From Pocillopora verrucosa (taxonomy: Eukaryota; Cnidaria; Anthozoa; Scleractinia; Pocilloporidae), in contig NC_089312.1 of assembly GCF_036669915.1 (NCBI RefSeq), positions 30,351,830-30,415,829 of the forward strand: a stretch of DNA of 64,000 nucleotides, given 5' to 3'. Each line of letters begins with the position of its first letter. Within the stretch, counting starts at the first letter, position 1. A model generated the notes under the pieces. The model searched no databases and was not told the DNA's origin. It saw only the letters and a program-made list of their open reading frames with translations. Below are positions 1 to 64,000 of the stretch, one piece after another. The translations under genes and the position numbers were made by a program.

Positions 1-542
1 GTAGAGGACGACTTAAAGGTAAGTGTGTCTTGTAGTATCTTCATGTTAGCTTGTTGTTATCTTTCTGTATCGTGGTAGCTTTCATTTTAGTTGTTGCTTT
101 TTGTCTGAAAAATCGGTGTGACATGTCCAACATTATCCAACAGTGTGGTGTATGTATGCAGAGAAGGCGTGAAAAGATAATAATGTTGTAAAAGCTTCCA
201 CTGTGTCGCGACTTAACCAGAAGATTTTTTAGACCTGAGGTAGTGTTACCGTGAGCGAATGCCATGACCACATCCAGGTGTTAAAAAATTCCTCATGGCT
301 GACCACACAATTTACTGAGGTGTCTTCCATTAACTTCTCCCCTCTCTTCCCCTACCCCTTCATGCGCAGTCAATTTACTTTTGTCTGCTGCAGTGGCAGA
401 TTTTTGACAGCTTTCGTGGCTAATCACTTGACCTTATTTCCGATAGCAACTAGCGGACCTGAAAGCGGACAACCAAAGGCTGAAAGACGAGAACGGTGCC
501 TTAATCCGTGTTATAAGCAAGTTATCACGACCTCCCACTTGA
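1..542 (+). CDS. 3' end of a Par-4/PAWR-like gene (partial, first paralog)
   Basis: Two terminal coding exons are visible: 1-18 (reads VEDDLK, then a GTAAGT donor) and 447-542 (preceded by a TTTCCGATAG acceptor, ending in TGA at 540-542). The last exon encodes 31 residues containing [20 protein letters not shown], a leucine-zipper/coiled-coil end. It matches the end of the complete PAWR-like protein at 7410-13092 (LRTENARLKDENSSLLRVIS), and both genes have the same phase-0 junction before this exon. Par-4 proteins are pro-apoptotic regulators that bind partners such as WT1 and atypical PKC through this C-terminal zipper. The rest of the gene lies left of the window, so the SAC core cannot be checked. 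Assignment rests on the zipper similarity and on the neighbouring full copy. Confidence 0.7.
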
Positions 543-1184
543 CCGGCAACCATGGTGTTAGTAAGGCAAACTAGAGACATTTAGAACTTGATAATGCCGA
601 TATGTGATAACCCCTCTTTCCTGGTCTTAAACTGTACCTATTTATTCAGTACGAGACCACAACTTAGATGTTCTTTAATTATGCTAGGAAGGAGGGGTGG
701 CAGGGGAAGGTCGGATTTTGATAAAAGCCTTCCCTTCCCCGCCAGCCTATAGTACAATAATGAGGACTTGGTTGGGTTCGTTTTTTCCCTTGTTGTAATG
801 TAGGTATGTGTATGTTTTGTAATTGGACGTGAGTCAGTAATAGAGATAACGGAGATCAGTTGCAACGTTGTACACAAAAGTAAGCAAAGGAAGATTAAAT
901 ACGATTTTACAATTGAATAATTTGTGAACTTCCCTCAAAAAGCCCATGTTCTGCTTATTTCTAATGCAGTTTTCTATAAGTGTATATTCTAGTTAAACGG
1001 CCGAAGTGCTTTTCATTAGTTACGCAGAACTTTTTGTCTGCTAGAAGCTTTTCTATTTTGTTACACTCTTGAGGGTTCAGTGATATTAATAAGAATAACA
1101 AATTAATGATAATCAATCCGATTGCTAAAGGTTCAACTACTGTAGTAAAGTTTAGTTTTGTACGACTTTTTGCATAGACGATTC

Positions 1185-1190
1185 AATAAA
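1185..1190 (+). promoter_or_regulatory. Putative polyadenylation signal AATAAA
   Basis: An AATAAA hexamer about 640 bases past the stop codon of the first PAWR-like gene. It is a plausible 3' end signal for that transcript, but the assignment is by position only. Confidence 0.35.
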
Positions 1191-4100
1191 ACCAAACAGT
1201 GCTTGCTTCTGGTAGGAAGAAAGAAAGAAAAAAAAAATACAAATACGAGCCTTTTCGACTATGTCGCGCGATTCTGTGTTTGATTTAGAGCAAATACAGA
1301 TTAGTCAAGAGACAAGAAGAAGAAAAGACGAATTTAATAGCAGTCAAAAGGAACCTGTTATCTCAAAAAGAAAATGTTTGGCGCCGTCGCAAATATAATT
1401 GTATTGAAATTAACATTTATTATATTGTATCGTTGTTATTGTGCGTATAAATTCCAGTGATCTCAATTAGTTAGGGTTAAGCGTAATTAGAGCTGCTTCA
1501 GTTGCGCAATCGTAGATTTTTGACTCGTCACGCAGCCCGCTTTTCATTTGGATGGGTTGACTGCATGACAGCCAAAGGGGCGGCTGCACAGGAGGGTAGG
1601 GTAGTGTGCTAGTCTGTGATTGGTTTTAGGGCAGTCAGGGAAATAAGAGCAAGTTCGGGCGGAATCCCGTAGCCATAAATTCTTTGTTGCCTGACTTGTA
1701 GCTAGAGTACTAGTTTAATGATCTAGCAACAAGATCCGTGAAGGTTTGTCCGTCCATTTTTTTGGATAAGGCAAGAACGAGTGTTATTTGTCCGACTGAA
1801 TGTATGAAATTTAACTTAATGCGCTTGCTGGAACGAGGTAGAGCCATGATTGTGAATCCACAGGCAACTTCAGGTGTTATTCCTGGAAACTTGCTTCGGC
1901 ATAAGTACTCCGCAATATCAAAGTTTTATCTTTACTTTTCAGATCGGAATGTTGCGCTAAGTTACGGCGGTCAACTCGTTTCGGTAAATCAGGCTTCAAA
2001 TTAATGACTGAGGCGATCCTTCCTTATATGAGTGGAATCCACTTTGTTTCAATTAAGGGTCAGAACTTGGCTTTACCTCCTCAGAGCCTCGAGGGCCTGT
2101 ACGTCTGAACAGGTCACAGTCTCTGTACTTTAGCGCGGCAAGCTTTGTACGACAGTGCTGTACGAGTAGCTCTCTGTCTTTTATTTTACATGATTATGGA
2201 CAAAATAATTAATCTTATTTGATTAGTTGTCCCTTCTTTGTTGGTTCTGTGTTGAATACGAACCCTAACTGCTATAAATATACCAGTCTCTTATAAATCT
2301 TGTTTTGTGTGGCGTGTTAGTTCTGCGTACGTTTGCTCAACTGTGGTGCGTTGGACTATTGCTTCTCCTAGGATTTTGTCCTTAACCACTTTTTCTTTGA
2401 ATATTTTTGGTTGAAATGTAAGGGGTGAGTTTTTGCACCCAGGGATAAAACGACTTCATTGGTGAGTTTGCCATGTGTCGTTAAAATTGGGTGGTGTCGA
2501 ATGAAAGAAACCTTGAAATTAAAAGGGAGTAAGGCAACAGGACCATCTCTACTTAATTTAAGGCATATTCACATTATCGATAACGTGAGGGGGGTCAGCG
2601 AGATCTGAAGCGGTTAGAGCACGAGGGTGCTAAGCATCAGGAATGATTTGCACAGTGATTTATGTGCGAATGCCCTCGTGCATGTTTTCCTTTCATGGTT
2701 GAGTTACTGGTACCGCCAGCGTGTCCAAGTACTTTGATGTCATCAAAGAAAGAAGTTCTTAGACAATTGTCTCGCTTAATCAATCATTCTTTTAACCCTT
2801 TAACCCCCGCGAGTTACCAAGAAATAATTTTTGCCCACAATATCCACACAATTTCAAGAAGACAAGTGATGAGAATAAAGATAAATATCAACTAGGGGAC
2901 AACAAGTTGACCTAATACCAAATTCTCCAAACTAACATCACAAGAACTCTATGGGAGACAGTAAAGAGAATTACTAATGAGACCTTGGGAGTTGAAGGGT
3001 TAACCAATTTATTGATCCAGCAATTAATCTATGGATCGATCGCCTGGGGATAATTGCACCTGACTGATTAAATGACATACCGGTGTCCTACTCACATCAC
3101 CCAGGTTGGTGTGCTTGAGTCAGAATCCGGAGAAGTCAAGACTCGAGAACCACGCGTGGACGGAACTATTCCGCTGTGTTTTTTACCAAGAGACTCTACT
3201 ATCGATGCACATGTATGACAATGTATCACAACGGAGCAGTTGAAGGGTCTGATCCTATTTCTCTGCCAACTTGATATATCAACGGGGCTAGGAAAGCTAA
3301 ATAATTTCAAGACAATCAAAGTAGACAGGGTAGGTGGGTCAAAGGAAATTTGAAATGAAAATATAGGGTTTTAAGCAATACAAACCTATGACCTCGTAAA
3401 GCCTTTTCATCACAGGGACCGGTAGAGGAGCGTGCGGGAAAGAGTGTTATGGGTTTCTTATTGGACTTCCCAGTTTTGAGTCATTTTTAACTTACTTCCA
3501 AAAACAATAAAGTATTGATTTTGTTTACTTCGGCTTGCATGTACCTGGGTGGATACCACATCTAACTCAGTCATGCCATGTCAGGAAGACTTATGGGAAG
3601 TTGTGACGTCACGAATTCATGAGTTGACCCTTTCTCTTGTAATCATGGTGTTACCCTACGTGCGCTGCGACCCTTGTTTTCGAGGTATTATTTTCCATCA
3701 TTATGATTGTTATTAATTCTACCGGTTAGAGAATCGAACTTGAGCCGAAATACTACGTCACTGCCTGTCTTCCCTACGTTGTTGACGCAGGCGGATCGAG
3801 GATTAAATGTCCGAATAAGAAAAGGGGGGAGGAGGTTTTCTTAACATTCAACAGGGGTGTAAAAACTGTTATTGTGGCATATAATAAAATAATATCGAAA
3901 ATACATATCTATTTCGACATTTTGTAAGCGCTTCTATAACTTATTTATCGATGATGGGTAGCCACTTACTGAGAACATAGATTAAAATCTGCGGAACAGA
4001 TTAGAATCAAAGGGGGAAATATAAAACGCAGTTTGTGGTCAGTAAAGTGGGAATTATTGCAGTGGTTAAGCAACCTGGAATGTTAGGTCTAGAGGACTTG

Positions 4101-4882
4101 GTCATGCGCATGTTCCGATAAGGTTTGGCAAAGAAAGTCAACGCAAAAGGGAGTTATTTTGCATATTTTGATTGACCAATTTCCCAATAATTTAGGAACC
4201 TTCCTCAATTTAGATAGAAAGCTTTCCTTTCAGCAGTAAAGTATTCGAGTAGAAACTGAAATAAGTGAAAGAAAAGGAGAGAGAGCTGTTTACAAGTCTT
4301 TCTAATCCATGCCAATTAAACATTTTTCTTCTGGCTTAGTGTGAACTCTTATCTTTCATTTAGAATTTTCATCGTTAGTTGATATTTCCCCTTTGAAAAG
4401 ACGAAAATAGACTTCCTATTTTCGTTCTTCAACCTGAAATTCCGGAACTACCAAGTTTAAGAGGCTTATGTCGACTCAACCAAAAACAGAACATTTCATC
4501 ATTGATATCCCCTTGCGGTTGAGCTAACACTTGGCTAACAGAACCACATATGTAACAGTGACTGAAAGGAAAAAAAGGGAAAAATTTTTTTAAGCTGAAC
4601 CAGAGGATTTTAAACTGTGGCACCTTTAGAGCGAATGATGGCAGTCATTGGAAGGTTAGTAGAAGGGTCAATTATTAATCTCGGTAACATCACTAACCTT
4701 GATGCGTCATTATGGGAAGGTTCGATACAGGCAAGGCCGACAAAAGGTAGAGGATGACGGAGTTTACATGACGTGTAGTTCCATCTCAAGTTAAACACGT
4801 GGAGGAAAATGCGCAAATTAACGTAGGTTGCATTTGTTGGTGTTTTCAGACGCATATCTTCTCAACAGTATTTGTTGATCTA

Positions 4883-4922
4883 GTTATCACCTTCCACGAG
4901 GGCGTCCGTCGAAGGTGATAAC
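4883..4922. repeat. Perfect 12-bp inverted repeat (hairpin)
   Basis: GTTATCACCTTC at 4883-4894 is exactly reverse-complementary to GAAGGTGATAAC at 4911-4922, with a 16-base loop. The motif GTCCGTC occurs in the loop and again just after the right arm. It could be a foldback-element remnant or chance; no coding context is visible. Confidence 0.6.
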
Positions 4923-7409
4923 GTCCGTCTTTCTGTTTTTCCACGGTTATATTTCTGTGATCAGCGAACATTATTTTTTGCGCCCGAAAGTAACTCCACA
5001 AATTTACTCTCGTGGCTATTGACCGTATCTGAGTGTGTTCCTGTCCTAAGAACACAATCGTAGAGTGCACAATATTCTGGAACCAAATTGATGTTGGAAC
5101 TGAACGTCCAAGGGTAACCATATCCTTTATGCCACATAATTTACGTGGATGCATATTTGTCAATTGTTTTAAGGGTTCTCTTGTACAATTTAAAAAAAAA
5201 TGGATTCAAATAATAATAATAATAAAAAGGGTTATGGTTACTTTCATATGTTTTTCAGGAGATAACCATTTGGTATAGAAAGATAGTCAAATGAATTTTA
5301 GTTTTTATTTAAAATTACAGTATAGGAGAAATACGGAATATTTTTACCATTTTAGTGTACGACACCCCTTTTGGACAGGTGTTAATTTCAGAATAGAAAC
5401 TTTTGCAACGAACAACAATTACCTTTTTGTAATTGATGTGATGTCGCAGGGGAAATCGTACTTTCATCCCCAGCCAGTAGCTTGTAAAGGGAGGGGTATA
5501 AGTGGAGAGGGTGGGGGGGGGGGGCGATTCTTAAAGACAAAGAAGACGTCTCAGATATGTTTATGAGTAAATTAAAAGGATGAATGTATAAAATTCTCGT
5601 AGAGGGAGATGCACGGTACGAATCGACTGAATTTGTGTACGAAACGACTAGGTACCAGATGCAGTGCCCTAGTGGTTCGCAGGGGCGCACTCCTCCCTCT
5701 CTTTCTCTCGAAGTTTTAGCTTCGGCCAATGGATAGGACTTGGTCTGAGTCCTCCCTTGTGTCATTGCGCATGCGTTGTTTTTTCCCAAAAGTATCAATG
5801 GGTACCAACAAATTTTCAGAGAAGCTGGACAAAATTCCTGAGGATAACCCGCCCGTCATGGACTTTCACAGCATCCTCATCTTTTTATGCTAAAGAAATC
5901 AGTATGAGCGCTGTCAGTGTATGGGAAGTACGTAGCACGAGCGCAAGACGTACTTTGCTTCTCTGTGAACACGCCTACCAAGCCGAGTACGTACCCTAAT
6001 GTCCGCTTCTTGAACACAGAACGGGGCTGTTCAAGTAAAAAAGTCCCTATTTGAATAATTTCGCTAACACGACCCTGATGAAGAGATTTGAAAAAATCAC
6101 AAGACTGAATATTTTGCCAAAGTTATTTTATCCTGCGCTTTTAATATCGTCGGCACTGATATGTAGTGGACCCCGGCAAATTTTCGCTGGGAAAGGCGGA
6201 GCCACCCTCCCTCTCTCACCCCCCTGTTCCCCCTGCTCCGCCGCCCATGTCATACGGTTATTCTGGAGAAAGAAGAATATCTGACATAGATTCTACCCAA
6301 TAGCAAGCAAAAATAGAACCAGGGGATACCTTTGAAAGGGAGGGGGGGGGGGGCGCTTGCATTGTGACTTTTAATTTTTCTCTCACTGTCGTGATAGGTC
6401 TTCTAATCCAGTACCTCAAAAATATGGGTTGTCGAGTGATTTAACGATCTCTTAAAGGCGTTAGCTTTTATTTCTTGCCATTTGACTGGCATTATCGTCT
6501 AGGTTTCAAGTCCTATTTGCCTGTTGTTTGTCTTCATCTCACCATCCCTGCATCCCACCTTTCACTACGTAGGAGGTGTAAAAACACCCTCCTACAAAGT
6601 ACTTCCTCAGCTTAGATCTCTTGGTATCAGTGCGGTTGAGCTAGCCCACGTAAGATCTGCTTAAAACGTTCTCAATGAAGGTCTTTTACTTGAGAGATGA
6701 TTTTTTCAAGTGTAAATGGAAGATGCACAAAAACAATGCAAGCAGGACAATGTCAGTTTAATTTTATGTGCTAAGTAAACAAAGAGGACGAAATTCAATT
6801 ATGACCATCCCAGCTCACTCGACATGCTTCGTTGACTTCGGATGAGGGCACAAACCATGAAAACTTTGCTTGAAATGACTTGGAAAGTTGTCTGATTGCC
6901 CTTGTCGACTCACTTTCCCTCTCTGTAGTCACGCTACGTGCAGAATGCATAAACGTTTTGAGAATCTCTGGAAGGCATGCATTTTGATTGACGCACATAC
7001 CGATTTAATGTGTTTAATGGTGGGATTTTATTTCAATTCGGTGTCCAATTACATGTTTGGTGTGTCAGTTGGTTAGGTTATATTGTCTCCGCGATCAGCC
7101 AATCACCGCCCGCGGGAGGAATTTGGCTCCGATCGTTGTGCGCATGTCCTGTAGCCCGACTCACAAATTCTGGGTAATGTTCATGCACGTTGGCTGCCTG
7201 GTTGGGTTGTTTTCAAGAATTTCTTGCCCCATTGTAACCCAAATTCCTCCACACAACTTCGCTAAGTTGAACTCGGAAAGTCTGCAGCGTATACTTGAGG
7301 TATTTTTGCGGTGACTAATGACATAACTGGCATCTAGAAGCTGTTTCTTCGCCAAACAACTATCGCAGGAAGTTGAGCTATCGCTTGCAACGCTTCCCTT
7401 GTCATAGTA

Positions 7410-10400
7410 ATGGCGGACGTGTCGGACGAAAGTTATGCCGCTGAAACACACAGGTCTAAATACAAAAAGGATAGAACTGATCGACGAGAACGAAGGGGTA
7501 ATCGTTATGGTGATGTCATAGATGGAAGTATATCTCCTTCGAAGGAAAACAAGAGTCCAGGTTTAGAAGACAACGGGGTTGCCAATGACCTTGCTAATAG
7601 TAGTGCCGATCGAGATACGGGGAGACGAGATAGGGAGAGACGAGAAAGGCGGAAACCCAGAGATGAAGAAGCTAATGTCAGTGTGAACGACGAGGCGTCT
7701 GTTGAAGGTGCAACAGCAGCCAGTGACGAAACAACACCGAAGAAGAGCCTCAAAAAAGACAGAAAGAGCGAAAGTGCAGGGCATAAGAGACAAGCCAAGA
7801 GACATTTGAGGGAAAAAAGAAGGTCAACCGGAGTTGTTATGATGCCTGGTGGAGCCGATGCAGATGTAAGTATCAAGCGAGTTTCACGTTTCTTTCACTC
7901 TTGATACATATTTCAGGCTTTTAAAGTCCAAAAGAATACTTAAATCGAACTGTCGGGGCTGTTTATCGAGTAGTTCTCGTGGTGTGGGGTTTTGGCGTCG
8001 CGAACAATAAACCTTAGAGCTAGGTGTTCATTTATTTCGAATTTTGCTGGCTTCCTTTCACAGTTATATTTCTTCTGTCGATGGTAAAATCATGTACGAT
8101 AAGAAGCGCTTTAGTCTGTCTGGATATCCGAAGTTCGTCATGATGATAAAAGCGTAAAAATCTCTCGTACTTTGGAGTTCATGGCTACTGCAAATTGGCA
8201 TTCTTGTACTACGAATGTGATAAAAAATGTATAATTGTATTTGCGATTCGCCATCGGCAAATCTAAACAATAAATTAAAATCAATCCAGCTCTAGTGCTT
8301 TTTCAAGAAAAGTGGAAATTAATAAGCGCAAGGCAATATAACAGATGTTTACGCAAATTTCGCCTTCATTTCGTTTATTACCATCGTGACAGAGAAGAAC
8401 TCTAGTGATAAAGTTTTACACAGGGTGCATCGATGGACGTTTGTAAACAGTATTTTTTGGGAACTGTAGACTTGAAGCTAATTTCGTAATTTTTCCTTGT
8501 CATTTCAGTCAAGGTAGAGCCTTTTAAAAAATTTCAAGCTTTAAGTATGACAAGTTAATCTTCCAATGCGAAAGCGTAGTTGAATGTTGTAAATGATATT
8601 ACTTAATTTTAGCGAACGGATCTCTATGTGTTTTGCATAAGAAATGCCACTTACATCAGGCTTTGATTAAAATGTAATTGCCATAAAAAAGTCAGTGATT
8701 ATAACTGGACTTTAGTCGTTTCATAGCAATGATGAGTGTCTCATGGTGTCTCACCCTGTCTGAGCACGATTTTCGTTTGTGAACACATGTCGAATTTTAG
8801 TCTGTTTAATTCATGTACGTTTCCGAGAATAACGCGAACGTTTCATCACAATTATATTTTTTAATGTAGCCGATTACTATGGACAAATTATAGTATGTCA
8901 GAAACTTTGTCTCGCTTCCTCTCTCTTTATTTAACTCAATGAGATTAGTACATTGATCTTATAGATGTCCAGTTTCGATACAACTTACTAAGCGTTCAAA
9001 TGTAATACTGTTTATGGACTTCCTTCGTATGTATTTCGTTGCGTCTCTAGCCAGGTAACTTGCTGTAGTCTGGATATATTTTATTTGCACTTTCAGAGCG
9101 AAGGCGACGATGATACGAAGCAAGTAAAAGCAAATACGCAACAGAACGAGCAGGCCAACGATGATGAAGCAATAGAGGTAAGCTTACGTGTATGTTCGTT
9201 TGTGCTGTTCGAACGTTGTGGCGAAAATCCGTTTGTGTTTTTATGCAGTGTTTCAGACATGGTGGCATATACTGTCATGTGTATCTTTGAGGTTTTCAAG
9301 TACTTGCCTTGTTTATACAGAAAAGTTGGTTAAAAAGCTAGGAATGTTACTTTAAATCCTCCTGTCAAATCTGTGTAAACTTCACGGGGATCAAATTTTG
9401 AAATGTCTTCAGTGAAATGCTTAGTATACCTAAATCTGGACATTTTAAAAGCCCTTGAAACTCTCTTTAAATGATAAGGCTGCTTTTCACAAGAGTTATT
9501 TAAGACAACAAAGGCTTGTTTTACAGTAATTTAAAATGTTCGCATTCGAGGATATTGGTTTAAATAAATTATTCGCAACCACTAACACAGAGCTCTTTGC
9601 TTGTAAAATGATTCTAATGGTTGATTACATAGTATGCAGAGGTTGAATTGCATCTGCTGGAAACTTGATAGCAACCAAGTGAGAGTGAAAGATAACAAGG
9701 TTATTTTGCTGTTGCTTTTGAGAATTTAAAGAGACAGTCAAAGTAAAATATCAAATATCTCTTACTAATGAGAGCTGTCAGTTGGTTCTTGGCCCTTAAG
9801 CATGAATGGTGAGGTTTTGGTGTTGTCTGTGTTACATATTCCTGACTTCAGTGGACTGTAGGCTTTCTTTGAGTTGAAGAAGTCTTTTTGTTTTTTAGCA
9901 GAAGTGAAATGGTAATCTAATGATTTTGTTCAGTGTTGATCATCCATTTTCTGTATTATGAAGTTTATCTGTTGTTCCTTTGATGTTGTTGAAAGAGTGG
10001 TAGTAGATTTGTGTGTATGCTTAAACATGTATGCAAAGCTGAACTGTTACTCGCTATGTTTGCTAACTTGTTATTACTGAAAGTGCTACTTTCTCTTGAA
10101 GATGTTTCTTGCTTACGCTAGTTTGCTTTGTGATAAATTTGGTCCATTTTCCTTGAACTGCAAATCTGTTATTTCAATCATCTTGTTGATTTCTTACCAA
10201 CTCCAAAATTTTCAAAAACTTTACTCTTCTTTTCTCAGAGGAGATCTCCAAGGTAATTTATGTCCTTATTTGGAAAACTGTAACAATAATCATATGATTA
10301 TATGTGTAATATTTGTTCCAGTTTATGCAGTATCAGGGCAGTGGATGCATTGATTACATATTTTAGAAGCACTTCCATTCTTAGATAAAAAGATTACGTA

Positions 10401-13092
10401 CACAGAATTATGTCTCATAGTATTTTGTCAAGAGAAATTCCATTATACTTGAGTGGGTGCATCAAAAGAAAGCATAAAATTAAAGTCAGTAATAGATTTA
10501 AGATTATTTAAGCAGATCAAGGTACTGCTAAAGGAGCTAAATGATATTAAGTCACAAAAATGAACATCTAAGACCAAAAACTAACAAAATAAAAGCTGCT
10601 AGACTGAATAAATGAAAAATCTTTGGGCTCTTTCTATTGTTCTGTTGTTATGTCATTAATTTTTCAAGCCATTAGATCATTCTTGTAAATGCAGTAGTTT
10701 TTATCTTTCCTTGGCATAAGACAGTTTGTTGTTATTTTTTTTCTCGCTAGAAAGGTACTTAAGTACCTACTCTTCTTGCCAGACTTTCAGCTTAAAATGG
10801 TTTTCTACCATCTAAATTTTTTATTAGTGTATTGCACAGAGAAAGGGAGGATTCAATCAGGCTGTGTTATTTATCATCCAATATTAGGCAGTTCCTTATA
10901 AATCATAGAAAAGGGAAGTTTTGCCTGTAGTAAAACAGTGGCTTTTACTTCTGTGCTATATTTAGAAAGCTAAGCAAAACAAATAAGAGTTTTTTGTAAA
11001 ACAATATTGCAGAAGATTTTCAGTAGACAGGTCTGTTCTAACTTATGAATTAGGTGCAGTGCACAAGTGATATTTAAATCAGTTTGTTGAGGCACGCAGT
11101 TGTTCAGTTTGGTTGGTACATGTGATATATTGTGATGAGAGTTGTTGCATTGCTCAGTGATGGAATGCATTTCTTTACTTATTAAAAAATGTGTTGAATA
11201 TCCATGTTGGTTTTCAGGAGTTCTGCTTTGGGTTACTGAACTCAGTTGAATGTAAAGTCTGGTTAGGTTTGAACAATATCCTAATAATTTAGCTTACCTG
11301 TAAATGTTGAATATATTGTATTATTCACCAAATTTACTAACAAGTCCTCTCTTTTCCCACTGTAGGATTCTCCCAAAAGTAAAGGGTAAGCTAAATTTTT
11401 TTACCGTTTTGCATCTCTCAAATTTGGCATCAGTTTTTTAAAATGGTGTGTATCTGAAGCTGGTCATTTTATTTTTAAAGGATTAGTGTATTTTAGCTTT
11501 CTGCTTTTGTAGATTCTAGTGCTATATTAAATACATATTTACATACAGTGTGAGGCATTTAATGGCACAATAATTACTGATGATTTGATAAGAATGCTGG
11601 GTGATGCTTCGGCAGAGTAGCAGAGACAGTCTAAGTCAACAGTATTTTTACTGTGCTTGGTATTGGATGACATGATTTGATTTGGGTTCCGTGTAGTTAA
11701 CACCCCAAGTAAAATTAATAATTTAACCCAACTTCAGTGTTTAAAACTTTTTTTCATCAAATTACATTAATGGAAAAAAAATCATGTTTACTTACAAGGA
11801 TAACAAATTATAACTAGAACTATTTCTTTTGTAGATCAAACAAAAGAATAGAGCAAAAAGTTGTAAGTATAAATTTATTCATGTCTGTGTGAAAGCTTAA
11901 AATTATAATCATGATTACAATTCTAAGTTGGCTATTGTGATGGTAGGATTTAGCACCCCTTACCCCTCCTGCAAATTTGTCTTCATTAGAAAGTGCCCCT
12001 ATTCTGATGTAACAGGTAGTGAATTAGCCCCCTCAGTGGTCTTTGTATCATTCTCTCAACTATTATGTCTGCATGAGTGCACATTTCCTTTTAATTGATG
12101 ATGCACCCATGTTAAACTTTTGCAACAATTCCTTGGCAGTTGTTCTCGTCAGGAAGGATAGACAGACAACAAGTCTGTTTCCCAGTCTTCATGATCCTAT
12201 TTAAATAAACATCAAAACTTTTTTTTGCATATTTTGCTGTTTCTCAAAAAAGAAATAATCACCCTGTGTTGATTAAGTGGCCTGTTTCCTGCAAATGTTT
12301 AAACCTTTCAGCAAATGATTGTAGATATGTAAATGTGGTTGTACAGTGCTTATTAATCCTGATATTATTCAGGTTGCGTAATATTTGGTCAAATACCATC
12401 TTGTAAGTGATTCAGGAATTATTTTATTTGTAGCAAAAGGATAGTGAAACCATCCAAACGCAAAAACTGCTTGAAAAGATAGAGGATTATGAAAGTCAGT
12501 TAGAAGACTACAAATCTGAGCTTGATAAAGCAAACAAGGTGAGAAGTTCTTATGACATTACATTGTGAGAACCACAGTAGAAATGTAGAGGGGTTGCCTT
12601 TCATCTTACAAGCTTTATGGAAAACAGTGGGCAGTACATCTCTTTTCTTGCAGAAGTATGATTTTTGAAGAATTAACTTATGTTTGTCTCTTTGTTATGT
12701 AACTGTTCTGTTACGTTTTGAGGCAATTAAGAGGACATGTCTTGTAACAGGTGCAGTTATATGGTGCACTTAGCTTCTCTAGCAAGCAACTCTGTCTTTG
12801 GAATAAGCATACTTTGCTCTTCTGCCCACTGAACTAACAAGTCCCTATTGTACAAACAAGTTTGAAAAAACAGAAATGTGCAGCAAATCGATCTTGCTAA
12901 CTTGACAAGAAAAGTTACTTACTCTAAGGCCAATATCTAGGTACTATATGCAGGAAATTTAAAATTGTTCTTCTTTCTATTTCATATCAGGAACTGGAAA
13001 CACTACGGACAGAGAATGCTCGCTTGAAGGATGAAAACAGCTCTTTATTACGAGTTATAAGTCAAATATCAGCAATGAAACCAGTGAAGTAG
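7410..13092 (+). CDS. PAWR: Par-4/PAWR-like protein (complete, six exons)
   Basis: Exons 7410-7865, 9097-9177, 11366-11385, 11835-11862, 12434-12538 and 12991-13092 join in frame to give 263 aa; TAG is at 13090-13092. Residues 1-132 are charged and probably disordered (many R, E, D, K). Residues 133-143 read LREKRRSTGVV, which matches the nuclear-localisation and PKA-target core of the Par-4 SAC region; T140 corresponds to the regulatory PKA threonine known in mammals. Residues about 196-263 form a heptad-rich coiled coil ending LRTENARLKDENSSLLRVIS, like the vertebrate leucine zipper. Par-4 promotes apoptosis and scaffolds kinases and WT1. The protein is shorter than vertebrate Par-4 (about 340 aa), with a reduced middle. 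Two exons are microexons of 20 and 28 bp. The ATG chosen is the first in the exon and begins MADVSDES. Confidence 0.8.
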
Positions 13093-14038
13093 GCTTCAAA
13101 CTGCTGAAATCTTCATTTATTTGGCTGCAGTAGAATTATTTTTGTTAAACTGATTTTGTCAAATGGATGGCAGCCATTCCACATTAACACATTTTCCACA
13201 TGGAGGAATGGAATTCTTCTTGGAGTAAAGCATAATGCCATTGTTGAATTGTCACTCTTGATGATTGCTTATCACAAAAGGATGCACAAGTTTGACTAAA
13301 TGGATAATGTCATTCTTTGGTTTGTATAGCTTGAAAAGTTATAGGCTGTTTTTATGAAGTATTTAGCAAAAGTTAGTTTGGCTTGGAACTTTCCATTGTA
13401 GTGCAATGTTGAATAGAACAGGTAACAGGCTAAGGAAAGAGACTTGACATTTTTATGCTTTGTTGCTGAAAAGCTGTTCTTTTTTTGTAGATAGTAAGAA
13501 TGTGCTTAGTATTGCAGTGGATATGCTTGGGAAAAAAATACCTTACCAAGATCAGGTGATCTTACTAAGTTTTTTGGGGCATTTTTGTCATACAGTAACA
13601 TGCCTATGAGAGTATTGAATTTTTACTTGTTGTGTAAGGGGTTGTGTAGTAAGCCATACTCTCTTTTGAAATATAGTTATTATTTGTTTTCAAGTCTATC
13701 CACTGTGAATATTTCTGTCAAAGGTGATGTTTTAATGGAGTTTCAACAATTACACAAACAGAGAAAAAATTGAAATCCAGATCTCCTCAATCTTCAGGGC
13801 AACAAGTGCTAAACAAATTCTGGTGTTGTGTCACTGGTGTTTTCATGCAATTTTTATCTTACTTACAATTTTTACTCAAAGAGTGACTGCAAGCCAGCTT
13901 AGAATCTTGCAATTATGATGCATTGGTGTGTTACAGTGGTCATTCTATACTTCTTACAATCAACTATTTGATGGATAACGAGTTAACCACACTATTGGAG
14001 CTCCTAACAAGAGAGAAGGGTTTGAACGTTTGATGAAA

Positions 14039-14074
14039 AAAAAAAAACCCCACCCCCCCCCCCCCCAAAAAAAA
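14039..14074. repeat. Poly-A / poly-C homopolymer tract
   Basis: A run of A followed by CCCCA, a long C run and another A run. Low-complexity tract, prone to length error in assembly. Confidence 0.7.
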
Positions 14075-16104
14075 TGTCACTATGTGTAGAGCTGTCAATC
14101 CATAACAGATCTGTTATAGCATATGTACTTGTTACGTGTCAAGCGCAGTGGCTATCTTGGTAGTGTGGAGTACTTGTTATGTGACAGGAAGTTATTTGAT
14201 TAGCTTTTTTTAATCAGAAGGAAACGGGATTTTGCAAACTTGATAAGGTAAATTAGTGAGCTTGTGATATCTAAAAGAAAAGTAACTCAAGTCGCTATCC
14301 AGGGAGAAAGTAAAGAAGGACAATTCTGTGAAAGTAGGATACATGTACCGTATCAAGAGGGTCATTCCTTTGAATGCTTCCTCATCTTTGAAGGATTTGA
14401 TTTTAAACAACTTATTTCCTTTTCCAATTTGCAAAATTTCCTAAATGAGAGTTAAAACGGTCGGTGACCTTGTTCTGAATGAAGACGCTGTTTTTTCTGT
14501 TCAACAATTGACACCTAAAATAGTGTTATCGGTTGGTGTAAGTTTTTTTTTTAATTTGTGGAGGCAAATCTTTTTGTAGAAGCCATACTGATTGTGTACT
14601 CTTGTAAGACTGATAATTACTACTGTGATTGTTGTCAGCTTTTGAGACGTTCCTGACATTTCAACCTTAGAGAATGAGGCTCTGTGACCGTTTCAAGAGG
14701 GTCATTCCTCGAGCTCGATTCAAGAATATACGAAAGAAAATTTGAAAAAAAAAAAGCTCTTGAATAGTCGTGGCTAAAGGAAGTGCTGGCATTATTTTCT
14801 AAACAGTTTCTGTCAATATTACTTGTTGAAAAATATTCATAGCTATTTGCAAAGCGTATTTCGTGAAGGAGAAAGGTAGGTGGAGTCAATGGCACGCCTT
14901 CTTAACGGCTGCTTAGGATTTCTGGGGAGCATTTTGCTAATGGCTTCAGACAATTCATTGGTCGACTGGAAAGTCTAAATTATGAGGAATGTGTCGAAAT
15001 CGTGTAAATTTTATGAGATTTTTTTTAACAATTTCTTTGAGAAGGTTTCTATCACAAGTTATCATGGTGTAGACCGTGCTTAACAGCCGGTGCAATTGTG
15101 TCTTACGGGAAACAGCGTTGTATGTTGAAATAGCGCATGCACGTAGAATAACAATGTTGCCTCACCCAGTGTTTTCTCTGGCCAGGTGTATTGTTTGGAA
15201 CACTTTCCTAGTCAGTTTGCCTAAGTTACAGTCTGTTGGATCAAACACTTTAATGTGTTACTCTAATGTTATATTTTTGTATTATTTTAGTAAATATATT
15301 TTCAGTGATTAGTAAACAAAGAAACCAGACTCTGTGACTCGTTATTTCAGTATTAAGCGGTAAACTTGAGTTGTAAGGATGCGAAGGTGCATGCCATGAA
15401 AGTGTAGTGAAGCGGGGACCGGGGTGGTGGGGTGGATATGGAAGGGGTGAGGCATTGGGAAAATGGTTTGTTGATTACTCTTTGTTTTGTTTTGTTTTTT
15501 TTTTACGGTTGAACACTTCAGATTAAGGTCAGCGTAAGGACGGAAGAGAATATGCGTGTATTGGAAATTACTGAAGCATTCACTGCCGTTAAGTCAAAAG
15601 TCTGTCGAGGTGGCGGTGATCTTGTTGGTTTAAGGGAGATAATCTCGGCCATTTTTATTAATGCGCAATAAGTGATCTTTTACTAGTTAGAAGCTCGTCT
15701 ACGGAGGGGAAAGGATCTTGTGTAGTTTTCATTTGGCGTTCAGAAGAAACTATGCCCACTATGTAGTACACATTCCAAGTAATTAGCGAATCTTTTAGCG
15801 TCATACGTGTAAAAATTGCAATTATTTTTCTATTAATATCATTGGCTTTTTATAGCCCGTTCGTTCATGGCAGATGTTAGTTATTTTAAGTTGTGCTTAA
15901 TTGACTACAAAGAACTTTATTTGGAATTTATGAATACACGTAGTTCTGTCGCGTAGTATTCAAACTGTTCTAACCCAGAGCGCTGCACAAGAAGTGCACT
16001 CTTGCATCGCTCGGGATATCTGTATGTCATGAGATGATCATACGCCTACGGCTTTCAAAAGCCAGTTCTTACCATTTCCCTTTCCGCTATCAGTCGACCA
16101 CATT

Positions 16105-16110
16105 TTTATT
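16105..16110 (-). promoter_or_regulatory. Putative polyadenylation signal of the Ras-like gene
   Basis: TTTATT on the plus strand (AATAAA on the minus strand) about 525 bases beyond the stop codon at 16634. Assigned by position only. Confidence 0.3.
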
Positions 16111-16633
16111 TTATCCTCCTAACATTTTTGATGTCGCATATGCATGCTGCGTATGAAATCAATAATAAGGGCGTAATACACCCCACTAAGGTCAGCGGGT
16201 TTGTTTTACAAGACAAATGGCTAGCTTCACGAAGCCTTTCTTATGATTTGTCAGGGATTTTTGGCAAAAGAGCTCTCAGAGCGTGAATTTAGGCCTTAAT
16301 TGTGGTAAAGTGGGGTAATCAACGTTTGATAAGTGTTTTTGACCAGTAAATTTCGTTTCTTATAAAAGTGAATAGGGAAATAAAAACCTATCATCGCTGA
16401 CTACCCTTCTGTATTGTACTTAGGGTTTTGCGTTTGGACAACAACACTGATTCAGAGAGAGTCCTATAGTCACTTTTCGGGTATTTTAATCTTGTAGGGA
16501 ACTTATTTTTATCGCAGTCAAGAAGAAAGGCACGAGAAGACCTCATCAAACTGTTACTAGCCCAGCTTGATAACTCGTAGGAAAATTTAGGTCGTCGAAG
16601 ATCAGTCTAGTCAACAGAACACTAATTTTAAAA

Positions 16634-19600
16634 TTAAAGTGTGTCTGCTCGTCTTGGACTTCTCTTTTTCTCGTTTTTCCAGTTGAAAAGAGAATTTCCA
16701 AATTTCTGTTTCTTTTTCTCTATCTGTGGATTACTGTTTTTTCGCTTTTCCTTCTCCTGTCGCAAGTATTTCTTGTGAAGCGCCACCCTTCGGAAGACAA
16801 CATTCAACGCCTCCTGAACATTATCGTAATTTTCTGCGGCGGAAACTTCGAAAAACATGCATCCGAGCTGTTCAGCAGCCGATTGGCCCTCCTTTGTGGT
16901 TACTGAAAAGCATAAACTAAGGATGAGCGGCTTGTCAATGTTTGGGTCAGTAGTATTTTGGAATGGTCTTTTTCAGGCATAAAGGGTCAGAATTTCAAAA
17001 ATTTATTTCCGGATGTTCAGAAAACCCACCAAGGGTTAATGATCGATGGTTTCATTTTTTTTTGCAACCACGTTCCGTGGTGTATTCTGTATCATAATAT
17101 TTATTGAATACCTTTGACATTTGTCTTCCGTTTCCTCTCTCAAGGTCATATCAAAATTATCGTGACTTTTAAAGTTTCACTGATCATCACGAAGTAGTTT
17201 GGGTCATGGTTGACGGATTTCAGTCTTTGAACCCGACGGGCTGTTTGTCTGAGGCGTTTTTTTTAATACATCTGCTTTCTTACCTTTTCTGAAATGCTCC
17301 AGATCTATCTTGTTTCCCACCAGAGCGACATGCAATTCATCTGTGCCTTTGCCGTCGTAGATTGCTTCAACCAGATGTATGGCATTATTAAAGCTGTTTT
17401 TGTCCGTGATGGAATACACCACGAGAAAAGCGTCGGCCCATTTGATGTCTTTATCAACTGGAGACGTATCGCTCTGGAAACAAGGGAACAAGATATCAGA
17501 GCAAGAAAAGAAAAAATTCCATAGAGGCCTATACAAGAATGAACCAAATGGACCACATCGTCTGAGGCTTTTGTTGACTGCTTCACCCCCTGGATAGGGT
17601 GCTCTCCCTCACAAGTAACTTCCACGTGCTTTGGAAACTCATCTGGTTCCATGGCACGTGAAAGTAAAACCCTGTTATTATAGAACCCCAATTTTTTAGC
17701 CACTTCTTATTCTAAAAATAGCTGTCTCTTCTATTTTGACCCAAATGTTCGTGCAGAATTGATCGCAGTTGATTGATTGCAGACGGAATTCACGCACAAC
17801 TGTCGCATATATAAATTATCAACAGAACTTGGTATCATTTGAATTTGAAAAAGTTTGTCAGCAATTAAAGGATATTTGAATTGGTTAATACAAAACATAC
17901 ATGCGTTTGTCCTGAATCCACTCAAATTTTCACAGAGTTTGGGGTCTTCATATTGAATTAAGCCTACTTGTAGAAATAAGATTCAATTTCGTGAGTGGTT
18001 CTCAGTTTCCATTGAAGAAATACTTTTCTTGAAATTTTTGCAAGGAAAGTCGAGTTGAACGAAGCGGCTTGCAGAGACTGAATTTCAGAAATTTTTTTGC
18101 TCGTGTTTTCTACCTTTGCTCTTCCTCTTCTAAACGCAACATTGATATTAAGTGGATAATACGGTTTTTCAGAGCAACACGCTTTTCTGACCTTTATGTT
18201 AAAAATTGTAATAATCGTCTCGAGGTCAAGTAAAACAGTTTTGCTTTAGGGTATCTTTCTTTAGTAAGGTTAAATCAGTGGCTTCCCAGCACTTTTGTGG
18301 AATAAATGTCAAGTACAGTCAATGAATTTTTAACGTCATGCATGAAAATAAATCCTCCTTTCCTTTTTTTTTCTCAAACTTCTGAATTATAAAAACTACT
18401 GTTTGAAAATAAATTTCGGCTTGCAATAAGGAAGCATATTTTTGAGTCGATGTTATTTGAATCATTCCGGTTGCGAAAGTCTAAATGTGTGTCGAAAATC
18501 AAATTCGTGTCAATGATTATTCACTTTCTTACAAATTATTTGCATATCTCAAAACGCAAAATCGCCGCGGCTGACGTATTCTTAATTGTCATGTTTCGTT
18601 CTCGTGACTTCCGTTGGCAGAACATCTTCATCCTTTTACCGAGACCTCTCGTTAATTTTTTTTTTTTGACTTATGAGCTAAACGGACGCTTTTATGATTT
18701 CTATTAAGCAGAGAGCCATCTGAAAGCAATGTTCATATCCATATAAGGATAACAACACCTGCCACGTGTCTCGGGGAAGGCAATGATGTTTTTAAATGGA
18801 TTTCTCGACTCAGCGTGATATTTATTTTTAAAAAAAATCGGATGCGCTTGTTGGCATTTGGATAACGGGAAAAATTCATCTCAGCGACGAAAGCGAAGAT
18901 CGTCGAAGGACTCTACTGTATAATTTTTTTTTTTCTGAATTTCACGTGTTTCATTCAAATTGATTACCAGAATCGAAAGAGAGTGTTCCTCAGACAAAAA
19001 AACCATCAGACAAAGTAATGGATTTGAAAGAAACAGATAGATATCTCCGCCAGCCACGAATAAACTACGAAGAAAATCTTTACAAGCGAATGGATGATTT
19101 TCGTCGGCAGGAGATATTGTGCGATACAATTCTTCAAGTGGACGGGCAAGAATTTCCAGCCCACAAAAACGTCTTAGCGGCATGTAGCGAGTATTTCCTT
19201 GGTTTGTTTACATCCGACATGAAAGAAAAACATCAACTTGAAGTCAAACTCGAAGGATTTCGAGCCTTTGTGATGAATGATCTGCTCCATTACATATATA
19301 CGGGAGAAGTTGAAATAACCGATGAGAATGTCAAAGAACTGGTTTTCGCTGCTGATTACCTGTTAATAACAAGCTTAAAGGATAAAGGGAGTGAGTACTT
19401 AGAAGGAATTTTAAATCCTTCAAATTGTCTGTCAATGAGAGCGTTTTCAGAGAAATTTGACTGTGAAGAACTCATGGACAAGTCTGAGAGCTTTATTCTT
19501 GAGAACTTCGTGGCGGTTTCGAAATCGGAGGAATTCCTGCATCTTTGCCTCTCTGAGATTGAGAAGCTTATCACTTTAGACGACGTTATTGTGGAGACGG

Positions 19601-22600
19601 AGGAACAGGTGTACGAAGCGGTCGTTTCGTGGGTCAAACATGACGTGAATAACAGGAGAGAGAATTTCCCGCGGTTACTCTCTCAGGTTCGCTTGGGTTG
19701 CATGTCAAAATATTACATAGCAGAATATGTTGAAAAGGAAGAACTGGTAACCAATAACCTTGAGTGCACCAAGCTTCTTTACGAAGCCATGAAGTCATAT
19801 GCATTACATGGACCTCAGCGACAGCCAATCAGGGATATCTGCAAGACGCGGAAATGTTTGGATTCCAATGTAGATGCCATCATTACGATCTGGGGACCTG
19901 GAGACGAATTGCGTTCCTCAACTCAGTGTTACGTGCCTTCTGTCAATCAGTGGTACAATTTGGCGCCAATGTTAATCCCGCGCTTCAGTCACGGCGCTGT
20001 GGCATGCGAGGGGTTTATTTTCACAGTGGGAGGAGTCTCCCTGAATGGGCATCTGTCAAGCATGGAGAGATATGACTACAGGTAGGTTATTGTCAGGTAT
20101 TAATCGTTATTTACCCACAGTGGGAGTGACGCAGTGGCCCGTTGTTTAACGGAAATGAATCCAGGAGGTCTGAATGTGAGCCATGGCCGGTTCAATCCGG
20201 TGCACTGTTTTAAAAACCCGAGAAGATGTCGGGGGGTGGGGGGCTGGGGTAAGTTTTAGTCACTTTGAGAAGCTAAGCTACTCGTTGTAAAGATAATTTT
20301 GATGCTTCTTTATATGTGATTTTCACAGAACTAACACATGGGCAGGAGTAGCACCGATGGCTAAGGAAATCTCTGCTCTTGGTGTGGCTGAACTAAATGG
20401 TTCTTTATACGCAGTAGGTGGCTGGCACAGAGGAAGACCGCTTAACACCGTTTTGAGGTAATCGAAAATGTTGTGTTTTGTAATCAGGATATTGATTATT
20501 GTTGGCCAGGTCATGTGTAAAGAATGTTGTGCTCCTATGAAAGACTGAGGTAAAAAGAGATCATTTCTTTTTTGAAGGTACTATCCGAACTCGAACATCT
20601 GGGAAGCGGTCGCCCCCATGACATCAAACAGAGGTGGTCCATGTGTAGTATCTGATAAATACCTTTACGCCATCGGTGGAAAAACAGAAAACGATAATGC
20701 CAATGACCCGTTCAAGTACCTGAGCACGGTTGAAAAATATGATCCCAGAACAAACACCTGGACCATGACCACACCCATGCAGGTCCGTAGAGCATACGCA
20801 TGCGGAGTAGCTGTTGGCGGAAACCTTTACGTAGTAGGGGGAACCCAAGATGATTTGTACTCGTCGCACAGCTCTTGTGAGGCTTTTGACATAGAGAATA
20901 ACACCTGGACATACATAGCTAATTTGTGCATATCAAGAGCGCTGGCAGGGATAGCTTTCGTAGGAAATCATATCTACGTTCTCGGAGGAAAGAAAAATTC
21001 CCGCGAAAGAACAGACAAAGTAGAATTTTACGATATCGATCTTGACGTGTGGAAGGTTGTAGGGTCGGTACCTAACTGTATGGGTGGGATACAGTGCTCA
21101 GCTGTTTCTCTTTCCACCCAATTTCTCAACTCTCTGACAAAGATTACTTAAAATTTTTTTTTTCCTTATCAGTACATGTAAGATTGACAGGCTTTCGTTT
21201 GAACGTCACAATGTCCCAATTCATCTCTAATTTTCGAACTTCTTTTTGAGATTAACCCTTTTCTATAGCTGCTGCACGAGTGATCCGTCAAACAATCACA
21301 TGGCCCCCGCGGGAACAAAATTTCTATGTGCCTAATTAAACGCGCAGTGCATACGAAGGCCTGGGCATAACGTTGGATTCAATTTCTATGAGCTGTTGAT
21401 TTTGAGGACTGAACGACTTAGCAGTTTGTACTTGTCGTCGTTTTGAACTTGGAGCCTTAGTCCTTCTCGTGAAAAATTCGAACATTTTGGCAAAAGTTTT
21501 TTCGAAACTTTAAAAACATAGCAGAATGATTTCCCTTTATGTATGGGCCTCAAATATAATTAGCACAGGATGATTGTAATTACCGTGATTAAAGAAGAAG
21601 TTAGATATCATTGTTAAGCTGAGAAATCTGTATATAAGAGCATATATGTACATAAGCATGGAGTGTGTCCAAACATCAAGTCACCGAGTAAAATTCGATA
21701 GTTGACTTTTTATGGCAAGGCATATAGTAAGATAAAAACGGATGAGATGTATGTAAAAAACGACAGAGGAACAACTATCTTTTAAAATATCTACAAAATA
21801 AATAGGGCGATGTGAACATTATCTAATAAAAAATGAATTAGATTCAGTCTTTTGTCGGAGGTAAGCCAAATCCAAACGTCACCTACGCTTAATTGATGTT
21901 TAGTAAACAAAAGAAGCTTTTAAAAAACTTGGCGAAGCCGTCAGATAGACCTTCAGAATACATTAATTCGTACCTTTTCAATGGTATCACGAAACTCAAA
22001 TGTCAGAAATTCATCGTCCAGCTTGATTTTGTGACTGTAGGTTAATTCTGAAATCAAGAATTAGAGAACAAGAGTTTATCGTAGGTATTTGAAAAGAATG
22101 CGAACAATGATTAAAGGTTAAAATATTCAAAATATGAAATTATCATAACCTGACGTACAAAATCTGTTGATGTTTATCTAAGAATAACTTTATATGTTCA
22201 TTGAACTGAGAGCTTGTGCTCATAATTTAGGGCTGAGGCTTAAGACAATTATTTATTTCAGTGTGAAAGAAGTTCTGCTTGGTTTTGATCAATTCCCACA
22301 GGCAGACGAATACAGGTAAGGGAGTAGTGGAGTCCAATGCTACATTGCCATAGAAACGTCTGTCTTGAAGCGGCTTTAAGTTCGAACTAAGATCTTATCA
22401 TTGTGTGGTTTAATCCACTTTAGCAGAGCATTAAATGTTCATTACACAACTTAACACCAGGAAATGAGCAATTATTGAGATGAACATGTGGCATTGCTGA
22501 TTGCTTAAAAACAAAATTACATTTCAGCAATGCGGGAAAGTTCAATTCATTGTTCGATTCTCTTTTTCGGTTTCCATTGCGCACCAAGGATTGTTCTAAT

Positions 22601-25600
22601 CAGTGACCCTCAATAGAATATTAAAAGTTGCGTGTATTGTGTTGTTAAGTAAATACAGAGAGCCTGAATCACTTCACTAATTTCTCAACGGTTGAATGTT
22701 CACTGCTTGAATTCAAGCACGTGGCCGAATGACCCCGCAAGCTCCATCTCTGCGTCAGCTTGTAGCATGCTTCATTCCGTGAATTTTGGCCAAAATAGGC
22801 AAAGAATGGAGAGCATGAATCGAATGTACTAATGTGCGTGTTAGTTGTCTAGTAAATTAAGAAAGAGTAACCGACATGGTTCAGAGAACATAAACATTAA
22901 CGCACAAGAGAGTCGGTGATTAACACAATGTTTAACGGTCGGTTGGCCAGGACTATGCGACCGAAACAATTTGTCGCTCCAATTAGTTTGGCTAAAAACT
23001 GTCTACTAACGGTTTTGGATGAGTCTTTTATATACCATGGGGAAGAATGATATGTGATGTCGGTCGAAAATGAACCCTCAGAGGCAGGAATACTAACCTA
23101 TTTTAAGGGTTCAGTCGGTAAACGAGACATGATGTAGGTGTAGAGCACAGACGGAGGGACAAGTTAAGGAGTTTAAAAAGAAACTTTTTTCGAGGCGCTC
23201 AGACACATCGCGCTTCTTTTGATGCTAAGTGTGGCCATAAAATTTGTAATTGAATTGGTTTGCGTGCGACGTTGTGGATAAAACAAATCATGGAGCTCAA
23301 GTTAGTTGATCACTTTAGGGGTGCATGCGTGGGTTGGGAGAAAAAATCTTGCTACCATTTCCAAACAGTTCAATTCAAACAATAACAGAAAATGTTCAGT
23401 TTTGGTGTCGCAGAGAAACAACGCATATTGATAAATTCTTATTACTAAATTCTCTACTTACGCATAAGTGACTGATATTCGCCAATAAATCTCTTCGTCA
23501 GAAAACGAACAGTTAAGGCTGGTGATAAAAATGATATAAAATGTTAAGACTATTATAACAGAAATCTTAAAGAAAATTAAAATTACAGCATCTCCCTTAC
23601 CCATTTTGTCCAGGAAGAACTTCTTTTGCTTGAGAGTCATAAAAACCCAAAACCAAAATAATCACAATGTATCCAGGGGTTTCGGTTCGCCCCCACCTTA
23701 ACAAGCCTGCCCCTGGCTTGCTTAGGGGCATTGTTTCCGTAAGGCAGAACGTGTTCCTTTTCTGACGAGTCGAACATATTAGAATCTTTTTTAAGACCGT
23801 CATTATTCCCCTCTTCTTATGAAGGAACACATTCTGCCGTAAGGAAACGAGTTGAAGAAAAAATGGGGACGGACTTGTCAAGGTTGATGACGCGAGCTTT
23901 TCGTAAAGGGGGCGAACGGGTATGGGGTGAACCTGCCAAGGGGCGAAACCTATTGAGCGTTATGAAGACCGTTCATAGCGTTCAATACGGCAAAACCATT
24001 GCTGGATTACTTTCAACACTCCATCATTTTCTAGTGCCCAGGTTGTTATCTAACACGCGTTGTTTGCTCATTTTTGTAAAACCTCGATCTCTACTTTCTA
24101 GTCGGCTCCAACTCATCACTCACTTAGCTAATATTCATTGTTGTGCATTGTTATTGTTCATTGTTGTTATTATTGCAAGGATTATATGATTTATCAATAA
24201 CGCGTATTTGACGCTTGTTTTTGTTCTCTTTTACATTATTTCCCTAGAATCCATCGGCCTGATGAAAAGAGAAAAAAAACATGCACGAAGGTGTCAATTA
24301 TCTCATTTGTTTTCAGGCGAACAACATATGGCAAACGTATCTATTTCCAGTGCGTGACACATTTTGTTTATTTTCTGGTCTGGAAACTAAAGTTGATTTC
24401 TTTCAGGTTCCGCTTTTCTGGCACGGAAACCACGTACCCTAAGAATGATTTGAGTCAGTACACGTAATAGAAAGTGTTACACGAACTTTGCACATGTCCT
24501 CAACTGGACAAGAAGAGGAGAAAGGAAGACGCACTACTTCGAAGTATAAAGAAAAGCTGAAGCAAACATTTGCAGTTGGAATGAGGAGCTGATGTCGCTA
24601 AGTGCTGAGAGGGGCTGGCTGGGTGGGTGGGTGGTAAAAAGAGAGAGGATTTAGGACATTTGTACAGTTTGGATATGCTCCCCCATGTATCTTTTCACGC
24701 TACTAGTACATTAATAAAGAAAGGTGGAAAATTCACGAATTGAAATGTAGAAAACGGCTCAGAACATTTGATAAATTACACTTGTTATTATTGCACAATT
24801 TATCAATTAAAACCTGCATTAGCTTCTTTTGTCTTCTGTTTAACGGACACCCTCTATTAAACGGACACTAGCCAGATTCCCGTGGTTTTCCGCCTAAATC
24901 AAGTTTCACTGTAGTACATTCCCCGATTGCAGCCCATTAAAAAAAAACATATGTAAATGAGATAATATTATAAAACCGGATAAAATTTGGTAATTGCATT
25001 TTGCTTCCGAAAAAAAGATCTATGATAACGAATCTCTCTATAGCGAATCACTTTCAACAAAGAACGGTGTAACGTCTAATAAATGGATGAATTTGTTCAC
25101 GACAATATTATCACGTTTCGTCGGTCAACATGATTGGGATGGGGTAGTGGGGTGGGGGGATGTTTGGGGGTCCTCTGACAGGAAACATCAAAAAAGCAGA
25201 ATTATTATTAGAAGAACACTTGATCACTGGCAGAACAGCTATGAAATGTGTGTCATCAGCAATAACCAGGGCACAGGGTTTAAAATTATTCGCAAAATGT
25301 ACGTCTGATTGATTTCTAGCACATGACCATCGGCAAACTGAATTCAATAAGTTTCTATCATGTTATTGTCCTAAGGTTATAAACACAAACAGATAAAATC
25401 AATACAAACTCGTTAACCGTTTCGTGACTGTTTTGTTAATGAATACTTTCAACAAAGAGTCCTAGAGTACTGTTTTGAGTGGTCATCTTTTAGATAGCAA
25501 GTGATTCTATATATGGATAAAAGAAACATATCTTCCTTTTTTTCCTTATTCTGCATAAATACCACATTTTTTTTTTGTCCACGTTGATTTAATTTGCGCT

Positions 25601-26085
25601 TGATAATGGATCACTTTCAAATGCCGCTTAGAGAAAGATATTGAGTGTGAATTGGCTTTAAACGCTATCTGCAAACTTTTTCGGAAAATAAAAAGTCATA
25701 TAGCTAAAATCTGCACAGTGCAGCTACAGAACTTTTTTTTTCAGTTTGTTTTTGAAAAGTGAATGCACGTAACACAAGAAATTGACACGATTTAAATTTT
25801 GCTTGACCGACTTCTTTCCTTGCGGAGTGGTACGGTTGTGTTTAGTCGATTGCGGTTTGATCAATTAACATTGAAACCACTCGCTGCACTTTCGTGGGAA
25901 ATGAATCTTTTATGTTCTCTAAAGCTCAGAACTGTCTAACATGAAACTCCAGATCGTTCAAACAACCCTGTATCGTTGCGTCTCTCTAACGGATTCAAAG
26001 ATAATACGTTTCCCCTACCTGATTTGCCGACTCCTTTGCTTCCTAAAGTCAAGAATCTCGCCTCAGCGGGTATCAGGGAATTCAT
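16634..26085 (-). CDS. RASL12/RERG-family Ras-like protein with degenerate switch motifs
   Basis: Five minus-strand exons join in frame to 218 aa: 26085-26019, 23518-23462, 22047-21974, 17473-17284 and 16902-16634. The start ATG (26085-26083) opens MNSLIPAEARFLTLGSKGVG. G1 is intact (G15-SKGVGKS), as are G4 (GNKID, 119-123) and the G5-like EVSAA (148-152). Segments LTVRFLTKRFIGEY and WADAFLVVYS, and FFEVSA near G5, closely resemble vertebrate RASL12/RERG. Switch I lacks the usual Thr (EYQSLM, L40 in its place). G3 reads DTIEK (62-66) instead of DTAGQ, so the catalytic Gly and Gln are missing. The tail is basic (170-218) with no CAAX box, as in the RERG subfamily. It probably binds nucleotide but hydrolyses it poorly or is regulated differently. 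Intron 3 (17474-21973) contains an opposite-strand Kelch gene. Confidence 0.82.
19018..21151 (+). CDS. BTB-BACK-Kelch (KLHL) protein, CUL3 adaptor type
   Basis: Exons 19018-20081, 20329-20457 and 20578-21151 join in frame to 588 aa, the normal length for KLHL proteins. BTB spans about 24-130 (VDGQEFPAHKNVLAACSEYF; LHYIYTGEVEIT), BACK about 135-245, and six Kelch blades fill about 285-585, each with the paired glycines and a downstream Y and W (for example LYAIGG, LYVVGG, IYVLGG; YDPRTNTW). Proteins of this architecture usually bind CUL3 through BTB-BACK and substrates through the propeller. It resembles the KLHL24/35 type loosely, and an exact orthologue cannot be named. The C-terminus ends shortly after the last blade, as expected. 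The whole gene lies within intron 3 of the minus-strand Ras-like gene. A frame-neutral N-terminus (MDLKETDRYL) precedes BTB. Confidence 0.9.
20127..20198 (+). repeat. Possible tRNA-derived SINE head (A and B boxes)
   Basis: In the first Kelch-gene intron, TGACGCAGTGG (20127-20137) is close to a Pol III A box, and GGTTCAATCC (20189-20198) fits the B-box consensus about 50 bases downstream. The sequence between does not fold as a functional tRNA that I can see. It may be a SINE promoter remnant; tail and target-site duplication were not identified. Confidence 0.3.
21797..21802 (+). promoter_or_regulatory. Putative polyadenylation signal of the Kelch gene
   Basis: AATAAA about 650 bases after the Kelch stop codon, before the next minus-strand exon of the host gene at 21974. 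Consistent with the nested gene ending inside the intron. Confidence 0.4.
22262..24467 (+). other. Two unassigned exon-like open segments
   Basis: Segment 22262-22315 is preceded by a TTATTTCAG acceptor and followed by a GTAAGG donor. Segment 24317-24467 follows a TTTGTTTTCAG acceptor and is open to a TAA. They are phase-compatible with each other. They could be an alternative 3' end of the Kelch transcript or an unrelated non-coding RNA. The peptides match no family I recognise, so this is weak. Confidence 0.15.
23685..23917. mobile_element. MITE-like imperfect inverted repeat
   Basis: Outer arms GTTCGCCCCC (23685-23694) and GGGGGCGAAC (23908-23917) are exact reverse complements. Inner arms 23733-23759 and 23822-23848 are also reverse complements apart from about three mismatches (both read GTTTCC...GGCAGAA.GTGTTCCTT when aligned). 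The element is about 233 bp, has no coding capacity and sits in an intron of the Ras-like gene. Arrangement fits a foldback/MITE element; family and target-site duplication are not determined. Confidence 0.55.
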
Positions 26086-27339
26086 CTGTGATTCTCTTAC
26101 ATGTCCGCAAAGGATCTAAAAAGTTTCTTTCGATGCTTGTTTTGGTGAAAGGAATCTTTCACATTCCTCTCCAAGCTCACACTATGTTTCATGCCCGCCA
26201 GCAACACATTGAAAGCTTTTTTGACAAGCTTATTGTCAGAAATAATACATCTTTGTCAATACTGATACCTTTAGGGCCATTCTTGATGGCAGGGGGCCGA
26301 TGAAAACGCGTTATTTTTTTCTTCTACTGACAGTTTCTAAGGGAAGTAAATTCCTCGTATAGCGTAATTTTTTGGCATAAAAAGTCAATATTCGTCAAGT
26401 CTCTGTGTTGAAAAAGTTACTTTTTATTTCACGCACCTGAATAATTCAGCATTTTCTTTAATAATAGCTTTTGGGTGTATTTAAATTTTTGGGCGATAAC
26501 ATCTTAATTGCTGATGATCACCGGTGATTGAATGGTATAAACATTACCAGAAACATAAAATATCACAAGCCGGTTACTGGTAAAATGAGCTACAAATGAA
26601 ACCTCCCTTATGTTGATTCAGTAGATGTAATTAGCCATATGTTTTAAAAACGTTCTAACTACACAAGAAAATTACAAAACGTCGAATATTTTGTTAACAA
26701 GTTGTCTGTTGACTTTCGATTTCTTAAATAGGTTTCTATAAAGCATAATATTCCTTCTTTGCGTGGACCATATGGTCGAATCAAGAGAGAGCGTGAGAGG
26801 GTCGTGGTCTACTTTTTTTTCTGACTTTTTTTTTCTTGTATTTTAATTTTGTTCTTTGACGTTAATGTTAATGTACTGTTTTTATGGAGTCAAGTAAAAG
26901 AGTTTGCCTGCCCTTAGGCAAATAGTAACTATGACCGGCTTCACGAGCGGGTAAGACAGTGCGCAGCCTGTGATCTGATTGGCTATTCGAGGGCGAGACA
27001 CGCCCTTCTCCATTCCCCGCGATTTCCCTCGTTGTCCCTCGTCCTCACAATTTTGAGTGTATTTCATTAGTGAGATCTTAAGCCATAAAGTAAATCCATC
27101 ATTTTCTTAACCTCGTAAAGACGGCTGAATTATTTTCTGCTGCATATAGAGATTTACTTAAAATTAAATTTACCACTGTAGTGAAATTTCCTTGGCATCC
27201 CGAAGAGGATTTCTGTGCGCCAGAAGTCAGTTATTACTGGTAACGCAGGAGTTTTCAAATGGAATTTCCATTTACTTATAAACTGATGTATTTTAAAATG
27301 TTATTCTAATATACCATGAATTATCGTTCAGATTATCCA
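26086..27339. other. Intergenic region upstream of the Ras-like gene
   Basis: Contains the probable promoter and 5' UTR of the minus-strand Ras-like gene at its left edge and the region upstream of the tRNA gene at its right. No further coding or RNA feature is recognised. Confidence 0.5.
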
Positions 27340-27451
27340 GCTCCCGTAGCACAGTCGGTTAGAGCGTCGTACTTATAAGCAGTGCCGGCGCAATACCCCA
27401 GCTGGTGCTGAAGTAATGCGAAGGTCGGGGGTTCGAGCCCCCCCGGGAGCA
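27340..27451 (+). tRNA. tRNA-Ile (anticodon UAU) with a 38-nt intron
   Basis: The acceptor arms GCTCCCG (27340-27346) and CGGGAGC (27444-27450) pair perfectly, followed by A73 at 27451. The T-arm is GGGGG-TTCGAGC-CCCCC. The anticodon loop starts CTTATA, with TAT at 27374-27376. An insertion at 27378-27415 lies at the canonical position after base 37, and removing it gives a 74-nt tRNA with anticodon stem TCGTA/TGCGA. The D-stem has one A-A mismatch. tRNA-Ile(UAU) genes carry introns in vertebrates too. The intron contains ATA (27393-27395), complementary to the anticodon, as is common for archaeal- and eukaryotic-type pre-tRNA folding. It reads the rare AUA codon. No CCA is encoded, as expected for a eukaryote. 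Confidence 0.9.
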
Positions 27452-28911
27452 AATATTTTGTTAATGGGCCTTTCCAGGCAACTTGAGAATTCCTTCATTT
27501 TCCACCAAGTTTAGAAAATTATGATCTATTGAAGGAAAACATATAGATGACGTAAACATCCTTTTGCTTCTTTATTTATGAAGTAATCAGGTAACAGATT
27601 CGATGTTGCCGTGTATCTGTTCACCTCGTTTAATCTTGTTTCAAAGCAAGTTTCCGGGCGCCTTCTGCGTGTTCGGCCAACATCTTTTAGGATCAGCAAT
27701 GTCGATAGCGTCATGTTTTGTAAATAGAATAAAAAAGATGATGATTTTTTAGCTCGGTTAAGAAATAAAGAAAGATGTTTTTTCGTCTTGTCTCGAGCTT
27801 GGGACATGATCCTAGCATTATGCAGGACGCATGTCATATGTGAACTTCGTAATGGGCCTTGCGCACCATAGAGTTTCTGCGGCTCAGCGGTAGAAAAAAC
27901 ATCTTTGTCTATTTTAGTGGCTCATTATTCATCAATTTTTTCTCAGCGAAGGCCTTTCGTCTCTTCTATTAGCGCTTTGCCACCTATTTTGGGCTCCAGA
28001 GTACAACTTGAAAATTAAATCTTTCAGTTTCTCACCAAAGCCACCTCTTCAAGTCTTCCACATCTTAATACCAGCATGGTCTACTGAAATCAAAAGTCGC
28101 GTCGACACAAAAATGAACATAGCGTAGAACTGAATAGCAGTCCTGAGGATGATGTTGGAAACACAACCAGTAATACTTTGTATATTTCGCACAGTGCCAT
28201 CAGCATGGGCGGTAAGAACGTTGTACACCTCTAAGTACTATCGGCTCAATCTGCCACTAACGAGAGCGGTGAGGCAATATGAAGGTCAGGGGTTTGGGTT
28301 TTCGAGGTGTTTAGGCTGAAAAAGTTCCCTACAACTTGACGCCGAATGTTGCTGATCTCGCAACAACGAAATGAAAAAGAACTAAGCTAGCGCTGTCAGG
28401 ATTATTTAGACCAAATACATACGAAAAGAACTTCCATAAATGTTCATTGTTTTAATTAAAAAGTAAATAAGGAGCGGGGTGACACTGATCTCCACTCACT
28501 ATGGCTAAAAATTTCCCTGATTCATCAATCATCTAAAGTAACAAAGTGCAAATTAAACAGGGTACGGCATCGAAACATGGTTCCGTTATTTCATTGCTAA
28601 AAAGTTTACTTGTCTCTATTAAATGATGGACAAACTTTGAATGGGAGTTATCTGAGTGTCCTGTATTTGCGACATTTACTGTTTGTGTGCCTTATTTTTC
28701 AATTTTTTTTCCAATTCTTTATGAGTTGTGCGTTGAGCAGGTGTTTCATTTATTTACATTGAGGTACAATTAAATTATCTTCAGTCTTTATGCTCAGTGT
28801 CTTTGTGACCTCAAGTAACGGACCACGGTCCACACGGAAACTTTCCAGGTCCATTTAAAGTCTCCTAGAGGAATATCCTTGAATACACTATTGTATCTGT
28901 GAAGCATTCTA
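27452..28911. other. Region between the tRNA and the minus-strand ApeC gene
   Basis: Apart from the putative poly(A) signal of the ApeC gene at 28749-28754, no gene is recognised. Confidence 0.5.
28749..28754 (-). promoter_or_regulatory. Putative polyadenylation signal of ApeC-minus gene
   Basis: TTTATT on the plus strand, AATAAA on the minus strand, about 160 bases beyond the stop codon at 28912-28914. Confidence 0.45.
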
Positions 28912-31900
28912 TCAGGGCTTCTTTTTCCGTGTCCAATAATGTCTTTGTTGTTTAAGAAACATGAGTTCTAAGCCTGACTTAAGTTCGGAGTCTGACGGAA
29001 GATATTGGTCTTCAACCAACTCATCTTCAAAGTCAGCTTCAGTGAGTTCCACTTCATCTTCTGAGGTGGTGAAGCTACTTCTCCGTGAGGACGCCGTGTA
29101 AATTTGTTCATCCAGTGAATCTACGTTGACCCCATCTCTGTTTGACCTGATATGTTTTATGACAACTATACCGACCACTGCCCCCAACACCACGATACCC
29201 AAGACGATCCCAGCTGTTGTTACAACTATTGAGGTCGTGTTCTCGCGTTCGGGGATCTGAAAATGAAAACATGATATGTCACATATGGTTCAGTTGTTAA
29301 CGGGTGGTGGAATTAATTGATGAATCAGTTAGTCGTGATCAGTCAATCATTATATCAGTCGGTCATTAAATCAGTCAGTCATTTAGTTAATCAATCAGTC
29401 AGTCAGTTAGTACGTCAGCCATTCCGTTAGTCAGTCCGTCAGCTGGTCCGTCAGTCAGTCAGTCGGTCATTCAGTCAGTCAGTCAGTCAGTCGGTCATTC
29501 AGTCAGTAAGTCAGTCAGTTAGTCATCTGTCAGTCATTCAGTTAGTCATCAGTCATTCAGTCAGTCAGTCAGCCAGTCAGTTAATCAGGCAGCCAGTCAG
29601 TCAATCAGCCAGTAGGTCAGTATGTCAGTCAGTCACTCGGTCGGTCAATCAGTCAATCGGCAGGTCAGTATGTCAGTAAGTCAGTCAGTCAGTCAGTAGG
29701 TAGGTGAATATGTCAGTCAGTCAGTCGGTCGGTCAATCAGTCAATCGGCAGGTCAGTATGTCAGTAAGTCAGTCAGTCAGTCAGTAGGTAGGTGAATATG
29801 TCAGTCAGTCAGTCACTGTTATCAGCTAAGTTAGTCTAAGCAGTTATGCTATCAGTAGCTAAGTTGATTTTGACTAATACAGTCAATAACTTTAAAGATG
29901 GCTCAAATCATGGCGTGACTGTAAATTAGCATATGGGTCCCCTCTAAATAGGGGATTGGTTTCACATTAAAAGGTGGCGATAATCAGTTTTTTCGATGGC
30001 GACAAATACGTAAGGATCTAGAAAAAAGTTTCCATTAAGGTGTAGGATCCCGGAATGCACTAGTCAAATGCCCCATTGTGTCCCGGCCGGGTCTACACCC
30101 ACTGGTGCATAATAAAAGTATGAAAATAGATTGTATGACATACCCTTATAGTTTTAATGATCGTCTTTGTCCTCTCATTTTTGTTTGTTTCTTTGTTATG
30201 CGGAGCAGTACTGGCAAGGAATGCGTCCATCATTTTCTCGGAGTTTCGCAATTTTTCCAGTTCCTCCAGTTTATCGACTTGTTTGTTTTCCGATTTCGAC
30301 TTGTGCTTTTTGAGTCCATCTTTTAGAATGAAATTCTTGGAAGAAGATGAGCTCTTACTTTTATTATCTGCAGAGACTAAGGAGACAAGACAAAGCGTTA
30401 GCGTAACAGAACAACACGTAAACGAAGGTTGGAGTGCTTTAGCCGTGAAAGATTGCAACTTGACAAAAATTGCTTGTCAATAAGTCTCAAACTTAATCCT
30501 AGGTTTGGTTGCGTAGCCTCGACTAAAAAAATGTGTTTGGTTCATAAATTGCGCTTACGGACTGAAAACCACTAAACAAGAAGTTATCCTACTAATATCG
30601 ATTTCTCTGCTCAGCTCAGTGGCAGTTTATTGTTTACATGGGATACATCTTGGCGACGGACTCCCAGATAACGAGCTGTAAAACTTCCCTGCACTCCTAG
30701 CAGCTAGTAACACCGTATAACCAACCCTCGAACGATCAAGCAAGTCCGCGATCGCAGGTTACAAATTGATTCAAGGTTATATTTTTCCAGCATCTATATT
30801 CCGATGGGAGGGAAGACTCAGACAACGTTTCTTTACCTGGCATCAAAGTGCTGTTTTGTCCCTCCGGTGTGTAGTAACATAGAAAAAACATGTGGTCTTT
30901 GTCTGCTCGGTGTATTCCGAATGGAAATTCGCCACCTTCGTAATCGATATTGCCTCGGTCTTCGTCATCAAATTTGACGAACTCTGTCTCCACTCTCATA
31001 CCTTTAACCTGAAGATAATAATGAAGATATAAATAACTTGAAAATTAATTTTTACCTTAAATTAGTAGTTTTAAAGGTTTACGCGAACGTTGATAAAATT
31101 ATTGTTTTCTTTATGACAACTTACCTTCTGGCAAAGATAAGACTCGTAGGCAAATAGTAAGAATGGAGCTTTGTTGGGCAGAGTGATCTCTTTGCTGGCA
31201 CTACCAGTTGTGCTGCAGCAAAAGAAAATCTTGGAGTCTTCGTTGAAAAGACCTTCGGGTAAGTCTCCGTATTTAGAATTTTTATTGTCCTTGTTTTCAT
31301 CATCCCATATAACAAATCCCTCGTCGAGGCCAGTGGGGCAGCGGGATCCCTTTTTGTAAATGCAGTATTTTCCATCTGGCCATCTGAGAAAGGTTAATGC
31401 GGTGATTAGGAGCTTTTAAACAGAAAAGAGTTAACATGACAAAAAGCAGCATGACGTACAGTACGTAGCCCTTTACACCCTAACATCAGCATGTATATTC
31501 TTCGTACTGTTCTCTATACACTTCCTAAGGTGCTGTATTAGAATTTAGTCAACAATCCTGCAAGAGCTTCTCTATTCGGTGATCATTTCCTTTGTTCTCG
31601 TGATCTTAATATGTGATTCAGGGGTGATATTGTAAGGAGAAATGAGATGTAATAAAATATGTGTTTATTGTTAATCGTGGTGTAAGATAGGAGTTGAACT
31701 TTATTCGCCTTTGTCTCACGATAGAGTCACTTTTGATGTTGATCGCGACGTTTCAACTGCAACACTACTAGTCTTCATCAGGCGATGAGGTCGATTGTTT
31801 ACGTGTCGTTATTTGGGGCACGTTGGTTCGCTGCTATTGGTGCATTTCGATCCTCATTATTATTCCGGTTGTAAGATGATGTTCCCTCATAGCTCCTCAT

Positions 31901-34370
31901 CGATCGGCTGTTGTGTTGTTTGATCGTGGGTATCCAAGCTTCAGGAATTTCGATTCCAATATAGCAGATGAGTTGCATAGAATATTAGTTATTCAAGAGT
32001 AAACTAATATGTACTTCAGTTTACATACCTTCCTCCGCCTGTATCATCGGTTTTAATACAAAATTCATGTTTTATTCCTTCATCGCTGAATTCACCCGCC
32101 AAATGAAAACTGTCAGAATGTTGATTCTCCGTCCCATCATCCTCAGTGTCGTGGAATCGGTACCCAGTCTTCCACTCAAAGCCATCTGCTTTCGGACACC
32201 CATCAACCGGCTTGGGAAGTCCATAAGTCCCGGATGGCCATCTAAGTTCTATTTGAATAGAAAAAAAAAGGAAACCGATGTGATCAATCAGAAACCTGCA
32301 TCGTTTAAAATTTAAGTGAGTACACAAGAGGAAAAACTGGGACATTATTTCCTCTTGGTGTACAGCAATTGGATTAATCTTCTCTTTGTAGCACTTAGAA
32401 ACAGCGACCTGTCATCGCTCTTTGCCTGATGGACTTATTTAAAGAGAATTCAACTTTGCTTTTCATAAATGTTTGGTTAATGTTTTGAGAATTAAGGATC
32501 CATGGGTAAGAACGCGTACTATTTTCCCTAGGAATGTACAGGTAAGATGATGCTGTGAGATCAAAAGTACTCAAAATAAGGGTGTTCTGCTACCAAAAGC
32601 ATTATGACTCTAATTGGGAGAGGTCTCCATGGAAGGCTGACAAAAGACTTTCTTTACAACTCGTGACAACAATGACTATCTATACTATTGGCTACCGCAA
32701 TTTAATTTGAACAAGATTCACAACGACACTCGCCCTGGCCCAGCTAAAGTTTCTTAAGCTTTGTGATTTTAAAAATTCTTGAGATTAGGGGCCGCCCAAT
32801 CCTCGCTACTCTTGTGATTTTATGGTGCACAAAAGTAGTTAAGATTTTTGTTTTATTTTTGTTTTGTCTTCGGGAGCTGAGAATCTCTTTCCCAAGTCAA
32901 TATTTTCTCCTCGAATCAAGAGTTTTCCTCTTATAATCGAGAGTATGAAGGTCGAGAACTTTCGGTAGCACACAAAAAATCGACAATACACAAAAGAAAG
33001 TAGTAAATTTCCCGAACAGAAAGAAATTCTCCATCTTCTTATTCCCATCATGATTACTTTGGTTTTACACACAGTCGTCCCCTTGGAAATACATGGCCAG
33101 AGAATTTCAGGCTTGATGACATCACCTTCCTTCAGTACACTGTTGTACAGTTAGTCACAAATATAATGAGAAAGTAACCTTGTAATTGAACGCCTGCCGT
33201 TAGCAACGCAACTCATGTTCTCGAGTCACCTACTTCAAGGAAAGTTATACTACAACGATTTGCTTAGGCACGGCTCTTTGACGAGTCACAAAAAGCGTGC
33301 TTTGGTAGAAAGTGCATCAGTTTTACGTGCTAGAATTTGATTTCATTTATCATAAGTGCTATCATCGGTGCAATAAGCAAAGTTGGCAATTGCCTGCTAG
33401 CTTACCCAGAGTCGATGTCGGCGAAGAATTGACTGAATTTTTATTCGTTCTTGCGGGTTTTTGTATGTGAGTCTCTCCTTCAACGCTCTTTTTATCCTTG
33501 TCAATTCTTTTTTCTCTTTTCCGACTGTCATCTGTTAACAGTTCTTCAAGACTCACATCTCTTTTTGTTTCCTCCACATTTTTGTCATGGTTGTCCTTAG
33601 TTTCGATGACGCTTTTTGCCAGCACAGGCGCATTCGTGACGGATGAGCTTCTTTCTTGCCGCACGCTGCTGACCGTGCCTAGAATTTGGATCTCTGTCTC
33701 TGGAATTCGCTTTACGTAAAACAAAGGTGCTGCAAGTAAAACATTTGAAGTGGCCCTGTCATTCAAATCTGAAAACCATAGCATGTATGTTAAACGTCAA
33801 AGATCTCATATTTCGCAGTTCGTTGCCAGGAAAGAAAATAATTTAGTGCTACCAGTCTCTACAGCTTCTAATTATAATGCATACTACTACGCGGGGAAGA
33901 ACTAACCAAAGCGACATTTGTAAGGTAATTTTTTCGTTTCCTTATCATGGAATCTTTTGATTTGCTTGTCACCTTGAAAGTAGCACCTACTTCTTCATCT
34001 ATCTCTAGCTGAGTAAGTGATTTTTTTAGCAGCAACTTAAACACAAGTTTGCTTATCATAGAATCTCACATTCAATGTGGCCTTTACTTCGTCCTTCAAT
34101 TCTAGTCGAGTGAATGGTATTTCACCAACGTTAATCCTTTCACTTCATAACAAACTCAGTTGGCTGTCTTCTAAGACAAAACATGCTTCGATATAGATGA
34201 ATGGGCTGTGATGTGATGCAGACACTTATCTTAGCTTCATCATTTTAAATTTCGTGCATGCCATTGAATTTAAACTTTGTTATTATACAATGTCAGTTAC
34301 CTAGGTCATATTCCACGAAAAGACAAAGTTCCAACAGTGCGAGGAAAAGAACTTTGAAAGCAAAAGTCAT
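28912..34370 (-). CDS. ApeC-domain type I membrane protein (ApeC-minus)
   Basis: Seven minus-strand exons join in frame to 553 aa: 34370-34301, 33768-33406, 32248-32029, 31383-31125, 31008-30837, 30376-30144 and 29256-28912. Residues 1-19 are a signal peptide (MTFAFKVLFLALLELC). Residues 24-145 are charged and low-complexity, with RKREKR at 106-111. The ApeC domain covers about 148-355: WPSGTYGLPKPVDGCP, FHLAG, EFCIKT, WPDGKYCIYKKG, FFCCSTTGSAS, VKGM, FDDED and CYYTPEG, with all eight conserved cysteines. A lysine/serine-rich stalk with a short heptad segment (about 362-439) leads to a TM helix (about 448-472) and an 81-residue acidic cytoplasmic tail. ApeC proteins in other invertebrates (apextrins, amphioxus ACPs) are linked to microbe recognition; the ligand here is unknown. 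The gene lies head-to-head with the second ApeC gene. Confidence 0.82.
29290..29820. repeat. GTCA/CAGT tetranucleotide microsatellite with 88-bp tandem copy
   Basis: More than 500 bases of imperfect CAGT repeats in the last intron of ApeC-minus. Within it a stretch beginning TCGGTCAATCAGTCAATCGG at 29641 recurs at 29729, an exact 88-base (22 x 4) period running to about 29816. It is a simple repeat expanded by a larger duplication. Confidence 0.9.
31727..31800 (-). repeat. Possible retroelement 3'-end remnant
   Basis: On the minus strand the segment reads CCTGATGAAGACTAGTAGTG, then GTTGAAACGTCGCGATC. Segments of the form 'CTGATGAAG ... GAAACGTCG' recur near the 3' ends of interspersed retroelements (Penelope-like type) in many invertebrate genomes. 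No ORF accompanies it. The family call is from pattern memory and weak. Confidence 0.25.
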
Positions 34371-37300
34371 CTTTCAGGAATCACAGGAATGATATTCATT
34401 TCTGTTGCAGTTTAGCTAAAAAAAAAAAGAAGAGGAAATAATTAATGATATAAATTCGAACTTGTCTGTTTAAATTTGTCGAGAGTTGCAGTCTTGAAAG
34501 CAACAGATATCCAACTGACCTGACTTATATTTTGTCGACACAAACCTAACCAAACATTACCTCATGTCTCCCTCTAAACGCGTCTGGACTTATTCATTGT
34601 ATGAAAAAATAGAGTTAAGTGCGTTGCAGTGGGCGTTAACGTTAAGTCTAAACACGTAGCAGTCCTACGGGTTTTCTTCTATATTCGATTAAAACGTTTG
34701 ACCTTTGTTAATTCTAATTCAAGTAAAATGTGGTTATTTATGGTTGCTTCGGTAAACCTTTCTCTAATTTAGATTCTTTTAAGTTTTTGAGTGTCTGCAA
34801 AGTAACAGGTTTATAATATATTTACCCTATTGGTGCATTACTACCGGACGAGTGCCCTGTGAAGGCTGCACTCCTTCCCATTTTCACAAACCTTGCATCG
34901 GCGAGCCACTAATAAGTAGAATGATGCTTTATAATGGCATTTTTACTGTTCGGACTGATTCCAACTGGTTTCTCAGCACGGTAATGCGAAACTCATCCAT
35001 CACGTAACTTGAACACGTAATTATCCAAACAATTTAATTTTAGGCGTGTTTATTGAGTAGCTATAGAGTGGATTTTTGATAGATGTTCTAACGAAAGCGG
35101 AGACAGCTTCTGTCAAATTTCTGCCAACTTGAAACTCTAAGACTCCAATGGTTCAATGAAAATCAAAGCTTAAACAATAGCTTTGTCATTCAGACGCCTT
35201 TTTCCTTGTTTTGATTTCCTGAATCACTCGCTTGGAAGGATTTTAGTCTCTCGTAATTTTAAAGTTATTTCGCGTTCACGTTTTGCTGACTTCGATTTTG
35301 CCCGATCTGCGTTTCAAATCAGAACACCACCCAACTAAAAGAGAAATTCAATCAGTTATTTGGAAAGAAAAAAACCCCTCCGAGCAACGCTAAATCGATG
35401 GAATTTCGAGACGAAGATCGATCACTAAACGACCAATAACATATTTTTTATTAAGGAAAAATAAGATTAGATCTAAATGTCTTTTTGTGTTCAGAGACTT
35501 TCGCTTATTTTTACATCCATATGTTTTCAGGGTCTGAAAAGATTGATCAGTATTTTGCAGTACTCACAACTTGCGGTGCGGTCGGGGTTTGTGAATTCAA
35601 ACAAAGCAACCATAAAACCAAAAACGTGATTGTAAGCTAAACTGACCTTACACCCTTGCGTTCGATGCTCTCTCGAACAAAGTCGACTGAACATTAAAAC
35701 ACACCCGAAACAAAATCGATGGGGTTCAATAAAAAGTATTTGAAACCAACTTAAAATACGTCCTAGTCTACCATACCTTTTTGGCTTCAAGTGTCCGCCA
35801 TGTTTCTTTTCACAACCTTTTTCTATCAATATATTAACGCAACCTCTCGAGTGAGATAATAACCCGCTCATCCGCAACAACAAACAGGTTTCTAGTGACG
35901 TCACATGTCTCTGGCCTTCTGGTAAGTCCTTCCGTTTTTCAAGTTGAAGGATTCTATGAAGAGTCAATCAGGCGGTTTTGTGTGTTCCCCTCCGCTGAAT
36001 CTGACAGGAAATGATATTCGTTGCGTTTTAGAGATAGCTTAGGTGTCGTTTGTATTTCAAGGGAAGGAATATAACAGGTGGAGAGGGGTGGCCTATTGTC
36101 ATGAAAAGTAATATGTGTATGGGGGGATGGAAGGGTATTTTGATTTTGGACAAGATGTCGCCATTGCAACACGCGGTACCAAGTAGACTTTAAACAAGTG
36201 AATACACTCAGATATACCTAAAAGGTATCAAGGACTGATCGGGAGTTTTTATTTCTTGCTATTTATGGATTTATTTGCTCCTGGCTAACAAAGCGCTTGA
36301 TTCGGGTAGAACCAATTATGCCCTCTTGCACCTTATAGTCGAACGTTATATTAAAAATAACCTATGGCTAGCAAGAAAACGGTACTCCACGCAGGCATAT
36401 TCCTGGGTTACAAATGCTAGCGGGATACAAATTATATTCTCGTCAAATAGCATTTTTTGCGTGTTTTCGAGATTAAGTAGTCGCTAACCTCAGCGGCAGT
36501 CTTGTGAAAGCTTGTTAGGTAACCCCTCCCCCCCGTCCCCACCCAAAAAAAGAAAAAGAAGTTAAATCAATAAAAACTAGTTCATTAAAAATTATTAAAA
36601 TCAGTTGTGACATAAAAAAAACCCACTAATCATTTGGCTCACGACGTGATGAAACCCATGCAAGCATTCATGTTACATGACGTATCCAGTGAGTTCCTGT
36701 TTGACACTGGGGCGAGTGTGTCAGTCAAAGTTGAAAGTCGCTCCTAAGGTAGGGTCCCCCCATATTAACATGTATTTGAAAACAACTCTACTACTTTAGA
36801 ACCAAAATCTGACTCTGAATACGATTCCGGTAACAATTAACACTTCTGTTAATTTTGTCGTCCCAGAGCATTCTTTCCTAGATAGGCGATGATGTGGTGT
36901 TAATTTACAATTCTGGGTGGAAAAGGGTACTTTGAGGGTAAACCGTTTTGCCCGAGAACATGACAAAATTGCCCAGTGAGAGGTCTACCGCGCTTGTTAA
37001 TTATTGCGTCGCTACGTCTCTGATTACCGCCTTGAAGAGCAGTTAATTTCACGTGCATAAAGAAACGCTTTCCATTTTAGATACATAAATATTATCTATA
37101 TGGTTTATAACCACTTATTCTTAAATAAGTCTCTCTGCCATCTCTGCGCTCGTCTTATCAACCGTTTCATTTGCTTGTTGAACCGTATCGCATTTATTTG
37201 TTTTGTCATCTCGCGCCACGAGCAAGGAACAATTGACAACAGGTTTGACCAAATCCGAAAACTGCGTAGGCAGAGCAAGTTAACGGTCCCATGACTTTTT

Positions 37301-38246
37301 GCAAGAAATCCTTTTGGAATTAGGTTCATTTTTCATGGTAATACACTAGACGGCAGAAAACTGTAAACACAGAACAAATTCCCTCTCTCGTTCTTACAGA
37401 AATATGAGGGAGTATTTCTAAGAACAAAGGATTCAAAGGCGCTCGCAAGGTAAGCCCGGGGAAACAATTTTATGATGGCTGACGTTTTGTTTTATGAGCA
37501 TAACTGTGACGGATTGAAATTTCAGCCAATTTATTTTAGCATTTTTTTCCTATTGTGTTACAGTTGTTCTCTATATTTTCAAAGCGATCGTGTTTCGTCT
37601 GAAGGTTTCATGAAACATCGTATTCAGACTCATGAGACATTCAAACAAGATACCAAGTTTGTCGGGCAAAACTTGCAAGATTTGGGAAGAATTTTTGTGA
37701 TACTTTCAATTTTGAAGATACTTCGAATAATGTTAAAAATTGCACCAAATGAATATGAATAAATGATTCCTAAAAACATTGGAGGAACAAAGGGGCTATA
37801 AGGAAGAACGAAGCAACGGCTTAAATTTTCGCGCGAGATTTATGTATAAGAAGACATTACCTAATCGACAGGTACAATTCACGGTTAAATGCGGTCATAA
37901 GAAAGAAAAGGTGTTTCTAGTTTGGAATCTCTGAATCCTTCCTGTTTAAAGGCTGAACGACGCCGTTTTTTTGTGCAAAGTTTCGTGCCTCCAATTCTAC
38001 TTTTAAACCTCAAGTGGTTGACTGAAACTGGCGTAAAAGCTGAAATGACTGTGCAACTAGAAATTATTTCGTAATGTTGGTGAGGAATTAGCTTCGAGAG
38101 CATCTTTTACAGTAATAATTTTCACCAGGCTAGAACCGAATATTTTGTTTCATTGATGTTGTTACATTGATGTTAAACAGAAAATGACGCATTAAACAGC
38201 ATAGTGTTGACTGGACTCTCAAGACAGAGACATATCAAGCTACCTA
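34371..38246. other. Bidirectional intergenic region between two ApeC genes
   Basis: The two ApeC genes are transcribed away from this 3.9-kb spacer, so it should contain both promoters. A degraded retropepsin-like fragment lies at 36652-36883. The open frame around 37472-37762 has no recognisable domain and no clear exon signals that I could support. Confidence 0.5.
36652..36883 (+). mobile_element. Decayed retroelement aspartic-protease fragment
   Basis: A short open segment (36652-36747) contains FLFDTGASVSV, resembling the DTGA catalytic motif and flanks of retropepsins, and ends at TAA. About 80 bases later, in another frame, VNFVVPEHSFLD (36848-36883) resembles the C-terminal part of such proteases. 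Stops and a frame change break it. No polymerase or LTR was found, so only a remnant can be claimed. Confidence 0.35.
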
Positions 38247-41200
38247 ATGTTTTGGTTAACTTTATCACTGGTGGTTTTCTGGTGTCACTCGACCAAAGGT
38301 AAACTATTTTAAGCTAATAGTGTTGATGAAATCCCGCTTGAGCTTTCCTTAAAAAAAAAAAAGATTCAAAGCGAATCACATGTTCCAAGTATTATTTTTG
38401 GAGCATAACCAAGTCTTCTCTTACCGCTGGAAAAAAGATAAGAGACGAACGTTTAATAAGCTAAATGATGAATCGTTTGCAGTAGCTCAAAGATTTTGTC
38501 AAGTCTATAAGGAAGATTATTTTTCTCAGATGACGATAAATAGTCGCCTTTGCTCGAAACAGTTGAGCAAAGGTAGGTTTGCATTTTAAAGCTGAGAAAT
38601 CATGGCTGCCCTACATGTATGCTATGTATCATGGGAGACTCAATTTATATACACTGAAGATAAGACTAAATACGGCTAACTAAGAATACAGTTCCGAGTT
38701 TTAAATTTGATGTCGCGTGCAAACACAATGCGCTTCTCTGCAGCGTTGTATGCTGTTCAGTCCGAGAAAAAAACGATTGAATCTAGGGCAACGCAAAAAT
38801 ATACAGCCTTGCATTTTCTGCAGCTGAGTAACCTTCCCTTTTTTATTCTATTACCTTATAACCTTTTATTGTTGTTTTTAGGAAAAGTTTCATGGCCAAC
38901 CGGTAAATATGGCCTTCCTATGCCCAAAGCGGGATGCCCGAATAATTGGTTCGAAGGTCGAAGATTTCACGATGATAAAACTGGTAACCTGGTCGACCGT
39001 GAAGCCTATAATAACCTACACTTGGCTGGCTGGATTACTAAAGAAGGTATGGGTAGGTTAAATTAATTTCTCACTGGCACTGCTCAACATTTTAGATCGG
39101 TTCCTGCAGCCACAAGCTGGTAAGACAAAAACACGCAGTAGCTGCCGATCATGGAATAGGAAGATGTGAAAACGATAGATGCCGTACATAGAGCGGTAAG
39201 ACGGCGGTAAGGGGATGCCCACTCAGAAGATATGTTTCATACTGTCAAGAACCATTCCGCAAGCTTGGATCATATTTTTTTTTAGTATTTTTATTGCTTT
39301 GCTATAGGTATTGAACAAGACTTTTGTATCAAGACAAGTACGGACAAGACACAGGATTGGCCAGCAGGAAGATATTGTATTTTAAAACACGATTCTTGTC
39401 CAGTTGGATTCGCGGATGGGTAAATAACCATTATGTCATCTTTGATATCATTGGGGCACTAGATATATTTTAAAAGCTACAATTCTGTAAAGAGAGTTCC
39501 TATTAGGCTTCCAAATGAAAGCAATTGCAGATTTTTGCTGGTTAACTGGACGGTAATTCATAATTGTTTTTTATCAATTTAATTTATTTATTTTTGTTCG
39601 GCGTGTTGTTATTTAAATTTACAGCTCCGTCCTTTGGCGTCCAAAATCTTCCAGCTTCCAAGACGCAACTGTCAATGGGAAAAAGTTAAAAGAAAGAACA
39701 GTTAGCTACTGTTGTAGTACCAGAGGTGAAAGTTATTTTACCCCTTTTAAAATTAAAATCTTAACCAAACGTGGAGGTGGATATAGTTTAAAATAAGCAA
39801 CATTATTTCGCGAACTTTCTTTACACGTGGACTTTCCATTCGGCTATCATCTAAATTTACACCAAAACATTTTACTAACACGTTTCAACACTAACTCAAG
39901 AAGGGTTTCAGTCCACGACAAACTTTTTTGACAACTAACATCCACGTGCCCACGTTCCCAGTTAGATTGAAGTTTATGGTGAACTGCAGTTTGCTACAAT
40001 ACTAGTGGGTCCCTTCCCCCATTCTATGGTTGCACAATCACAGAAAACAAAATGCCACATCGTACACGAGTAAATAGATGAAACAAAAGGTGTTAGGGAT
40101 GAAACTGGTATGCTATTCCCAAATATTGCGATCTCAGTGGTGATGTGTCGACCGTTTTGTCGCTGATTGTAGCGTAGGAAAGACCATGCAGGAGACTAAG
40201 GTTGACTCTCGCTATTCTCTATCAACTGTAACAAAGTTTTGGTGGATCCGGCTCAAGTTACGATCCCTTGATGTTTCAGCCTTGCAGTAAACACTGTACG
40301 TCTTCACATACCTCGTTAGATCTCCTTAATTTCAAGCCTTTGTAACTTCCTCTCCTACAGGTGAAATTAACAGTTCTATTTCGCTTCCACTCGACAAGCC
40401 TTTCTACTTGTACTCCCTGAGTGGCGAAAATTGTCAGCAAGTCAAAGGTGCAACACTAAAAGAGGAAAGTGTTAATTTCGATAAGAACGTTGGCAGATAT
40501 GAAGTAAGCATCGAGGGTAAAAATCCATTCCAAGTGGACACGCATGGATCACAGATGAAACTAACATATTGCTATTATACTCCAGGTGAGCATATCTGCC
40601 TATGTCCACCTTTTAAAATAAATTACGTTAGATATTTACATTCGTGGTTACAGCGGTAGGAATCGGATATCTGTTTCCGAAGTACAAACCCGGTCGGCAA
40701 AAATATAGCAGAGTTGACTTCCCTCTAATCCGATCGATCGGTTACCAGAAGTTCATCGGGAGAATTCTTCGAGGAAAGAAATTTCGGCCATGTTTTTAAT
40801 TCTACCAATTGCTGGTCAGGAAAACGTTTTGTGTCTCCCCATTTACTTAATTTCACACGTTCTAAATAATTTCAGATCTGCATGTCAAAGAAAGCACACA
40901 AAAACCGAAACACCACGGATGATAAACATAATACATATATCTTATTAGTCGTTTGGGTGTGTAGTATCACTAAGTATTTTTGCGAGTCGTGCCGTATTTT
41001 GACGAGCCCGTAATGCGAGTCAAAATACAAACTACAAGTAAAAATACTCAGCGATACAACACACCAAAACGTCTAATGAGTTATTTATTATCCAAATTTT
41101 TTTTCTGCTAATTTCTCATAAGGCAGGAAAGGCAAAGCAGAAAGAGAAGCGTAGCGCGAGCAGCTGACTGGTCAGACTGGTCTTCTTACAGCACAAAATA

Positions 41201-41850
41201 ATCAACTGTCCAAATAACCGTACACTGAATGTCGTAGGATATTCGTACTCTATGCGTGCGTTATTTGAACTCAACTTTGTGCAACTGGATAATAAAATCC
41301 AAATAATAAACACCTTTTACTCATTCAATAGATTAGTTATCCCTTCCCCCACGAGGGTCTGCAAACTCAGTAATTCTCATCACCCCGGCCTCTCTGAAAT
41401 TTATTTTGACGATTAAGCTCTAATTTGTAATTAATAATAAAATTCTTATTGGCATGAGCTTAGGTTTTACCTCGGCATTGCGCGCTACTCATTTTTGGAA
41501 CATTTGCAATTCTCGACCTCTCTTCTTCTTTTAAGGTGGAGCTATAGCAATCCCAGAGAACCAAGAGGTCGAGAAAACGCTTTTCACTGGCGTAAGTATT
41601 TTTTTTAATGCTCTTCGGGGTCATTTCTGCTTTACCTTTACCGCAAGTTGAATACAATTCAGTTTTATATTCATTTCAGTCTGCATTGGACAATAGCACC
41701 CAGTCCTCGGGCCTCGCTGTTGCTATAGGTATTGGGATTGCATGCGCAATGGTGGGTACAGCGTCCATTGCGTTGGTAACGAAAAAACTGTTCAGGAAAA
41801 AGACAGATGGTGATGATGACGATGACGAGCCAAGACCTGACGATCCATGA
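38247..41850 (+). CDS. ApeC-domain type I membrane protein (ApeC-plus)
   Basis: Seven exons join in frame to 293 aa: 38247-38298, 38882-39046, 39308-39419, 39625-39725, 40361-40585, 41536-41591 and 41680-41850. The start gives a signal peptide, MFWLTLSLVVFWCHS. The ApeC domain covers about 22-217: WPTGKYGLPMPKAGCP, NLHLAG, DFCIKT, WPAGRYCILKHDSCP, VSYCCSTRGEINSSISLP, CQQVKGA and YCYYTP, with the same eight cysteines as ApeC-minus. A short stalk (220-237) leads to a TM helix at about 248-271 and a tail ending in an Asp-rich run. Unlike ApeC-minus it has no long charged N-terminal region and splits the ApeC domain at different positions. Likely surface-displayed, with a carbohydrate- or microbe-binding role inferred only from other ApeC proteins. 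It is 3.9 kb from, and divergent to, ApeC-minus. Confidence 0.82.
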
Positions 41851-42508
41851 ACGCAGTGATCAACTCTTACCTAAAATGGCTATGCCATAAGTATTTAGTA
41901 GTTTTTTTTGGAAACATTTGTAATAGCCATTGGTGACAATCGCCAAAAATGTATGAAGCCTGGAGCAAGAGCTTATTGTGAGAGTAATGAAATGAAAAAG
42001 ACTTTGTAAGTGATGGACGCCTGGACAACCAAAGAGAAAATCAGGAGGTGTTTTTTTTCTTCTGTTTCCTCTGTTCTTTATTTGTCACAATACAAAAGAA
42101 AACTTTCATCGGAGAACTGCTTTTCCCATTCATTTTGTTCCTTCATTTTTTTTTAAATTCAAACACTTTCTTAAGAAACCTTAGTGCACAAGTGTCGCAG
42201 GTCTGAATTACCTTGAGAGTGGAGATGTGTTTGACATCGTCTCTGCTTATAAGAAGCGAAATGCATGATTTCGCCAATTTTTTTTCTTAAAGAAAAATAA
42301 TTAGATATGGTATAAAAGTCAGAAAAAGCTTCAATGATTAATTAGCTGGAAATTAAAACTTCCTCTAAAAATGAAGCTGACGCCACAAGTTGGATGATTA
42401 AAATTCAAATTGAAAACCAACAGTGACATTGGCAAACTGTGATATTTTAAATGCGATCATGATTTAAAATTCTTGTTATTTAAAAGTGTTCACATCATAA
42501 ACTTAGTA
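41851..42508. other. 3' flank of ApeC-plus
   Basis: Probable 3' UTR of ApeC-plus; an ATTAAA near 42352 could be a poly(A) signal. No other feature seen. Confidence 0.35.
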
Positions 42509-43128
42509 TTATGTTCGCGAGAAAGAGTGAGCAAAAATACAATTATGCCGTTGGTTTTTACATTTCTTTATCTGCGCATGAGAGAAATGCTGTTGATTGC
42601 AAAAAATGATTGGTTGTGTAAACCACTGTTTTAGAACTCTGTCAACGGCAGTCAAATCACTTCGTCGTTTATCACTACTGAAACATTTACATACACGAAA
42701 AATTTGTCCTTTGGCGGCCCGCTTTAGTTCTTTTATCCTCCAAAAGTAGATCACAGAATGAATGCAGGAGCTCCCTCCCAATAAAATTATTAATGTCATG
42801 GTGCGGCCTCTCTTGTTGTTAGATGTTCTTATTGAAAGGCTGAAAGGCAAATAGCAAAGTACAAAAGCTGCTACAATAAAGAGAACTTTGAAAAATTTAT
42901 TTTTCAAGCGAGCTGCATCGTATGTTGCATTCCCAGTGGCTTGTAGCTGGATATTGATTTGAGAAAGGTGCTGTCGCACGACCAGGAACTCTTTCAGATA
43001 GCACAAGCATGTTATGGAGATTCCAATGAAGATAGCGATTCTATGTGCCAAAAGGAAACTCCTTGCACGTGTTCCTGTAACAGTCACCAGAGAGGATTAT
43101 CCAAGCAGTCAGTGAAACCTTAGCTTCG
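42509..43128 (-). pseudogene. Truncated rhodopsin-type GPCR remnant (TM4-TM7)
   Basis: The open part (43087-42509) encodes a TM5-like helix (RIAIFIGISITCLCYL), an intracellular loop, TM6 (VLFIVAAFVLCYLPF) and TM7 (SSCIHSVIYFWRIKELKRA), then a Cys-rich tail. Just upstream, in another frame, KVSLTAWIILSG looks like TM4, and a TAA blocks the reading frame. No TM1-TM3 with GN or DRY motifs is visible further up. It is probably a 5'-truncated, frameshifted copy. An alternative is a second exon after an acceptor at CTGTTACAG with its first exon not recognised. The layout resembles cnidarian orphan class A receptors, which are usually intronless. Confidence 0.5.
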
Positions 43129-45310
43129 GAAGGTGCGTGCGTGTAACATAAAAACACTTCACTCCCATGGTATTCAAGAGTCTGCACATTTGGTTTTCTT
43201 TACTTGATCGCTTCTACATTTAATAAGCAACCGATTTTCAGATAATTTTTTTACAATCGTAAATGCACTCATCATTCTCGCTTTCTTGATTGAGGCGGCC
43301 GCGGCGCACGCGCTCTTGATCCTCTTCTGACTCTCGCGCTCTATTTTAGGTTACGTTTCAAATTGCCAGGGCTTGATTTCATAAACCCTTTCATTATGTT
43401 CACCTTCCATGCATCGAAACCTCAAAATCCCAATAATCAGACACCGAAATAGCACTGCTTTCACTCGAAGTACTATCCGCCATATTTACTTTGCTTAATG
43501 TACACACGTGTGACGTGTAAGGTCACATGATCAAAATCGAAGCGTTTACGGCGGATGACTCGCGAAGCAGCATTTACGACAGTTTTCCCGGCGAAAAAAG
43601 GCACAGAGAGGCATACGAAACATCTTGTATCTGTTTCAATGTGTTACACGAGGGATTCAGACGGTATTCCGAAAAAGTGATCTGTTAGCCGTCAGTTACC
43701 CTTTAAGATGAGTGATACTTGCAACAATCAGTACTAAAACGATCAGTAATGTGTTTTCCCAAGTAAGCAAAGTGACGAAAGAGGCGCAGTTCTTTTATGA
43801 TTTATTGCAAAAAGCGAATGGTGTCAGACGTTCATCTTGTTTGATGCTTTTAAGGATCTTTAAGCAATTATGGCTTCTACAAGTGATCTCACATGTAACT
43901 TAAGTGACTTTTAAATTTTCTTTTTTTCAATCATGACGCCCTCAGCTATATAAGCAGTTTATTCACTGAGGCTACCTTCGACGCCGCTTAATTTATATCA
44001 TGCTTAACGGTAACCTTATCAAAATGACGCCACGGGTTTATGCGGAGAACCTTCCCCGGAATTGATCAGGAGGGTAAAATCGACTTTGCTGAATATCAAA
44101 ATTGCTAAGAAATGTATTGCATCACCCGAATAAGCTCTTTTATACGGTAACTTCTCAAAGTTTTACTGATTTCTTCGGGTGCAACATCTGCATCGGAATA
44201 TGTTATACTCCTAGATTAATTTGCAAATTAAGACTGTCGTTTCTCAAATGAATAAGTTGCCTTTAATTTAAATGAAAAAAAAAACAGCATTTGTCTCTTA
44301 AATCATTGTCTTGCTTGCTATGAATATTCTTTCTCTTAATAATGAAAGTAAATCTGAGGTGCTCCCCTGAAGGAGATTTTATTAGATATACAACCTTCTC
44401 TTCTCTTCAAAAAACCAATTACACAAAGCTGCACTCACGGGAATCTTTGAAACTCCAGACCCTTGTTATCAAAAAGGCTAGATTCAGATTCAGAAGGTCC
44501 GGAGCATCTTCCTTCAAATGGAATAAAAATGTTCTTTTTATATGTGATATTTGCGTGCTTGAGGAAGGACAGTTAATGAATATCTCACAGCCAGAGGTAA
44601 ATTTTTAGAAGTAACTTTTAATTCCTTTACTCTTTAAATACGCTTAGCGACTGTAATCTGAACAGCTTTATTAATAAGTTCAAGCTCAGTCAATAATCAA
44701 TAAAGTTTTTCTATACTATTATTGTTTTTGATTATGTGGTTCGGAACAGCAAAATGTAACAATTACACAACCTAACAGCTAAGAAACTTTTCTCGATATT
44801 TGCACATTTATTGCTTGTTCATACAAAGCTGAATTCAGAATTGAGTAAATTCAATTCAACTCCCCTCTTTTTTAAATTGATATTACCACCCGAGGAGAAT
44901 AAAATAAATTTAATAATTTAAACTGATTGCATGTCAAACCATTATTTGATTTAAGCAAAATAATTTTCTTGTTTATCACAGCGGTAGAACCCGTAGGTCA
45001 GAAGTAATTTCTCTGAGAACACATTTCGGTAACATGATTAATTGTACAATAACAATCAAAAGATGAAAAAATAAATCTAACAATTTGCAATGTAAGCCGA
45101 ATTTCAGAGTCTGCAACTGTGCTTCTCTAAAGTAAAATGTCACCTTAAAGTCTACCATAAAAATGCATCAAAAAATCTAATCTTATCAATTTTTAAGATG
45201 AGGATATGATGATTGCTGTAAGAAGCCTTTTAAGTGCACCGAAGGGCATAAAAAAGAAACTCTGATGAAGTTTAGATATCAAACATTACTGTTTCTCCCG
45301 TTAAAGTTTA
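43129..45310. other. Intergenic region between GPCR remnant and intact GPCR
   Basis: No gene recognised. The right part should contain the 3' UTR of the minus-strand GPCR, with a TTTATT (minus AATAAA) at 44807-44812. Confidence 0.45.
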
Positions 45311-46444
45311 CTACTCTGAGATTGTTTCCGTGATAGAAAGATTCTGTTTGGTTCGTTTTTGCGACAGAAGGGAAATCTTTTGACCCGTGGTAGAGTAGCC
45401 AACTGTGGTGTTCGTGCCATTATCGCTTTCATCAAGACAGCAAACAATTGCCTTTAAATAGGAAATAAATCCCCGACGAAATTGTGTATTAAAAACGTAA
45501 TAAACAAAGGAATTCACTGCACAGTTTGACTGCGCCAACAACTTGGCAACTATTCGGAATACTTCGATATTGCATTGACTTTTACTGCCGGTAGTTCTGA
45601 GAATAGCCAGAACAAGTAAGGGAGAAAAACATAAGAAAAAGATGACGACAATAGTAACTGACAGTTTTAAAATGTTTTTGTTTTGCTTCGCGCGGCGGTT
45701 TCGCTGAGTTTGGGTCATGGAATTGCCGGCACCGAGGGGAAATTTTCGGCGGAACAACTTATAAACAATAAATACATACAAAATTATGATCGTTATTAAC
45801 GGAACACCAAACACCAACAAGAGAATTAAATAAAAATAGATATATTTGCTGTGGAGTGATGTAGTCTTTGGCCACCTTTGACAGCAGTATAGCTTGTCTT
45901 CTACCACGCACAATTTGAAGACTTGAAGATATGGCGCATGTAGACCAAATGCTGTGAGCCAGATAGCCGGAATCACAAACCTGATATAAGACTTCATTGC
46001 ATTTGCTTTCAAAGGGAACATCACCGCGTAAAATCTGTCTGCTGTTATAGCGATGAGGCTTTGAACAGAGACAGCATTGGACACATCTTGGAAGAAATAC
46101 GCGAGTTTACATAGGATCAGTCCGGCTGTGCCGTCAATAAGCCATCGTTCTCTGCCCACCAGCACCTCCACGATCATTCTTGGAACGGCAAAGAAGGGAA
46201 CAAGAAGGTCTGATGCAGCCATGTTAACGATAAGGAAATTGGAGGCTGTCCACATGCGAGGGTTCCGGTAGACGATCAGAATGATAAGAGTATTTCCCAC
46301 CAAAGAGAGGATTAAGATAATGCAATACGCTGTTGTCAGCACGGCTTTTGACACCGTTCCATCGCCAGTAACTGGGCAGACAATTTGAGCATTGGTCATG
46401 TTCTCCAAAGAGGAATTTCTTAAAGATGCGTTTATCGCATTCAT
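45311..46444 (-). CDS. Intronless class A (rhodopsin-type) GPCR, orphan
   Basis: A single 377-aa frame has all seven helices: TM1 about 35-59 (GN at 50-51), TM2 about 68-90 (ASDLL), TM3 about 111-137 ending DRF (136-138), TM4 about 153-175, TM5 about 201-230, TM6 about 258-283 (FFLCFSP instead of FxxCWxP) and TM7 about 297-319 (NSFVYY instead of NPxxY). Cys112 and ECL2 Cys187/188 provide the usual disulfide. The N-terminus has three N-glycosylation sequons (NAS, NSS, NMT). The C-tail has a CC pair for possible palmitoylation and a Ser/Thr-rich end. Overall it resembles peptide- or amine-type receptors expanded in cnidarians; the ligand cannot be inferred. The ATG is the first in-frame start before the glycosylated N-terminus. 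Confidence 0.9.
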   Translation of the reverse strand: MNAINASLRNSSLENMTNAQIVCPVTGDGTVSKAVLTTAYCIILILSLVGNTLIILIVYRNPRMWTASNFLIVNMAASDLLVPFFAVPRMIVEVLVGRERWLIDGTAGLILCKLAYFFQDVSNAVSVQSLIAITADRFYAVMFPLKANAMKSYIRFVIPAIWLTAFGLHAPYLQVFKLCVVEDKLYCCQRWPKTTSLHSKYIYFYLILLLVFGVPLITIIILYVFIVYKLFRRKFPLGAGNSMTQTQRNRRAKQNKNILKLSVTIVVIFFLCFSPLLVLAILRTTGSKSQCNIEVFRIVAKLLAQSNCAVNSFVYYVFNTQFRRGFISYLKAIVCCLDESDNGTNTTVGYSTTGQKISLLSQKRTKQNLSITETISE

Positions 46445-49400
46445 TTTTGTATCCAGTTTTCTTCAGAAGCGGAATTATGAATTTATGTTTCTCCCTATGT
46501 TTTTAGTAGAAATTGAGTGTTTCTTGTCACGCCCAAGAGAGAAGCTCCGTTAAGTTCTGCCGCGAAGCGCCAACTGCAACTCCTCTTTCTTAAATTTAAT
46601 AAAAAAAACATAGAAACGGCCAGCACTATTTGCATTTCGATTAATCCGCCATGAGCACACCCTGTGGGACATCAATTAGTCATCGTGGAAAAGGCTTTTC
46701 AATTCTTAACCAAATGGATCTTGTTGTGTTTGGACCTTTGCCTCTAAATAGACCCGATGAGAATTCCAAAGTCAATTGCAATTACAATATGTGATCTCAA
46801 TTGGCTGATTCCTGTAATGCAACAGGAAACCACTAAATCGGTACTTATCTAAAATTCCACGTCTGTGATGCTCGTTCGATTTTTAACCGTTAATATAGCC
46901 TGCGGCTCGTATTTAAAGAATTTCCGTTTGATTTTAACCCCCTTGTTCGACGATGGCATCCGAATGTTTTTGCAATTATGTTTTGCAAAGCAATTACATA
47001 ATTTATATCTTGGTTGATAAAAAATTCAAATACACTTACTCACACAATAGTCTGGCAATAGCACTTAGATGATATTTAAGAAACGACAGGTTTTCTTCTA
47101 TTTTGCTTTCCTGGCGTTTTTCCCTAGGAAGGTGTTTTCAGTGGGAAGTTTTCAAGCTATTAACTCCCGCACTCATTGTGCACTGAAATACTACAAGTTT
47201 ATTTTCAATTGACAAAGTAAACAATATCACTTTTATATAAATTTTTTACTTTATTTTGAAGTAAAGGAGGAAATTGACTTTTGTAAACCAGATTTACATT
47301 AAAATGTTTTTCCAGAAGCCGTATTTCAATCAGCATTTTATCACTCTTACAAGGGAAACATTGCACGGAAAAGTTATGTATTAAAAGGTAACCAGGATGT
47401 ATTTACATTCAAGGCATTTCGTATAACACTTCTTGTTGTAAATATTAGCAAATATGTAGGGAGTGTTGCCTATTTATTGTTTCTTAAACAACATTCGATC
47501 TTGAACAAAACTATTTACCTATTTTTGAATCAACAAGATTATCATTGTTTTGATCAAAGAGTGTGAATGAACTTAACAGACACTAAGCTCTCGGGTGTGA
47601 ACTGAAAATGCGCTTTGCTACTACACTCGAGTCATTATAGTTTGTACCGTTTCTATTTGGTACAATTTAATCAACCTAAAACCTTGGTTTGTTTTATCGC
47701 TGTCAAAAACAAAGTATATCATCGCTTGCCCTACTCAAAAATTACAACGTAATAGCATGATTTGATAAAATAATGTCATTATTTATTCATATACCATTAG
47801 TTTTATTTACAATTTACGCTCGCACATCAAAATAGAAAAGGCCTTTAAATTAAGGCAGATTCGTATCCAAACGTTGGGAATTCAACGGAGTCCGAAAGTA
47901 TACAACGATAAAAAGCTAATTCTTCATGAGTAAGAGGATGGCCCGAATTAAATTAAAAAAAAAAAACGATTTATAAACTTCTGGCTAACTTTTACAATTC
48001 TACCATCTCTCATCTAAGCTATTTTATTCTATTTTTTTTTAATTCTGTAAGTCACAGCAAAATAAATGTGTTCGAAAATTTTAATCTAGCATTTTGATAT
48101 ATATTGTTAAATTTCCAAAAATTATATAAATAAAAAAATAGCAACCACGAAAACGCCTGATTCTAGTTTGCTGACTCAAGGCAAAAAATTTACTTTTGTC
48201 TCCGCTCAGATCTTATTTCAAAAGAGTGGATGCTTCTCTCATCTGGTGGAGCAATTCATGAAAAATTCGTGCGTGCTTTGCATGTGTATACATATAACGC
48301 CTTCATATGTAATATCTAATTTCATGTTTAAACTTCTGGGTAATTCACACTTGGCTTTTTAATTTTTTTTCGATGAAAAAGATTTTACAGTAAAGTGTAA
48401 ATACACTTCACCAGTCACTTTTGATGCAGAGAAAGCCAGAAAAAAACTTATCGCAGACAATTTTGATCAAACTAAGGTATCAGAAATGTTAATTGAGTGG
48501 GCATCTTCCTCTTAACTTTGGTTGCCCCAAACTGAAAGCGTTTCTGAATTCCAGGCTCCCGCCTTCAAGAAGAAGAAACTCTTTATCTTGTGTCTGTTAT
48601 CGTATCGACCTCCATCCATCCGGGTCCTCTACACAACCAAAAGTACACATGTTGAGAAACATCTAGTATTCGCCAGATAATCATGCATTGGTCGCACATT
48701 CATCGCGCACAATCCTCGACTACGGTTAGATTTGCATGCTTAAGTCTACATTTAATAAATTTATGAAAATTAAAAAAAAAAGAGATACAGATTGTTTAAG
48801 TTGTTCAATTTTCTTTACGAAAATGATGACTTATGATCCAGCACTTTTTATCGAACACTGGCTTCCTTATTATGATTTGAAAATGTGGTTAGATTTGAAG
48901 CTCCATTTTGCACCAGGGATCGGAGAGAAAGGAGCAGTGATCAGTATTGTGAACTCTATGCTATATTTGTATTATTAATATATGGTCAGGTAGTCTTGGG
49001 GTAAATCTGAGCGATCCTTTTGGTTCTTACTTGATCGAGATTTTTCAATGCGGACCATTTACACGAAAACGATCATAAGCCGTGTATTCGTGTTCGCCAG
49101 CGAAAGCCGACAAATTTAAAAATAAACAAATTTGGTCCGAGTGACCTATAATACACTGTTTACTAGACTCTCTTTCTTGAGCAGTACTGGGGAACATTGG
49201 CCCTCTATCGTTTTTGTACGGACATTAGCACGCTCGGTTCGCACTACCACAACCTCGGGCTACTCAAGCTTACTCAGTACGGCCATCGTGCTCGGTTGGT
49301 AAGAAATAAAGTTATGATTCAGGCCATTTCCCAAGTTTTCGTCCTCGAAAACTGATAGCTTCAATGGTTGAAGCCAGGCAACTGTAGAGACGAGGTCATG

Positions 49401-50823
49401 CATATTTTGCGAAAAGCCGTAGTTACCTACGTGAACTGCCTGCTTGAATTTCAGTTTTCTGAGGGTTTTTGGTTGTCATGGAAACTATAAGCTATCAACT
49501 AAAATTTCAAACCTTAAAGGAAGGCAGAATTTTGGTTAATTTCTCTTTTATTTAATAAATATTTTGTACAACTTACAGATATTCCTCTTTATTTACACAG
49601 TAATACTCCAAGTGGAATTTTATCCTACTTTTCTCGTTATGAGTTTTATCAAATATCTACATAGTTTCTTGAATGAATTTAAATGTTTTGCTTATCTCTT
49701 ATTCTTTATTGCTGCGATCATAATTGTTGAATGGTTAACCGTATCTATCAAGATAAACCAGTGTAACTGAATATCATGGATGTTTTTTGTTGTCATTAGA
49801 ATATTCTTTGTTCAAAGGTACAATCGGTGTAAACCAACTGAACCTTCCACAAGATTAAGGCCGAATTTAAGACATTTTAATCATTTTACTGAATACCTTT
49901 TTTGAAATGTCCTTATTACCTAGACATGCCAATCCTTGAGTCAGCCGTTTCCATGACAACCATCACAGTATCCCGCAAAAAGTTTTAGTTTTGGTTTTGA
50001 AAAATGAGAAAAAATTATTCAAGATAAAGGTTTTCTACGACAGTTACACTAGTTTATTTTTGTGTCAGAAATAAATAAGAAAGAAGTCTAAATAGATTCC
50101 TCTAAAATTTGTAATCATCATAAGAAAGCATTTATTCAAAATAACTGGGGGATAAAATCTTCTCTGAGCCAAGTCTGCTTATCTAGAAGCTCTAATAATT
50201 ACACTTATCAGTATTATAGTGTGTCTTATCAAAAAGTTATAATTGTGCTCAATTTAGAAAAACGAAGGTTGTAAAAGACATGTTGCCTTTGGAATTAGGC
50301 GACTTCCCACCTTTGTCAGACACTAATGTAATGATAACTTTAGAGCTGCATCATATTGAAACTGTACCACAAACGTCAGTCATGGGCACGTTCAAGATAA
50401 TTCCTGTCTGCGAAATACAGGTCTCTGACATAGACATATTTTATGCTTTTCGTTCACTGTATCTTTCAAAAAAAGTAGCGAAGTAAAATCCTTCTGGTGA
50501 TAAAAGAACCTAAATTGATTTCTTATAAGGCATAAAATGAACCATAGTTGATGTATGGGCGAAACTGATAATTTTGGCTGTTCTTTCTAAATGTTTTACT
50601 TTTGAAGCTAAACAATAATTCACTAAACAGGAGTGAATAACGTACTCTTAGAGCTCTCCTTTGAATCAGCATATTAGATTGAATTGAACTACAGCTCACA
50701 GCTTGGAGTGCCACATATTTTGTTTTCTGTTGTGGTGAATCCTTCACTTTTGTCAATGATTTCTGAACTTAACGATATATTGATGTTTACACAAGACACC
50801 TCTAAAAAGGCCTAAGATTCCCG
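46445..50823. other. Intergenic region, no gene recognised
   Basis: About 4.4 kb of AT-rich sequence with short open frames lacking family motifs or convincing splice context. The left edge should contain the GPCR promoter; the right edge the 3' UTR of MANSC-A, with TTTATT (minus AATAAA) at 50053-50058 and 50131-50136. Confidence 0.45.
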
Positions 50824-53800
50824 TTACGTCTTGTGTCTGATAGGCGATCTAAGTAGTTCATAATTTGTAGATTTTTTACCCAATATTTTGCGTGCGATAA
50901 AGGCCACTGTGGCTGTTCCAACAATTGCCGCTGCCACTCCGCAACCAATGGCAACAGCGAGGGCCGAGATGGATTCAGCACCTTTGGAAGGAATCTGGTG
51001 AATCTAAAACAACATCAAAATCAAGTGGCTTTTAGGAACGTGTCGTAAAGCTGAGAAGCCAACTTAATGCATTCTAACTTCGTTTAGCAGCATCATAACA
51101 ATTATTAAAATGATTTCACTGGACATGAATAGGTGTAATGAAAACTCGCAGGAGTGGTAACATTTGTTTTAAATAGAATGGATATATAAAGAAGCATAGC
51201 GGAAGCAACGAATTTCAATTACATGGACGTGTGATAAAGATTTTTCCAAGATGAAGATGAAAAATCGATAGAGAGACATAATACCTTGATATCCATTTCT
51301 GCCTCTTGGTCCATTTTTGTAAACAATACTTCTCCTCCTGAAGTTGAATAAATTTTCCTATCTAAGAATGCCAACGAGAAAATTATCACACAGCTATTAC
51401 TTTGATGTTGCATAGTCTTTTTAGTTACTTAGATGAATGACTCGTTACAGCCTACACTTGTTGTCAGATTCTTCACATATACAGGACAATTATCTCAGTT
51501 TAACAAAGGAAAAAAGTGAGAAACTTAACAACTATGCTGTTCCCTATTTAGGGCCCACGATCAAAACAGGACCGGGAGCATTCAGTTGGACTTGAGTTGT
51601 CTTTTGCTCACCTCCATTCGTTTTGTTGCAAAAGCGCCCTTCCCATCCAATCTCACAATAACATTTCGTTGAATTGGTTGAATTATCAAGGCATCTTCCA
51701 TTTTGACATGGTGGGTCACATGTAACTGTAAAATATAGGTTAGGAATGTATTATCACCTAGATGCTTTGGAATTTTAAACCTGATGTGACCTTTTGCTTG
51801 TCTTGGAACCACTGGTGTGATGAAATTTCTGGATTTCGACTGTTCATCTTTGTTCTCTGTGGCGTTCCCAGTAAATTCCTGACTCTCATACAAGTCAAAC
51901 TACCGTCGAGAAATTTGTGATGGGCCATTAATTGTGATAAGTTCCAGTCGCTGATAACATCTTTAAAGAAAAAAAAGGAAAAAAAAGAAAGCATGATGTA
52001 CTTACGTGTTTTATCGCAGAGGTGCCCAAAATATCCAGGCTCACAGACGCATGTGTCGTTGAAGGAACATTTACCATATTCTCCACAGCCGGGTAAACCA
52101 CAGAAACCTGATATAAAATTTTGAGGTCTGCATATTAGCCATTCATAAAAGGGTCACGTTAAAGGAAGTTCACATCAAAACAAAGACTATATGACAGTTG
52201 GTAATTTGGTATTAGTACTATCAACTAAGTTGACAACATAAATTGGCCACCGTTAAGACTTTCCAAGCTGACGTTGATGATACCAAATTACCTTGTTATA
52301 CTCTCCCACCAACGCAGCACCACCTTTTCTTTTGAAACTTACCCCCTTTATTTATACGGTAGTTGATTTGTTAAGTCAAGCACTTTGCGAGTCATCTAAC
52401 AAACGCATGGGAAACCAAGCACAGAGCTGCCATCCTAAGCGCCTAATTTACTTTTAAAACTCTTATGCCGAGCTTGTTAAAAACTGGGTCTTTGCTCTTG
52501 TCTTTTTTGACTGTGTCCGTTGTTTTATCTCTTTGTCAATTCGTTATTTAGTTAAAGGGTTCCTTGGCTTTTGTAATGTGCCATGTGTACGTTCTGTCAA
52601 GTTTTCCCGACAATTAATGAGGTATCGGGTACTCTGGAACTCTAGGGGCTATTTCTGTAAGAGTTTAATTGGCACCCTTGGTACCTGAAGCACCAAGGGG
52701 AAAGGACGTCGCATCTTTTTTCTCGCTCGTTTTTCTTTTGGCCATTACTTTACTTATACTATCAGTTCACCTGTGATAGCAGTATCATTGCAGTTTGTTC
52801 CATCAAATCCTCGGTCACAGGTGCACTTGTCTTTAGCTGTACAAACTCCCGATACGCACGGAGAATCACAAGTGCCTGAGAAACGAAACAAATGAGACTC
52901 AAAGAAACTGAGGTAAAGCTTCAATAATCGAAAAAGGTTTGTCCAAAATTTCTCCTTCAACAATCTTAGGATATAACTCAGTTAAACGATTTTATTTTTA
53001 AAAAATACCTTTATCCTTAGATCTCTTGCCATTTCTCGTGTTCATGTAGATAATAGTTGGAGAGATATGTTCATCTTCCATGGGGACACTCTGACAAAGT
53101 TCATCGCCATAACACTCTACAGAGTGACATGTGTCATTCACCAGGAAAGCAACTTCGCAATTTTTTTCTGCACAACATTTATCGATACAGTCCTCGGCAC
53201 TTTCAACAATTCCAAGTTCTTTTACTTCTCCAGCTGTCCTTCCTCCCTTTAAGGTGTGTTTGGCCATAATTCTGCTAGGTATGCACATGTCTTTTAAGTT
53301 GTGGGCTGTTATGTCAAAAGAAAAGTACGAAATATTAACCATGGTCGTGTTCTAAATGCATGATCTATGAATACAGACGATTAAGGCTGTACGACTGCAG
53401 CAGCATAAAAGACATTGGCCTTACATTCGAAATCCTGGCTTTATTCTGTTTAACGTCGTGCGTATGGCTCTTTTTTTCTTGTTTTGTTTGCATAGCAAAT
53501 GTTTGTTAACATTAAAATTCAACTGAGCGACTAAGTAGGGCTTGGAGGCTAATTTAAAACAACGTAGTAAACACTGATTTATCGAACCCTTTCGCACAAA
53601 TTGGTCAAAACCTCTGACAAATGTTTCCGCGCTGTAGGTTGCTTCGTTCTTCAACCAACAAATATGACCACATTATAAGAAAATTAACTCTTCTAAAAAA
53701 TAACTTATTCAACGCATAATTTCGATTCAAACTGTACCAACAACAAGAACACTTTACTTGAGCATGCCACCTCGACGAGCGCTAGGCTCGTTAGAATGCG

Positions 53801-54877
53801 TGCGTGCTTTTATTTGGATTTGATTTTGCTTCGCCTCCAGGACTTTAATGACGCACTTAACAATACTTGCGAAACAAAAGGGCGTACATACTGTATTTTG
53901 CCATCCCTTGTGTTTTCTTAAACTGTTCCAAATCATCCCCTTTGCCCCCGCCTCGAACCACGTGAGATATCCTTACGCTCTTATTGGCTGCAGTGGATGG
54001 CACGGCAGGAATACTTTCGCAAAGTTTTTCACTAAAACAGCTCACTGAATAGCACACGTGACCCGGCATGAAAGCCACGTCACACTTTTGGTCCTGACAA
54101 CAAGCATCAATACATGTCTGCATGTCCCTAAGGTAACCAAGTTTGGTAAAGTTCCCGGATTTTATTCCACCACGTAAAGTGACGTCATGTTTTATGTCCA
54201 AATGAGTACACGTAGGCAACTTGACGGTGTCCAGAACTTGCGCGTTTTCACCTTTTTGGTCCATGAGGAACATTTGGAAAACTGCGGCGTTGTAAATAAA
54301 ATCGTTAAACTGAATACCTCCTGCCCTCAAAAGCTTATTCTTAATGAAAAATAATTGCTTGAATGACATAGATTACGTTCTTTCCCTGGGACTGAACTAA
54401 GTTTTTAATATAACTCAGCAAGGAAGGGGAAAACAGTTTGATACCCGCCTCTAAAAACATTTGTCAACAAAATTTGTTACTCCAGACATCAGAGCCAGAA
54501 TAGAAGTCAGATCTGTAGCATGTTAAGAAAAAGGTTTTTTCTGTTGGATTTATGCCACGAGTGGGAACCTGAGAGCCTGCCTGATATTTCGCAAAGAAGC
54601 AGGAATTTTCGTACAAAATTCATGAGGGGATTTTAAAAACAATGTAAATAACTGACCAACGAAATAATATCCTTCAAAGTTTTCTATCAGAAAAAATAAA
54701 TTTTTTTTCACCTCAAAGCCCCGAAATGAGCGTTGTTTGCAGAAATTCGTTTGGACAGTATTGACGGTGTCAGACTACCTAGAGCGTGTTAACTAAGTGG
54801 TTACAAAGGCACATACCTTGACCTCTAGTAGACTTGAGTAACATCAGATAGAGCGGGCACAAAATATAATGAAGCAT
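50824..54877 (-). CDS. Type I membrane protein with two MANSC-like and three EGF domains (MANSC-A)
   Basis: Eight minus-strand exons join in frame to 433 aa: 54877-54817, 54281-53892, 53305-53009, 52875-52771, 52107-52006, 51725-51612, 51337-51285 and 51003-50824. Residues 1-19 are a signal peptide (MLHYILCPLYLMLLKSTRG). MANSC-like domain 1 starts at C45 (CIDACCQDQKCDVAF, CYSVSC) and domain 2 at C157 (CIDKCCAEKNCEVAF, CHSVEC). Each has eight cysteines in the C...C..CC..C...C...C...C spacing of the MANSC/MANEC family (HAI-1, MANSC1, KIAA0319). Three six-cysteine EGF domains follow at about 251-285, 286-318 and 320-356, one per exon and all phase 1. Then come a 17-codon stalk exon, a TM helix (387-411, starting SALAVAIGCG) and a short basic tail with a YELL motif. 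Probably a surface adhesion or recognition protein; partners unknown. Confidence 0.8.
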
Positions 54878-57800
54878 TTCGAATCCTCGAATCTGGCAGG
54901 TATTGCCCTTGATCCTTCGTTTTTAAATTTCTTGAAACCCTACAAAGCACAAAAGAAAAGAGAGAAGAATAGATTAGTCCGTTAAGACACACTGAAAATC
55001 CTGAGGACTTTAGCACCAGTAGCGGTAAGGTTATGAAGAGCCTGTTTCTGAGGTTAATCGACCCCCGGCAGCGTTTCAAGAGATTGTATTTTGAATTTAG
55101 GACCTTGAACGAGCTAAGTTTGTGTCTCTTAAAAGCTTTCAAGAGAGTTAATTGTCGTCTTATTGATATATTCTTCACGCTAGATGGACTGTCACATTCA
55201 AGTGCTACAAGTTGAATAGATGGGTACATTGTAAGGAGGTGATATATGACAGTGTGCAACTGCGTGCTTGCCGGCACGACAGGAGCTATTTGTTACAAAA
55301 AATGTTTTTCTTGTCGTATTCATATAAATAATTTAACCACTTCATCTATGAAAATACCATAAAGCTGAAGAACAGTAATACTGTTTCAAAGTTTTTAAGC
55401 TTGTCATGGCTTATTGAACTTTGTATCTCTATTCTTCCGGATTTGTAGTCTATTTGTGATTTAAACATACGACAACTCTTTGCGTGTCAAATACCGTGAC
55501 ATCAAGTCAATTCATCAAATTGCAAATATAAACAAATTGAAGCGCAGTTAAGGATATAGTCACGCTATGAGATACAAAGCTCTATGTAAGAATTTTCCAT
55601 GTCTCGAGAGTAATTCGAGCCCTTTTAAATCGAAGGTTACTCCCTATTGCTCTACACATGCACCTAAGCAAAGAAACAAAAAAAACTTATTTTGCACAAA
55701 TGAATACTTGACCCGGTTGATAACCTAGAAAAAGTCAAGGCCATAACCCGTGCAATGATATAACAACAGTTGTATACCTTATAAAATCTAGTTGCAAGTT
55801 ATTTACGTGGACTAGCACTTATTGACTTCCGATGTCTTGAAAGAACGACCGAACGTCAAAATGATATTATGAAATTGTTGTTGGCTATTTCGTTTCGTCT
55901 TCGTGAACCAGACTAATGACGTGATGATAAATACCTACATCTCTATGAACAGAACAAAGTGAAAGCGAATCTAAATTAAGCTTGCTCTCTACCGATCCTT
56001 TTGGTTGTCTAAATATATTTTCGGGTATAATTTATTTTGCAACCATTTACGTAGCTCAAAGTAAACACAAACCTAATGCTAGCAATCATTTTGTTGAAGA
56101 GGAAGGAATATACACTTAGGGAGTTACAAATATCACATACGTTATTTTCTATTATTTGCTACTTCTTACTTTGAGTGTTTCATCCGAGGCTGATACTAAG
56201 AGGACAATCGTTCTGGTTTAGGGCTGACAACAATCAAGACCACAAGACAAGAAGAACCAGTGGTGAAAAGATCGATGACAATTTTTAAACATCATTTTGA
56301 TCAATAAACGCTGGTTGAGACATATGATAACTCACCTAAAGTCTATGGCAGAAAATCTGTTTCCTCCATCGTCTGTCTGATACAAAATGAAGTTAAAACC
56401 TGAACGTTCCAAGAATCATAATTACGTCAACTTGAAATCGAGAAAGGAAGCTATTTCACTCTCATGAATTTTTTATCATAATCCTCTGATTTTACTCGCT
56501 AATTACAGAAAAGCCTCACTTTCGAAAACGTTTACCACCGCGAAAAGGGCGGGAAAATCGGATTCATCAGAAGCAACTTGATTTTCATCCCACAGGTCGA
56601 AGCGATGACGATTCTAGCTTCGAGGACCAAACTCTCGGTCAGTTTGTACCGGCAGCAGAAAACATATCATATTCAAACAGGTTGGCTTAGTGTTATCCAT
56701 ATAAATCTTACGCTCAGTAAACACAAAACATAAACAAATGATCAACGGAAAAGCTTTGTAATAAGTTACAATTGGTTTAATTTCAACTGCACTCAAAATG
56801 ACCTGTCTCCTGTGCTAGACTGACTCCCATGAGGGAATCTGTTTGATTTGTGGACACATTCTCCCTTCCTTGTAAAATTTGTCTGTTTGTGTTATCACGT
56901 GGGCGGTATTCGTTTGAATCACTGAAAAGCAGGCAGTCATAGCATAACAGGTGATCTACTTTTCCCAGCAAAGTCTTGTTCATCACCGTGTCCTCCATAA
57001 GGACGGAATATTTCACGCACTGTTACACCTAACATGTGGTCCAAAGCGGTGGGGTGTTATCTCAGGGGGTAATATGCCATGAGTAGTCGAAAAAAAATTT
57101 AAATTCTCCATAGATATTAAACGACTTTTCAGAAAACTCTTTTGGCTTCGGCCAACTTCAAAATATGTTTCAGAGTTTATGCTAGAGACTTAAAAGTTCG
57201 AAATCTTCTCCTGGGTAATCTCCAGTTAAGATTGATCAGGGAAAATCTGATCAGCTACTTATAAAAGTAATTAACGCAGGCATTACGATATGAATAACTC
57301 CTATGTTGAAACCCAGAAAACTGGCACTCGATTTTTTTCTCAATAGTTAGACACACACAAAAACAATCATGTTTAAGTGGGATAGTGCTATGAATGGCTG
57401 CCTGCTCTCTACACGATTATTTTCAGGCTTCTGATGTGACTCTAATTAAGTCAGCAGGTTCTCTAACCAAGACTAGGTCTGGGTAACAAAGGTGGCAAAC
57501 AATGGCAGAATACATGAAGCTTGTTTCTTGGCAAACCGCTGACTTCACTGAACTCTGAGAAATTTTTCTTGCGCGCTTGCTCCACTTTTTGACCGTCTTA
57601 GAAAGGAATAAAAAAATCAGGTTTAGGTTATTGAAAACCTGATTAATATCAATCCAAGGTCAGCTTTAATCAATACCGATTCGTCACGTTGCATCTTCAA
57701 CCTAAGTCGGGTACTTAATTAGTACAAATCTTGTTAGGTCTGATTTAACGTACTTTTGTGCTTCCAGAGTATTTTCTTTTACATCTTCACCTCAAACTAC

Positions 57801-60579
57801 GGTTTTCTCCAAGTTTCTGGACAATGTTTCCAGAAGAGATTCTTAATTTTATGAGAACCTCTTCAAATGAAGGAGCCATTCCCCTGCATTCCTGAGAATT
57901 TTCTTTTCGATTAGTGTTAAAAAGAAGAGGGGTGCTCCTCCAGGAATCGTTTATTTTTCTACAGCAATAAAAGTGTATACTACTGAAAAAAAGCTATTGA
58001 CTTTGGATTATGATTCCAAAGGGAAACTAACTCTCCGAAAATTGCTTCAAATATACTTGAAACCCGATTATGATTGCGGCCGCCTTGAATCTGATTAAAG
58101 CAGGTTTTCCGCCACACTTGACATCCCACGACTCGAAGCACTTTGCAGCAACGAGAGCGAAACAAAGAAGTGAAATAAAAAAGCCAACGAAGGTGCAGAT
58201 TCGGGAGATGAAGGTTGGAAAAGACTGAAGAATAGTGTATGGTCCCCCATTACAGATAGCTTAGTGTGATGCACGCAGCTCAGACCGTCAGAGGTGGTTT
58301 ATCTTTACAAGTAGTTTTCATTGGTTGAGAAAAATGTACAATTTCTGGATTAAATTTCCGTAAGGAAACTATTCGGTATTAACTTTTTGTGCGCAAAAAC
58401 TCGCTTGGCTAACAAAGGGAAAAGAAATTGGCGCAATCTTTTCAACGACACATTAACGAACGATTAGAATGAAAGAAGATCATCATGCCTCTTTATGGTA
58501 GTGTTTGCTATTTTTCCGTAGACTTCGTTCATTGTCGTTTAATACATGACATAAAGCATGGAATAAGATCGAAGTTCACTTACTGTTTTTAGAGCCCTCT
58601 AATTCTCCGATTATGCCCATCTCGTTATTTCATTTCATTCACCGTTCACTTGGATCAGTCACAGGCGGCTCAAGCTCCAGCTGTGAGACGATCATCTTTC
58701 GTCACTTGGCACCCGTTACTTGGCACCCGTGATTCTTGAACAATTTGTTCATGTCGCGTGACGGTGTGGTCCCCGAGGAGGCTCAATTTGCAAAGGAGTC
58801 AGGGTTACCAGCTGGATTTCAACGGTTGTGTATCGTGGCGAATGTGAACGGGGGTCGTTAGAAACGTCTAAACTGGAAATTTTGGAAGCAAACTTCGGCT
58901 TAGCGTAAGTTTCACGGGGAGGATTGAGTTGGTAATGAATTGAAATGAAACTGCGATATATGTGCTTAGATTCTGCGTTGGATTTGTGGCCGCCTGGTCA
59001 TTTTGAGCTTGGATGTTTCGCTTCTCGGATCGGGCGTTCACAAATAGAGTGTGCAGCCTTAGGCTTCCCATATGGTTAGTAAACCTAGAATTAGATAACT
59101 CGCTAAAATGGCTTCAGATAACAAGCGACGCACTGTGGAAGTAAGGTAAGGTATTTTTATTGAGAATTTGACTGCATTTTTTTTAATCCCTCAGAGAGGT
59201 CGTAAATATTCATACAAACGCCATGACTTGTATTTCGCAAGATGATCATTTCACAGCTGGAGCTTAGGCCGCCTGTGGATCAGTAAGCTTCGATCATACC
59301 ATTTTTATCATGATTTATTCTCCACCTAAAAAAATAGCTTCGTTTGACATCTGCTTGTACATTTTTTCGTTAATAAAGGAGCGATTAGGAATATATTAAG
59401 CCACACAACAGCCTTGAGAAGCCGAAAATATCGTTCAAGATACATAGATTTAAAATACTTCAAATGGAGTCGTAGCACGTGGTCTTCTTGTTGCAAGAAT
59501 TTTGGGGTTAAACAAATACCAAAAAACCCCACAGGTTTCACTAACGGGAAGGGGGATCCAGACTCCTCAGAGAGTTGGTGGATAACGAGATTTGTCCCAT
59601 GACCAAAAGCCGGTTTCAGTCCGGTATAAAACAGGAAATCCTTGTTGGAAAACCTTGTCTGCTCTCTCTTCAAATTTAAAATTTGACCATTACTGGAATA
59701 ATCTATTCATAAAAAGTCGCTGTATCTACGTTGTTGTGTCGTAGAATTACAAAGAGAAAAAGAGATGCGATTTATCTTTCACATTAACTGTTAAAGCTTC
59801 TACGAATCTCGATTTGTATCCCAAAATAATTCTTGCCATAAATGTAAAGTCAGCTGAATGTTTGTTTGGCCAGTAAAAATTACGCGCAGTAAATAAATGT
59901 TGAGAGTTGCGCGCTATTTCTAGAATGAAACTAACTTATTGAGGAGTTTATACAAATCAATATATTTTAAATACGCTTTACAAAAATATATTTGTTGCGA
60001 AAAACAATTCTTTTCCCAATTTGACACTAACGTCTCTTTACAGGAGCACAATCAAGGCCCGCAAATTTCATTACCTGAGAGCAAAATGACTAGATATTCC
60101 AGCCAAGAATATGGCTCAAAAGTAAATGCTCTTTCCCGTGGTGCGCAGTATAGATTTACCGTTTTTAACAAAACTTTTCGTATTGAATACATCAGGTCAA
60201 AGCGATAGATGGTTTTCTTTTTGCGCCTTCCGGTAACCATTTGTGTTTGGAGAAGGTCCGTGCTAAAGCTCCTGTTAGGCCCTAATAATCCCTTTAAAAG
60301 CCGTTCTGACCAGACTGGGACCATGTGGTCCCACAAAAAACATTGATGAAAGCTGGTTTACGGTAAAATCGTCCAAATAAATGTCACCTGACAGCAGGTC
60401 AGTCTTCCTGGAAATCATGGATTTTCCATTTTCTTTCTTATAGCACCTGTGGCCAGCTTTGCAAATGAAATCTACTCAGGATTGCGTTTCCTACCGGCCA
60501 GAAATTGCAGTAAACTAGGTAAAGATTCTGATGACTGTAGTCCTTTGAGCTCGAGAAAAAAGTCAGTATTTTTTCTCCC
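54878..60579. other. Intergenic region between the two MANSC genes
   Basis: The left edge should hold the MANSC-A promoter. Apart from one possible plus-strand first exon at 59108-59145, no coding or RNA feature is supported; the short open frames on both strands lack known domains. Confidence 0.45.
59108..59145 (+). other. Possible isolated first coding exon
   Basis: ATG followed by MASDNKRRTVEV and two overlapping donor-like sites (GTAAGG at 59141 and GTAAGG at 59146). It would be the start of a plus-strand gene. Joining to the acceptor before 60043 gives only a 27-residue peptide ending in TGA with no recognised domain. Kept as a weak candidate. Confidence 0.15.
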
Positions 60580-63167
60580 TCAGCTTGAAGTTTCCGCTTT
60601 GTTGTTGTCAATCAAACGTCTTGTCATCACAATTACGCCAGCCACACCTACTGCAACAGCCACCGTCCCGCAACCAATTGCTACCACCATGTCGATTATA
60701 TCAGAAGAACGCTTAGTTCGTTTGGTTTTGCCAGTCTAAAAATACATACAGAAACTTTTTGTATTCACGTAAATAGAATCACAATGTGTATTGAACGAAG
60801 ACTGAACAAAAATTTCGCTTTTTTATGACGCATTACAATGCAGGTTTTGTGAAGATACATAAAAGCTATGGACGAAATGGGTGCTCTAAAAAACGTTCTC
60901 TTGGATTTTCTCTGTTTGAGCCTTTCGCTAAGCGTCGAAAATGCGAGATTTTCATTAACCATAAGCAATAAAGCCAGTTAAAATTAGCCTACAAGTCCCA
61001 TAGGTACTCCTTAATATGAACAAACAATGTAGGCAAGGTGCACCTTATATCGCTTGGAACTGGTTCGGCCTCTAGTGATTTGCGGTTCACTGAGCCTTCG
61101 ATGCTTGCAGGAAATTTTGAATTATATTTGTGGTTTTTGTAATTTGTTGATATTGTTGGTGATTTAAAGCTGGACTCTGGAGTAGGATAATATTTATGGT
61201 GGTTACATGTATATTCAGGTAAATTTTGCGATCAACATAATTCCTTGTTTCAAAAATTTTTATTCCGAAGACCAACAATGAAATATCCAAACATTTTACC
61301 GATTACAGTCTAAACCGCTTGTTTACAAGAAGCCTTTTAAGCACTGCTGTCAATGACCCCACCCCATTGAGACCCTCGTATAACAACAATTTATGTAGAC
61401 ACAATCATGTAACCTACCCCAAAAGCTGTCACTGTGGTCATGTCGTCATCTGGGTTTTCAACAATGAAAGGTTCCGTGGTTTCAATCCCAGAAGCTTTTT
61501 CTTGAAGGTTTTCTTCAAGGGCAGGTTCCCCCTTACCCTCTCCTGTGTTTAACAACAAATTTGGTGTCATTTGTTGTGAAGTATTCAGTTACTAAGTCAT
61601 GATTTTAGTGATTTTTTTATATTTAGCATTTAGTTAAGATTAAAATTCACAGTCCGAAGTCACTTGAATCTAATTATCATGATGACATTTCTAAGTTTGA
61701 CTGTCTTGTTCAACTACAATTAGTTTGTCTCCCCACCTTGCCTTAGATTCGCACTTAGGTTGTCCTCTTTGCCTTTACATTCAACGAGTGGTTGTGTGAT
61801 TAAGCATTAAGTTCGTTAGTTTTCATACGTAAGATTGCCGTGAAAATGTTTGGGCTATTTTTCTGACATCAAATATTTAATCTTCCATGCTTACCGATGG
61901 TGAATATGAAAGCAAGTATCACAGAGCTCAGAATCAGAGATTAAGAGTCAATCAGTTATTTAGAAAAAGAGTAAGAGTCATAGTCAGCCAGAGAATATCA
62001 AAGAGAAAATCCGCTGTTAGTAGATGAACAGCTATTAGAGACTGAGAGACTGAAAAGGTCAGGTCTAGATCTCGGTGCTATGCGTGGTGCTGGCGCCCTG
62101 CAGTTTGTTTCTCCCTAACCATAGTGTAACACATTTTTAAACAGTTTTGATTAGATATTTTGGACCAAGTCTGGTCGGTCAATTGGCCAGGTATGGGTTT
62201 GTTTAACGCATTAACGCATACTATACTTATAACGGTGATGCTATCCTCGGCATTACTATCATCATTATAATATCGTCATCATCATCATCGCTACTTTATC
62301 GTGTTACTTGTAAAGCTAATTCATCTTTTTTTGGAAAGTGTTTGAATTAATGAAAACCTTCTTACCTTTGGCCTCTTTTAGTTTTGTTTGTGAGACCATT
62401 GAAAGCATCGTGTCAAATTTGGGATTATCAGACTTCTTGAGGTCACATGAGTCAGAATTGTGACACTTGACTAAATAACAATTTTTGTTGACCATAAAAG
62501 CAACGTCGCATCTCTTCGATCCACAACAGTGTTTTACGCATCCGTCCATCTCTTTAATTCCAACCATCTTGTAGTACTTCCCAGCCTTGGCGCCCTTACT
62601 GAGGGTCACATTGTAATTCACTGAACTTTTCCTACATGGTGTCTTGTCAGATGAGATCAATTCGAGTTTTGCGTCTAAAACTAACATGGAAAATCAATGC
62701 AGCTATGTGTGGGTCAACATACATAACCTAATACCATAACCGCACTTTCTAACAGATATGTGATGAAAAGAATGATCGATTGATGGATTAAAACTTGATT
62801 AAAAAAAACTGAAATTCAAGAAACGTATCGCTGTTGGTAAGGAGAATCAAAATTTACCTCTTCTTTCATCTGTCTGATAATCTAGGTTAGCCATCATTTT
62901 CATGACACATTAAAAACATTATCTCCAGCATAAGTAAAAAAATTAGGTTTGTTTATCATTAAGAAGTAATTGTAGTAGAGAAAGACTCTAAAAAATAATG
63001 GTGTTGAGAAAGGCTACCAAAAGAGACAATTCACAGATGTATCACTGAGGCATAACCTTTATCTCCATTGCGAAGAGAAAACAACGCACAATAATTTGTC
63101 TTATCTCACCTACTATACTGCATAGCGAAAGCAGAAATAATAACACAAGATTTAAAGCGCACTCCAT
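60580..63167 (-). CDS. Type I membrane protein with one MANSC-like domain (MANSC-B)
   Basis: Four minus-strand exons join in frame to 215 aa: 63167-63110, 62674-62366, 61542-61418 and 60735-60580. The first exon is a signal peptide (MECALNLVLLFLLSLCSIV). Exon 2 (21-122) carries a MANSC-like domain with eight cysteines: PCRKSS, then GCVKHCCGSKRCDVAFMVN, then CYLVKC and SCDLKK. It is clearly related to both domains of MANSC-A. Exon 3 (124-164) is an acidic, Thr-containing stalk (EENLQEKASG; NPDDDMTTV). Exon 4 has a basic juxtamembrane run (KTKRTKR, 167-173), a TM helix at about 177-201 (DMVVAIGCGTVAVAVGVAG) and a short tail. No EGF domains, unlike MANSC-A, which lies about 5.7 kb away on the same strand, so the pair looks like a local duplication with domain loss or gain. 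Confidence 0.8.
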
Positions 63168-64000
63168 ATCTTCGATTTTTTCCCACCTATTGTTGAGAAA
63201 AAGAAGAAAACGATTAAAGCAATTTAAAAAACTTAACAAACAGCACACCAGATTGGTCAGCCATGTTCTGCGGACAGCAATTAGTACAGTCTCTATCTTT
63301 CCGATTGCCAACTCTCCCCAGTCTCTTCCTTCGTCTCGTTGATTTAGCACATAGCTGGCTACAAGGCCGGTAAAACCTCTGTTTCTTGTTAAACTGTATT
63401 AACAATATTATTTCCACCTAGTAAGTGTGAGTTGGAAAGAGAATTTCTCCACGGTTAATTTCAAAAGGACCCAATAGATGCCATTCAAATTATCCTCAAC
63501 ATAGTGATCCCATCTTATTTTCAATCATGCCTTTCTTTCTAGAAAATGTACAACTGTCCCTAAATGCGACCGATGATTTGTAGTTGTAGACTGAGTCATC
63601 ACATTGAAAAACGAAATGAACTTATAATTTCTTTCAGTACATCAACCCATTTTAGACATTCCATCGCGAAAATTCCGACTTTCGTGCGGTGATGAGAGGT
63701 ACGCTGTCTTTCTGACGGTTTGCACATTGGTGTTCGGATCAGTAGGGCCCCTACTGAAACATCGTTTTATGTTCCACATGGGCACTATTCCTAACTTCAC
63801 AGTCCTTTAGATAGGTACCAGTAAACTTCCAGGAAACCTTGAAAGTTGTGGGAAGGAAGGAGGGTGGTACCTAGGGTGACCTACTGTTATGGCCACGACG
63901 AGTAAGAATCCTCTCAGCAGTTCCACGCCACACTTGCGAAACCGGGTACAGTTCATGATCAGGGAGTGATGGGTAACTGGGTTCCTGAATCTTCTTTTCT
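63168..64000. other. Upstream flank of MANSC-B to window end
   Basis: Should contain the MANSC-B promoter. No coding, RNA or repeat feature recognised. Confidence 0.45.

Follow-up and report, generated by a model that had tools for sequence, protein, structure and literature searches.

Can one membrane anchor serve surface proteins whose extracellular parts are unrelated? The question is raised by four neighbouring receptor-like genes, here called ApeC-minus, ApeC-plus, MANSC-A and MANSC-B, in a 64,000-nucleotide stretch of Pocillopora verrucosa contig NC_089312.1 (the whole stretch analysed, hereafter the window). Gene models were built by hand, with splicing read from the sequence, and GT-AG introns are found throughout all four. 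At the end of each model, a stalk exon entered in phase 1 and left in phase 0 precedes a last exon that begins in phase 0 and encodes the helix, tail and stop (Table 1); the stalk exons lie at the positions given in an earlier note, and the phases agree with it. A GPCR gene sits between ApeC-plus and MANSC-A.

Table 1. Modelled genes and exons in the window; protein features are predicted.
Feature	Position	Strand	Details
ApeC-minus gene	28912..34370	-	7 exons; Pfam ApeC 8.2e-82; anchor not detectably related
ApeC-minus exons before stalk	34301-34370, 33406-33729, 32029-32248, 31125-31383, 30837-31008	-	
ApeC-minus stalk exon	30144-30376	-	phase 1 in, 0 out
ApeC-minus last exon	28912-29256	-	phase 0
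ApeC-plus gene	38247..41850	+	7 exons; splice-consistent model; Pfam ApeC 9.3e-49
ApeC-plus signal peptide exon	38247-38298	+	
ApeC-plus ApeC exons	38882-39046, 39308-39419, 39625-39725, 40361-40585	+	
ApeC-plus stalk exon	41536..41591	+	56 nt, phase 1 in, 0 out
ApeC-plus anchor exon	41680..41850	+	phase 0: helix, basic stretch, acidic tail, stop
MANSC-A gene	50824..54877	-	8 exons; Pfam KIAA0319_N 2.7e-15 (2 stretches) and EGF families
MANSC-A signal peptide exon	54817-54877	-	
MANSC-A MANSC exons	53892-54281, 53009-53305	-	
MANSC-A EGF exons	52771-52875, 52006-52107, 51612-51725	-	
MANSC-A stalk exon	51285..51337	-	53 nt, phase 1 in, 0 out
MANSC-A anchor exon	50824..51003	-	phase 0
MANSC-B gene	60580..63167	-	4 exons; Pfam KIAA0319_N 2.1e-11, MANEC 2.6e-6
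MANSC-B signal peptide exon	63110-63167	-	
MANSC-B MANSC exon	62366-62674	-	
MANSC-B stalk exon	61418..61542	-	125 nt, phase 1 in, 0 out
MANSC-B anchor exon	60580..60735	-	phase 0; likely a diverged family member

ApeC, a domain of the type that binds bacterial walls, and the cysteine-rich MANSC form ectodomains of different Pfam families. The ApeC domain of the ApeC-containing proteins (ACPs; PF16977) scores 166.5 bits in ApeC-plus and 274.5 bits in ApeC-minus, both above the Pfam cut-off of 26.5, and is also held by two further genes, ApeC20 and ApeC3. The best family for the domains labelled MANSC is KIAA0319_N (56.4 bits in MANSC-A and 43.9 in MANSC-B, cut-off 27); for MANEC, with a cut-off of 25.5 bits, MANSC-B lies above (28.1) and MANSC-A just below (23.9). 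Both genes therefore resemble MANSC/MANEC and KIAA0319_N proteins (PF07502, PF23597). KIAA0319 and KIAA0319L proper carry PKD domains after the N-terminal domain. An abstract also mentions the PKD domains of AAVR. The Pfam matches of MANSC-A and MANSC-B include no PKD domain, and MANSC-A has EGF families instead, so that these are not KIAA0319-type proteins. From their sequences, ApeC-plus, MANSC-A and MANSC-B are predicted type I membrane proteins with signal peptide, ectodomain, short stalk, a helix rich in small residues and a short tail.

To measure anchor similarity we compared protein scores with those of shuffles preserving the composition of each segment (5000 per pair) and DNA scores with 1000 shuffles per pair. 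The ApeC-plus and MANSC-A anchors score 95 at the protein level, where the best shuffle reached 64, and they are the sole strong pair in DNA (28 against a maximum of 14). BLAST of the gene regions finds a single match between these two genes, in the helix (41706-41801 with 50968-50873, 66%, E 4e-6), and no similarity between their introns. The two last exons are clearly homologous by sequence. The earlier note had aligned the helix of MANSC-B with these two; it appears here as a diverged relative with weaker scores, the MANSC-A/MANSC-B value of 69 being reached in 1 of 5000 shuffles and the ApeC-plus/MANSC-B value of 54 in 28, with DNA scores of 14 and 11 reached in 4 and 88 of 1000, respectively. 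Its anchor is likely homologous to the other two.

Silent sites are mostly saturated between anchors. Use of the same codon at identical amino acids is at expectation in four of the five anchor pairs tested, which indicates that the event is old and that anchor homology is mainly protein-based. The exception is a weak signal in ApeC-plus/MANSC-A (10 of 18 against 5.6 expected, P 0.024, one of five pairs tested).

The anchor is not limited to the 35 kb to which it had been assigned. Single anchor proteins were used as queries against the whole genome (353 Mb, six frames, E up to 10). The MANSC-A anchor finds itself and three other places, and its best foreign matches are anchors of ApeC genes, namely that of ApeC20, 9.7 Mb away (55% identity, E 2e-8), and that of ApeC-plus (E 7e-5). 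These matches are reciprocal with ApeC20 (itself and three places) and ApeC-plus (itself and two) as queries. The eight non-self matches of these three core anchors fall on four places, ApeC-plus, ApeC20, MANSC-A and an orphan anchor X, all within two loci that each hold ApeC and MANSC genes; taken singly, the two matches to X lack significance (E 0.48 and 1.4). The sensitivity of the search is incomplete, as neither MANSC-B nor ApeC3 was recovered with the MANSC-A query; ApeC3 is a third ApeC gene, located some 25 kb to the right of the window, and a weak member of the anchor family. MANSC-B as query finds itself only. ApeC20 scores 124 with ApeC-plus and 121 with MANSC-A, and none of the three core pairs has its score reached in 5000 segment-wise shuffles. 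In a comparison omitting loci that repeat part of another, the ApeC-plus/ApeC20 similarity extends through the tail to the stop.

These data bear on convergence, by which unrelated small-residue helices would simply look alike. The helices are indeed short, Ala, Gly, Val and Ile are abundant in them, silent sites are mostly saturated, and chance-level scores occur in several pairs, between MANSC20 and all seven others and between ApeC-minus and the window genes. However, composition-preserving shuffles never reach the three core scores, genome-wide matches are confined to ApeC/MANSC loci, and the ApeC-plus/ApeC20 similarity runs on to the stop codon, making convergence highly improbable.

At the second locus, at 20.7 Mb, ApeC20 and MANSC20 have separate stalks, anchors and stops. 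MANSC20 shows the same stalk and anchor phases with an unlike anchor, which is at chance level against all seven other anchors in segment-wise shuffles and, as genome query, matches itself and one place at E 5. Of the other ApeC and MANSC genes that might carry the same exon, ApeC20 does, ApeC3 weakly, and MANSC20 shows no recognisable copy; we rejected its anchor as a diverged copy, nor is it supported as a common MANSC anchor. A paralogous block marked by a BTB gene at 20.70 Mb was also discarded, as the frame there is BTB-like without Kelch repeats (by eye) while that of the window is BTB-Kelch.

An ApeC gene lies less than 10 kb from a MANSC gene at two loci, and random cluster placement gave at least two such cases in 11 of 20000 trials (two C13 groups were treated as one cluster, and places detected with MANEC only were excluded). 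This proximity, seen at both core-anchor loci, would also be expected if an ancestral gene had carried both ectodomain types before one stalk and anchor, and its duplicates had lost different ectodomain exons, in which case the anchor would have been passed on by descent without moving. Because the modelled boundaries before the stalk are in phase 1, clean loss of either block would be possible. Yet no gene with both domains occurs in the stretches examined, and the separate ends of the genes at 20.7 Mb also speak against this scenario, which we consider unlikely.

The claim that four genes share one cassette proved too strong: all four have the layout, but the ApeC-minus anchor lacks significant sequence similarity. 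Its last exon is at chance level against ApeC-plus, MANSC-A and MANSC-B (score reached in 1615, 1362 and 4809 of 5000 shuffles) and matches itself alone in the whole genome. There are two weak signs of kinship. The DNA score with ApeC-plus is reached in 23 of 1000 shuffles, with the match at and beyond the helix end, and a profile of six anchors places the exon eighth among 11323 frames, directly behind the family members, though at E 2.5. Based on shuffles, DNA scores and genome search, ApeC-minus was rejected as a member. Exon phases alone are weak evidence, because MANSC20 has the same phases with an unlike anchor.

That ApeC-minus and MANSC20 combine the same layout with unlike anchors may mean that the intron positions predate the sequences, as gene conversion would require: between neighbours with similar intron positions, the anchor of MANSC-A (or ApeC-plus) would have been overwritten by sequence of the other. 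The slight codon excess in this pair fits such an event. Against it, ApeC20 is at least as similar to both genes from 9.7 Mb away, so that a conversion event within the window alone fails to account for the family, and the DNA match ends inside the exon with introns unmatched. We regard conversion as unlikely.

The reading we favour, and hold to be probable from the sequences, is that exon shuffling placed an anchor of one ApeC subfamily, with the frame kept, behind MANSC ectodomains. A homologous anchor exon stands beside non-homologous ectodomains in ApeC-plus, ApeC20 and MANSC-A. All modelled ectodomain blocks end in phase 1, the stalk runs from 1 to 0 and the anchor from 0 to the stop; hence a stalk-anchor unit fits behind any block with the frame intact, a point about phases that does not imply stalk homology. 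The stalk exons of the core genes ApeC20, MANSC-A and ApeC-plus measure 50, 53 and 56 nt, all 1 to 0. The earlier interpretation as a swapped cassette thus survives in that one anchor serves unrelated ectodomains and phases permit the exchange, while sharing by all four genes and confinement to 35 kb do not. The neighbours ApeC-minus and MANSC20, which lack a recognisable copy, argue against an anchor swap, as does the intervening GPCR gene.

The anchor unit would comprise two exons, the short stalk exon and the terminal exon, and its most likely original carrier is an ApeC subfamily anchored in the membrane. It may then have been joined to MANSC ectodomain exons by recombination in the intron preceding either the stalk or the anchor, presumably at a locus with ApeC and MANSC genes less than 10 kb apart; that the event was local is our inference. 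The direction from ApeC to MANSC is weakly supported. In an ApeC tree of 18 domains, with partial or near-duplicate domains left out, one branch (86/88) has all three cassette-bearing domains on the same side. When the long-branched ApeC-plus is removed, the remaining two stay together (91/87) and ApeC-minus is placed next to them (88/86). These supports are moderate, and the MANSC tree (15 domains) has no supported branch.

The small-residue pattern might let the helix pack against itself or a shared partner and so place different ectodomains on one membrane complex; the proteins may conceivably act as surface receptors that share a helix-packing anchor. It seems doubtful that the anchor serves as a functional plug, with a single helix under selection to pack with itself or a shared adaptor behind different recognition domains in this lineage. 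If it does, ApeC and MANSC receptors would come together in common membrane complexes, and any phase-1 ectodomain joined to the anchor could give a new receptor. Should the anchor direct pairing or signalling, the membrane receptor set would be widened without new signalling parts.

Several known systems offer comparisons. In CEACAM, a multigene receptor cluster, the anchor lies on its own exon and the ectodomains form one superfamily. The likeness is a terminal anchor exon in a clustered receptor family, whereas here the ectodomains are of different Pfam families. The portions of ACP papers available describe tests of secreted short forms and show peptidoglycan binding for amphioxus and mollusc proteins; they mention no architecture with an anchor common to MANSC genes. 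MANEC proteins of cnidarians have been published, a predicted transmembrane domain being present in some of them (NSP5 of nematocysts, PMC6134521). The novelty is moderate, ApeC having already been described as a shuffling domain. The locus adds a specific example, one that can be traced, in which unrelated surface-protein families of a cnidarian have a membrane anchor in common and the possible donor and recipient genes have stayed near each other.

The anchor also provides a small sequence tag for finding more receptors of the set. The orphan anchor X, a family member 2.6 kb right of the window, has no ApeC or MANSC match within its 20 kb neighbourhood. No convincing extracellular domain was found in 58 of the 82 listed open frames of at least 42 residues on its strand, and a narrow scan (L009:3196-6000; at least 3 cysteines, phase 1 to 1) gave no ectodomain exon. 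One open frame near X has a Cys_knot match (E 0.0012).

Models of the four receptor-like genes of the window, built by hand with GT-AG introns, predict proteins of 293 (ApeC-plus), 540 (ApeC-minus), 433 (MANSC-A) and 215 residues (MANSC-B). Pfam detects an ApeC domain in both ApeC genes and MANSC-type domains, best matched by KIAA0319_N, in both MANSC genes, with two KIAA0319_N stretches and EGF modules in MANSC-A. The set of genes present, ApeC, MANSC, GPCR and Kelch, agrees with an anthozoan origin. As the earlier note had described, all four models end in a stalk exon entered in phase 1 and left in phase 0, followed by a phase-0 last exon (the anchor) coding helix, tail and stop; where the anchor is of the shared family, these two exons are called the cassette. 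Phase agreement on its own proves little about kinship, since identical phases occur with an unlike anchor in MANSC20, the MANSC gene located at 20.7 Mb. A long run of imperfect GTCA repeats was seen by eye in the last intron of ApeC-minus (window 29320-29830).

Eight anchors were compared in all 28 pairs, using 5000 shuffles per pair with composition kept separately for the pre-helix part, the helix and the tail. The pairs among the core anchors, i.e. ApeC-plus, MANSC-A and ApeC20 (an ApeC gene 9.7 Mb from the window), score 124, 121 and 95, values reached by 0 of 5000 shuffles. MANSC-B is tied to MANSC-A and to ApeC20 (1/5000 each) and weakly to ApeC-plus (28/5000). The helix similarity described in the earlier note holds among ApeC-plus, MANSC-A (score 95 for this pair) and MANSC-B but does not extend to ApeC-minus, which is at chance against all three (1615, 1362 and 4809 of 5000); its best partners, X (42/5000) and ApeC20 (205/5000), are not significant among 28 pairs. 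X, a stalk and anchor 2.6 kb to the right of the window, matches ApeC20 and MANSC-A (0/5000 each) and weakly ApeC-plus (55/5000), while the third ApeC gene, ApeC3, about 25 kb to the right, matches MANSC-A (0/5000), ApeC20 (9/5000) and weakly ApeC-plus (140/5000). The pairs X/MANSC-B (742/5000), X/ApeC3 (867/5000) and ApeC3/MANSC-B (391/5000) cannot be told apart from chance, and the MANSC20 anchor is at chance level in 7 of 7 pairs (at least 1079 of 5000).

The similarity is also visible in the DNA. The anchor exons of ApeC-plus and MANSC-A align with a score of 28, compared to a maximum of 14 in 1000 shuffles. When the four gene regions were compared with each other by BLAST, the single match between these two genes was the helix (41706-41801 with 50968-50873, 66%, E 4e-6), and their introns gave no match; the rest of the comparison yielded, at E up to 0.01, one match between ApeC-plus and ApeC-minus around their first ApeC exons and one between MANSC-A and MANSC-B within their MANSC exons. 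The anchors of ApeC20 and ApeC-plus align over 154 columns (63%, E 2.6e-6), and this alignment reaches the stop codon. At identical residues codon sharing is at expectation in 4 of 5 anchor pairs, which makes the joining an old event.

Six-frame searches of the whole genome (353 Mb, 52 contigs; E up to 10) returned four matches each for the MANSC-A and ApeC20 anchors and three for ApeC-plus. The earlier note would have been refuted by a helix likeness no better than that between random small-residue TM helices; within search sensitivity this was not seen, and all eight non-self matches fall on ApeC-plus, ApeC20, MANSC-A or X. The foreign matches of MANSC-A are, in order, ApeC20 (55% identity, 2.1e-8), ApeC-plus (7.3e-5) and X (0.48, not significant by itself). 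Sensitivity is limited, with MANSC-B and ApeC3 overlooked by the MANSC-A query and MANSC-B as query finding itself alone, and further, more diverged copies may exist. A profile built from the anchors of ApeC-plus, MANSC-A and MANSC-B had X (E 0.0025) and ApeC3 (0.0067) as its only further hits below 0.01 in 5768 open frames of extracted loci; adding ApeC20 gave 7.9e-5 and 0.0046, respectively, in 10854 frames from 324,797 bases. The stalks of ApeC20, MANSC-A and ApeC-plus (50, 53 and 56 nt) are too short for a homology claim. Between X and an upstream PSMD13-like gene (Rpn9_C 7.1e-5, below the Pfam cut-off) there is no recognisable ectodomain, and X may possibly be an orphan cassette copy. The cassette is absent from the searched stretches downstream of ApeC genes on contigs C5, C9, C10 and C12; for five ApeC genes on C8 and two on C4, coverage comprised flanks of 1.5 kb.

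Features in and near the window (C1, contig NC_089312.1, on which the window spans 30351830-30415829; L009, extracted locus)
Feature	Position	Strand	Remarks
BTB-BACK-Kelch gene	window 18964-21148	plus	
tRNA	window 27340-27451	plus	Rfam 52.9 bits; 112 bases
Rhodopsin-type GPCR, single exon	window 45311-46462	minus	7tm_1 4e-40; between ApeC-plus and MANSC-A
X anchor	C1:30418467-30418679 (L009:2638-2850)	minus strand of L009	anchor-family profile
X stalk, 65 nt	C1:30418961-30419025 (L009:3132-3196)	minus strand of L009	
ApeC3 anchor	C1:30443292-30443423		behind two stalk exons, 80 and 48 nt
ApeC20 stalk	C1:20710484-20710533		
ApeC20 anchor	C1:20709844-20710014		

In a tree of 18 ApeC domains a branch (86/88) separates the three cassette-bearing domains from the 15 others. 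When ApeC-plus, whose branch is long, is left out, the grouping of ApeC20 with ApeC3 has support 91/87, and that of ApeC-minus with these two 88/86. The C-terminal layout, and probably the anchor, therefore goes with one ApeC subfamily, and the ApeC-minus anchor may have been replaced or strongly diverged. In 9 of the 20 last-exon tails listed for ApeC genes a stop follows the conserved CYY within four residues, as would be expected of a secreted protein, although in two of the nine (loci L001 and L043) the codons could equally be a splice donor. The tree of 15 MANSC domains has no supported branch. Taken together, these data lead us to favour, by a modest margin, transfer of the anchor from ApeC to MANSC.

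The anchors are homologous, the phases permit a swap, and ApeC and MANSC genes are neighbours; recombination could have occurred in the intron before the stalk or before the anchor. The helices of the three window anchors contain A-x-x-x-G with another Gly seven residues further, a small-residue pattern not exactly retained in X, and might pack with themselves or a partner. Amphioxus and mollusc ApeC are reported to bind peptidoglycan (PMC9585378, PMC8361754), and in Stylophora one immune cell type is enriched in transcripts of secreted ApeC proteins (PMC8162421). By analogy, an anchored ApeC could be a surface sensor of bacteria. MANSC is traditionally assumed to aid protein complex formation, according to PMC6134521.

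Exon shuffling that involves ApeC is not new, as the domain is described (PMC8361754 or PMC9585378) as shuffling actively and occurring in more than twenty architectures. Our literature search, which covered few subscription papers and so does not prove absence, found among the papers listed none joining ApeC with MANSC, MANEC or KIAA0319. It yielded no paper on MANSC in corals, one on the MANEC domain in cnidarians, which concerns Myxozoa, and one for ApeC and apextrin together with transmembrane forms in cnidarians, which concerns rotifer lectins.

Genome-wide, 66 ApeC exon matches and 75 KIAA0319_N matches group into 9 and 10 clusters. They come within 10 kb of each other at two loci, the window, where 9 kb and a GPCR gene separate ApeC-plus from MANSC-A, and 20.706-20.712 Mb, where ApeC20 is followed by MANSC20 on a shared strand. 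When clusters were placed at random, 11 of 20000 trials produced at least two neighbourhoods of this kind; it is therefore probable that the two loci have a common history or that the arrangement has been preserved. On C5 (23.42-23.44 Mb), KIAA0319_N repeats in tandem within one stop-free open frame of 6668 codons, which looks like a giant, intronless MANSC array. A second open frame in the window (42512-43096) is GPCR-like by eye, without a Pfam match. The tRNA, overlooked by ARAGORN in its bacterial setting, probably contains an intron because of its length.
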